64,000 nt of DNA. Source: Streptomyces violaceusniger Tu 4113 (GTDB lineage Bacteria; Actinomycetota; Actinomycetes; Streptomycetales; Streptomycetaceae). The position numbers and the translations under genes are program-made. The stretch is from NCBI RefSeq assembly GCF_000147815.2, contig NC_015957.1:4526001-4590000 (forward strand), in the 5' to 3' direction. Numbering within the stretch: the stretch's first letter is position 1; each line of letters opens with the position of its first letter. Positions 1-64,000 of this stretch are shown one piece after another. A model generated the notes under the pieces. The model did not search any database, had not been told where the DNA came from, and worked only from the letters and a program-made list of their open reading frames with translations.

Positions 1-3000
1 GCCATCGACTGCGACTGCAGCATGATCGCGTACGCCATGTGGCGTTTGCTGCGCGTGCTCAGCCCGCGTACCGCGAGTTTGCGGCCGAGGTCGTTCAGCT
101 TCGCGTCGGTGCTGACGGACGCGCTCTGGTCATGGACGATGGAGAAGGCGCTGCCGTAGAGACGCAACAGCCACTTGCGGAAGCTGCGCCCTTCCCCTTC
201 GCCGAAACCAAAGGGAAGTTCGTCCTTGGCCGCTGCGTCGGCCCGATGCTGCATCATCTGGAAAACGCCGTTCCGGCGATTCTCGTCCCAGACCTTTACC
301 AGGGTGTTGGGCTCGGTGGGGTACGTCATCTCCGGGATGTGCCGGGCGACGGCCGCCCGGACCGCCCGGTCGATCGCGTTGGCGAGCTGCGTCAGCTGGA
401 CCACCCGCTCCTGCGCACCCTCCTCCCACTTGAGCTCCTCGAAGTCATAGCCACCGACGATCAAGACCGGGTCGCCGTCGATGTTGCGGAGGATCTGGTC
501 GTATGCGGCCAGTACGCCGCGGCCCTTGGGGGCGCGGACGCCGCCGTCGGGGTCCTGGCTCAGGACCTGCACCTGCCGGTTGACCTTGCTGAGGACGGAT
601 ACCGCCTGCTTGGTGTGCGAGGACGTGAAGACGTGTCCGCGCAGGAGCCCGTACGGTACCGCCTTCGCCCGCTTGCTGCCGATGCCCTTCGCCTCCTCGG
701 CACGTGCGGCTGTCTTGTGCGCGTTGTCCAAGCCGTCGTACGCGTTTTTCACCGTGCTGAACGGAGCGGTCTTCTTGCTGTTGATGTCGAACCATTGCGG
801 AGTCCAGACGAAGCCAAACGCGATCATGCGCAGCTTGTCCGGGCGCACAATCGCCCCCAGTGCCTGGGAGATCGCGGGGACGCCGCTCTTCGAGCGAGTC
901 GGGTCCAGGCGTTCGGCGGAGTTGACGCCGATGATGACGGCGGTCCTGGCCCAGGCCACCTTCTTTTCCGGAGAGCCGGTCCATGCCTCTTCGAGATAGC
1001 GTGCGGCGATCCTCGGCTTTCCCTTCACCTCGTTGGGTGTCGCCACCATGGTGATGACGAAGGCGGCCGGATGCTTCTCCCGCATGGGGGGGTCGATGTC
1101 GTGAAGAGCGCCGGCCGACACACCGGCCTCGGTGAGCTCGGTCGACGCCGTGGCTTTGCCGATTTTGTAAGGGAAGAGCGTCTTGAGTGGGGTCTTTTTC
1201 TTGGGATTGATAGAGACGGTGATGAAGTAGGTATTTTGGGCCGATTTTCCGAGTTCGATGCGGGAGAGGCCGTGGCGCGCTTTGATGGCCGGAAGCCCTC
1301 GCCGTATGGTCTCCTCCGTCGCCGACTTGGCGTCCAGCAGACGCATCGCCTCGCGTACGGCGGCGTCGAGGGCCCGCAGCATGTTCTTCTTGGACCGTTT
1401 GCCGGGCCGCTTCCTCTTCGGGTCGCGCCGCCGCTTGGGCCTGCGCCGGTCGGGACGGCGCCGCTGGTCCGGACGCTTCCGTCGGCGTGGGCCGCCCGGC
1501 CGCTTCCGGTCCGGGCGGCGCTTCGGTTTCGGCTTGGGCTTCTTCTTGTCGAAGGCGGACTTGATCTTGGACCACAGCTTCTTCACCAGGCCCACGATCT
1601 TGTCGATCACCCAGTCCACCGCCCGGTTCACCGGTTTGGACATGGCCTGGACGATCCCCTTGACGCGGGACGCGATCCCGCCCACGCCCAGGATCGCGGC
1701 GAGGACGCCCAGCAGGACCGGGATGGAGCGGGCCAGGGCCTGCTCGATCAGGCCAGGGACGCCGCCCTGGCCGCCCCTGGCGATCGCGATGACCGCGTCG
1801 AGCACGGCGTTCACGAACTCGAAGATCTGGCGGGCCTGGGTGACGATGAACCGCACGATGTCGATGATCAGCTTCACCGCCCGCACGAACGCCGACGCGG
1901 GATTGAGCAGCGAGATCACCCACATGATCCCGGCGACGACGATCGTCGGCGTGACATAGGCGATGACCTTGTCCAGCAGGTCCTTGCGCAGATCGCCCAC
2001 GCGCGTCCTGAGGTCGTCCCACATCCCGGCGACGCCCCGCTTGCGGACCTCCGCGACCAGCGGCACCGCGGTCTCGGCCGCCGCGACCGCCGGTTCCATC
2101 TTCGGGACCTTGCGGACGATCCGGGCGCGGATCGACTGCCAGGTCAGCCCGAGCAGGGAGGCGAGCATCTTCAGGACGCCCTGGGTGTCGAACTTCGCCG
2201 GCAGTTCGATGCCCGCCTCGGCCGTCTTGCCGAGCAGCCAGGACAGGATGCCCTGCTGCAGATGGCGGCCGATGTTCCGCAGGAACTGCCGCAGACCGGT
2301 GCCGATGGCCGAGACCAGGTTGCGCAGGAAGCCGATCGGGTCCTTGAGGATCAGCATGACCGCCGACGCGGCCTTGGCGAGGACCGACAGCAGCAGCCGC
2401 TTCAGCTCCAGGATGGTGTTGATCACGGCCTTGACCGCGTCCACGGCCTTGGCCACGAGGCCCTTGTTCTTCTCCTTCTCCGCGGCGATCTCGTCGTCGA
2501 CGGACGTGAGCGCGTCGGTGTACTTGGTGGCCAGCGTGTCGACGAGCTGGGTGCCCTTGTCGTCCACGGACTGGGTGAGTTCATCGAACTTGTCGGTGAA
2601 CTCGGCCGCCGCCTGTTGCCCGATGGACCGCAGATCGGCCGGGAGTCTGCGGACCGCGGCCTGCAACTCGGACCGGCCCCGCGCGATGCGGTGCTTGGCC
2701 CGGTTCAGCTCCGCGCCGATGGTGTCGGCGACGTCCGAGATCACCTGCCGCATCCGGCGGACGTAGTTGTCGCGGGCCTCCTCGAAGATCTTGTCGGCTT
2801 CGGCGGGCAGCCCGGCGAACTTGTCCCGCACCCAGCGCAGTTTGCCCGTCACACCCGAGTACCGGCGGTCCTTGTACTCGTCCATCTTCCGCTGGTGCTC
2901 GGCGGTGAACGCGTCCCGCGCCGCCTTCTCACCCCTGCCGAACTGGTCGTCGACCAGCTTGTCGAGGCCGTCGAGGATCGCCTCGACGTCCTTCTTCATC

Positions 3001-4211
3001 GTGTCGAAGACCCCTTGCAGAAGCGTCGTGACCTGGGTCCGCTTCTCCTCGTCCCGGCCCTTCGTGCCGCCCTTGCCCCGGTCGACCTGCTGCCCGGTCC
3101 GCGCCCGCTGGGCGCCCATCGCGCCCATGGCGGCCGCGCCGAGCCGCTTCGCCTGCGCGGTGGCCGCGTTCAGCTCCTTCTTCTCGTGCCCGCGCATCCG
3201 GCCGGGAGCCGTCTCGGAATGGCGCTCGGCGGCCTTCTTCGCTCCCAGCGCCTCCTTGAACGTGGGCTCGTTGGACTTCTGCAGTTGTCCCTCGGTGACC
3301 TGCGCGCCCACCATCCGCTGCTTGAGTTTGGCGGGGCCCGCGGACATATCGGTGGCCGACGCCGGCAGCTTGTCCGGTACGGCGTTCGCCGGATTCGGCG
3401 TGCCGGGGGCCCCAGGGGGCCGGTCCGAGGCCAGCGGCACGACCTTCTTGGGCACGGCCGCCGAGGTATCCGGCGGGGCGGCGGTCGTGGTGGCGATCTG
3501 CTCGGCCGAGTCCGACTTGCCCTCGCCGACCTTGCCGTGCACCTCCGCGCGTACCTCGTCGGCCTTGCCGGAGTCGGCGAACTTGTCGGCCTCGTCGAGG
3601 TTCTTCGGCGCCTTCTCGGCGATCGCCTTCTCGACCGCCCTGATGAACGCGTCCTTGTCGAAGTCCTTCGGCTTGGCCTCGTTCATCTTCTCGGCGTTGG
3701 CGGTCTTGCCCTGTGCCTCTTCGTCGTCCTTGGGCGACCGGGCGGCGTCCTGCGCGGCCCCGGCCTCCGTCCTCGGGGGCGGGTGCGAGCTCGCGACCGA
3801 GTGCTTCTTGTGCCGTACGTCCTTCTTCAGCGTCGCGAACTTCGGATCCGCGCCCGGGCCGGGCCGTGCCTTCGTCTCCGGCGCGGCGGTTGAGGCCGCG
3901 GGCGCCGACTCCGCCGTGTCCACCGGTGGTGCCGGTTCGGCCGTGGGCGGCTGCCGAGGGCCGGGCTCGGTACGGCGAGCCGCCGCGACCGCGCCATTGC
4001 CGACCATGTCCTGCCCGGCAGGCGGTAACCGGGCGGAAGTGGGCGGCAGCGCCGCCGGGCCGCGTCCGCTCGACAAGGCGGCCGTCACCGCCGCGTTGGA
4101 CGGAGGGAACTGGGGTCGTGCGGGGTCGTGTACTTCCGGCCGATCCTGTGTGGGGACAGGCACCGTCTTCGACACCCGGGGCCGCTGCGCGAGAGCCTTC
4201 GGCGGTGGCAT
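1..4211 (-). CDS. eCIS-type large protein (tape-measure/cargo-like), 3' end outside window
   Basis: The minus strand is open from ATG at 4211 to the left edge (1403 codons, no stop). GGGAGG (4226-4221) lies 9 nt before the ATG. Residues 1-290 are Pro/Ala/Lys-rich and probably disordered. About 350-600 is charged and helical. About 600-885 is amphipathic or hydrophobic, with LKDPIGFL near 622, a GLTWQSIRARIV stretch and an SLLNPASAFV stretch; this order resembles the long proteins encoded with extracellular contractile injection systems. About 887-942 is an Arg/Lys/Pro-rich basic linker. The region from about 945 to the edge is a globular-looking part that I do not recognise and could be the effector. 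The zinc-protease HExxH often found in the N-terminal eCIS core domain is not seen. Codon 62 is TTA, which is rare in Streptomyces and read by the bldA tRNA. The gene is certain, eCIS membership is likely from remembered family features, and toxin function is inference. Confidence 0.75.
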   Translation of the reverse strand, partial: MPPPKALAQRPRVSKTVPVPTQDRPEVHDPARPQFPPSNAAVTAALSSGRGPAALPPTSARLPPAGQDMVGNGAVAAARRTEPGPRQPPTAEPAPPVDTAESAPAASTAAPETKARPGPGADPKFATLKKDVRHKKHSVASSHPPPRTEAGAAQDAARSPKDDEEAQGKTANAEKMNEAKPKDFDKDAFIRAVEKAIAEKAPKNLDEADKFADSGKADEVRAEVHGKVGEGKSDSAEQIATTTAAPPDTSAAVPKKVVPLASDRPPGAPGTPNPANAVPDKLPASATDMSAGPAKLKQRMVGAQVTEGQLQKSNEPTFKEALGAKKAAERHSETAPGRMRGHEKKELNAATAQAKRLGAAAMGAMGAQRARTGQQVDRGKGGTKGRDEEKRTQVTTLLQGVFDTMKKDVEAILDGLDKLVDDQFGRGEKAARDAFTAEHQRKMDEYKDRRYSGVTGKLRWVRDKFAGLPAEADKIFEEARDNYVRRMRQVISDVADTIGAELNRAKHRIARGRSELQAAVRRLPADLRSIGQQAAAEFTDKFDELTQSVDDKGTQLVDTLATKYTDALTSVDDEIAAEKEKNKGLVAKAVDAVKAVINTILELKRLLLSVLAKAASAVMLILKDPIGFLRNLVSAIGTGLRQFLRNIGRHLQQGILSWLLGKTAEAGIELPAKFDTQGVLKMLASLLGLTWQSIRARIVRKVPKMEPAVAAAETAVPLVAEVRKRGVAGMWDDLRTRVGDLRKDLLDKVIAYVTPTIVVAGIMWVISLLNPASAFVRAVKLIIDIVRFIVTQARQIFEFVNAVLDAVIAIARGGQGGVPGLIEQALARSIPVLLGVLAAILGVGGIASRVKGIVQAMSKPVNRAVDWVIDKIVGLVKKLWSKIKSAFDKKKPKPKPKRRPDRKRPGGPRRRKRPDQRRRPDRRRPKRRRDPKRKRPGKRSKKNMLRALDAAVREAMRLLDAKSATEETIRRGLPAIKARHGLSRIELGKSAQNTYFITVSINPKKKTPLKTLFPYKIGKATASTELTEAGVSAGALHDIDPPMREKHPAAFVITMVATPNEVKGKPRIAARYLEEAWTGSPEKKVAWARTAVIIGVNSAERLDPTRSKSGVPAISQALGAIVRPDKLRMIAFGFVWTPQWFDINSKKTAPFSTVKNAYDGLDNAHKTAARAEEAKGIGSKRAKAVPYGLLRGHVFTSSHTKQAVSVLSKVNRQVQVLSQDPDGGVRAPKGRGVLAAYDQILRNIDGDPVLIVGGYDFEELKWEEGAQERVVQLTQLANAIDRAVRAAVARHIPEMTYPTEPNTLVKVWDENRRNGVFQMMQHRADAAAKDELPFGFGEGEGRSFRKWLLRLYGSAFSIVHDQSASVSTDAKLNDLGRKLAVRGLSTRSKRHMAYAIMLQSQSM

Positions 4212-4254
4212 CGGACGGAACCTCCCACGCATGTCGGTGCCGACAGGAACGTGG
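4212..4254 (-). promoter_or_regulatory. Leader of the eCIS-like gene with SD and nested inverted repeat
   Basis: An inverted repeat TGTCGG-TG-CCGACA (4232-4245) sits just upstream of the Shine-Dalgarno GGGAGG (4226-4221). An outer pair, CCACG (4225-4229) and CGTGG (4250-4254), encloses it. In the mRNA the 3' side of the outer stem overlaps the first bases of the SD region, so the hairpin could mask the ribosome site. It could instead be a DNA operator. Neither role is shown. Confidence 0.4.
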
Positions 4255-4288
4255 CGTCCCGCTGACACTCCCGCACGAAGGGTGGCAG

Positions 4289-4318
4289 CACGGGCGTGAC
4301 GCGGCCGTCACCCCCGTG
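4289..4318 (-). terminator. Hairpin downstream of tetR, possible transcription terminator
   Basis: CACGGGCGTGACG and CGTCACCCCCGTG pair across a CGGC loop with 12 of 13 base pairs (one C:C mismatch). It lies 40 nt past the tetR stop and before the eCIS-like gene on the same strand, a suitable place to separate the two transcripts. There is no U-tract, which is common for actinomycete terminators. Confidence 0.5.
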
Positions 4319-4357
4319 TCTTCACGCCGTCTCCATGAGCGTGGGGAAGCCCCGCGG

Positions 4358-5029
4358 TCACAGGGGTCCGAGCAGGCCGTTGGTGAGTCCGCACAGCGCC
4401 TTGATCAGATCCTGGCCGAGCACCCGCCAGGATTCCTCCGCCGTGGCGGGGTCGATGCGGCCGTTCGCCAGGTCGTACTCCAGCTCGGCGAAGGCGTGCA
4501 CGGAGAGTTGGCGCACCATGGTGCCGTGCCGGGCGCGGAGTTCGGGGCGGATGCCGTCCCGGCGGATGGCACCTATCTCGTCCAGCAGGCGGAGCGACGG
4601 CGTGTCCAGATGGTCCTGAAGGACGTAGTCGCGCAGCGCGGGCTCGACGAGGGCCTGCGCGAGGAAGCGGGCACACCAGGTGGGAGTGCCCGCTTCGATG
4701 TGGTTCTCGACGTTCGGCAGGATCAGGCAGCCGTAGTGCTCCTCCAGGGACACGGTCTCCCGCTCGCGCAGCGCCTCCACCCTCACGATGCGGTGTTTCT
4801 CGACGAGTCGGGTGTGGCTCGACAGGATCGTCTCGATGAGCTTGTCCCGGCTCTCGAAGTGGTACTGCACCGCCGAGTTGTTGCGCTGGCCGGCCGCCTC
4901 GCTGATCTGCCTGACCGATACGTTGGCGAACCCGCGCTCGGCGTAGAGCCGTTCGGCGGTGCGCATCAGCTTGTCCCGCGCGAGCGCGGAGCGTGGAGAC
5001 GGCGGGGCAGCCGGGCCGGGAGGAGTCAT
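4358..5029 (-). CDS. TetR-family transcriptional regulator
   Basis: A 223-residue protein, the usual TetR length. The N-terminal DNA-binding domain covers about residues 17-65: helix 1 around RTAERLYAERGF, then the turn and recognition helix around VRQISEAAG and SAVQYHFESRDKLI. The rest is helical and variable, as expected for a ligand-binding and dimerisation domain; the ligand cannot be told from sequence. ATG at 5029 has no clear SD; a start at Met22 would cut into helix 1, so 5029 is kept. It lies 80 bp downstream of the P450 on the same strand with no obvious terminator between, so the two are probably co-transcribed and the regulator may control its own operon through the dyad at 6365-6393. 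Whether it also controls the PKS genes is unknown. Confidence 0.9.
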   Translation of the reverse strand: MTPPGPAAPPSPRSALARDKLMRTAERLYAERGFANVSVRQISEAAGQRNNSAVQYHFESRDKLIETILSSHTRLVEKHRIVRVEALRERETVSLEEHYGCLILPNVENHIEAGTPTWCARFLAQALVEPALRDYVLQDHLDTPSLRLLDEIGAIRRDGIRPELRARHGTMVRQLSVHAFAELEYDLANGRIDPATAEESWRVLGQDLIKALCGLTNGLLGPL

Positions 5030-5109
5030 TACGTCAGGCTAACGGCACCGGTCAGGCATGCCCCGGCCGTACGCACGGCGCCGCTCGCCCACCGCGCCGC
5101 CGCGGACCG

Positions 5110-6324
5110 TCACCAGGTGACCCACAGGTCCTCGAAGCCGCCCGCCGAGATCCCCTCGCGCATACGGAGGTCTTCCGGGGCGTCCCGCAGCCGCAGTTCG
5201 GGCAGGTGCCTGACGAAGGTGGCCAGGCACACCTGGAGTTCCACCCGGGCCAGCGTCTGGCCGACGCAGAAATGCGGTCCGGCGCCGAAGGCGACGTGCT
5301 GGGCGCTGTTCTCCCGGCGCGGATCGAACCGGTCGGGGTCGGGGAACTTGCGCTCGTCCCGGTTGGCGGCGTGCAGATTGACGAACAGGGTGCTCCCGGC
5401 GCCGACCGGCACCCCGCTGACCTCCGTGTCCTCGGTGATGAACCGGGGGATGCCCACCCCGCCGAGGGGGTCCAGCCGCAGGGCCTCCTCCACCACTCCC
5501 GGTACCAGCCCGGGATCGGCGAGCAGGGTTTCGTAGCGCTCCCGTTCCGACAGCAGCATCGCCGTCATCTTGAGGATCATGTTCGAGGTGGTCTCGTGCC
5601 CCGCGAGCAGGAGACCGACCACGGTGGCGATGAGTTCGTCGTGGCTGAGCCGGCCGTCCTCGCTGTCGGTGATCTGGGTCAGCTCACTGAGCAGGTCATC
5701 CCCCGGCCGCGCCCGCTTGCGCTCGACGAGATCGGATGCGTAGGCACGGAACTCCGCCTGCGCGTCGTCCACTTCGGCCTGGGTGTAACGCGTCAACGTG
5801 AGCAGCGTCTCCGACCAGCGGGCGAACGTGTCCTGGTCCTCGCTCGGCGCGCCCAGCAGTGCGCAGATGACCCGCACGGGAAGGGGGAGGGCCACCGCCG
5901 CGCGGAGATCGGCGGGGGACCCCTTGGCCACCATGGCGTCCACCAACTCATCCGCCATCTCCTGGATACGCGGGCGCCACGCTTCCATCTTCTTGACCGT
6001 GAACGCTCGGCTGAGCAGCCGTCGCCACCTCCGGTGTCCCGGGCCCTCCTTGATGTCCGCGTCGCCCTGGGAGGGCCGGCTGAACGTCCCCCCGTCCTCG
6101 GTGGTCGCCATGCGCGCGGCGCCCTTGCGGTCCAGATTGCGGCTGAACCGCGGGTCGGTCAGCAGCCCACGGACCTCCTCGTACCCGGTCAGCAGGCCGA
6201 CCACGTCCCCACTGGGCATCCGTACGTGCGCGACGGGGCAGGTGGCCCGCGTCTCGGCCCACTCCCGCGGGGGCTCCAGCGCGTTCGGCTGCTCGAAGGG
6301 GTAGTCGGGGATGGCTTCCGTCAT
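5110..6324 (-). CDS. Cytochrome P450 monooxygenase (first)
   Basis: A class I bacterial P450 of 404 residues starting MTEAIPDYPFEQ. ATG at 6324 is preferred because GGAGGAG lies 9 nt upstream; a longer in-frame form from 6360 would add 12 residues without an SD and would include the leader. Diagnostic motifs are the I-helix oxygen-binding AGHETTSN, the K-helix EEALR (ExxR), and the haem loop FGAGPHFCVG with thiolate ligand Cys353. It inserts oxygen into a C-H or C=C bond using electrons from a ferredoxin; no reductase is seen in the window. It shares an operon with the TetR gene and is divergent from the second P450. The neighbouring PKS suggests macrolide or polyketide tailoring, but control by a dedicated TetR could also mean a role in self-protection or an unrelated pathway. 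Confidence 0.93.
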   Translation of the reverse strand: MTEAIPDYPFEQPNALEPPREWAETRATCPVAHVRMPSGDVVGLLTGYEEVRGLLTDPRFSRNLDRKGAARMATTEDGGTFSRPSQGDADIKEGPGHRRWRRLLSRAFTVKKMEAWRPRIQEMADELVDAMVAKGSPADLRAAVALPLPVRVICALLGAPSEDQDTFARWSETLLTLTRYTQAEVDDAQAEFRAYASDLVERKRARPGDDLLSELTQITDSEDGRLSHDELIATVVGLLLAGHETTSNMILKMTAMLLSERERYETLLADPGLVPGVVEEALRLDPLGGVGIPRFITEDTEVSGVPVGAGSTLFVNLHAANRDERKFPDPDRFDPRRENSAQHVAFGAGPHFCVGQTLARVELQVCLATFVRHLPELRLRDAPEDLRMREGISAGGFEDLWVTW

Positions 6325-6358
6325 GGGGGGACTCCTCCGGTGTCGGGGACCTGCGATC

Positions 6359-6387
6359 ACCGTAAAGCGGTCGTCTTATTAAGACAA
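6359..6387 (-). promoter_or_regulatory. Probable sigma70-type promoter of the P450-tetR operon
   Basis: On the minus strand, -35 TTGTCT (6387-6382) and -10 TACGGT (6364-6359) are 17 nt apart and point at the P450 start, 35 nt further on from the end of the -10. Hexamers and spacing fit a vegetative actinomycete promoter. No transcript data are available. Confidence 0.5.
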
Positions 6388-6393
6388 TCGCCT
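6365..6393. promoter_or_regulatory. Dyad operator, probable TetR-family binding site
   Basis: The core GTCTTA-T-TAAGAC (6373-6385) is a perfect 6-bp-arm palindrome. Extended outwards, 12 of 14 arm positions (6365-6378 and 6380-6393) are complementary. It covers the -35 box and spacer of the candidate P450 promoter, the typical site for TetR repression. Binding by the regulator at 4358-5029 is inferred from position. Confidence 0.6.
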
Positions 6394-6561
6394 TAGGAGG
6401 GATGGCTGACATTCGACCCGGGCCGGTTGTGGTTGGACCGAGCACACCCGGGGAAGAGGGGTGGTGGGCGGTCGGGCCGCACGCTCAGACGTGGCGGCCG
6501 GCGCGGTGAGTTCGCCGACCCGGACGGGGTCAACAGCTTCCGCCTTTGTCTAAGGAAATTT

Positions 6562-6576
6562 GCAGACGTTGTCTGC
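6562..6576. promoter_or_regulatory. Inverted repeat upstream of the second P450
   Basis: GCAGAC-GTT-GTCTGC is perfect over 6-bp arms. It shares the GTCT/AGAC half-site edges with the dyad at 6373-6385 but not its centre. It could be an operator for the rightward P450-ferredoxin-PKS transcript. Confidence 0.35.
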
Positions 6577-6688
6577 GGGGGCCTTTCGGTGCGTTGTCGG
6601 GTCGACGACGAAGCTAGCATCGACATCGAGCCAGCCGGTGTAGCCGCCGACGACCTCGATACATGGATGTGAAATCGATGGAGGAGTC

Positions 6689-7888
6689 TTGGTCGACGCC
6701 CCGCGCCCACCTGTGTCACTGCCCACCAAGCGGAGCTGCCCCTTCAATCCGCCGGACGGCTACACCCCCCTGCGTGAGCAGGAGAGTATAACGCGCATGA
6801 GTTATTCGGGCGGGGTGCCCGGATGGCTGGTCACACGGCATGCCGAGGCCAAGGAACTGCTCACTCACAAGAGCTTCAGCGCCCGCCAGGAAGGGATAAT
6901 CTCGCCTGTCCCCACGGAGCTGGTGTACACCGGCCCGGCCGACCCCGGCGCCTTCGCGAAGACGGACGACCCGAATCACAGCCACTACCGTAAGCTGATC
7001 ACCGGCTTTTTCACTGTCCGGCGTACGCGTCAACTCGCCCCCATGATCGAGCGAATTGTACATGAACAACTCGACGATCTGGAAAAGGCCGGACCGGGTG
7101 CTGATCTCGTGGAGGTCTTCGCTGAATCCGTTTCCGCCCGGGTGATGTGTGAGATGATCGGCGTCCCCGAATCGGAGCGAAAGATCCTCCAGCGGCATGT
7201 GGACGCGCTCGGTCGGCTCACCTGCACCATCCCCGAGGGACTCGCCGCCGCATCCGGGATGGGCGGCTTCCTGTCCCGCTTCGTGCCGACCAGGATGGAC
7301 GACCCCCGGGACGACCTCCTCGGCGATCTGATCCGTGGCGGGCAGCTCAATGAGCAGGAGCTCATGGGCATGGTCGCCACGCTGATCACCGGGGCCTTCG
7401 ACACCACGGGCAACATGCTCGCCATGGGCGTCTTCACCCTGCTCGAGCACCCCGATCAACTGGCCAAGCTCCGTGAGGACCCGGAGCTCATGGCGAAGGC
7501 CGTCGAGGAGCTTCTCCGCTTCCTCACCATCTCCCATCTCGGGGCCAGCCGGTGGGCACTCGAAGATGTCGAGTTCGCCGGACAGACCATCAAGAAGGGC
7601 GAAGTGGTCACCGTCGCGCTCCCCGCGGTCAACCGCGACCCCGAGCGCTACAGCAACCCTGACCAGCTCGACATCGCCCGTACGGATCACGGGCACCTGG
7701 CGCTCGGCCACGGTGTTCACCAGTGTCTCGGCCAGCATCTCGCCCGTACGATCCTGCGCGTCGGTTACGAGGCCCTGTTCGACAGGTTTCCCACGCTGCG
7801 GCTGGCCGTACCGGCCGACGAGGTCCCGATGCGCGAGGAGTTCGTGCACTACGGCCCCAAGTCGCTTCCCGTCACCTGGGACGACTGA
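6689..7888 (+). CDS. Cytochrome P450 monooxygenase (second), ferredoxin-coupled
   Basis: A 399-residue P450. It appears to start at TTG (6689), close behind GGAGGAG (6680-6686); the next in-frame start, GTG at 6713, has no SD. The N-terminus contains CPFNPPDGY, common in CYP105-like actinomycete enzymes. The I-helix carries GAFDTT, the K-helix EELLR, and the haem loop LGHGVHQCLG with Cys346. The near-invariant Phe that opens this loop is Leu here. It is followed 84 bp later by a [3Fe-4S] ferredoxin that is the likely electron donor, and then by the PKS genes on the same strand, so it is the stronger candidate for a hydroxylase or epoxidase acting on the polyketide. Position of oxidation and exact subfamily cannot be read from the sequence. 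Confidence 0.93.
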   Translation: MVDAPRPPVSLPTKRSCPFNPPDGYTPLREQESITRMSYSGGVPGWLVTRHAEAKELLTHKSFSARQEGIISPVPTELVYTGPADPGAFAKTDDPNHSHYRKLITGFFTVRRTRQLAPMIERIVHEQLDDLEKAGPGADLVEVFAESVSARVMCEMIGVPESERKILQRHVDALGRLTCTIPEGLAAASGMGGFLSRFVPTRMDDPRDDLLGDLIRGGQLNEQELMGMVATLITGAFDTTGNMLAMGVFTLLEHPDQLAKLREDPELMAKAVEELLRFLTISHLGASRWALEDVEFAGQTIKKGEVVTVALPAVNRDPERYSNPDQLDIARTDHGHLALGHGVHQCLGQHLARTILRVGYEALFDRFPTLRLAVPADEVPMREEFVHYGPKSLPVTWDD

Positions 7889-7909
7889 ACTAGCCCGGAT
7901 TCGATTCCT

Positions 7910-7938
7910 GAGCCGGCCACTCCGCGAGTGGCCGGCTC
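7910..7938 (+). other. Strong intercistronic hairpin between P450 and ferredoxin
   Basis: GAGCCGGCCACT and AGTGGCCGGCTC form a perfect 12-bp stem with a CCGCG loop, 21 nt after the P450 stop and 34 nt before the ferredoxin start. No U-tract follows. It may be a partial terminator or an mRNA-stabilising element that sets the P450 to ferredoxin-PKS ratio. Confidence 0.6.
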
Positions 7939-7972
7939 GACATCCCGAACAACAAGGTAGGACTGAGACCGG

Positions 7973-8179
7973 ATGAGGATCACCGCCGACCGTGAGGTGT
8001 GCTGTTCGGCCGGCCAGTGCGCGCTGATCGCGCCTGACCTGTTCGACCAGAGCGACGAGGACGGCTCCGTCGTTCTGCTCGACGCGCAGCCCGACACCGG
8101 ACGGCTGGACGTTCTGCGCGAGGTTGTATCTCGCTGCCCGACCGGCGCGATCCGCGTCGAAGAAGACCCTGGCGTGTGA
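7973..8179 (+). CDS. [3Fe-4S] ferredoxin
   Basis: A 68-residue acidic protein with Cys10-x5-Cys16 (CCSAGQC, residues 10-16) and Cys55-Pro56 near the C-terminus, the pattern of single-cluster 3Fe-4S ferredoxins that donate electrons to actinomycete P450s. Length is typical. In this class the position of the fourth cluster cysteine is usually non-cysteine; here it is Ala13, while the extra Cys11 is next to Cys10 and probably not a ligand. The gene follows the second P450 in the same orientation, separated by a hairpin (7910-7938). It may also serve the divergent P450 at 5110-6324, which has no ferredoxin of its own in the window. The SD is weak (AAGGTAGGA, well upstream). Confidence 0.92.
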   Translation: MRITADREVCCSAGQCALIAPDLFDQSDEDGSVVLLDAQPDTGRLDVLREVVSRCPTGAIRVEEDPGV

Positions 8180-8440
8180 AAACAGCGCATGAAATTTCGG
8201 GGGCATGAATAGCGCCGGAGAAACGCAGAGTGGCAAGAGTCACACGGCCGGTGAAACGCTGCTGAAACCAAAACCCGGGAACACGCCCCGGGGTGTCGAC
8301 CACGCCTGAGTGGGTTTCTAGGGTTTCCCTTATGGCAGCGGAGCTAGCGTGGTCGGTGTCTGTCTGGCGAACCGTGTTTTCATTACTTTCAGGGCCGTTG
8401 CGCTCTTCCAGCGAACGACGTGTTTAGTGTGGAGTTTTTG
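8180..8440 (+). promoter_or_regulatory. Leader region before the first PKS gene
   Basis: These 261 bp are the largest gap inside the rightward set and a likely place for a PKS promoter. CTAGGGTTTCCCTTA (8318-8332) is a near-palindrome with a 3-nt centre; it matches the 16-bp PAS-LuxR (PimM-type) operator consensus at 12 positions when aligned from the left. The final SD, GGAG at 8431-8434, sits 6 nt before ATG 8441. No confident -35/-10 pair was found. Confidence 0.4.
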
Positions 8441-11400
8441 ATGCCTGCTGCATCCAACCAGAACAAGGCCGTTGAAGCGCTGCGCAAGTCGTTCAAGGAA
8501 ATCGAGCGGCTCCGGCATCAGAACCGCCAGCTGACCAGTTCGGCCACCGAGCCCATTGCGATCATCGGTATGGCCTGCCGATTTCCGGGTGGAGTGAATT
8601 CTCCGGAAGCGCTGTGGCAGCTGGTCGCCGACGGATCGGACGCGATCTCGCCCTTCCCGACAAACCGTGGCTGGGACGTGGAGGGGCTCTACAATCCGGA
8701 CCCGGAGCATCCGGGTACCAGTTACGTTCGCGAAGGCGGTTTCCTCCACGACGCGGACCAATTCGACTCCGCGTTCTTCGGCATCTCGCCTCGTGAGGCC
8801 CTGGCCATGGATCCCCAGCAGCGGCTGCTGCTGGAGACGTCGTGGGAGGTGTTGGAGCGGGCGGGCATCGACCCCGCGTCACTGCGTGGCAGCCAGACAG
8901 GCGTCTTCACCGGTGCCATGCACACCACTTACGCATCCGAGGCCGCGCAGATCCCGGACGAGATCGAGCCGTACCTCCACAACAGCGCCACCACCAGCAT
9001 CGCCTCGGGCCGTGTCTCCTACACCTTCGGCTTCGAAGGCCCCGCGCTGACCGTGGACACCGCGTGCTCATCGGCGCTGGTCGCCCTGCATCTGGCCGCT
9101 CAGTCGCTGCGCCAGGGCGAGTGTTCCATGGCGCTGGTCGGCGGTGCGACGGTCATGGTGAGTCCCGAGGGCTTTGTCACCTTCAGCCGGCAGCGCGGAC
9201 TGGCCACCGACGGCCGGTGCAAGGCGTTCGCCGACGGAGCCGACGGCACCACATGGTCCGAGGGCATCGGTGTGCTGTTGGTGGAGCGGCTGTCCGATGC
9301 CCGGCGCAACGGGCACCAGATACTGGCGGTGGTGCGCGGCTCCGCCGTGAACCAGGATGGCGCGAGCAACGGTCTGACGGCTCCCAACGGCCCGTCACAG
9401 CGCCGTGTGATCCGGCAGGCCCTCGAAAACTGCGAGCTGACCGCTGGTCAGGTCGACGTGGTCGAGGCGCACGGTACGGGTACCACGCTGGGCGACCCGA
9501 TCGAGGCGCAGGCGCTGCTGGCGACGTATGGGCAGGACCGGCCGGAGGGGCGGCCGTTGTGGTTGGGCTCGCTGAAGTCGAACCTCGGTCATACGCAGGC
9601 CGCTGCCGGTGTGGCCGGCGTCATCAAGATGGTGATGGCGATGCGGCATGGCGTGCTGCCGAAGACGCTGCATGTCGACGCTCCGTCGAGCCACGTGGAC
9701 TGGTCCGAGGGCCAGATCGAGCTGTTGACCGAGGCGCGGGCGTGGCCGGAGACGGGCGAGCCGCGCAGGGTTGGCGTGTCCTCGTTCGGTGTGAGCGGGA
9801 CGAACGCGCATGTGATCCTTGAGCAGGCTCCGGAGGTCGAGACCGAGGCCGAGACCGCGGAGGAGCCTGCTGACGGTGGTGTCGCGGGGGTCGCGGGTCC
9901 GGTGGCGTGGGCGGTGTCGGGTCAGAGCGATACCGCGTTGCGGGCGCAGGCCGGGCGGCTGCGGGAGTTCGTGGCGGCCCGTCCGGAGCTGGGCGCCGCC
10001 GATGTGGCTCTCTCCCTGGTGACGACCAGGTTCGCGTTCGGGCAGCGCGCCGTGGTGACCGGGACCAGCCGTGAGGAACTCCTCGAGCGCCTGGAGGCGG
10101 TGGCCGAGGGGGCGAGGCTCCCCGGTGTGGTCTGGGGAAAGGACGCCGAAACACCTGGTCGTTCGGTGTTTGTGTTCCCGGGGCAGGGTGCGCAGTGGGT
10201 GGGCATGGCGGTGGAGTTGCTGGAGTCCTCGCCGGTGTTCGCGGAGGCGATCGGTGAGTGTGAGTCGGCTCTGTCGGCTCATGTGGACTGGTCGTTGACG
10301 GATGTGCTGCGTGGGATTGAGGGTGCTCCCGGTTTTGACCGGGTGGATGTGGTGCAGCCTGTTCTTTTCGCGGTGATGGTGTCGTTGGCGAAGTTGTGGC
10401 GTTCGGTGGGTGTGGAGCCGGATGCGGTGATGGGTCACAGTCAGGGTGAGATCGCCGCGGCCTGCGTCGCGGGTGCGCTCTCGCTGGAGGACGCCGCGAA
10501 GGTGGTGGCCTTGCGGTCGCAGGCGATCGCGGTGGGTCTTGCGGGTCGTGGTGGCATGGTGTCGGTCGGGTTGCCGGTCGACCAGGTCAAGGAGCGTATC
10601 GCCGCGTGGGATGGTGCGATCTCGGTCGCCGCTGTCAACGGCCCCGGTTCGGTGGTGGTTTCCGGTGATCCGGGTGCGCTGGATGAGATGGTCGCGCAGC
10701 TTGAGGGTGAGGAGATCCGCGTCCGCCGGGTTCCGGTGGACTATGCCTCGCACTCGGCGCATGTGGAGGCGATTCGCGAGGAGCTGCTGAAGGTTCTGGC
10801 GGACATCGCGCCGCGTTCCTCCGAGGTGCCGTTCTACTCGACGGTCTCCGGCGAACTGGTGGATACGGCTGGTTTGGACGCCGAGTACTGGTACCGGAAT
10901 CTGCGGCAGACGGTCGAGCTGGAGTCCACGACTCGGACGCTGCTCGATGCGGGTCACACCGTGTTCATCGAGGCGAGCCCGCATCCGGTACTGATGCTGC
11001 CGTTGCAGCAGACCGTGGAGGCCGCCGAGGCGCAGGTGGTGGTCGTCGGCACGCTGCGACGGGATGAAGGCGGGCCTGAGCGGTTCCTGACCTCGGCCGC
11101 CGAGCTGTATGTCAGCGGGGTCGGCGTTGACTGGCGGAAGGTGTTCGCGGGCCACGGCGCCCGCCACGTTGATTTGCCCACCTACGCCTTCCAGCGGGAG
11201 CGCTTCTGGCTTGATGGGCCCGCGGGTGTGGGCGATGTGGGTTCGGTGGGGTTGGGCTCGCTGGGGCATCCGTTGCTGGGTGCGGTGGTGTCGTTGGCCA
11301 GTGGTGGCGGAATGCTGCTGAGCGGGCGGCTGTCGCTGGCCACGCATGGGTGGCTGGCGGATCACGCCGTCCACGGGGTGGTGTTGTTGCCCGGGACGGC

Positions 11401-14400
11401 GTTCGTGGAGCTGGTGGCACGGGCGGGCGACCAGGTCGGCTGTGGCCGGGTCGAGGAACTCATCCTGGAAGCGCCGCTGATCGTGCCTGCGACGGGTGGC
11501 GTACAACTTCAGGTTGAGGTGGGGGAGACGGACGCTTCCGGCTACCGCGAGGTGAGTGTGTTCTCGCGGGAGGAAGCGGAGGGCGAAGGTGCCGCGTGGA
11601 CGCGGCATGCCCATGGTGTGCTGGGTTCGGCCGCGCCCCTCTCCGCGGCGCGGTTCGACTTTGGTGTGTGGCCTCCGGTGGGGGCTGAGTCGGTTGATGT
11701 GTCGGGTGAGTATGCGCGCGCGGCGGAGGACGGGCTGGAGTATGGGCCGGTTTTCCAGGGGTTGAAGCGTGCGTGGCGACGTGATGGTGAGGTGTTCGCG
11801 GAGGTCGAGCTCCCGGAGGGAGAGCGGGAGCGGGCGGGCCAGTTCGGTCTGCATCCGGCGTTGTTCGACTCGGCGTTGCACGCGATGGGTGTGAGCGAGG
11901 GCCTGGCGGGTGGTTCGGGGAGTCTGCTGCCGTTCTCGTGGCGTGGGTTTGCTCTGGAGGCGGTGGGTGCGACATCGCTGCGGGTGCGGCTGGCGTCGGC
12001 GGGTGCCGGGTCGGACGCGGTGTCGGTGCTGGTGGGGGATGAGTCGGGGCGTGGGGTGGCGTCGGTCGAGTCGCTGGTGTTGCGTCCGGTTGATGCGGAT
12101 CAGCTGAACGCTGTGGGTGGGGTGGCGTGGGATGCGCTGTTCCGGGTGGAGTGGGTGGGCGCGCCCGGGGCTGTGGTGGCGGGTGAGGTGGCGCCGCGGA
12201 CTGAGGTCATGCGGGTCGTCTCCGGTGGTGCGGATGTGGTGGGTGAGGTGTATGGCCGGGTCCTTGAGGTCTTGGAGCGGGTCCAGGCGTGGGTGGCGGA
12301 CGACGATCTCGCCGGTGAGCGGTTGGTGGTGGTGACCCGGGGCGCTGTCGATACGGGCGATGGCGTAAGGGATTTGGCGGGGGCCGCGGTGTGGGGCCTG
12401 GTGCGGTCCGCGCAGTCGGAGAATCCCGGGCGTCTGGTCTTGGTGGACACCGATGACCTGGACGGCCTCGGCGATGTTCTTCCCGGGGCGCTGGCGTTGG
12501 GCGAGGAGCAGGTGGTGGTGCGGTCGGGTGCGGTGCGGGTGCCGCGTCTGGGCCGGTCACTGCCTTCGGGTGAAGCTCCGGAGTCGGAGGTGTTCGGTTC
12601 CGGCGCGGTGCTCGTGACTGGTGGCACGGGTGTGCTGGGAGGCTTGGTGGCCCGGCGTCTGGTGACCGGGCATGACGTCAAGAAGCTGGTGTTGCTGTCT
12701 CGTCGTGGTGCGGAGGCTGAGGGTGCGGCGGAGTTGCGGGCCGGGTTGGAGGCCGTCGGCGCCGAGGTCGTGATCGCGGCGTGTGATGCCGCGGACCGGG
12801 AGGCTCTGGCCGGGGTGTTGTCGGGGTTGCCGGAGGGCTTTGGTCTGAGTGGTGTGGTGCATGCGGCGGGTGTGCTCGATGATGGGTTGCTGACGTCGCT
12901 GACCCGTGAGCGGGTTGAGTCGGTGTTGCGGGCGAAGGTGGACGCGGCGTGGAATCTGCATGAGCTGACCGCGGGGATGGACCTGTCGGCGTTTGTGTTG
13001 TTCTCGTCGGCCACTGGTGTGCTGGGTGGCGCGGGGCAGAGCAACTACGCGGCGGCGAATGTGTTCCTGGACGGCCTGGCGTCCTGGCGCCGGACCCGGG
13101 GGTTGCCGGGTGTGTCGATGGCGTGGGGTCTGTGGGCCGAGGCCAGCGGTATGACCGGACACCTCGGCGAGGATGACATCCGGCGGATATCCCGCTCGGG
13201 TGTGATGCCGCTGGCCACGGACGAGGGGCTTGAGCTGTTCGACGCCGCTCTGGTCTCGGACGTGGTGGTGCCCGTACTCTTCCGGCTGGATATCCCGGCG
13301 CTGCGCGCGCAGGGCGCCGAGCTCCCCGCCCTCTTCCGTAACGTCGTGCCGGGGATGCCCGTCCGGCGTGTCGCGGGCGCCGGAGAGGCGGACGCGGATG
13401 AGGTTGCCGCCCGCCTACGGCGGCGACTGGTCAGCATGTCCGAGGCGGATCAGGAACAGTTCCTGCTCGAAGAGCTGATCCGTGTCCACGTGGCCGCCGT
13501 CTTGGGACACGCCAAGTCGGACGCTGTGGAGGTGGGACGCCCCTTCAAGGACCTGGGCTTCGACTCGCTCACCGCCGTGGACTTGCGGGCCCGTCTGAGC
13601 GCGGAAACGGGTCTGCGCCTCCCGGCGACACTCGTTTTCGACTACCCGAACCCGACGGTACTGGCGGGCCATCTGCGCTCGGAGATCCTCGGCTCCCAGG
13701 GCAGCGCCATCGCGGCACCGGCGGGCGGGTCCTACGGGGCCGCGTGGCGCAAGGACGACGAGCCGATCGCGATCGTGGCCATGAGTTGCCGCTTCCCCGG
13801 TGCGGTGCGGACGCCCGAGGAGCTGTGGCAGCTGGTGATGGCGGGCACCGATGCCACGTCGTCGCTCCCGTCCAACCGTGGCTGGGACCTCGAGTCCACG
13901 TACGACCCGGACCCCTCGCGTGAGGGCACGTACTACGTCCGCAACGGTGGCTTCCTCTACGAGGCGGATGAATTCGACCCGGAGTTCTTCGGGATCTCGC
14001 CGCGTGAGGCGCTGTCGATGGATCCGCAGCAGCGGCTGCTGCTGGAGACGTCGTGGGAGGCGTTCGAGCGGGCCGGCATCGCTCCCGAGACGGCGAAGGG
14101 AAGCCGGACCGGCGTCTTCGTCGGCGTGATGTACAACGACTACGGCAGCCGTCTGGAAGGGAACGCCCCCGAAGGTTTTGAGGGCTACCTGGGCATGGGC
14201 AGCGCGGCCAGCGTCGCCTCGGGCCGGATCTCCTACACTTTCGGCCTTGAGGGGCCTGCTGTGACGGTGGACACCGCGTGCTCGTCGTCGCTGGTCGCCC
14301 TGCATCTGGCGGTCCAGGCGCTGCGCCAGGGCGAGTGCGACATGGCGCTGACCGGTGGTGCGACGGTGATGTCCACACCGGTCGCGCTGGTGGATTTCAG

Positions 14401-17400
14401 CCGTCAGCGCGCGCTGTCCGCGGATGGCAAGTGCAAGGCGTTCAGCAATCGCGCCGACGGTTTCGGATTCGCCGAGGGCGTCGGGCTGCTGCTCGTGGAG
14501 CGGCTGTCGGACGCGAGACGCAATGGGCACGAGGTGCTGGCCCTCGTCCGGGGTTCGGCGACCAACCAGGATGGTGCGTCCAACGGCCTGACCGCCCCGA
14601 ACGGCCCGTCTCAGCAGCGGGTGATCCGCGCGGCGCTGGCGAACGCCGGGCTGTCGGCGGCCGAGGTGGACGCGGTCGAGGCACATGGCACCGGCACCCA
14701 GCTGGGCGATCCCATTGAGGCGCAGGCTCTGCTGGCCACCTACGGCCAGGACCGGCCCGCGGACCAGACAGTGTGGCTCGGCTCGGTGAAGTCGAACATC
14801 GGCCATGCGCAGGCGGCGGCCGGTGTGGCTGGTGTCATCAAGATGGTGATGGCGATGCGGCATGGCGCGCTGCCGAAGTCGCTGCACATCGATGAGCCGT
14901 CGGCGCATGTGGACTGGTCCGCGGGTGGAGTGCGCCTGCTGACGGACGATATGCCCTGGCCGGAGACGGGGCGGCCGCGGCGCGCGGCGGTCTCCTCCTT
15001 CGGGATGAGTGGCAGCAATGCCCACGCAGTGCTGGAACAGGCCCCGCTCGACGACGCTCCCAGCCTTGCCGCCGATGACGACGCCCCGGCCGGGGAACTG
15101 CCGAAGATCACGCCGTGGGTGATCTCCGGACGGTCGGAGACCGCGGTGGAGGCGCAGGCGGAGCGGCTGCTGGCGCATGTGCGCGAGCACGGCGAGGTTT
15201 CGCCCGCCGATGTCGGGCTGTCGTTGGCGACGACGCGCAGTGTGTTCGAACACCGCGCGGTGGTGCTGGCGGGCGACGGGGACGGCCTCCTCAACGGCCT
15301 GGGCGCGTTGGCCGAGGGGAATGTGTCGCCTGGTGTGGTACGGGGGATGGCGGCGGCCCGGGACCAGGCAGTGCTTGTCTTCCCTGGTCAGGGGTCGCAG
15401 TGGGTGGGGATGGCGGCGGAGTTGCTGGAGTCTTCGCCGGTGTTCGCGGAGCGGATCGGTGAGTGCGCGGCCGCGCTGGCGCCGTTCGTGGACTGGCCGC
15501 TCGCGGATGTGCTGCGGGGTGGCGAGGGTGCCGCGGAGGCGTTGGAGCGGGTGGATGTGGTGCAGCCCGTGTTGTGGGCGGTGATGGTGTCGTTGGCTGA
15601 GATGTGGCGTTCGTATGGGGTGGAGCCCGCGGCTGTCATTGGTCATTCGCAGGGTGAGATCGCGGCGGCGTGTGTGGCGGGTGCGCTGTCGCTGGAGGAC
15701 GCCGCGAAGGTGGTGGCGCTGCGGAGCAAGGCGCTGCGGGCGTTGTCGGGGCGTGGCGGGATGGTGTCGGTGTCGTTGCCGCTGGAGGAGGTTCGGGAGC
15801 GGCTCGGGGCGTGGGGTGAGCGGCTGTCGGTGGCGGCGGTGAACGGGCCCTCGGCGGTCGTGGTCTCCGGTGACGCCGACGCGTTGGATGAGCTGCTGGC
15901 GGTGTGCGAGGGCGAGGGGATCCGGGCGCGGCGTGTGCCGGTGGATTACGCCTCCCACTGCGCTCACGTCGAGGCCATCGAGGACGAGCTTCAGCAGATC
16001 CTCGCGGGGATCGCCCCGCGCTCGTCGTCGGTGCCGTTCTATTCGACGGTGACCGGCGGGGTGCTGGATACGGTCGCTCTGGACGCCGCGTACTGGTACC
16101 GGAATCTGCGTCAGACGGTCCGTTTTGACGAAACCGTCCGTGTTCTGCTGGCCGACGGTTTCCAGGTGTTCATCGAGGCCAGTGCCCATCCGGTGCTCAC
16201 CATGGGGGTGGAGCAGACGGCCGAGGACCACGCCACTCACGTCACCGCCGTGGGTTCGCTGCGCCGTGAGGAAGGCGGCCTGGACCGATTTCTGACGTCC
16301 GTGGCCCAGGCGTATGTGGGCGGTGTGTCCGTCGACTGGCCGGGGGTGTTCGCCGGGACGGGTGCGAAGCAGGTGGATCTGCCGACGTATGCCTTCCAGC
16401 GCACGCGCTTCTGGCTGGAGCCCGACGCCATCGGCGCTGCTGGTGATGTGGCGTCGGTGGGGCTGGACGCGGCGGGGCATCCGTTGCTGGGTGCTGCCGT
16501 GCCGCTGCCTGACTCCGATGGGTTCCTGCTGACCGGTCGGCTGTCGCTGCGTACGCATCCCTGGCTTGCCGACCATGCGGTGCTGGGCCGGGTCATCCTG
16601 CCCGGTACGGCGTTTGTCGAGTTGGCGTCGCGGGCGGGTGACGCGGTGGGTTGCGATCGGTTGGAGGAGCTGACGCTGCAGGCGCCTTTGGTGCTGCCCG
16701 ATGAGGGGGCGGTCCAGGCGCAGTTGGTCGTGGGCGGGCCCGGGCAGGATGGGCAGCGGGAGTTGAGCGTGTATTCCCGCCGTGAGGGTGGCCCGGACGC
16801 GTCGTGGACGTGCCATGCGAAGGGCGTGCTGGGCGTGGCGTCCGCCGCCGACAGGACGAGGGGCCCGGTGGACCTGGGGACATGGCCGCCGGCGGGGGCG
16901 GAGGCGGTCGGGACCGCGGGCTTCTACGAGGATGTGGCGGCCACCGGGCTGGCGTACGGACCGGTGTTCCAAGGGCTGCGGGCCGTGTGGCGCAAGGGCG
17001 ACGAGGTCTTCGCGGAGGTGGCGCTGCCGGAGGAGTCGCGGGCGGAGGCGGCCCGGTTCGGGCTGCACCCCGCGCTGCTCGATGCGGCGCTGCACGCCTG
17101 GCTGGTGTGCGTCGCCGCGGAGAGGGAGGAGGGGGACGGGAGCACGGGCGGGATCCAGCTGCCATTCGTGTGGAGCGGTGTGTCGCTGTATGCCACCGGC
17201 GCGACCTCCCTGCGGGTGCGGCTGGCCCGCACGGGCGCCGAAGGGATGTCCGTGCTGGTGGCCGACGCGGCCGGAACGCCGGTGGCCACGGCGGAGGCGC
17301 TGGTGACCCGGCCGGTCTCGGAAGCGCAGCTCGCGGCGTCCGCCGACGACGGCGAGTCGCTGTACCGGGTGGAGTGGGTCGTGGCGCCCGCCACCGACCC

Positions 17401-20308
17401 GACCTCCGCCACCGACCGGTGCGCCGTGGCCGGACCGGACGTCTTCGGCCTGGGCAGGGCGTTGAAGACGGCCGATGGGTCGGTGGAGGAACATGCCGAC
17501 CTTGCCGTTCTGGCGGCACATGTGGGATCGGGCGCTCCCATGCCGGACCTGGTGTTCGTCACGGTGGCCTCCGAACCTGGCGAGGACGTCGTACCGGCGA
17601 CCAGGGCCGTGGCCCACCGGGCCCTGGAGATGGTGCGTGCATGGCTGGCGGAGGACCGGTTCGCCGGGGCGCGGCTGGTGCTCGTCACCCGGGGTGCGAT
17701 GGCGACCGAGGACGGTGCGGACCCGCGTGACCTGGCGGCGGCCCCGGTATGGGGGCTGGTGCGGTCGGCGCAGGCCGAGCATCCGGACCGGTTCGTCCTG
17801 CTGGACGTGGACGGCGCCGAGGCATCGCTCGCCGTGGTGCACCAGGCGGTGGCCACCGGGGAACAGCAGCTCGCGGTGCGCGGCGCCGAAGTATTGGTGC
17901 CGCGTCTGGCCCCCGGCGCCGCGATGGGCGTGCTGACGCCACCCGATGGCATGGAGGCGTGGCGGATGGAGGGGTCCGGAGCGGGCACGCTGGAGCTGAC
18001 CCTGGCCACGGCTACGGACACCACCCGGGAGCTCGGCGAACACGAGGTCCGGGTCGCCGTGCGCGCCGCGGGCATGAACTTCCGCGATGTCCTGATCTCC
18101 CTCAACATGTATCCGGATCCGGGGGCCATGATGGGGAGCGAGGGGGCCGGTGTGGTCTTGGCCACCGGTCCCGGCGTGACCTCCTTCGCCGTCGGCGACC
18201 GGGTCATGGGGCTGTGGAACGGCGGATTCGGGCCGTTGACCGTGGCGGACGGCCGCAGCCTGGTGCGGATCCCGGACGGCTGGTCCTACACCGAGGCCGC
18301 GCCCATCCCCGTCGTCTTCGGAACGGCTTTGTACGGACTGCGGGAGTTGGCGGGCCTGCGGCGCGGTGAGTCGCTGCTGGTGCATTCGGCTGCCGGTGGT
18401 GTGGGGATGGCTGCGGTGCAGTTGGCGCGGGCCTGGGGCGTGGAGGTGTTCGCGACCGCGAGCGAGGCCAAGTGGGATGTCCTGCGTGGTCTCGGGCTGG
18501 ATGAGGCGCATATCGCGTCGTCGCGGACGCTGGAGTTCGAGGAGCGGTTCCGGGCTGCCTCGGGCGGTCGTGGTGTGGATGTCGTCCTGGACTCCCTGGC
18601 CGGTGAGTTCGTGGACGCGTCGCTGCGGCTGCTGAGTGAGGGCGGGCGTTTCATCGAGATGGGCAAGACGGATGTGCGGTCCGCCGATGAGGTGGCCGCG
18701 GCGCATCCGGGCGTGATGTACCGGGCGTTCGACCTGGCCGAGGCGGGCCCCGAGCGCATCGGGGAGATGCTCGCGGAGATCGTGGCGCTCTTCGAACGTG
18801 GTGAGCTGGAGCCGCTGCCCGCACGGGTGTGGGATGTGCGCAGGGCTCCCGAGGCGTTCCGGTTCATGAGCCAGGCGCGCCATGTGGGCAAGCTGGTGCT
18901 GAGCGTTCCGGCCGCGCTGGACCCGGAGGGGACGGTACTGATCACCGGCGCCGGAGGTGTCCTGGGCGGACTGGTCGCCCGGCATCTGGTGGCGGAGCAT
19001 GGCATACGCCGGCTGCTGCTGGTCAGCCGTCGTGGCCGCGCCGCCGAGAGCATGACGGGGCTCGAAGCGGAGCTGACGGCCCAAGGGGTCTCGGTCACGG
19101 TCGCCGCCTGCGATGTCGCCGACCGCGACGCGCTGGCGGATCTGCTGGCGGGGCTGCCCGATGGACACGGCCTGACCGGTGTGGTGCATGCCGCGGGCCT
19201 CTTGGACGACGGCACGGTGACCTCGCTGACACCGGAGCGGCTGGACGCGGTGTTGCGCGCCAAGGTCGATGGGGCGTGGCATCTGCATGAGCTGACGCGT
19301 CGTTTCGATGTGGCCATGTTCGCCCTGTTCTCCTCGGCCGCCGGTGTCCTGGGGTCGGCGGGGCAGGCCAACTACGCTGCCGCCAATACGTTCCTGGACG
19401 GGTTGGCCCAGCGGCGCCGGGCGATGGGCCTGCCCGGAGTGTCACTCGCTTGGGGCCTGTGGGCCGAGCGCAGCGGGATGACCGGACACCTCGCCGAGAC
19501 GGACCGCTCGCGAATGACTCGCGGCGGGCTGGTGCCGTTCTCCTCCGAAGAGGGACTGCGGCTGTTCGACATGGCCGGCCGGCTGGCCGAGGGCGTGGTG
19601 ATGCCCGCACACCTCGACCTCGGCAACCTGGCAGCCACCGCCGACGCCACGCCCGTACCCGGGCTGCTCAGCGGACTCGTACGACGGTCTGTCCCGCACC
19701 GGCGCGCCTCGGCCCAGGAAGGCCCCGGTTCGCAGGAGGCGTCGCTGGCGCGGCGGCTGGCCGGGCTCGGTCAGGGGGAGCGGCAGCGGACGCTGCTGCG
19801 TCTGGTCCAGGAACACGCTGCCACGGTCCTCGGCCATGGGACGGCGTCGGCGGTGGTCACCGATCGCGGCTTCCTGGAGCTGGGCTTCGACTCGCTTACC
19901 GCGGTCGAGTTGCGCAACAGGCTGAACGCGGTCTCCGGGCTGCGGCTGCCCGCGACCCTCATCTTCGACTACCCGACCCCCGCCGCGCTGGCCGGACACC
20001 TGTATGAGGAGATCGCCCCCGTGGCGGCGGACGACGCGCCCGATGTGGCCGCCGAACTCGACCGGCTGGAAGCCGCGCTGCTCGGCACGGACACCTCGGC
20101 CGACGACGCCACTCGTGCGATGGTGGCCGGTAGGTTGAAGCGCCTTCTGTCCCAGTGGGACGGTGACCGTGACGGCCCGGCCCCGGACGGCCCGGCCGGC
20201 GGACCGGCCAACGGTTCCGGCGACGCGGACGGTGTCGCCGAGCACCTGGAGACAGCGGCGGCCGACGAGCTCTTCGCCTTCATCGATGAGGAATTCGGGA
20301 CGTCGTGA
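8441..20308 (+). CDS. Type I modular polyketide synthase, gene 1 (modules 1 and 2)
   Basis: A protein of 3955 residues. ATG 8441 with GGAG 6 nt upstream is chosen over an in-frame GTG at 8420, because the N-terminal coiled coil ([20 protein letters not shown]) begins just after it. Order: docking helix (1-35), KS1 (from 37, Cys209), AT1 (Ser667), DH1 (His975), KR1 (near 1390), ACP1 (Ser1709), KS2 (from 1774, Cys1947), AT2 (Ser2403), DH2 (His2712), ER2 (near 3177-3470), KR2 (near 3497), ACP2 (Ser3818), C-terminal docking helices. Both AT domains carry GHSQG and YASH, so methylmalonyl-CoA is predicted. KS1 keeps its cysteine and there is no loading AT-ACP, so this is not the chain-starting protein; the starter must be encoded outside the window. 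It adds two extender units and passes the chain to gene 2. Confidence 0.97.
8549..13690 (+). other. PKS module 1: KS-AT(methylmalonyl)-DH-KR-ACP
   Basis: The KS active site reads DTACSSAL (an Ala where the other ten have Ser). AT has the GHSQG Ser and YASH (Tyr768). DH has [10 protein letters not shown] and the FDSALH aspartate. KR is B-type with LDD (1479-1481) and a NYAAAN tyrosine. Predicted outcome is an alpha-methyl, alpha-beta double bond, probably E. Confidence 0.93.
11218..11272 (+). repeat. Exact 55-bp repeat, copy 1 (start of DH1)
   Basis: Identical to 33600-33654, at the AT-DH junction. Flanking DNA across the AT, DH and KR of modules 1 and 5 is also nearly the same, so this is the most conserved part of a long duplicated segment. 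Confidence 0.85.
13760..20013 (+). other. PKS module 2: KS-AT(methylmalonyl)-DH-ER-KR-ACP
   Basis: This is the only fully reducing module in the window. AT carries YASH (Tyr2503). DH has [12 protein letters not shown] shows the nucleotide loop HSAAGGVG and a Tyr in SLNMYPDP, the fingerprint usually giving a 2S methyl. KR has LDD. Predicted outcome is a saturated methyl-branched unit. Confidence 0.93.
15635..15685 (+). repeat. Exact 51-bp repeat, copy 1 (AT2 active site)
   Basis: Identical to 22392-22442 and covers the GHSQG active-site coding sequence. The two acyltransferases are close paralogues in consecutive modules. Confidence 0.85.
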
Positions 20309-20402
20309 TCCGACCAGCGGCCGCCACCACGGCGCACCCACGTAGCCACACCACCTGCCCGCCGACCACCCCGCTCCCGAAGCGCGACCCCGAGAGGTTC
20401 TG

Positions 20403-30773
<10,371 letters not shown>

Positions 30774-30817
30774 GCGGAACGCACCCCGTCCCTGGAAGTA
30801 ACCGGCCGAAGGCTTTC

Positions 30818-30836
30818 AACCCCCTGTCCCGGGGTT
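30818..30836 (+). other. Small hairpin in the gene 2-gene 3 spacer
   Basis: AACCCC and GGGGTT pair across a 7-nt loop, 22 nt before the gene 3 start and just ahead of its GAGGAG (30841-30846). It may modulate translation of gene 3. Confidence 0.35.
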
Positions 30837-30858
30837 CTCAGAGGAGTGACAAGAGGCA

Positions 30859-33800
30859 GTGAGCGACACCAAACTGCGCGATTACCTCAAGCGCGCGACG
30901 GCCAGTCTGCATGAGACTCGTCAAGAGCTGCGGGAACTCAAGGACAGGGACACGGAACCCATCGCGATCGTCGGCATGGGATGCAGGTATCCGGGTGGCG
31001 TGGAATCGCCGGAAGACCTGTGGGAGCTGGTCGCCTCGGGCACCGACGCCATCTCCACCTTCCCCGTGGACCGGGGATGGGACGAGGACCTGTACGACCC
31101 GGACCCGGAGAAGCCGGGCAAGAGCTACACGCGTGAGGGCGGGTTCCTGCACGACGCGAACGGCTTCGACGCCTCGTTCTTCGGCATGAGCCCGCGCGAG
31201 GCGCTGGCGACAGATCCGCAGCAGCGGCTGCTGCTGGAGACCTCGTGGGAGGCGTTGGAGCGGGCGGGCATCGACCCGGCGTCCGTGCGCGGCAGCCGCA
31301 CCGGCGTGTTCGTCGGTGTGATGTACAACGACTACGGTTCGCGCATCCAGTCGATACCGGAGGGTCTCGAAGGTCACCTGGGAAACGGCAGCGCCGCAAG
31401 CATCGCGTCCGGCCGCATCTCCTACACCTTCGGCTTCGAAGGTCCCGCGGTGACCGTGGACACGGCGTGCTCCTCGTCGCTCGTGGCGCTGCACCTGGCC
31501 GCGCAGGCCCTCCGCAAGGGCGACTGCTCGCTGGCGCTCGCCGGAGGCGTGGCCATGATGGCCACACCAGGGGTGTTCATCGAGTTCAGCCGGCAGCGCG
31601 GACTCGCCGTCGACGGGCGCTGCAAGTCGTTCTCGAACGCGGCCGACGGCACCTCATGGTCCGAAGGCGCCGGTGTGCTGCTGCTGGAACGGCTGTCCGA
31701 CGCGCGGCGCAACGGGCACCAGGTACTGGCCGTGGTACGGGGCGCCGCCGTCAACCAGGACGGGGCGAGCAGCCGGCTGACCGCGCCGAACGGTCCCTCG
31801 CAGCAGCGGGTGATCCGCGACGCGCTGCGGAACGCGGGCCTGTCGGCGGCCGACGTGGACGCGGTGGAGGCACACGGCACGGGTACGACACTGGGTGACC
31901 CGATCGAGGCGCAGGCCCTGCTGGCCACCTACGGCAAGGAGCGCCCCGGGGAGGACCGGCCGTTGTGGCTGGGGTCGTTGAAGTCGAACATGGGGCACAC
32001 CCAGGCGGCCGCCGGCGTGGGTGGCGTCATCAAGATGGTGATGGCGATGCGGCACGGTGTGCTGCCGAAGACCCTGCACGTGGCGGAGCCGTCGGAGCAC
32101 GTGGACTGGTCGGCGGGGGCGGTGTCGCTGCTGACCGAGCCGACCCCGTGGCCGGAGACGGGGGCACCGCGCAGGGCCGGTGTGTCCTCGTTCGGGGTGA
32201 GCGGGACCAACGCACATGTGCTCTTGGAGCAGGCTCCGGAGGCCGAGGTGGTCGATGCCGCCGAGGCCGAGGGCGTCGATGGTCCGGTGGCCTGGGTGGT
32301 GTCCGGACGTGGTGCGGGGGGATTGCGGGCCCAGGCCGGGCGGCTGCGGGATTTCGTGGCGGAGCGCCCGGAGTACGGTGTGGCCGATGTGGCGCTGTCG
32401 TTGGTGACGACCCGGTCGGTGCTGGAGCACCGAGCGGTGGTGGTGGGCCGCGACCGGGACGAATTGCTGGCGGGCTTGGCCGCGGTAGCGGAGAAGTCGG
32501 CTCATCCGGGCGTGGTGGTGGGCGAGAGCGCGCGTCCCGGCCGTTCCGTTTTCGTGTTCCCGGGCCAGGGGGCACAGTGGGTGGGCATGGCGGTCGGACT
32601 GCTGGAGTCCTCGCCGGTGTTCGCGGAGGCGATGGCCGAGTGTGAGGCCGCGTTGGCGCCTTACGTGGACTGGTCGCTGACCGGGGTGCTGCGTGGTGTC
32701 GACGGTGCTCCCGGGTATGACCGGGAGGACGTCGTTCAGCCGGTGCTGTTCGCGGTGATGGTGTCGCTGGCGAGGCTGTGGCGTTCGGTGGGTGTGGAGC
32801 CGGACGCGGTGATGGGCCACAGCCAGGGCGAGATCGCTGCGGCGTGCGTCGCGGGTGCCCTCTCGCTGGAGGACGCGGCCAAGGTGGTGGCGTTGCGGTC
32901 GCGGGTGATCGCGGCGAGGCTGGCCGGCCGTGGTGGGCTGGTGTCGGTCGGACTGCCGATCGACCAGGCGCGGGAACGTATCGCCGCTTGGAACGGCGCC
33001 GTGTCCGTGGCCGCGGTCAACGGTCCCGGTTCGGTAGTGGTGGCGGGTGCTGGGAAGGCGCTGGATGAGCTGTTCACGGCGTTGGAAGGCGAGGGGGTCC
33101 GGGTCCGTCGGGTTGCCATCGACTATGCGTCGCACTCCGTCTTGGTGGAGGAGGTCCATGAGGAGCTGCTGAAGGTCCTGGCGGACATCGAGCCGCGCTC
33201 GTCGGAGGTGCCTTTCTACTCGACGGTTACCAGTGAACCGATGGACACGGCTGGGCTGGACGCGGAGTACTGGTACCGGAATCTGCGGCAGACCGTCGAG
33301 CTGGAGGCCACCACCCGCAGGCTGTTCGCCGACGGGCACTCGGTGTTCGTCGAGGTGAGTCCCCATCCGGTGCTGAGGCTGCCGGTGCAGCAGACCATCG
33401 AGGCCGCCCAGACAGAGGCCGTGGTTCTCGGCACGCTGCGGCGTGACGACGGTGGACTTGAGCGATTCTTGATCAGCGCCGCTGAGCTGTTCACCCATGG
33501 CGTCCAGGTGGATTGGGCCGCCGCGTTGGAGGAGCGTGGCGGTCGACGGGTCGGGTTGCCGACGTATGCCTTCCAGCGGGAGCGTTACTGGCTCGATGCG
33601 CCCGCGGGTGTGGGCGATGTGGGTTCGGTGGGGTTGGGCTCGCTGGGGCATCCGCTGCTGGGTGCGGTGGTGTCGCTGGCGAGTGGTGGCGGCGTGGTGC
33701 TGAGTGGGCGGTTGTCTTTGGCCACGCATGGGTGGCTGGCGGATCACGCCGTGCACGGCGTCGTGTTGCTGCCGGGAACGGCGTTCGTGGAGTTGGCGCT

Positions 33801-36800
33801 GCAGGCGGGCGACCAGGTCGGTTGTGGCCGGGTTGAGGAACTGATCCTGGAAACGCCGCTGATCGTGCCCGAGAAGGGCGGGGTGCACCTTCAGGCCGAG
33901 GTGGGCCAGGCGGATGCTTCCGGCTACCGCGAGGTGAGTGTGTTCTCGCGGGACGAGGCGGAGGGAGAGGGCGCGACTTGGGTGTGCCATGCCCGTGGGG
34001 CGCTCGCGCCGGCCGAAGGCGCTGATGGGGCCCTCTTTGATTTCGGGGCGTGGCCTCCGGCGGGGACTGAGGTCGCGGATGTGTCGGGGCAGTATGTGCG
34101 GGCCGCGGAGAACGGGTTGCAGTATGGGCCGGTTTTCCAGGGGCTGAAGCGTGCGTGGCGGCGTGGCGACGAGGTGTTCGCGGAGGTGTCGCTTCCGGAG
34201 GGGGAGCGGGAGCGTGCGGGTGAGTTCGGTTTGCACCCGGCGTTGTTCGACGCGGCGTTGCACGCGATGGGCGTGAGTGAGGCTCTGTCGGGTGGTTCGG
34301 GCGGTCTGCTGCCGTTCTCGTGGCGTGGATTCTGGCTCGGCGCGGTCGGTGCCTCCTCGCTGCGAGTAAGGCTGGCTCCGGCGACGGAGGGCAATTCGGG
34401 TGCGGTGTCGGTGGTGGTGGGGGACGAGTCCGGGCGTGCGGTGGCGTCGGTGGAGTCTTTGGCGTTGCGGCCGGTCGAGGCTGGTCAGCTGCGGGTTGCG
34501 GGTGGGGCGGCCCGGGACGCGTTGTTCCGGCTGGAATGGGTGAACGCGCCCGCGGCGGATCGGGCAGTGCCCGTGCCGGACGTGGAGGTTGTGCGGGTGG
34601 TCTCCAGCGGTGCGGACGTGGTGGGTGAGGTTCATAGAGAGGTGATTAGGGCTTTTGAGTGGGTGAGGTCGTGGGTGACCGATCAGGAGTCCTCGGACGC
34701 ACGGTTGGTGTTGGTGACGCGGGGCGCGGTGGACGTGGGTGATGGCGTTGGCGTGAGGGATTTGGCGGGGGCCGCGGCGTGGGGCCTGGTGCGGTCCGCG
34801 CAGGCGGAGAACCCCGGCCGCCTGGTGCTGGTGGATACCGATGATGTGGAGGGGGTGGCCGATCTCCTTCCCGGGATGCTGGCCTTGGGCGAGGATCAGC
34901 TGGTGGTGCGGTCCGGTGTGGTGCGGGTGCCGCGCCTGGGGCGGGTGCCGGCTGTGGCCGTTCCGGAGTCGGCTGGGTTTGGTTCGGGTGCGGTGTTGGT
35001 GACGGGTGGCACGGGCGTGCTGGGCGGCCTGGTGGCTCGGCACCTGGTGGCCCGGTATGAGGTCAAGAAGCTGGTGCTGCTGTCCCGTCGTGGTGCGGAG
35101 GCCGAGGGCGCGCCGGAATTGCGGGCGGAGCTGGAGGCCGCCGGCGCGGAGGTGGTCATCGTGGCGTGCGATGCCGCGGACCGTGTGGCTCTGGCCGGGG
35201 TGTTGTCGGGGTTGCCGGAGGGCTTTGGTCTGAGTGGTGTGGTGCATGCGGCGGGTGTGCTCGACGATGGGCTGCTGACGTCGCTGACCCGTGAGCGGAT
35301 TGAGCCGGTGTTGCGGGCGAAGGTGGACGCGGCGTGGAATCTGCATGAGCTGACCGAGACGATGGACCTGTCGGCGTTCGTGCTGTTCTCCTCGGCCACT
35401 GGTGTGCTGGGCGGCGCCGGGCAGAGCAACTACGCGGCGGCGAACGTGTTCCTGGACGGCCTCGCGTCCTGGCGCCGGACGCGGGGGCTGCCGGGTGTGT
35501 CGATGGCGTGGAGTCTGTGGGCCGAGGCCAGCGGTATGACCGGCCACCTCGGCGAGGAGGACCTGCGCAGGGTGTCGCGGTCGGGTCTGGTGCCGCTCTC
35601 CTCCGAGGAAGGGCTCGAATTGTTCGACGCCGCGTTGGTGTCGGACGAAAGCGTGCCGGTCCCGCTGCGGCTGGACATCCCTACGCTGCGTGCGCAGGGC
35701 GCCGAACTCCCCACTCTCTTCCGCAACGTCGTGCCCCACGTGATGACGCGCCGTACCGCGCGATCGGAACAGAGCGCAAGTCTTCCTGACGAATTGCGCC
35801 GGCGCCTCGTGGGTCTGCCGCAGACGGCGCAGGACGAGATGCTGCTGGAGCTGGTCCGCGTTCAGATCGCGGCGGCCCTTGGGCACGCCACCCCCGAGAC
35901 GGTGAACACGCGGCAGCCCTTCAAGGAACTCGGCTTCGACTCACTGATGGCCGTCGATCTGAGGAATCGGCTCACCGCGGAGACCGGCCTGCGACTGTCC
36001 GCCACGCTGATTTTCGACTATCCGACCCCGATGGCACTCGTCGGCCACCTGCGCGACGAACTTCTGGGCGGGGACGGTGTCATCTCGTCGGCAGGCCTGC
36101 GGGAGGTGGCCGGGCCTGGCGCACCGGTGGACGACGACCCCATCGTGATCGTGAGTATGAGCTGCCGTTTCCCGGGCGGGGTGCGGACGCCCGAGGAACT
36201 GTGGCAGCTGGTGTTGGCGGATACGGACGCGGTGTCCGAGTTTCCGTCCAATCGCGGCTGGGACCTTGAGGGGATGTACGACCCGGACCCCGACCGGGAG
36301 GGCACGTACTACGTCCGGAACAGCGGATTCCTGCACGACGCGGACCAGTTCGACCCGGTGTTCTTCGGGATCTCGCCGCGTGAGGCCATGGCGATGGACC
36401 CGCAGCAGCGGTTGCTGCTGGAGACCTCTTGGGAGGCGTTCGAGCGGGCCGGGATCGATCCGGTCGCCAACCAGGGCAGCCGATCCGGCGTATTCGTCGG
36501 TGTCATGTACAACGACTACGCCACTCGTCTCCAGGGGAACGCTCCGGAAGGCTTCGAGGGCTCCATCGGCACCGGCAGCGCGGGCAGCGTGGCGTCCGGT
36601 CGTATCTCGTACACGTTCGGTCTTGAGGGACCTGCGGTGACGGTGGATACGGCGTGTTCATCGTCGCTGGTGGCGCTGCATCTGGCGGCTCAGGCACTGC
36701 GTCAGGGTGAGTGCGAGCTGGCACTCGCCGGTGGCGTCACGGTGATGTCGTCGCCGAACGTGTTCGTGGAGTTCAGCCGTCAGCGAGGACTTTCCGCCGA

Positions 36801-39800
36801 CGGCCGGTGCAAGGCGTTCTCGAACGCGGCGGACGGCACCGGCTGGTCGGAGGGCGTGGGCATGCTTCTCCTGGAGCGGCTCTCGGACGCCCGGCGGAAC
36901 GGCCACCCGGTGCTGGCCGTGGTCCGGGGTACGGCGATCAACCAGGACGGCGCGAGCAACGGCCTGACGGCTCCGAACGGCCCGTCGCAGCAACGCGTGA
37001 TCCGGCAGGCGCTGGCGAACGCTCGTCTGTCGCCGGCTGACGTGGATGCCGTGGAGGCACACGGGACCGGTACCCCGCTGGGTGACCCGATCGAAGCGCA
37101 GGCGCTGCTGGCCACCTACGGCCAGGAACGTCCCGAGGGCCGGCCGCTGCTGCTGGGCGCGTTGAAGTCGAACATCGGCCACACCCAGGCCGCGGCGGGC
37201 GTCGGTGGCGTCATCAAGATGGTGATGGCGATGTGGCACGGCGTGCTGCCGAAGACGCTGCATGTGGATGAGCCGTCGCGGCAGGTGGACTGGTCGGCGG
37301 GCGAGGTTCGGCTGCTTACGGAGGCCACGGAGTGGCCGGAGACGGGGCGTCCGCGTCGGGCTGCCGTGTCGTCGTTCGGCGTGAGCGGGACGAACGCGCA
37401 CACCATCATCGAGCAGGCCCCGGCACCTGCCGAGGCGGAGCGGGACGAGGCTCCCACCGACGACCACGGCATCGCCCCCTGGGTCCTCTCCGGCCGGAGC
37501 CCGGAAGCCCTGCGCGCCCAGGCGGAGCGGCTGCGGTCGTACCTGCTCGACCGCACCGAACTGAGCACGCTGGACGTGGGTCACTCGCTGGTGGCGTCGC
37601 GGTCGGTGTTCGAGCATCGCGGTGTGGTGACGGGTGGGGACCGTGAGGAACTCCTGCAGCGGTTGGGCGCGCTGGCCGGGGACGAGGTGGTCTCCGGTGT
37701 GACGCGTGGTGTGGCGGATGTTCGTGGCCGTTCGGTGTTTGTGTTCCCGGGTCAGGGGGCGCAGTGGGTGGGTATGGCGGTGGGGTTGTTGGACTCCTCG
37801 CCGGTGTTCGCGGAGGCGATCGGCGAGTGTGAGACGGCTCTGTCGGCTTATGTGGACTGGTCGTTGACGGATGTGCTGCGTGGTGCTGGCGGCGCTCCGG
37901 GGTTTGACCGGGTGGATGTGGTGCAGCCGGTGTTGTTCGCGGTGATGGTGTCGCTGGCGAGGCTGTGGCGTTCGGTGGGTGTGGTGCCGGACGCGGTGAT
38001 GGGTCACAGTCAGGGTGAGATCGCGGCGGCGTGTGTGGCGGGTGCGTTGTCGCTGGAGGACGCGGCGAAGGTGGTGGCGTTGCGGTCGCAGGCGATCGCG
38101 GCGAGTCTCGCGGGCCGTGGCGGCATGGTGTCGGTCGGGCTGCCGGTCGATCAGGTGCGGGAGCGTATCGCCGCCTGGGATGGTGCGATCTCGGTGGCGG
38201 CGGTCAACGGCCCCGGTTCCGTGGTGGTCTCCGGTGATCCGGGGGCGCTGGATGAGATGGTCGCGCAGCTGGAGGGCGAGGAGGTCCGGGTTCGCCGGGT
38301 TCCGGTGGACTACGCCTCGCACTCCGCGCACGTGGAGGCGATCCGCGAGGAGCTGCTGAAGGTTCTGGCGGACATCGCGCCGCGTTCGTCGAAGGTGCCG
38401 TTCTACTCGACGGTGTCCGGCGAGCTGGTGGACACCGTCGGCCTGGGCGCGGAGTACTGGTACCGGAACCTGCGGCAGACCGTTGAGCTGGAGTCCACGA
38501 CGCGCGCTCTGCTCGGCAGTGGGCATGGCGTGTTCGTCGAGGTGAGCCCGCATCCGGTGTTGACCCTGCCGGTGCAGCAGACGGTGGAGGCGGCTGAGGC
38601 GCGGGCGGTGGTCGTGGGCACGCTGCGGCGGGATGAGGGCGGTCTGGAGCGGTTCCTGACCTCGGCCGCCGAACTGCACGTCAGCGGGGTCGGCGTTGAC
38701 TGGCGGAAGGTGTACGAGGGCCGTGGTGCACGGCGGGTGGAGCTGCCGACCTACGTCTTCCAGCATGAACGCTACTGGCTCGATGGATTCGGCCTGCCGC
38801 CCGGCGGAAGCGCGGCCGATGGCGCCGGTTCTGTCGATGCGCGGTTCTGGGAGGTGGTGGAGCGCCAGGATCTGGAGTCGCTGGCGGATGCGCTGGCGGT
38901 GGACAGCGAGGCGCCGCTGAGCGCGGTGCTGCACGCCCTGTCCGCGTACCACCGCAACAACCGCGACCAGTCCACGATCGACGGCTGGCGCTACAAGGTG
39001 TCGTGGAAGCCGGCCTCCGACCTGGCCGAAGGGTCGTTGTCGGGGACCTGGCTGGTGGTGGTTCCGGCGTCCCGTGCCGGGGACGAGCTGGTGGCGGGGG
39101 TTGTCGCCGGGTTCGAGCGGCACGGCGCGGGTGTGGTGTCGCTCGTGGTGGACGAGCGGGACCTCGACGCCGATGTGCTGGCGGAGCGGCTGCGGGAAAC
39201 GGCCGCAGAGGTTCCTGAGCTGGGTGGCGTCCTGTCGCTGCTCGCCCTGGACGAGGAACCCTGCCCCGGATATCCGGCGCTGTCGGGCGGCTACGCCCTG
39301 ACGTTGGTGCTGGTGCGGGCCGTGGTCTGGGCGGGCATCGAAGCCTCGCTGTGGTGTGGTACGCGGGGCGCGGTGTCGGTGGGGCGTTCGGACCGGCTCA
39401 CCAGCCCGACGCAGGCGATGGTCTGGGCGCTGGGCCGGGCGGCCGCGTTGGAGCTGCCCCCGCTGTGGGGCGGTGTGGTCGATCTGCCGGAGTCGCTGGA
39501 TGAGCGTGCGGTGGCGCGGCTGGCGGGTGTGCTGTCTGCCGGGGGTGGCGAGGACCAGGTGGCGGTGCGTGGCTCGGGTGTGTTCGCGCGTCGTCTGGTG
39601 CGGTCGGCCGCGGCTGTCGGCGAGGGGATCTCGTGGCGGGCGCGTGGCACGGTGCTGGTGACCGGTGGCACGGGCGGGCTCGGTGGCCAGGTGGCCCGCT
39701 GGCTGGTCCGTAGCGGTGCCGAGCACCTGGTGCTGACCAGCCGCCGCGGTCTGGAGGCCGAGGGCGCCGCCGAGTTGAAGGCGGAGCTGGAGGGCATGGG

Positions 39801-42800
39801 CGCCGAGGTGACGGTGGCCGCGTGTGACGCGGCGGACCGTGACACGCTCGCCGCCGTTCTGGACGCGGTGCCGGAGCACCGGCCGCTCACCGGGGTGGTG
39901 CACGCGGCGGGGGTCACGATGACGGCTTCCCTGCTGGAGACGGAGCTCGCGGACGCGGCCAGGGCGGTGTCGGGCAAGGTGGCGGGTGCCGTCAACCTGG
40001 ACGAGCTGCTCGGCGACCGTGAGCTCGACGCGTTCGTGGTCTTCTCCTCCATCTCCGCCGTGTGGAGCGGTGCTGAGCAGGGCGTCTACGGCTCCGGAAA
40101 CGCCTTCCTGGACGCGCTGGTGGAGCGGCGGCGTGCGCGGGGTCTGGCGGGCACCTCTGTCGCCTGGGGTCCGTGGGCCGAGGAAGGCATGGTGACCCAG
40201 GGCGACGCGGGGGAGCAGCTGGCGCGGCGTGGACTGCCCGCGATGGCACCCGAGCTGGCGATCGCCGCGCTGGAGCGCGCGGTGGCCGGTGACGACGGTC
40301 TGGTGACGGTGGTGGACGTGGACTGGGAGCGGTTCGCTCCGGCGTTCACCGCAGTCCGGCACAGCCGGTTCCTGAGCGAGCTGGAAGAGGTCCAGCGGCT
40401 GGAGACGAAGGGGAACGACGGCGAGAGGGCCGAGGCCGCCGGGGCGCAGCTGCGCGAGCGGCTGAAGCCGCTGACCGAGGGGGAGCGGGACCGGGCGCTG
40501 CTCGATCTGGTGCGCAAGCACGCCGCCGCCGTGCTCGGTTTCGCGTCCGCGGAGATGGTCGAGCCGAACCGGGCCTTCCGCGATCTGGGCTTCGACTCGC
40601 TGACCGCGGTTGACCTGCGCAACCGGCTGGCCGCGGAGACCGGTCTCGGCCTTCCCACCACGCTGGTCTTCGACTACCCCAGCGCCGGCACGCTCGCCGC
40701 GTATCTGCGGACCGAGGTGCTGGGGGCGTCGTCCCCGGCGATCGGTACCGGGTCCGGGGCGTCCGCAGGTTCCGGCGCGGACGACGACCCCATCGCGATC
40801 GTCTCCATGAGCTGCCGCTTCCCCGGCGGGGTGCGGAGCCCGGAGGATCTGTGGCAACTGGTGGAGAGCGGCGGTGACGCCATCTCCTCGTTCCCCTCCG
40901 ATCGCGGCTGGGATGTCGAGGGGATGTATGACCCGGACCCTGACCGGCCCGGCACGTTCTACGCCCGTGAGGGTGGGTTCCTCTATGACGCGGGGGAGTT
41001 CGACCCCGGGTTCTTCGGGATCTCGCCCCGTGAGGCGCTCACCATGGATCCGCAGCAGCGGCTGCTGCTGGAGACCTCTTGGGAGGCGTTCGAGCGGGCC
41101 GGTATCGATCCGGCATCCGTGCGTGGCAGCCAGATCGGTGTCTACGTCGGAACCACGACCTCCGGCTATGGAACCGGGCTGCGGGAGATCCCCGAGAGCC
41201 TTGAGGGACAGTTGCTGACCGGCAGCGCGACATCGGTCGTGTCGGGCCGTATCTCCTACACGTTGGGTCTTGAGGGGCCCGCGGTGACGGTGGACACGGC
41301 GTGTTCGTCGTCGTTGGTCGCTCTGCACCAGGCCGCGCAGGCGTTGCGTCAGGGTGAGTGTGAGATGGCGCTGGCCGGTGGTGTGACCGTGATGATCACG
41401 CCGGGCGCTTTTGTGGAGTTCAGCCGTCAGCGCGGGTTGGCGCCGGATGGCCGGTGCAAGCCGTTCGCGGACGCCGCGGATGGCACGGGCTGGTCCGAGG
41501 GTGTCGGTCTGCTGTTGGTGGAGCGGCTGTCCGACGCCCGGCGCAAGGGGCACCGGGTGCTGGCCGTGGTCCGGGGCTCGGCGGTGAACCAGGACGGTGC
41601 GTCGAATGGTCTGACCGCGCCGAACGGTCCGTCGCAGCAGCGGGTGATTCGTCAGGCGCTGGCGAACGCGGGGCTGTCGGCGTCCGAGGTGGACGCGGTG
41701 GAGGCGCACGGTACGGGTACGTCGCTGGGTGACCCGATCGAGGCGCAGGCGCTGCTGGCCACCTACGGTCAGGAGCGCCCCGAGGGCCGGCCGCTGCTGC
41801 TGGGCGCGGTGAAGTCGAACATCGGCCACACTCAGTCCGCCGCCGGCGTCGCCGGGGTCATCAAGATGGTGATGGCGATGCAGTACGGTGTGCTGCCGAA
41901 CACGCTGCACGTGGACGAGCCGTCGCGGCAGGTGGACTGGTCGGCGGGTGAGGTGCGGCTGCTGACCGAGGCCACCGCGTGGCCGGAGACCGGGCGGCCG
42001 CGGCGGGCCGGAGTGTCGGCGTTCGGTGTGAGCGGTACCAACGCCCACACCATCATCGAGCAGGCCCCTTCCGACATCGAACAGGAGCGACCGGCCGACG
42101 CGGCGGCGCCCGACGACCGTGGTAGGGCTCCGTGGGCACTTTCCGCCCGGAGCTCGGACGGCTTGCGCGCTCAGGCGCGGCGACTGCTGGCACATCTGAA
42201 TGCCCGGCCGGAACTGAGCACGCTGGATCTAGCTTATTCGCTGGTGGCGACGCGGTCGGTATTCGAGCACCGCGCCGTGTTGACGGGCACGGGCCGTGCG
42301 GAGCTACTGCACGGCCTGGAGGCTGTCGCCGCTGGTGAGGTCGCCCCGGCAGTGGTCCGTGGTGTTGCGAACGCTTCGGGACTGAAGGCGTTCTTGTTCT
42401 CGGGTCAGGGTGCGCAGCGTCTTGGCATGGGGCGGGAGCTGTACGACGCCTACCCCGTGTTCGCTGACGCGTGGGACGAGGTGTGCGCGCGTCTGGACGG
42501 CTTGCTGGATCGTCCGTTGCGGGAGGTGGTGTTCGCGGCGGAGGGGAGTGCGGATGCGGAGTTGCTGGATCAGACGGCGTTCACCCAGCCGGCGCTGTTC
42601 GCGGTCGAGGTGGCGTTGTTCCGGTTGCTGGAGCACTGGGGTGTGACCCCGGATGTGGTGATCGGCCACTCCATCGGTGAGATCGCGGCCGCGCATGTGG
42701 CGGGGGTGTTCTCGCTGGAGGACGCCTGCACGCTGGTGGCCGCCCGTGGCCGTCTGATGCAGGCGCTGCCCGAGGGTGGGGCGATGGTGGCCGTCGAGGC

Positions 42801-45651
42801 GTCGGAGGAGGAGGTCGCTCCGTCGCTGGCCGGCCGTGAGGCCGAGGTGAGCATTGCCGCCGTCAACGGCCCGACCGCGGTCGTCATCGCCGGTGATGAG
42901 GCCGCAGCGCTGGAGATCGCCGGGCAGTGGGCGGAGCGGGGCCGCAAGACGCGCCGTCTGCGGGTCAGCCACGCCTTCCACTCGCCGCGTATGGACGCGA
43001 TGCTGGACGACTTCCGCAAGGTCGTCGAGGGGCTGTCCTTCCAGGCACCGTCGATCGCCCTGGTCTCCAACCTCACGGGTGAGGCGGCCAAGGGCGACGA
43101 GATGTGCTCCCCGGAGTATTGGGTGCGGCACGTACGGGAAGCGGTGCGGTTCGCGGACGGGGTGCGAGCGCTTGAGGCGCGGGGTGTGACCACCTTCCTG
43201 GAGGTGGGGCCCGACGGCGTGCTCTCGGCGATGAGGCAGGACTGTCTGACGGCGGTGGAGGCGTCGGCTCCCGTCGTGGTGCCGGTGCTGCGCAAGGACC
43301 GTCCCGAGACACAGGCGTTGACGACAGCGCTGGCCGAGCTGCACGTCAACGGGGTCACCATCGACTGGGAGCGGCTGTTCGCCGGACGTGACGCCCAGCG
43401 GGTGGAGCTGCCCACCTACGCCTTCCAGCGACAGCGCTACTGGCTGGAGGACAAGGCAGAGGCGGCAGACGGCCCCACCGCTGCCGACAGCTTGGACTCC
43501 CGGTTCTGGGAAGCCGTTGAGCGCGAGGACCTGGAGGGGCTGGCGCGGACGCTGGCGGTGGAGGACGAGGCGCAGCAGTCGTCGTTGATGGCGTTGCTTC
43601 CGACGCTGTCGTCGTGGCGGCGTCAGCAGCGTGAGCAGGCCACGGTGGACGGCTGGCGTTACAAGGTGGTCTGGCAGTCCATGGCGTCCGCCGCCGAGGC
43701 CTCGCTCTCGGGTGCCTGGCTCGTCGTCCTTCCCGCGTCGCATGCCGATGACGCGCTCGTGTCCGCCACGGTGAAGGGGCTGGAGGCGAGCGGCGCCGAT
43801 GTCGTGCCGGTGGTGTGGGGCAGGTCTGATGACGATCGTGGCATGGTGGCGGAGCGGCTGCGCGCGGGGCTTGACGGGGCGGGGCTGGAGCCGTCCGAGG
43901 CGGTGGGTGTGCTCTCGCTGCTGGGGTTGGACGAGTCGGGGCATGGCGCGTTCGGGGTGGTGCCGGCCGGGCTGGCGGCGATGGTGGGGTTGGTTCAGGG
44001 GCTGGGCGACGCCGGTGTGGTGGCACCGCTGTGGTGTGGTACGCGGGGTGCGGTGTCGGTGGGGCGTTCCGACCGGCTGGTGAGTCCTGCCCAGGCCACG
44101 GTGTGGGGGCTGGGGCAGATTGTCGCGGCGGAATATCCGCAGCGCTGGGGTGGCGTCGTCGACCTTCCCGAGACCGTGGACTCTCGGGCGGTGGCGCGTC
44201 TGGCCGGGGTGTTGGCCGGTGCGGACGGTGAGGATCAGGTCGCGCTGCGTGGCTCCGGGGTGTTTGTGAAGCGGCTGGTGGGTGCGTCCGTGCCCGAGGA
44301 AGCGGATGGCCGGGCGTCCTGGCGTCCGCGTGGTTCGGTGCTGGTGACCGGTGGCACGGGTGCGCTGGGTGGTCATGTGGCGCGGTGGCTGGCGGAGCGT
44401 GGTGCTGAGCATCTGGTGCTGACGAGTCGTCGTGGTATGGAGGCCGAGGGTGCCGCCGGCTTGAAGGCGGAACTCGAGGCTCTGGGCGCCCGGGTGACGG
44501 TGGCCGCGTGTGACGCGGCGGACCGTGAGGCGCTGGCCGCGGTGCTGGACGGGATTCCGGCGGAGTTCCCGTTGGATGCGGTGGTGCATACGGCGGGTGT
44601 GCTGGACGACGGTGTGATCGACGCGCTGACGGTGGGACGCGCGGCCGGGGTGTTGCGTCCGAAGGTGGACGCGGCGCGGAATCTGCATGAGCTGACCGCC
44701 GGGATGGACCTGTCGGCGTTCGTGCTGTTCTCCTCGGTGGCAAGCACGTTGGGCGGTCCCGGCCAGGGAAGTTACGCGGCGGGTAACGCCTTCTTGGACG
44801 CGCTCGCGCTGCAGCGGCGTGCGGATGGTCTTCCGGCCACCTCCATCGCTTGGGGCGCCTGGGCCGGAAGCGGCATGGCGATCGACGGGGACCTCGAAGA
44901 GCACATGAGGCGGGGCGGCATGGTCCCGATGAACCCGGAGTTGGCCATCTGCGCACTGCAGCGCGCTCTTGACGTGGACGACACCTTCGCCCTTGTCTTC
45001 GATGCCGCATGGGAGCGCCTGGCGGAAGAGCTGAAGGGGGCTCGGCCGGCACCGTTGCTGAGTGAACTGCTCAAGACGGCGCCTTCCAACGCATCACCGG
45101 TGCCCTCGGACCTGGTATCGGCCGAGTCGGCCGCGGCGGAGCTGCGTACGAGTCTGGAGGGGCTCTCCTCGGTGAAGCGTCAGCGTTCCCTCCGCAAGCT
45201 GGTCCGGCAGCACGTCGCCGCGGTCCTGGAGCACACGACGCCTGACAGTATCGAGAGCGACCGGTCGTTCAGGGAGCTCGGGTTCGACTCGCTGACGGCC
45301 GTTCAGCTCCGTAACGCGTTGGGCGCGATCACTGGTCTGGACCTACCGACTACGTTGGTATTCGACTACCCGAACCTCACCGCACTGGCCGCGCATCTGG
45401 AGACGAGCATGTTTCCGCAGGGCGGTGCGGTCGAGCAGAGCGACCCAGAAGAGGACCGGATACGCGAGGCGTTGGCCTCTGTTCCGCTCGCGCGTCTCCG
45501 TGAAGCCGGACTAGTGGATGTCCTGCTGGAACTCGCCCACACCTCAGAGAACGTTTCTGAGCCGGCGCCGCAAGAAGGAACGAATAGCGCGCTCGACGCG
45601 ATGGATGTCGATGATCTCGTCCAGAGGGCACTGGGCGGCGCGGACCTTTGA
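30859..45651 (+). CDS. Type I modular polyketide synthase, gene 3 (modules 5, 6 and 7)
   Basis: A protein of 4930 residues with a GTG start at 30859, 85 bp after gene 2. Order: docking coiled coil ([20 protein letters not shown]), KS5 (from 33, Cys204), AT5 (Ser655), DH5 (His963), KR5 (near 1378), ACP5 (Ser1695), KS6 (from 1760, Cys1933), AT6 (Ser2384), KR6 (near 2930), ACP6 (Ser3247), KS7 (from 3310, Cys3482), AT7 (Ser3938), KR7 (near 4493), ACP7 (Ser4811), then a C-terminal tail with [18 protein letters not shown]5 and AT6 are methylmalonyl type (YASH), AT7 malonyl type (HAFH). The C-terminal docking tail is of a different class from those of genes 1, 2 and 4 and should pair with the N-terminus of gene 4. 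It closes the methyl-branched diene and begins the polyol part of the chain. Confidence 0.97.
30955..36065 (+). other. PKS module 5: KS-AT(methylmalonyl)-DH-KR-ACP
   Basis: A close copy of module 1 across AT-DH-KR. AT has YASH (Tyr756), [17 protein letters not shown] and NYAAAN. Coming straight after module 4, it should give a conjugated diene with one methyl branch. Confidence 0.93.
33600..33654 (+). repeat. Exact 55-bp repeat, copy 2 (start of DH5)
   Basis: Identical to 11218-11272 at the start of DH1. Confidence 0.85.
36136..40725 (+). other. PKS module 6: KS-AT(methylmalonyl)-KR-ACP
   Basis: AT6 has YASH (Tyr2485) and resembles AT1 closely. The dimerisation element is present and DH absent. 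KR6 has no LDD ([10 protein letters not shown]), an SAVWSG tryptophan and a VYGSGN catalytic Tyr, which is an A-type pattern. Predicted outcome is an alpha-methyl beta-hydroxyl of L configuration. Confidence 0.9.
40786..45410 (+). other. PKS module 7: KS-AT(malonyl)-KR-ACP
   Basis: AT7 has HAFH (His4038). KR7 is B-type (HTAGVLDD) and nearly a copy of KR3. No DH. Predicted outcome is a D beta-hydroxyl without branch. Confidence 0.92.
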
Positions 45652-45676
45652 TGTTTTTGGAAGTGTGGAGATACTG

Positions 45677-48600
45677 ATGGCTACGTCCTCCGAAAGAGTT
45701 GTCGAAGCGCTGCGTGCTTCTTTGCGGGAGAACGACCGCCTTAAGCTGCAGAACCAGCGCCTGGTCGCGGCATCGAAAGAGCCCATCGCCATTGTCGGCA
45801 TGAGTTGCCGCTTCCCCGGAGGCGTGCGCACCCCGGAGCAACTGTGGCGGCTGGTCGCGGATGCCGTCGACGCCATCTCCGGGTTCCCGGAGCACAGGGG
45901 CTGGGACACCGAGGTGCTGTACCACCCGGACCCGGACAACCCGGGGACGAGCTACACCCGAGAAGGCGGCTTCATCTACGAGGCCGACCAGTTCGACCCG
46001 CAGTTCTTCGGTATGTCTCCCCGTGAGGCTGCGGCGACCGACCCGCAGCAGCGATTGGTCCTGGAAGCGTCGTGGGAGGTGATCGAGCGAACCGGGATCG
46101 ACCCGCTGTCTCTGCGTGGCAGGCCGGTCGGGGTTTTCGTGGGCACGAACGGCCAGGACTACGCGAGTCATGTCTATGAGGTAGGGGGTGAACTCGACGG
46201 CTACCTGACGAATAGTTCGGCCAGTGTGGTGTCGGGCCGCATCTCGTACACCCTCGGTCTCGAGGGGCCTGCGGTGACGCTGGACACGGCGTGTTCGTCG
46301 TCGCTGGTGGCGTTGCATCTGGCGGTGCAGGCGTTGCGGCAGGGCGAGTGCGAGCTGGCGCTGGCCGGCGGCGTGACGGTGATGTCGTCGCCGGGTACCT
46401 TCGTGGAGTTCAGCCGTCAGCGTGGGCTGGCGCCGGATGGCCGGTGCAAGCCGTTCGCGGACGGGGCGGACGGCACGGGCTGGGGCGAGGGTGTGGGCAT
46501 GCTGCTGGTGGAGCGGCTGTCGGACGCGCGGCGCAACGGCCACAAGGTGCTGGCCGTCGTCCGGGGCTCGGCGGTGAACCAGGATGGTGCCTCGAACGGC
46601 ATGACCGCGCCGAACGGTCCGTCGCAGCAGCGGGTGATCCGGCAGGCGCTGGCCAGTGCGGGGCTGTCGGCCGCCGAGGTGGACGCGGTGGAGGCGCACG
46701 GTACGGGTACGAAGTTGGGTGACCCGATCGAGGCGCAGGCGCTGCTCGCGACATATGGGCAGGGCCGGCCGGAGGGTCGGCCGCTGTTGCTGGGGGCCAT
46801 CAAGTCGAATATCGGTCATACGCAGGCCGCGGCGGGTGTGGCTGGTGTGATCAAGATGGTGATGGCGATGCGGCACGGTGTATTGCCGAAGGTGCTGCAT
46901 GTGGATGAGCCGTCGCGGCAGGTGGACTGGTCGGCGGGTGAGGTGCGGCTGCTGACCGAGACCACCCCGTGGCCGGAGACGGACCGGCCGCGCCGGGCCG
47001 GTATCTCTTCCTTCGGCGTGAGTGGCACCAACGCGCACACCATCATCGAGCACGCCCCGGAAGCCGACCGTGATGGACAGCCTGAGGCGATGGGCCCCAA
47101 GGCGGGCGAGGGCAAGCGGCCCGCTGTCCTGCCATGGCTGGTGTCCGGCAAGAGCACGGAGGCGCTCGCCGCCCAGGCGGGTCAGCTCCACGCCCATCTG
47201 AGCGCCCACTCAGAGCTGGATGTGGCGGATGTCGGCTTCTCCCTGGCCACGACCCGTACGGCTTTCCAGCACCGCGCAGCCCTGGTCGCCGGGGACCGAG
47301 ACGAATTCCTCCGCGCCCTGGAGGCCCTGACCAACGGCGAAAGTTCCGCTCAGGTCGTTGTTCAGGGCGTAGTACGGAGCGAGGGCACGCTCGCGTTCCT
47401 GTTCTCGGGTCAGGGTGCGCAGCGTCTTGGCATGGGGCGGGAGCTGTACGAGACGTTCCCGGTCTTCGCTGACGCGTGGGACGAGGTGTGCGCGCATCTG
47501 GACGGTCTGCTGGATCGTCCGTTGCGGGAGGTGGTGTTCGCCGCCGAGGGCAGCGCGGACGCCGACTTGCTGGACCAGACGGCGTTCACGCAGCCCGCGC
47601 TGTTCGCGGTCGAGGTGGCGTTGTTCCGGTTGCTGGAGCACTGGGGGGTCACCCCGGATGTGGTGATCGGTCACTCCATCGGTGAGATCGCCGCCGCGCA
47701 TGTGGCGGGGGTGTTCTCGCTGGAGGACGCCTGCACGCTGGTGGCGGCTCGTGGCCGGTTGATGCAGGGACTGCCCGAGGGTGGGGCGATGGTGGCCATC
47801 GAGGCGTCGGAGGAGGAGATCGCTCCGTCGCTGGCCGGGCGTGAGGCCGAGGTGAGCATCGCCGCGGTCAACGGTCCGACGGCCGTGGTCATCGCGGGTG
47901 ATGAGGCGGTGGCGCTGGAGATCGCCGGGCAGTGGGCGGAGCGGGGCCGCAAGATGCGCCGTCTGCGGGTCAGCCACGCGTTCCACTCGCCGCGTATGGA
48001 CGCCATGCTGGACGACTTCCGCAAGGTCGTCGACGGGCTGTCGTTCGCCCCGCCCTCCATCGATGTGATCTCCAATGTCACCGGTGGGGTGGCCTCGGAC
48101 ACTGAGGTGTGTTCCCCGGAGTATTGGGTGCGGCACGTGCGGGAGGCGGTGCGCTTCCTGGATGGGGTGCGGGCACTGATGAGGCAGGGTGTGACCACCT
48201 TCCTGGAGGTGGGCCCCGATGGCGTACTCTCGGCGATGGCGCAGGACTGTCTGACGGAACGGGCCGAGCCTGCCTCGGCGCCCGTGACCGTGCCGGTGCT
48301 GCGCAAGGACCGCTCGGAGGCAGCGGCCCTGATCACGGCGCTGGCACAACTGCATGCGCACGGGGCCGATGTCGCCTGGGCGTCGGCCTTCGACGGCCTC
48401 GGGGCCCGCAGGGTCGACCTGCCGACCTACGCGTTCCAGCGTCGGCGCTACTGGATCGAGAAGTCCACCGCCGCGGTCGGCGCAGATGCCGGAGTCCGGG
48501 ACGAGGTGGACGCGCGGTTCTGGGAGGCGGTGGAGCGCGAGGATCTCCAAGCGCTGGCACACGCGCTGGACTTCGACGACGAGGCGTCGTTGGGCGCGGT

Positions 48601-51600
48601 GTTGCCGGCTCTGTCGGCGTATCACCGCAGCAGTCGTGATCAGTCGACGATTGACGGCTGGCGTTATCGGGTGTCGTGGAAGCCGGTTCCGGACGCGGCC
48701 GAGGGGTCGTTGTCGGGGACGTGGTTGGTGGTGGTTCCGGCGTCCCGTGCCGGGGATGAGCTGGTGTCGCAGGTTGTGGCCGGGCTCGAGCGGCATGGCG
48801 CGGGTGTGGTGTCGCTGGTGGCGGATGAGCGGGACCTGGACGCGGGTGTGCTGGCGGCGCGGCTGCGTGAGGCGGTCGCGGAGGTGCCCGAGCTGGATGG
48901 TGTGCTGTCGCTGCTGGCTCTGGAGGAGGAGCCCTGCCCGGGGTATCCGGGGCTGTCGGGTGGTTATGCGCTGAGTTTGGTGCTGGCGCAGGCGATGGTT
49001 GAGGTGGATGTTCCGGCTCGGTTGTGGTGCGGTACGCGTGGCGCGGTGTCGGTGGGGCGCTGGGATCGGCTTGCCGGGGTGGTGCAGTCGCAGGTGTGGG
49101 GTCTGGGGCGGGTTGTGGGGTTGGAGCACTCGGCGGTGTGGGGTGGTCTGGTTGATGTGCCGGAGTCGCTGGATGAGCGTGGTGTGGCGCGGCTGGCTGG
49201 TGTGCTGTCGGCCGGGGACGGTGAGGACCAGGTCGCGGTGCGGGGCTCGGGTGTGTTCGCCAGGCGTCTGGTGCGGGCTGACGCGGGTGAGGGAGCGGAG
49301 CGGCCGTGGCGGGCGCGCGGCACCGTGCTGGTGACCGGCGGCACGGGTGCACTGGGTAGTCGGGTGGCGCGCTGGGTGGTGCGTCAGGGTGCCGAGCATG
49401 TGGTGCTGACCAGCCGCCGTGGTGCTGAGGCGCCGGGCGCCGGCGAGCTGCGGGATGGGCTCGAGGCGCTGGGCGCGCGGGTGACCGTGGTGGCGTGTGA
49501 TGTGACCGATCGTGAGGCGTTGGCTGGTGTTCTTGCGTCCGTTCCGGAGGAGTTTCCGCTCAGTGCGGTGTTCCATGCGGCGGGTGTTGAGCAGGCGGCT
49601 GAGCTTCGGGGGATGAGTCTGTCGGACGCGGCGGCGGTGGTGTCCGGGAAGGCCGCGGGGGCGGCGTGCCTGAATGAGTTGCTGGGTGAGCGTGAGCTGG
49701 ACGCGTTCGTGGTCTTCTCGTCGATCGCCGGTGTGTGGGGCAGTGGTGGCCAGGCCGCTTACGGTGCGGCCAATGCCTATCTGGACGCGCTGGTGGAGGA
49801 CCGCCGTGCGCGGGGTCTCGCCGGTACCGCTGTGGCCTGGGGTCCCTGGGCCGAGGGCGGTATGGCAGCAGCGGAGGGGGTGGAATGGGGACTCGCCCGT
49901 CGTGGCCTGCTCGCCATGGATCCGGCCTTGGCCCTTGCCGCCTTGCGGGGCGCGATCGCGGGTGACGATGGCGCGGTGACGGTCGCGGATATGGACTGGG
50001 AGCGGTTTGCCCCCTCGTTCACCCTGGGGCGACCGAGCCCGTTGATCGGTGACCTCCCCGAGGTCGCGAAGGTCCTTGAGGCCGTGAGTGCGCCCGGCGG
50101 GGCAAATACTTCGGCGGGCCTGCGGGAGCGGTTGACCGGGCTGACCGGGGCGGAGACCGACAGGGCCCTGCTCGATCTGGTGCGTGGCCATGTGGCTGCG
50201 GTCCTCGGGTTTGCCGGTGGGGAGGTGGTTGAGCCCGATCGTGCGTTCAAGGAGTTGGGTTTCGACTCGCTGACGGCGGTGGAGTTCCGTAACCGGCTGA
50301 ACGCGGAGACCGGGTTGGTGCTGCCGGCCACGCTGGTCTTCGACTACCCGAGCGCCGCGGTGCTGGCCGGTCATCTGCGTGCCGAGGTGCTGGGGACGCA
50401 GGACGCGGTGGCCGTGCCGTCGGCGGTGGCGGTCCCGGTCGATGACGACCTGATCGCGATCGTCGGGATGAGCTGCCGCTTCCCGGGCGGTGTGCGCAGC
50501 CCGGAGGAGCTGTGGAACCTCGTGGCGGCCGGTACGGACGCCATCACGGACTTCCCCTCCGACCGTGGCTGGGATGTCGAGGGGATGTACGACCCCGACC
50601 CGGAGCGGTCGGGCACGTTCTACGCCCGCGAGGGTGGGTTCCTGGACGGGGCGGGCGAGTTCGACGCGGCGTTCTTCGGGATCTCGCCGCGTGAGGCGCT
50701 CGCCATGGATCCGCAGCAGCGGCTGCTGCTGGAGACCTCGTGGGAGGCGTTCGAGCGGGCCGGTATCGACCCGGCGTCCCTGCGCGGCAGCCAGATCGGC
50801 GTCTACGTGGGAGCCGCGACCTCCGGCTACGGAATGGGGCTGCAGGAGATTCCCGAGGGGCTGGAAGGGCAGCTGCTGACCGGCAGCGCCACCTCCGTCG
50901 TGTCGGGCCGCATCTCCTACACCCTCGGCCTCGAGGGACCCGCGCTGACGGTGGACACCGCGTGCTCGTCGTCGCTGGTGGCCCTGCACCAGGCCGCGCA
51001 GGCGGTGCGCCAGGGTGAGTGTGAGATGGCGCTCGCCGGTGGTGTGACGGTGATGGTTTCACCGGACGCCTTCGTGGAGTTCAGCCGTCAGCGTGGTCTT
51101 GCCCCTGACGGCCGGTGCAAGCCGTTCGCGGACGCGGCGGACGGCACGGGCTGGTCCGAGGGTGTGGGCATGCTGCTCGTGGAGCGGCTGTCGGATGCCC
51201 GGCGCAACGGCCACCAGGTGCTGGCGGTCGTGCGGGGCTCCGCCGTGAACCAGGACGGCGCTTCGAACGGTCTGACGGCCCCCAACGGTCCCTCGCAGCA
51301 GCGGGTGATCCGGCAGGCACTGGCGAACGCTCGGCTGTCGGCCTCCGAGGTGGACGCGGCGGAGGCCCACGGCACCGGCACCATGCTCGGTGACCCGATC
51401 GAAGCGCAGGCGCTGCTGGCGACGTACGGCAAGGACCGGCCGGAAGGCCGCCCGCTCTGGCTCGGCGCGCTGAAGTCGAACATCGGTCATACGCAGGCCG
51501 CAGCGGGTGTGGCTGGTGTGATCAAGATGGTGATGGCGATGCGGCACGGTGTGCTGCCGAAGGTGCTGCACGTGGACGAGCCGTCGCGGCAGGTGGACTG

Positions 51601-54600
51601 GTCGGTGGGCGAGGTGCGGCTGCTGACGGAGGCCACCGCGTGGCCGGAGACGGGTCAGCCGCGCCGGGCCGGTGTCTCCGCGTTCGGTGTGAGCGGCACC
51701 AACGCGCACACCATCATTGAACAGGCCCCGGTGTACGACGAGGCGGTGCGGGACGAGGCTCCCGCCGAGGACCACGGCGTCCTTCCCTGGGCGCTCTCCG
51801 CCCGGAGCCCGGAAGCCCTGCGCGCCCAGGCCGAACGGCTGAGGTCGTATCTGATGGAGCGCACCGAACTGGGCGCGCTGGATGTGGGTTACTCATTGGT
51901 GGCGACGCGCTCGGCCCTCGAACACCGTGCGGTGGTCACGGCCGCGGATCGCGCGGAACTGCTTCGCGGACTCGAGGCTGTCGCGGCCGGTGAGACCGCC
52001 CCGGGAGTGGTCCAGTCCGCCGCGCGCACATCGGGTTCGACGGCGTTCCTGTTCTCGGGTCAGGGTGCGCAGCGCCTGGGCATGGGGCGGGAGTTGTACG
52101 AGGCGTTCCCGGTGTTCGCGCGGGCGCTGGACGAGGTGTGCGCGCATCTGGATGTGGTGCTGGACCGGCCGCTGCGCGAGGTGGTGTTCGCGGCGGAGGG
52201 GAATGCGGATGCGGAGTTGCTGGATCAGACGGCGTTCACCCAGCCGGCGCTGTTCGCGGTCGAGGTGGCGTTGTTCCGGTTGCTGGAGCACTGGGGTGTC
52301 ACCCCGGACGTGGTGATCGGTCACTCGATCGGTGAGATCGCGGCCGCGCATGTGGCGGGGGTGTTCTCGCTGGAGGACGCGTGCGCGCTGGTGGCGGCTC
52401 GTGGCCGTCTGATGCAGGCGCTGCCCGAGGGCGGCGCCATGGTGGCGGTGCAGGCGTCGGAGGAGGAGATCGTTCCGTTGCTTGCCGGTCGTGAGGCCGA
52501 GGTGAGCATCGCCGCTGTCAACGGCCCGACCGCTGTCGTGATCGCCGGTGATGAGGGCGCGGTGCTGGAGCTTACCGCGCAGTGGGCGGAGCAGGGGCGT
52601 AAGACGCGTCGGCTGCGGGTGAGCCACGCCTTCCACTCGCCGCGTATGGACGCGATGCTGGACGACTTCCGCAAGGTCGTCGACGGGCTGTCGTTCACCC
52701 CGCCCTCGATCGCGCTGGTTTCCAACGTGTCGGGCAAGTCGGCGGGTGCCGAGGTGTGCTCGCCGGAGTACTGGGTGCGGCACGTACGGGAGGCCGTGCG
52801 GTTCGCGGATGGAGTACGGGCACTGGAGGCTCAGGGCGTGACCACCTTCCTGGAGGTGGGCCCCGATGGTGTGCTCTCGGCGATGGCACGAGAGTGCCTG
52901 ACGGCGGAGGAGACATCGGCCTCGGTCGTCGTGCCGGCGCTGCGCAAGGACCGCCCTGAGCCCCAGGCGTTGACGACGGCGCTCGCCGAACTCCACGTCC
53001 ACGGCGTCACCGCCGACTGGAAACACCTCTTCTCCGGACGCGGCGCGCGGAAGGTCGAGCTGCCCACCTATGCCTTCCAGCGACAGCGCTACTGGCTGGA
53101 GAACTCGGGCAGGGCGACAGGCGGCTCCGCCGCCGACAGCGTGGACGCCCGGTTCTGGGAAGCCGTTGAGCGCGAGGACCTGGGCGCGCTGGCCGAGGCG
53201 CTGGACATCGACGGGACAGGCTCGCTCGGCGAACTGCTGCCCGCGCTGTCGTCGTACCGTCGGCAGCAGCACGACCGGGCCACGGTCGAGGGCTGGCGTT
53301 ACCGCGTCTCCTGGAAGCCGGCCCCGGACCTGGCCACCGTCTCTCTTCCGGGGACCTGGTTGCTGGTCGTGCCCGCTGGTCTGGCGAATGGCGACGTCAC
53401 CACGTCGATCAGCCAGGGGTTCGAGAACCACGGCGCCCGGGTGGTACCGGTGGCGGTGGCCGCGGACGCGGACACCGACGGGCTCGCCCAGGCACTGCTC
53501 GGCGCGCTCGACGGCGAGTCCGAGGTCGGCGTGATGTCGCTGCTCGCTCTGGATGAGGAGCCGTACGCCGGGCAGCCGGTGGTCGCGGCGGGACTCGCGC
53601 TGACGCTGCGGCTGGTGCAGGCCCTGGCAGGGCTGGACATGGACGTTCGGCTGTGGTGCGCTTCGCGGGGCGCGGTCTCGGTGGGGCGTTCGGACCGGCT
53701 CACCAGCCCGGTGCAGGCGGAGGTGTGGGGCCTCGGCCGGGTCGCGGCCCTGGAGCATCCGCGAATGTGGGGTGGACTGGTCGATCTGCCCGAGGTACTC
53801 GACGAGCGCGCCGTCGGGCGGCTGGCCGGTGTGCTGTCCGCCGAGGGCGCCGAGGACCAAGCGGCGGTTCGGGGCTCCGGAGTGTTCGTTCCGCGGTTGG
53901 TGCGTGTCGTGTCGTCGGGTGGTGGAGCCTGGCGGCCGAGCGGCTCGGTTCTGGTGACCGGAGGTACGGGGGCGTTGGGCGCGCATGTGGCCCGTTGGGT
54001 GGTGACCGAGGGCGCGGAGCACGTCGTCCTCACCAGCCGTCGCGGCCTGGCGGCCGACGGTGCGCCCCAGCTGAAGGCGGAACTCGAGGCCATGGGTGCG
54101 CTGGTCTCGGTGGTCGCGTGTGATGTGGCGGACCGCGAAGCGCTCGCCGAGGTGCTGGCAGGCATCCCCGAGCGGTTCCCCCTGCGCGGGGTGGTGCACG
54201 CGGCCGGTGTGCTGGACGACGGTGTACTGGACGGTCTGTCCGTCGACCGGGTCGCCGGGGTGCTCGGTGTGAAGGTGGAGGGCGCCTGGCATCTGCACGA
54301 GCTGACGGCAGATCTGGATCTCGACGCGTTTGTGCTGTTCTCATCGTTCGCCGGCGTCGTGGGCGGCGCCGGCCAAGGGGCTTACGCGGCGGCGAACGCC
54401 TACTTGGACGCGCTCGCGGCCCTGCGTCGTGGGGTCGGGCTGGCTGGTACGGCGGTCGCCTGGGGACCATGGGCTGAGGCCGGTATGGCCGCGGAGGGCC
54501 GTGCCGAGGAACGGCTGCGGGGCGGCATGGTGTCCCCGATGGCCCCCTCCCTGGCTGTGGCGGCCCTGCGTTGGGCCGTCGGCCATGACGCGGCATCACT

Positions 54601-57600
54601 CGTCGTCGCGGACGTCGACTGGGAGCGTCTGGCTCCCGGACTGGCCGGGGCCGGCGGTGGAGCTCTCCTCGGTGACATCCCCGAGGTGCGCAAGCACCTG
54701 ACCACGGTCAACGGCGGTGCCACAACGGAGGCGGCCACATTCGCCGAGACGCTCGTAGGACTCTCGGCGGCCGAGCGGAACCAGGCCGTGCTGGACCTGG
54801 TGCGAGGCCACGCGGCCGCCGTACTCGGCCACACCTCGGTGGAGGCGGTCGAGCCCGGCCGGGCCTTCCGCGACCTCGGGTTCGACTCCCTCACCGCGGT
54901 CGAGCTGCGCAACCGGCTGGACCTCGCGACGGGGCTGCGTCTCCCGGCCACGCTGGTCTTCGACTATCCGAGCGCCGTCGAACTGGCCGACTACCTGGAC
55001 GCCGAGGCGTTCGGCACCACCCAGCCGGCCGTGGCCGCGGCCGAGCCGAGGGCCGTCGCCGTGGACAGTGACCCGATCGCGATCGTCGCGATGAGCTGCC
55101 ACTTCCCCGGGGATGTCCATACCCCGGAGGAGCTGTGGCGGCTGGTCGCCGAGGGCGGCGACGCCATCGCCGAGTTCCCCGCCGACCGCGGTTGGGACCT
55201 CGACGGGCTGTACGACCCCGACCCCGAGCGGTTCGGCACGTCCTACGCACGCGAGGGCGGCTTCCTCTACGGCGCCCCGGACTTCGATGCGGGGTTCTTC
55301 GGGATCTCGCCGCGCGAGGCGCTGTCCATGGACCCGCAGCAGCGGCTGCTGCTGGAGACGTCGTGGGAGGCGTTCGAGGGGGCCGGTATCGCTCCGGAGT
55401 CGCTGCGGGGCACCCGGGCGGGTGTGTTCGTCGGCACGAACGGCCAGGACTACGCCGGGTTGTGGATGGACGCGCAGGGTGAGCTCGAAGGCCACCTGGG
55501 CACGGGAAGCGCGGCCAGCGTGGCGTCGGGGCGCATCTCCTACACCTTCGGTCTCGAGGGACCCGCGGTGACGGTGGACACCGCGTGCTCCTCGTCGCTC
55601 GTGGCACTCCACATGGCCATGCAGGCGCTGCGCCAGGGCGAGTGTGATCTGGCGTTGGCCGGTGGTGTGTCGGTGATGTCGACACCGGGTGCGTTCGTGG
55701 AGTTCAGCCGTCAGCGTGGACTCGCTCCCGACGGTCGGTGCAAGCCGTTCTCCGACGGGGCGGATGGCACCGGGTGGGGCGAGGGCGTCGGCATGCTGCT
55801 CGTGGAGCGGCTGTCGGATGCGCGGAAGAACGGTCATCCGGTGCTGGCGATCGTGCGTGGCAGCGCCATCAACCAGGACGGTGCGTCGAACGGCCTGACG
55901 GCGCCCAACGGTCCGTCGCAGCAGCGGGTCATCCGGCAGGCGCTGGCCAGTGCCGGGCTATCGGCGGCCGACGTGGACGTGGTGGAGGCGCACGGTACGG
56001 GTACGTCGCTGGGTGACCCGATCGAGGCGCAGGCGCTGCTGGCAACCTACGGTCAGGGGCGGCCCGAGGGGCAGCCGCTGTGGCTGGGTGCCATCAAGTC
56101 GAACATCGGTCATACGCAGGCGGCCGCCGGTGTCGCCGGGGTCATCAAGATGGTGATGGCCATGCGTGAGGGCGTGTTGCCGAAGATCCTTCACCTGGGT
56201 GAGCCGTCGCGGGAGGTCAACTGGTCGGCGGGTGAGGTGCGTCCGCTGACGGAGGCCACCGCGTGGCCGGAGACGGGCCGGCCGCGCCGGGCGGGTGTCT
56301 CCTCGTTCGGCCTGAGCGGCACCAACGCGCACACCATCATCGAACAGGCCCCCGCTGTGGCGGAGTCCGAGGTCTCGGACACCGCGACCCCCGGAACGGC
56401 CGAGTCGATGGACGTGGTGCCGTGGCTGGTCTCCGGGAAGAGCCCGGAGGCGCTGCGGGCGCAGGCCGAACGGCTGCACGCGCATGTGGCGGCCCGGGCC
56501 GACCTCGGGACGCTGGACGTGGGGCACTCGCTGGCAACCCGCTCGGTGTTCGAGCACCGGGCCGTGCTGGTCGGCGGGGACCGGGAAGACCTGCTGCGTG
56601 GTCTCGAGGCCGTGGCCGGGCGTGGGATCGCCTCCGGCGTCGTCCAGGGGCAGGCGGTACCGGGCGGCAAGACGGCGTTCCTGTTCTCGGGTCAGGGCGC
56701 GCAGCGCCTGGGCATGGGGCGGGAGTTGTACGAGGCGTTCCCGGCGTTCGCGCAGGCGTTGGACGAGGTGTGCGCGCATCTGGATGTGGTGCTGGACCGC
56801 CCGCTGCGTGAGGTGGTGTTCGCGGCCGAGGGCAGTGCGGATGCCGAACTGCTGGATCAGACGGCGTTCACCCAGCCCGCGCTGTTCGCCATCGAGGTGG
56901 CGCTGTTCCGGCTGCTGGAGCACTTCGGCATCACCCCGGATGTGGTGATCGGCCACTCCATCGGTGAGATCGCGGCCGCGCATGTGGCCGGGGTGTTCTC
57001 GCTGGAGGACGCGTGCACGCTGATCGCGGCCCGCGGCCGGCTGATGCAGGCGCTGCCCGAGGGCGGCGCGATGGTCGCCATCCAGGCATCCGAGGAGGAG
57101 GTCGCCGCCTCGATCGCCGGCCGCGAGCACGAGATGAGCATCGCGGCGGTCAACGGTCCGTCGGCAGTGGTGATCGCCGGGCATGCGGCCGGGGTCCAGG
57201 AGGTGGCGGACACATGGACGGCGAAAGGGGCAAAGACTAGGCGTTTGCGGGTCTCTCATGCGTTTCACTCTTGCCTCATGGACAGTATGTTGGACGCGTT
57301 CGGCCACGTGGTCCGTGAGGTCTCTTTTGAGCCGCCGACCATGGCGCTGGTGTCCAATGTCACCGGTGGGCTGGTATCGGAAGCGGAGACGTGTTCTCCG
57401 GAGTATTGGGTTCGGCATGTGCGTGAGGCGGTTCGGTTCGCGGATGGGGTACGTTCGCTTGAGGCGTTGGGTGTGACCAGGTTCTTGGAAGTGGGTCCCG
57501 ATGGTGTGCTCACCGCGATGGTTCAGGACTGCCTCGCGGAAAGCGCCGAAGACACTTCGGCGGAAATGCTGGTTCCTGTGCTGCGCAAGCAGCGCCCCGA

Positions 57601-59929
57601 AACAGGGGCGTTGGTGACGGCGCTGGCCGAATTGCATGCGCACGGTGGCGCGGTGAACTGGGAATCGGTATTCGCGGACCGCGGTGCGGGCCAGGTGCAG
57701 TTGCCCACATACGCGTTCCAGCGCGAGCGGTTCTGGCCGGAGACGTCCGCGGCCGGTGGCGGCCGGGATGCCGGTTCGACCGCCGCGGATTCGGTGGACG
57801 CGCGATTCTGGGAGGCGGTCGAGCGCGAGGATCTCGAAGCGCTTGCCGGGGCGCTCGACGTCGACGGCAATACGCCGTTGAGCGCGGTTCTGCCCGCGCT
57901 GTCCGCGTATCACCGGAGCAACCGCGAGCAGTCGAGGATCGACGGCTGGCGCTATCGGGTGTCGTGGAAGCCGGTCGCTGACGTGACCGGTGGGTCGTTG
58001 CCGGGGACCTGGCTGGCGGTGGTTCCGGCGTCGCGTGCCGAGGACGAGCTGGTGGCAGGCGTTGTCTCCGGGCTCGAGCGGCATGGCGCGGATGTGGTGT
58101 CGCTGGTGGTGGATGAGCGGCACCTGGACGCCGGGGTGTTGGGCGAGCGGCTGCGTGAGGTGATCGCCGACGCGCCCGAGCTGGGTGGTGTGTTGTCGCT
58201 GCTCGCTCTGGACGAGGAGCCCTGCCCGGAACACCCCGCGCTGTCCGGCGGCATCGCTTCCACGCTGACGCTGGTGCAGGCGCTGGTGGAGGTGGGTGCC
58301 GGGGCCCCGCTGTGGTGTGCTTCGCGGGGTGCCGTGTCGGTGGGACGTTCCGACCGGCTCGCCGGCGTGACGCAGTCGCAGGTGTGGGGTCTGGGCCGGG
58401 TCGTGGGGCTGGAGCACTCCGAGGTGTGGGGTGGTCTGGTGGATCTGCCCGAGGTGCTGGACGAGCGTGCCGTGAGCCGGTTGGTGGGCGTGCTGTCCGC
58501 CGGGGGCGATGAGGACCAGGTCGCCGTGCGCGGTTCGGGAGTGTTCGTCCGGCGCCTGATGAGGGCTGAAGCTGGGGTCGCCGAGGGTGCGGAGCGGTCC
58601 TGGCGGGTTGGCGGCTCGGTGCTGGTGACCGGTGGTACGGGCGCGCTGGGCTCGCGGATCGCACGGTGGGCGGTGGGCCAGGGTGCCGAGCATCTGGTGC
58701 TGACCAGCCGTCGTGGTCTGGAGGCGCCGGGCGCGTCGGAGTTGCGTGCGGAGCTTGAGGGGCTGGGCGCCCGGGTGACCGTGGCGGCCTGCGATGTAGC
58801 CGACCGTGCGCAACTGGCCGCGGTGCTCGACGCCGTCCCGGAGGAGTTCCCGCTGCGGGCCGTCTTCCACGCGGCCGGTGTGGAGCAGGCCGCCGAGCTG
58901 GCGGGGATGAGTCTGGCGGACGCGGCGTCGGTGGTATCGGGGAAGGCGGCGGGAGCCGACCATCTGGACGCGCTGCTGGGCGACCGTGAACTCGACGCCT
59001 TCGTGGTCTTCTCCTCGATCGCCGGTGTGTGGGGCAGCGGTGGCCAGGCCGCGTACGGGGCGGCCAACGCCTACCTGGACGCGCTGGTGGAGGGCCGCCG
59101 CGCCCGGGGTCTTGCCGGTACCGCGGTGGCCTGGGGTCCCTGGGCCGAAGGCGGTATGGCGGCCGGGAGCGGAGGCGAGCAGCTGGCGCGTCGCGGACTG
59201 ATCAGCATGGCGCCCGACCTGGCGATCGCCGCCTTGCAGGGCGCGATCGTGGGCGACGACGGTGTGGTGACGGTCGCGAACATGGACTGGAAACGATTCG
59301 CCCCCGCGTTCACGATGGAGCGGCCGAGCCCGCTCATTGGCGAGCTGCCCGAGGTCGTATCGGTTCTGGAACAGGCCCGTGCCGCCGAAGAAGGCAACGC
59401 CGAGGCCGGATCGCGGTTGCGGGAACGGCTCTCCGCACTGGCTCCTGGCGAGCGGGAGCGCGCCGTCCTCGACCTGGTACGCGGTCACGCGGCCGCGGTT
59501 CTCGGATTCTCCGGTATGGAAGGCGTGGAATCCGACCGCGCCTTCAAGGAATTGGGATTCGACTCGCTCACGGCGGTAGAATTCCGAAACCGGTTGAACG
59601 CGGACACCGGACTCCAGCTGCCGACCACGCTGGTCTTCGACTACCCCAACGCAAGGACTCTCGCAGAACACGTACGAGCGGGCGTACTGCCTGACGAAGG
59701 GACATCCGCTACTCCGCTGATCGCGGATCTGGAAAAACTCGAGGCATCACTTTCCACGGCTGAGCCGGACAACGCCGAGCGAATGGCCATCGCATCCCGA
59801 CTCCAGGTGCTCCTCGCCAAGCTGAACGGTGGCGAGGGCGGGACGTCGGACACTGAGAGCATTACGCAGCGGCTTGACGGGGCGTCGGACGACGATCTCT
59901 TCGATTTCATCGAAAACGAGCTCAGCTAA
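45677..59929 (+). CDS. Type I modular polyketide synthase, gene 4 (modules 8, 9 and 10)
   Basis: A protein of 4750 residues. ATG 45677 follows GTGGAG by 6 nt and is 25 bp after the gene 3 stop, so translation may be coupled. The frame is open back to 45518 inside gene 3, but those residues are not PKS-like. Order: docking helix (MATSSERVVEALRASLREND), KS8 (from 35, Cys206), AT8 (Ser667), KR8 (near 1217), ACP8 (Ser1531), KS9 (from 1591, Cys1763), AT9 (Ser2217), KR9 (near 2756), ACP9 (Ser3071), KS10 (from 3132, Cys3304), AT10 (Ser3761), KR10 (near 4313), ACP10 (Ser4630), C-terminal docking helices. All three ATs have GHSIG and HAFH (malonyl) and no DH is present, so the protein makes three consecutive hydroxyl-bearing units. 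The second half of AT10 has unusual codon use. Confidence 0.97.
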   Translation: MATSSERVVEALRASLRENDRLKLQNQRLVAASKEPIAIVGMSCRFPGGVRTPEQLWRLVADAVDAISGFPEHRGWDTEVLYHPDPDNPGTSYTREGGFIYEADQFDPQFFGMSPREAAATDPQQRLVLEASWEVIERTGIDPLSLRGRPVGVFVGTNGQDYASHVYEVGGELDGYLTNSSASVVSGRISYTLGLEGPAVTLDTACSSSLVALHLAVQALRQGECELALAGGVTVMSSPGTFVEFSRQRGLAPDGRCKPFADGADGTGWGEGVGMLLVERLSDARRNGHKVLAVVRGSAVNQDGASNGMTAPNGPSQQRVIRQALASAGLSAAEVDAVEAHGTGTKLGDPIEAQALLATYGQGRPEGRPLLLGAIKSNIGHTQAAAGVAGVIKMVMAMRHGVLPKVLHVDEPSRQVDWSAGEVRLLTETTPWPETDRPRRAGISSFGVSGTNAHTIIEHAPEADRDGQPEAMGPKAGEGKRPAVLPWLVSGKSTEALAAQAGQLHAHLSAHSELDVADVGFSLATTRTAFQHRAALVAGDRDEFLRALEALTNGESSAQVVVQGVVRSEGTLAFLFSGQGAQRLGMGRELYETFPVFADAWDEVCAHLDGLLDRPLREVVFAAEGSADADLLDQTAFTQPALFAVEVALFRLLEHWGVTPDVVIGHSIGEIAAAHVAGVFSLEDACTLVAARGRLMQGLPEGGAMVAIEASEEEIAPSLAGREAEVSIAAVNGPTAVVIAGDEAVALEIAGQWAERGRKMRRLRVSHAFHSPRMDAMLDDFRKVVDGLSFAPPSIDVISNVTGGVASDTEVCSPEYWVRHVREAVRFLDGVRALMRQGVTTFLEVGPDGVLSAMAQDCLTERAEPASAPVTVPVLRKDRSEAAALITALAQLHAHGADVAWASAFDGLGARRVDLPTYAFQRRRYWIEKSTAAVGADAGVRDEVDARFWEAVEREDLQALAHALDFDDEASLGAVLPALSAYHRSSRDQSTIDGWRYRVSWKPVPDAAEGSLSGTWLVVVPASRAGDELVSQVVAGLERHGAGVVSLVADERDLDAGVLAARLREAVAEVPELDGVLSLLALEEEPCPGYPGLSGGYALSLVLAQAMVEVDVPARLWCGTRGAVSVGRWDRLAGVVQSQVWGLGRVVGLEHSAVWGGLVDVPESLDERGVARLAGVLSAGDGEDQVAVRGSGVFARRLVRADAGEGAERPWRARGTVLVTGGTGALGSRVARWVVRQGAEHVVLTSRRGAEAPGAGELRDGLEALGARVTVVACDVTDREALAGVLASVPEEFPLSAVFHAAGVEQAAELRGMSLSDAAAVVSGKAAGAACLNELLGERELDAFVVFSSIAGVWGSGGQAAYGAANAYLDALVEDRRARGLAGTAVAWGPWAEGGMAAAEGVEWGLARRGLLAMDPALALAALRGAIAGDDGAVTVADMDWERFAPSFTLGRPSPLIGDLPEVAKVLEAVSAPGGANTSAGLRERLTGLTGAETDRALLDLVRGHVAAVLGFAGGEVVEPDRAFKELGFDSLTAVEFRNRLNAETGLVLPATLVFDYPSAAVLAGHLRAEVLGTQDAVAVPSAVAVPVDDDLIAIVGMSCRFPGGVRSPEELWNLVAAGTDAITDFPSDRGWDVEGMYDPDPERSGTFYAREGGFLDGAGEFDAAFFGISPREALAMDPQQRLLLETSWEAFERAGIDPASLRGSQIGVYVGAATSGYGMGLQEIPEGLEGQLLTGSATSVVSGRISYTLGLEGPALTVDTACSSSLVALHQAAQAVRQGECEMALAGGVTVMVSPDAFVEFSRQRGLAPDGRCKPFADAADGTGWSEGVGMLLVERLSDARRNGHQVLAVVRGSAVNQDGASNGLTAPNGPSQQRVIRQALANARLSASEVDAAEAHGTGTMLGDPIEAQALLATYGKDRPEGRPLWLGALKSNIGHTQAAAGVAGVIKMVMAMRHGVLPKVLHVDEPSRQVDWSVGEVRLLTEATAWPETGQPRRAGVSAFGVSGTNAHTIIEQAPVYDEAVRDEAPAEDHGVLPWALSARSPEALRAQAERLRSYLMERTELGALDVGYSLVATRSALEHRAVVTAADRAELLRGLEAVAAGETAPGVVQSAARTSGSTAFLFSGQGAQRLGMGRELYEAFPVFARALDEVCAHLDVVLDRPLREVVFAAEGNADAELLDQTAFTQPALFAVEVALFRLLEHWGVTPDVVIGHSIGEIAAAHVAGVFSLEDACALVAARGRLMQALPEGGAMVAVQASEEEIVPLLAGREAEVSIAAVNGPTAVVIAGDEGAVLELTAQWAEQGRKTRRLRVSHAFHSPRMDAMLDDFRKVVDGLSFTPPSIALVSNVSGKSAGAEVCSPEYWVRHVREAVRFADGVRALEAQGVTTFLEVGPDGVLSAMARECLTAEETSASVVVPALRKDRPEPQALTTALAELHVHGVTADWKHLFSGRGARKVELPTYAFQRQRYWLENSGRATGGSAADSVDARFWEAVEREDLGALAEALDIDGTGSLGELLPALSSYRRQQHDRATVEGWRYRVSWKPAPDLATVSLPGTWLLVVPAGLANGDVTTSISQGFENHGARVVPVAVAADADTDGLAQALLGALDGESEVGVMSLLALDEEPYAGQPVVAAGLALTLRLVQALAGLDMDVRLWCASRGAVSVGRSDRLTSPVQAEVWGLGRVAALEHPRMWGGLVDLPEVLDERAVGRLAGVLSAEGAEDQAAVRGSGVFVPRLVRVVSSGGGAWRPSGSVLVTGGTGALGAHVARWVVTEGAEHVVLTSRRGLAADGAPQLKAELEAMGALVSVVACDVADREALAEVLAGIPERFPLRGVVHAAGVLDDGVLDGLSVDRVAGVLGVKVEGAWHLHELTADLDLDAFVLFSSFAGVVGGAGQGAYAAANAYLDALAALRRGVGLAGTAVAWGPWAEAGMAAEGRAEERLRGGMVSPMAPSLAVAALRWAVGHDAASLVVADVDWERLAPGLAGAGGGALLGDIPEVRKHLTTVNGGATTEAATFAETLVGLSAAERNQAVLDLVRGHAAAVLGHTSVEAVEPGRAFRDLGFDSLTAVELRNRLDLATGLRLPATLVFDYPSAVELADYLDAEAFGTTQPAVAAAEPRAVAVDSDPIAIVAMSCHFPGDVHTPEELWRLVAEGGDAIAEFPADRGWDLDGLYDPDPERFGTSYAREGGFLYGAPDFDAGFFGISPREALSMDPQQRLLLETSWEAFEGAGIAPESLRGTRAGVFVGTNGQDYAGLWMDAQGELEGHLGTGSAASVASGRISYTFGLEGPAVTVDTACSSSLVALHMAMQALRQGECDLALAGGVSVMSTPGAFVEFSRQRGLAPDGRCKPFSDGADGTGWGEGVGMLLVERLSDARKNGHPVLAIVRGSAINQDGASNGLTAPNGPSQQRVIRQALASAGLSAADVDVVEAHGTGTSLGDPIEAQALLATYGQGRPEGQPLWLGAIKSNIGHTQAAAGVAGVIKMVMAMREGVLPKILHLGEPSREVNWSAGEVRPLTEATAWPETGRPRRAGVSSFGLSGTNAHTIIEQAPAVAESEVSDTATPGTAESMDVVPWLVSGKSPEALRAQAERLHAHVAARADLGTLDVGHSLATRSVFEHRAVLVGGDREDLLRGLEAVAGRGIASGVVQGQAVPGGKTAFLFSGQGAQRLGMGRELYEAFPAFAQALDEVCAHLDVVLDRPLREVVFAAEGSADAELLDQTAFTQPALFAIEVALFRLLEHFGITPDVVIGHSIGEIAAAHVAGVFSLEDACTLIAARGRLMQALPEGGAMVAIQASEEEVAASIAGREHEMSIAAVNGPSAVVIAGHAAGVQEVADTWTAKGAKTRRLRVSHAFHSCLMDSMLDAFGHVVREVSFEPPTMALVSNVTGGLVSEAETCSPEYWVRHVREAVRFADGVRSLEALGVTRFLEVGPDGVLTAMVQDCLAESAEDTSAEMLVPVLRKQRPETGALVTALAELHAHGGAVNWESVFADRGAGQVQLPTYAFQRERFWPETSAAGGGRDAGSTAADSVDARFWEAVEREDLEALAGALDVDGNTPLSAVLPALSAYHRSNREQSRIDGWRYRVSWKPVADVTGGSLPGTWLAVVPASRAEDELVAGVVSGLERHGADVVSLVVDERHLDAGVLGERLREVIADAPELGGVLSLLALDEEPCPEHPALSGGIASTLTLVQALVEVGAGAPLWCASRGAVSVGRSDRLAGVTQSQVWGLGRVVGLEHSEVWGGLVDLPEVLDERAVSRLVGVLSAGGDEDQVAVRGSGVFVRRLMRAEAGVAEGAERSWRVGGSVLVTGGTGALGSRIARWAVGQGAEHLVLTSRRGLEAPGASELRAELEGLGARVTVAACDVADRAQLAAVLDAVPEEFPLRAVFHAAGVEQAAELAGMSLADAASVVSGKAAGADHLDALLGDRELDAFVVFSSIAGVWGSGGQAAYGAANAYLDALVEGRRARGLAGTAVAWGPWAEGGMAAGSGGEQLARRGLISMAPDLAIAALQGAIVGDDGVVTVANMDWKRFAPAFTMERPSPLIGELPEVVSVLEQARAAEEGNAEAGSRLRERLSALAPGERERAVLDLVRGHAAAVLGFSGMEGVESDRAFKELGFDSLTAVEFRNRLNADTGLQLPTTLVFDYPNARTLAEHVRAGVLPDEGTSATPLIADLEKLEASLSTAEPDNAERMAIASRLQVLLAKLNGGEGGTSDTESITQRLDGASDDDLFDFIENELS
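45779..50395 (+). other. PKS module 8: KS-AT(malonyl)-KR-ACP
   Basis: AT8 has HAFH (His767). KR8 is A-type: FHAAGVEQ instead of LDD, a GVWGSGGQ tryptophan, and AAYGAAN with catalytic Tyr. Predicted outcome is an L beta-hydroxyl. Confidence 0.92.
50447..55015 (+). other. PKS module 9: KS-AT(malonyl)-KR-ACP
   Basis: AT9 has HAFH (His2317). KR9 is B-type (HAAGVLDD) with GAYAAAN. The KS motif normally VEAHGTGT reads AEAHGTGT. Predicted outcome is a D beta-hydroxyl. Confidence 0.92.
55070..59690 (+). other. PKS module 10: KS-AT(malonyl)-KR-ACP
   Basis: AT10 has GHSIG and HAFH (His3861), but the residues after it read SCLMDSML where AT7-9 have [10 protein letters not shown]10 is A-type (FHAAGVEQ, GVWGSGGQ, AAYGAAN) and resembles KR8. 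Predicted outcome is an L beta-hydroxyl. Confidence 0.92.
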
Positions 59930-60006
59930 ATGTGACCGCCGAGGTGCAGTTCTCTGGCCTCCTTTCATTCTTCAGTCTTCTTTGACTCGTAACAGGCAAG
60001 GTTTTC
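59930..60006 (+). other. Spacer between PKS genes 4 and 5
   Basis: A 77-bp spacer rich in pyrimidines and lower in GC than the coding DNA. It contains CAAGG (59997-60001), 5 nt before the gene 5 ATG, as the likely SD. I see no terminator. Confidence 0.5.
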
Positions 60007-63000
60007 ATGGTGAACGAAGATAGGCTTCGGGACTACCTCAAACGGGTAACGGCAGATCTGCACCAAGCGCGCCAACGCCTGCGCGAGCTGGAGGCAGGAG
60101 AGCAGGAGCCCATCGCGATCGTGGCGATGAGCTGCCGTTTCCCGGGCGGTGTGGGGAGCCCCGAGGACCTGTGGCGGTTGGTGGCCGGCGGTGGTGACGC
60201 CATCTCCGACTTCCCGTCCAACCGTGGCTGGGACGTGGACGGGATGTACAACCCGGACCCCGAGAGCTCGGGCACGTTCTACTCCCGTGAGGGTGGCTTT
60301 CTCCACGACGTGGCCGAGTTCGACGCGGGCTTCTTCGGGATCTCGCCGCGTGAGGCCCTTGCCATGGATCCGCAGCAGCGGCTGCTGCTGGAGACCTCGT
60401 GGGAGGCGTTCGAGCGTGCGGGCATCGCTCCGGGGTCGGTGAAGGGCCGTCGGGGCGGTGTCTTCGTGGGAGCCTCGACCTCCGGCTACGGGGCCGATGT
60501 CGCTGAGCTCCCCGAGGAAGTCGAAGGCCATCTGCTCACGGGTACCTCGACTTCCGTCGTATCAGGCCGTATCGCGTACACCTTCGGTCTTGAAGGACCC
60601 GCGGTGACGGTGGACACCGCGTGTTCATCGTCGCTGGTCGCGCTGCATCTGGCGGCCCAGGCGCTGCGTCAGGGCGAATGCGACCTGGCACTTGCCGGTG
60701 GTGCGACGGTGATGTCGACCCCGGGCGCCTTTGTCGAGTTCAGCCGGCAGCGGGGGCTGGCCCCCGATGGCCGGTGCAAGCCGTACGCGGACGCGGCGGA
60801 TGGCACGGGGTGGTCCGAGGGTGTCGGCATGCTGCTCGTGGAGCGGCTGTCGGACGCGCGGAAGAACGGCCACCCGGTGCTGGCCATCGTGCGGGGCTCG
60901 GCGGTCAACCAGGACGGTGCGTCCAACGGTCTGACGGCGCCGAACGGCCCGTCCCAGCAGCGCGTCATCCGGGACGCCCTGTCGAGCGCCCGGCTGGCCC
61001 CGTCCGACGTGCACGTGGTGGAAGGGCACGGGACCGGTACGTCCCTGGGTGACCCGATCGAGGCGCAGGCGCTGCTGGCCACCTACGGCCAAGAGCGGCC
61101 GGAGGGCCGCCCGCTGTGGCTGGGCGCGCTCAAGTCGAACATCGGTCACACGCAGGCCGCGGCCGGTGTGGCCGGTGTCATCAAGATGGTGATGGCGATG
61201 CGGCACGGGGTGCTGCCGCAGACGCTGCATGTGGACGAGCCCTCGCGCCAGGTGGACTGGTCGGTGGGCGAGGTGCGGCTGCTGACGGAGGCCACCGAGT
61301 GGCCCGAGACGGGTCAGCCGCGCCGGGCCGGTGTCTCCGCGTTCGGTGTGAGCGGCACCAACGCGCACACCATCATCGAGCAGGCCCCGCCGGTCGAGGA
61401 CGAGGCCGAGGCGACCCCGGTGTCCGGGGGTGACACTGGGGTGGCCACGTGGCTGCTGTCAGGTCGTGACTCGGACGCGCTGCGGGCCCAGGCCGCCCGC
61501 CTCAAGGCGTTCCTGCTGGAGCGGACCGAGCTGAGCGCGCAGGACGTCGGCCATTCCCTGGTGGCGACCCGGTCGATGTTCGAGCACCGCGCGGTGGTGT
61601 CCGGTGCGAACCATGCGGAACTCCTCGCCGGGCTCGAAGCCGTGGCCACGGGCGATGTCGCTCCCGCCGTGGCCCAGGGCGTGGCGGGGACGGCCGTCAA
61701 GACGGCGTTCCTCTTCTCCGGTCAGGGCGCGCAGCGCCTTGGGATGGGCCGGGAGCTGTATGACGGCTTCCCCGTGTTCGCCCAGGCGCTGGACGAAGTG
61801 TGCGCGCACCTGGATGTCGTGTTGGACCGTCCGCTGCGTGAGGTGGTGTTCGCGGCGGAGGGGAGCGCGGACGCCGACCTCCTGGACCGGACGGCGTTCA
61901 CCCAGCCCGCGCTGTTCGCCATCGAGGTGGCACTGTTCCGGCTGTTGGAGCACTGGGGCGTCACCCCGGATGTGCTGATCGGCCACTCCATCGGTGAGAT
62001 CGCCGCCGCCCACGTGGCCGGGGTCTTCTCCTTGGAGGACGCGTGCACGCTGGTGGCGGCCCGCGGCCGGCTGATGCAGGCGCTGCCCGAGGGCGGCGCC
62101 ATGGTGGCGGTGCAGGCGTCGGAGGAGGAGATCTCCGGATCGCTCGCCGGGCGTGAGGCCGAGGTGAGCATCGCCGCCGTCAACGGTTCCACCGCCGTCG
62201 TCATCGCCGGTGACGAGGCCGCGGTGCTGGAGATCGCGGCCCAGTGGTCGGAACAAGGCCGTAAGACGAGCCGGCTGAAGGTCAGTCACGCTTTCCACTC
62301 CCCGCGTATGGACGCGATGCTGGACGACTTCCGCCGTGTCGTGCGGGGGCTGTCCTTCCAGACTCCTACCCAGGCATTGGTCTCCAATGTCACCGGGGAG
62401 CCCGTTGGCGCCGAAGAAATCAGCTCGCCCGACTACTGGGTGCGGCATGTGCGCGAGGCCGTGCGCTTCGCCGACGGCATTCGCTCCCTCCACGCCCAGG
62501 GCGTGACCGCCTACCTGGAGGTCGGGCCCGATGGTGTGCTCTCGGCGATGGCCCGGGACTGCCTGGCCACCGAGTCGGCGTCGGCCCCGGTCGTGGTGCC
62601 CGTGCTGCGCAAGGGACGCCCCGACGCACAGGCTGTGATGGCCGCGCTGACCGAGGCCCACGTCCACGGTGTGACGGTGAACTGGGCGCAGGTCTTCGAC
62701 GGGCGGGGCGCCCGCAGGGTCGAGCTGCCGACGTACCCCTTCCAGCGTCAGCGCTACTGGCTGGAGGGTACGAGCGCGGCGTCCAAGGGTTCCGCCGCGG
62801 ACAGTGTGGACGCGCGGTTCTGGGACGCGGTGGAGCGCGAAGACCTGGAGGCGCTGGCCCAGGCGCTGGATGTCGACGGCGCCGGCTCACTCGGCGAGCT
62901 GCTGCCCGCGCTGTCCTCGTACCGGCGCCAGCAGCGTGACCGGGCCACCGTCGACGGCTGGCGGTACCGGATTTCATGGAAGCCGGTCTCGGAGATCCCC

Positions 63001-64000
63001 GCGGCCACCGTCTCGGGGACATGGCTCGTGGTCGTCCCCACCTCCGGTGTCGATGACACCTTCGGGGAGTCGGCGTCCGCCACTCTCCAGCGGCACGGTG
63101 CCGATGTCGTCCGCGTGGTGGCGGACGAGGGCGACCTTGCCCCCGGTGTGCTGGCCGAACGGCTGCGCGAGATCGCCACCGGCCTGCCCGGGATCGGCGG
63201 GGTGCTGTCCCTGGTGGGGCTGGACGAGCGGCCCTGCACCGAGCACCCGGTGGTCTCCCGTGGCCTGGCGCTGACCCTGACGCTGCTGCGGGCCCTGGCC
63301 GAGGCGGACATCGAGGCCCGACTGTGGTGCGGCACCCGGGGTGCCGTGTCGGTGGGCCGCTCCGACCAGCTCACCAGCCCCGCGCAGGCGGAGATTTGGG
63401 GCCTCGGCCGGGTCGCGGCCATGGAGCACCCGCGGATCTGGGGCGGCCTCGTCGATCTGCCGGAGACGCTGGACGAGCGCGCCGCCGCGCGACTGGCCTG
63501 GGCACTGTCCGCCGAGGGCGGCGAGGACCAGGTGGCGCTGCGCGGATCCGGAGCGTACGCCCGGCGCCTCTCCCGCATCACGGTCGGCAACGAGTCGGCC
63601 GAGCGCACGTGGCGGCCCCGGGGCTCGGTGCTGATCACCGGTGGCACCGGCGCCCTGGGCGCGCAGGTGGCGCGCTGGGCCGTGCGCGAGGGCGCCGAAC
63701 ACCTGGTGCTGACGAGCCGTCGCGGCCCGGCGGCCGAAGGCGCTTCCGAGCTCAAGGCCGAACTCGAGGAACTGGGCGCCGAGGTGACCGTCGCGGCCTG
63801 CGACGCCGCCGACCGGGACGCCCTCGCCGCGGTGCTGGCCGCCATACCCGAGCGGCATCCCCTGAGCGCCGTCGTGCACGCGGCGGGCATCCTGGACGAC
63901 GGCGTGCTGGACCGCCTGACCATCGACCAGCTCGCCGGGACCCTGACCGCGAAGGTGGAGGGCGCGCGACACCTGCACGAGCTGACCGAAGGACTGTCGC
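60007..64000 (+). CDS. Type I modular polyketide synthase, gene 5 (module 11, 3' end outside window)
   Basis: Open from ATG 60007 to the right edge (1331 complete codons). Order so far: docking coiled coil ([20 protein letters not shown]), KS11 (from 34, Cys206), AT11 (Ser661, HAFH with His761; malonyl type), dimerisation element ([18 protein letters not shown]), and the first part of a KR with ITGGTGALG near 1208 and ILDD near 1297 (B-type). The KR catalytic Tyr and the ACP lie beyond the edge. The N-terminal docking type pairs with the C-terminus of gene 4. KS11 has VEGHGTGT where the family has VEAHGTGT; the catalytic His is intact. No release domain is visible. Confidence 0.96.
60106..64000 (+). 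other. PKS module 11 (partial): KS-AT(malonyl)-KR...
   Basis: No DH lies between AT and KR and the dimerisation element is present, so this is a KR-only module. The B-type LDD predicts a D beta-hydroxyl, provided the unseen catalytic Tyr is intact. Confidence 0.88.

Follow-up and report, generated by a model that had tools for sequence, protein, structure and literature searches.

The window analysed here, a 64,000-nt stretch of the Streptomyces violaceusniger Tu 4113 genome, carries on its forward strand part of a modular PKS cluster that, judged from its sequence, is of the azalomycin/niphimycin (marginolactone) type. Its PKS proteins comprise modules M1 (KS-AT-DH-KR-ACP) and M2 (KS-AT-DH-ER-KR-ACP) at positions 8420–20305, M3 (KS-AT-KR-ACP) and M4 (KS-AT-DH-KR-ACP) at 20403–30770, M5 (KS-AT-DH-KR-ACP) with M6 and M7 (each KS-AT-KR-ACP) at 30859–45648, and M8, M9 and M10 (each KS-AT-KR-ACP) at 45518–59926. 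The M8–M10 ORF as listed (start 45518) overlaps the neighbouring ORF (end 45648), and its protein therefore probably starts later. The KR-type and AT motifs (LDD, Trp, HAFH, YASH) and the DH catalytic motif used here are those generally established for PKSs. Among the modules in which a KR is the only reductive domain, those of M3 (24060–24617; without Trp), M7 (44326–44883) and M9 (53936–54493) carry LDD and are B-type, and those of M6 (39640–40197), M8 (49313–49870) and M10 (58607–59164) carry Trp without LDD and are A-type; the KR of M1 (12596–13156) also has LDD without Trp (B-type). The DHs of M1, M4 and M5 retain the catalytic His and Asp, in M4 within the motif HVFAETVLFP where Glu takes the place of the usual Gly, and each of these modules has a KR and no ER; M2 combines DH, ER and KR. 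These chemistry labels derive from domain content, not from products, and for M1–M10 they agree with the initial annotation of the locus.

That annotation had proposed that a hexamer located after the V(F/Y)xG of each KS reports the chemistry of the preceding module, and the ten hexamers of KS2–KS11 (14126–60489, all on the forward strand) read as it stated. VMYNDY follows the DH-KR modules M1 (KS2, 14126–14143), M4 (KS5, 31318–31335) and M5 (KS6, 36502–36519), and AVAPDY follows the DH-ER-KR module M2 (KS3, 20868–20885). Behind the B-type KRs of M3, M7 and M9 stand SNYQDY (KS4, 25557–25574) and twice TNGQDY (KS8, 46145–46162; KS10, 55436–55453); behind the A-type KRs of M6, M8 and M10 stand TTTSGY (KS7, 41152–41169), AATSGY (KS9, 50813–50830) and ASTSGY (KS11, on the next protein, 60472–60489). 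KS1 carries AMHTTY (8915–8932, forward strand); on the presumed order of the proteins, its upstream module is probably the ACP-KS-AT-DH-ER-KR-ACP module at the cluster's opposite end, outside the window. A perfect match of hexamer to module has a probability of 1/16800 under label permutation, with the proposed grouping taken as given and the groups formed post hoc. From M6 to M11 the KR type alternates strictly between A and B, and therefore TSGY fits the module upstream (A-type, 3/3) and its own module (B-type, 3/3) alike; because of this alternation, the direction of the match could be settled only by data from outside the window. Across the rest of the cluster (M11–M20, followed by KS12–KS21) the rule fitted as written in 4/10 cases (KS12, KS13, KS15 and KS18) and, if loosened, in 3/10 others (KS17 FSGSGY, KS19 SNYHDY, KS20 SSGSGY). 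Two of the ten were misfits, KS16 (ASPSGY after DH-ER-KR) and KS21 (GANTGY after DH-KR), and one, KS14 (VTYQDY), which follows a DH module without KR, was left unscored.

The core rule, a KS loop matching upstream chemistry, is already published as ketosynthase gatekeeping, since the VMYH and TNGQ rules are in print: the hexamer corresponds to a loop described as VMYH after dehydrating modules and TNGQ after B-type (D-hydroxyl) modules (PMC11321453). That paper (Ray, Saif and Keatinge-Clay 2024) credits the motifs to a 739-KS survey, citing Hirsch, Fitzgerald and Keatinge-Clay 2021 (ACS Chem Biol 16:2515); further support for the loop is printed in PMC12370991. As described there, the published motifs share with the window the same loop, the same four positions, the enoyl and D-hydroxyl assignments and the upstream logic. 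The link between sequence and stereochemistry, originally offered as the annotator's own reading, was thus in print for VMY and TNGQ (PMC11321453). Val-Met-Tyr occupies positions 1–3 of KS2, KS5 and KS6, and by domain reading the upstream M1, M4 and M5 have the DH His/Asp and no ER; position 4 is Asn in these KSs, as opposed to His in the published motif, VMYN being a common variant among the 1017 pairs described below. KS4 has SNYQ, and KS8 and KS10 have TNGQ, behind M3, M7 and M9, which are B-type without DH. A graph-network predictor of KS specificity (PMC13347036) is structure-based and substrate-labelled, whereas the present analysis is sequence-based and domain-labelled; its best models had the DH and KR-B classes, a success that its authors link to the Hirsch 2021 fingerprints, and several models with ER, and with KR-A versus unreduced, were dropped for overfitting.

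The large-set comparison covered 1017 module/next-KS pairs from 311 proteins and the window's genome. Three protein searches supplied the best 120 of 1125, 1198 and 1573 matches, all near the cluster's proteins, and therefore the sample leans to similar actinomycete PKSs. The first KSs of proteins, with no upstream module on the same protein, were left out. Hexamers were placed by alignment; placement by regular expression misplaced some cases (e.g. VFIGAA), and its counts were not used. KS clusters were formed greedily at 85% identity, KRs with LDD were taken as B-type even where Trp was also present, and the column and classifier analyses used 370 representatives and KS columns of >90% occupancy. 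The rule table omits the 13 pairs of the window's cluster and, among the 949 pairs of other organisms, the 79 in which the KS shared a KS cluster with one from the window's cluster. Of the remaining pairs, those classed as broken DH, C-type KR, unclear KR or "other" were also omitted, which left 53/55 own-genome and 793/870 other-organism pairs scored.

Mutual information with the upstream class was highest at KS2-domain positions 126, 125, 127 and 128 (ranks 1–4; 0.81, 0.69, 0.61 and 0.43 bits). These columns are positions 1–4 of the hexamer, and their information about the module in which the KS itself resides was only 0.05–0.10. A hexamer-only classifier reached accuracies of 0.73, 0.71 and 0.61 when the training KSs were <85, 75 and 70% identical to the test KS, whereas the three nearest neighbours by whole KS fell from 0.69 to 0.41 and 0.18 at the same limits. 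As a predictor of its own module, the hexamer scored 0.43 versus 0.42 for the majority class; whole-KS neighbours predicted the own module somewhat (0.53 versus 0.42, 85% limit). The link that we observed is statistical, points upstream and is concentrated in four residues. In a weighted control, xMY KSs lay in DH modules somewhat above average (0.65 versus 0.39).

In other organisms, outside the window's KS clusters, xMY followed DH modules in 270/274 scored pairs and xNxQ followed B-type KRs in 149/236; another 63/236 xNxQ loops followed A-type KRs, including four modules of P0133. A second sample, selected for its similarity to KS1, gave 16/16 for xMY after DH and 4/6 for xNxQ after B-type. 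Met at position 2 was found after an intact DH in 301/362 pairs (113/140 clusters, leaving 27/140 without Met) versus 0/17 pairs (0/8 clusters) after a DH lacking its catalytic residues (Fisher p 5e-6 by cluster). Protein P0237 has two KSs of one 85% cluster, of which the one behind a broken DH carries TNGQDY and the one behind an intact DH carries VMYHDY. The loop thus depended on intact DH residues, and the absence of Met after a broken DH indicated that it follows chemistry more than domain content. Upstream tracking was also borne out across protein borders: at the 36 listed for this genome, the window's included (neighbours within 1200 bp), xMY occurred at 5/10 borders after a DH module and at none of the remaining 26, and TNGQDY at 4/4 after B-type. 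SGY occurred at 2/9 borders after A-type and 1/8 after DH-ER-KR. A few loops in the border list look misplaced (e.g. TALPGF).

Of the four signatures originally put forward, VMY and, more weakly, xNxQ held in this wider set, and TSGY and AVAPDY did not. Assigning TSGY to A-type and AVAPDY to fully reduced modules had gone beyond the published motifs, and neither generalises. SGY followed A-type KRs in only 15/41 scored pairs of other organisms and 2/8 of the own genome, both outside the window's KS clusters, and had 0 cases in the second sample. Over all 1017 pairs, xxxSGY followed A-type KRs 48 times, KRs with both marks 4 times, DH 10 times, ER 12 times, no reduction 7 times and a broken DH once. 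Strict xxTSGY did not occur as often after B-type or dehydrating modules as after A-type ones, to which all 27/27 cases were confined; these 27 belong to a single KS cluster. Outside the window's KS clusters, [AS]xYQ[DE]Y marks A-type better than SGY does (58/62, the other 4 after unclear KRs); SNYQDY as found in the window follows B-type (5/5 in the full set). Classifier recall for A-type was 0.68, via many loops with no single A-type loop; for fully reduced modules it was 0.17, and 43 different hexamers followed ER modules. Caution is therefore due, as the A-type and fully reduced signatures are not general and TNGQ does not belong to B-type KRs alone.

Residues 1–4 of the hexamer are very probably gatekeeping positions that select the processed chain arriving from the upstream ACP. 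With the loop position assigned from PMC11321453, they would lie in a KS dimer-interface loop ~50 residues N-terminal of the catalytic Cys; solved structures of related KSs exist. The upstream ACP would present the chain, and loop residues would touch its alpha and beta carbons, preferring a correctly processed group; these contacts rest on models published in PMC11321453. Met-2 and Tyr-3 of VMYx may fit an enoyl and exclude a beta-hydroxyl, and Asn-2 and Gln-4 of xNxQ may fit a D-beta-hydroxyl; loops that follow A-type, unreduced and fully reduced steps would be diverse and lineage-specific. We infer that each KS of the window behaves as such a gate.

The initial annotation also saw the evolutionary unit as starting at the AT, spanning the ACP and reaching into the next KS, which is likewise the published definition of the exchange unit. 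We consider this unlikely for the unit as a whole: the ACP part stood, because the ACP tracks the next KS, and the AT part did not, because the AT tracks its own KS. Across 155 module pairs, ACP similarity correlated with that of the next KS (rho 0.37 [0.17, 0.55]) and not the own KS (0.05 [−0.19, 0.30]; at equal AT specificity, 0.31 [−0.06, 0.61] versus 0.11). Such a unit is also favoured by the correlation of AT with the KR (0.43 [0.21, 0.60]) and ACP (0.28 [0.04, 0.47]) of the same module, and by the stronger KS co-evolution with upstream domains reported in PMC10661043. However, AT correlated with its own KS (0.56 [0.32, 0.74]; 0.26 [−0.22, 0.60] at equal AT specificity) rather than the next (−0.09 [−0.28, 0.14]), KR versus next KS gave 0.10 [−0.12, 0.35] in the same set, and the AT–KR correlation was 0.05 in the window's cluster. 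Moreover, the front of the KS follows the upstream KR/ACP, and its C-terminal part more the downstream AT. An artefact of KSQ loading modules was rejected as the source of the AT–own-KS correlation, which persisted after filtering for the catalytic Cys (0.54, 0.56). The updated module or exchange unit (Zhang 2017 and Keatinge-Clay 2017, cited in PMC11321453) ties the KS to upstream domains, in the present data to the ACP above all, and differs from our correlations in the AT, here tied to its own KS. The KS looks mosaic, consistent with the KS-internal recombination hot spot described in PMC10661043. Near-identical DNA tracts were also sought between modules of the cluster; none reached 93% over 300 bases, and a further scan under different limits gave none either. 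Because long gapped alignments (~70–81%) hid any short tract, per-domain identity was used instead.

Pure common descent, by which each KS and the processing domains upstream of it were duplicated as one piece and the hexamer would mark KS lineage without a role in selection, appears very improbable. The identity of KS residues 1–300 co-varies with that of the upstream ACP and KR (rho about 0.1–0.3), and strict TSGY forms one KS cluster, both as common descent would have it. Yet this explanation is already strained by the identity-controlled classifier, in which hexamer prediction survived the removal of similar KSs and whole-KS similarity failed, and the enoyl loop is missing after a broken DH, a contrast that holds in P0237 even for a pair of similar KSs. 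The VMYH mutations reported in PMC11321453, which lower selectivity, also argue against it. That the hexamer reports its own (traditional) module, with the window's upstream match a by-product of A/B alternation, would suit the window's TSGY (3/3 in B-type modules) and TNGQDY (2/2 in A-type modules) but has next to no probability, as VMYNDY occurs in ER, DH and A modules and own-module information and accuracy were near background in the large set.

The cluster was also compared with the azalomycin F PKS, which uses cross-module enoylreduction (PMC9899208, PMC5082578). The DH–KR gap measures 480 bases in M1 and M5 versus 648, 639 and 612 in M4, M20 and M21, making the KR region ~50 residues shorter, and the M1 and M5 KRs are 91% identical in DNA; a short gap and alike KRs are likewise described for azalomycin modules 3 and 6, and a pair of such DH-KR modules served here as a mark of the azalomycin/niphimycin type. 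Both systems have a separate first-module protein with an ER. M1 and M5 are only 80% identical in AT and 81% in DH, whereas 92% is reported over AT-DH-KR for the azalomycin modules, and M2 (DH-ER-KR) gives the window an additional methylmalonyl module, as niphimycin's extra propionate would lead one to expect. The double-bond label of M1 comes from its domains; the product of its azalomycin module 3 homologue, with the same domains, is reduced in trans. KS2 reads VMYNDY in the window versus VVYNDY in azalomycin-like proteins: KSs orthologous to it, after homologues of azalomycin module 3, have VVYNDY in 16/19 and VMYNDY in 3/19 (the window, P0202 and P0204). This split falls exactly where azalomycin uses cross-module enoylreduction, and 4/11 fixed differences between the VM and VV groups lie within the set of 15 KS columns that carry the most information on upstream chemistry. 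Gene conversion was rejected as the source of the KS2 loop, no donor tract being seen within the cluster. A natural gate switch is possible, if doubtful, in which the KS would encode prior reduction by a neighbour's ER (VV) versus enoyl passage (VM), the compound of this strain keeping a methyl-branched side-chain double bond absent from azalomycin.

Our independent check adds to the gatekeeping rule that the signal sits in four residues, has an upstream direction, persists when related KSs are removed and disappears with a broken DH. The link of KS to upstream module underlies current rules for PKS module recombination and, if the Met/Val case is true, the KS loop could help predict reduction across modules, something that domain content by itself does not allow.

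The initial annotation had proposed that the hexamer after V(F/Y)xG in each KS predicts the chemistry of the preceding module, with VMYNDY after double-bond modules, SNYQDY or TNGQDY after B-type modules and TSGY endings after A-type modules. All ten hexamers and ten upstream module types in the window were correct, a perfect match having a chance of 1/16800 under this grouping, itself made after looking. Strict A/B alternation of modules from M6 to M11 meant that TSGY within the window fitted the KS's own module too. On M11–M20, 4/10 pairs followed the rule as written and three more if it was loosened, while two were misfits and one was unscorable. KS21 (L012:11071–11088, in the rest of the cluster), preceded by a DH-KR module that appears intact, carries GANTGY and is the sole KS without VMY after the cluster's four KS-followed DH-KR modules (M1, M4, M5, M20). 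KS16 (L011:6345–6362) has the SGY-type loop ASPSGY after a DH-ER-KR module.

The four PKS proteins with ten modules lie at window 8420–59926, KS11 starts the next protein, and the cluster extends ~60 kb beyond the window end, totaling 22 KS modules; long frames are found 5′ of the PKS genes (window 39–3893 and 3713–8236). The last gene, with domain order ACP-KS-AT-DH-ER-KR-ACP, would appear to encode the protein that starts the assembly line, given its N-terminal ACP and the azalomycin precedent, where a separate protein also carries module 1. M13 (L010:13139–13996) shows the DH motif HVLRGEAVLA and a DH-ACP spacing of only ~80 residues, leaving no space for a KR; the keto group probably stays unreduced at this step, an outcome consistent with the marginolactone hemiketal ring. 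M21 (L012:16159–16716) has a second KR, with Trp, between the B-type KR and the ACP. The 11.1-Mb genome is very rich in PKS genes, giving 152 KS N-terminal family matches, not all type I, and, among ten regions of sequence G000:C3, an open frame of 11156 residues holding seven modules.

The larger set comprised 311 proteins (three overlapping searches, best 120 matches each) plus the own genome, and yielded 1372 full KS domains, 1017 pairs in which a module and the KS after it share a protein, and 395 KS clusters at an 85% identity limit; precision was counted outside KS clusters containing any KS of the window's PKS cluster. There, xMY followed DH modules in 270/274 scored pairs from other organisms and 13/13 from the own genome (cluster-weighted precision 0.97 and 1.00). 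The xNxQ rule was weaker, with B-type upstream in 149/236 and 8/10 scored pairs (0.71 and 0.63) and exceptions in other organisms mostly A-type (63/236). The SGY rule did not carry over: xxxSGY followed A-type modules in 15/41 and 2/8 scored pairs (0.52 and 0.34), and A-type recall by SGY was 0.21 in other organisms. Strict xxTSGY had A-type upstream in 27/27, yet all within one KS cluster. A better A-type mark was [AS]xYQ[DE]Y (58/62, the other four after unclear KRs), found after B-type modules in the full set only as five SNYQDY loops, including that of KS4. A second sample of 78 loci chosen by KS1 similarity left 32 new scored pairs once 66 redundant ones were removed: xMY followed DH in 16/16 and xNxQ followed B-type in 4/6, SGY loops were absent, and the ten pairs without a rule loop were 3 DH, 4 B, 2 A and 1 ER.

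Among the matches listed, the PKS papers containing motif strings were PMC11321453 and PMC12370991. Passages of the former (Ray, Saif and Keatinge-Clay 2024) assign positions 1–4 of a KS dimer-interface loop as VMYH for enoyl and TNGQ for D-β-hydroxyl intermediates, report mutagenesis of VMYH, and credit Hirsch 2021 with a survey that covered 739 KSs in 92 PKSs and Zhang 2017 with the updated module boundary; the VMY and TNGQ rules were therefore already published. According to passages of PMC13347036, the best models were those with DH and KR-B classes, and several ER models, as well as KR-A versus unreduced, were discarded as overfitted. The TSGY rule was not found in the passages of these papers, a scope outside which the main survey, Hirsch 2021, falls. 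The initial observation correctly read an effect that was already known and is here sharpened and limited. TNGQ-like loops also followed A-type KRs (Trp, no LDD) in the large-set proteins P0133, P0160, P0023, P0304, P0237 and others, with four in P0133 (KS clusters 47–50), in conflict with the D-hydroxyl assignment.

The KS columns most informative on upstream class were hexamer positions 2, 1, 3 and 4, in that order, with little information at position 5 and none at position 6; the same columns carried little on the KS's own module. After removal of all KSs at least 70% identical, the hexamer classifier retained an accuracy of 0.61, whereas the three nearest neighbours by whole KS fell to 0.18, indicating that the loop does more than mark lineage. 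Sixty random six-column sets averaged 0.44 (best 0.67), against 0.73 for the hexamer. Recovery by class at the 85% limit was 0.90 for B-type, 0.86 for DH, 0.68 for A-type, 0.48 for unreduced and 0.17 for ER.

Upstream DHs lacking a catalytic residue occurred in 17 pairs from 8 clusters (His to Tyr in 13/17), and 0/17 had Met at position 2 of the next loop, compared with 301/362 pairs where His and Asp were present. Loops after broken DHs were TNGQDY or SNVQDY in 5/8 clusters and LTYHDY, TASSGY or STGQDY in the others; P0237 holds two similar KSs, both in KS cluster 231 (85%), one with TNGQDY after a broken DH and one with VMYHDY after an intact DH. Against a clean split, clusters 166, 188 and 194 also include KSs that lack Met after an intact DH (1, 1 and 3 members, respectively). 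These sequences suggest that the loop follows upstream chemistry rather than domain content, although not cleanly.

The annotation had also proposed a unit of evolution running from AT through ACP into the next KS. Within-protein identity correlations (159 module pairs, 83 proteins) agreed in that ACP tracked the next KS (0.37 [0.17, 0.55]) and not its own (0.05 [−0.19, 0.30]), but AT instead tracked its own KS (0.56 [0.32, 0.74]; next KS, −0.09 [−0.28, 0.14]), as well as its module's KR (0.43) and ACP (0.28). At equal AT specificity, AT-KS dropped to 0.26 [−0.22, 0.60], zero lying inside most intervals. KR was clear with neither the next (0.10 [−0.12, 0.35]) nor its own KS (0.13 [−0.10, 0.35]). 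Along the KS (721 KS pairs, 112 proteins), residues 81–180 correlated with upstream ACP/KR at 0.25–0.28 and downstream AT at 0.04–0.06, and residues 321–420 more with downstream AT (0.25–0.26) than with upstream ACP or KR (0.12–0.16). The window's cluster gave KR-next KS 0.28 (p 0.02), ACP-next KS 0.29 (p 0.03), AT-own KS 0.21 (p 0.008) and AT-KR 0.05, the last disagreeing with the wide set's 0.43. We read this as ACP, often with KR, moving together with the front part of the next KS, which would itself be mosaic, in agreement with the mid-KS recombination hot spot cited in a passage of PMC10661043.

Relative to the azalomycin order, the window has one extra methylmalonyl module, M2; the niphimycin side chain contains one propionate more than that of azalomycin, as stated in a passage of PMC5082578. 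M1 and M5 resemble azalomycin modules 3 and 6, for which a published excerpt describes common KR regions ~50 residues shorter than those of other modules: the DH-KR gap is 480 bases in M1 and M5 and 648, 639 and 612 in M4, M20 and M21, and M1 and M5 share 91% (KR), 81% (DH) and 80% (AT) identity. P0129, from Streptomyces sp. IMB7-145, a strain listed under the niphimycin analogue amycin B in a section of PMC6864768, matches residues 1500–4700 of the fourth protein at 87%.

At the KS2 place, VMYNDY occurred in three proteins (window 14126–14143, P0202 and P0204) and VVYNDY in 16/19, namely 4/4 azalomycin-like and 12/15 niphimycin-like proteins, labels assigned here from module order (P0205–P0208, P0210–P0215, P0218, P0221–P0225); loci L040 and L041 gave two further VVYNDY, the L041 species being already counted. 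The split sits exactly after the module reduced in trans in azalomycin biosynthesis. Passages of PMC9899208 describe azalomycin module 3 as having DH and KR only, its product being nevertheless reduced by the module 1/2 ER, and infer a KS4 preference for the saturated chain; these passages do not mention the KS2-place loop. Among the matches listed, no title or abstract concerned the Met/Val loop, and the string VVYN was absent from eight papers listed. Between three VM and 17 VV KSs (P0233 added) there were 11 fixed differences, of which those at positions 126, 148, 152 and 211 fell among the 15 most informative columns (hypergeometric p 0.0003; against variability-matched columns, overlap p 0.003 and mean informativeness p 0.01). 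A classifier called the three VM loops enoyl (0.999 or more) and was undecided on all five VV loops tried, out of 17 (enoyl 0.39–0.87, ER 0.13–0.61). Because a single change in one lineage may account for it, the split ranks as a lead worth follow-up rather than a result. An unreduced M1 would give the methyl-substituted side-chain double bond noted for compounds of this class in PMC6864768.
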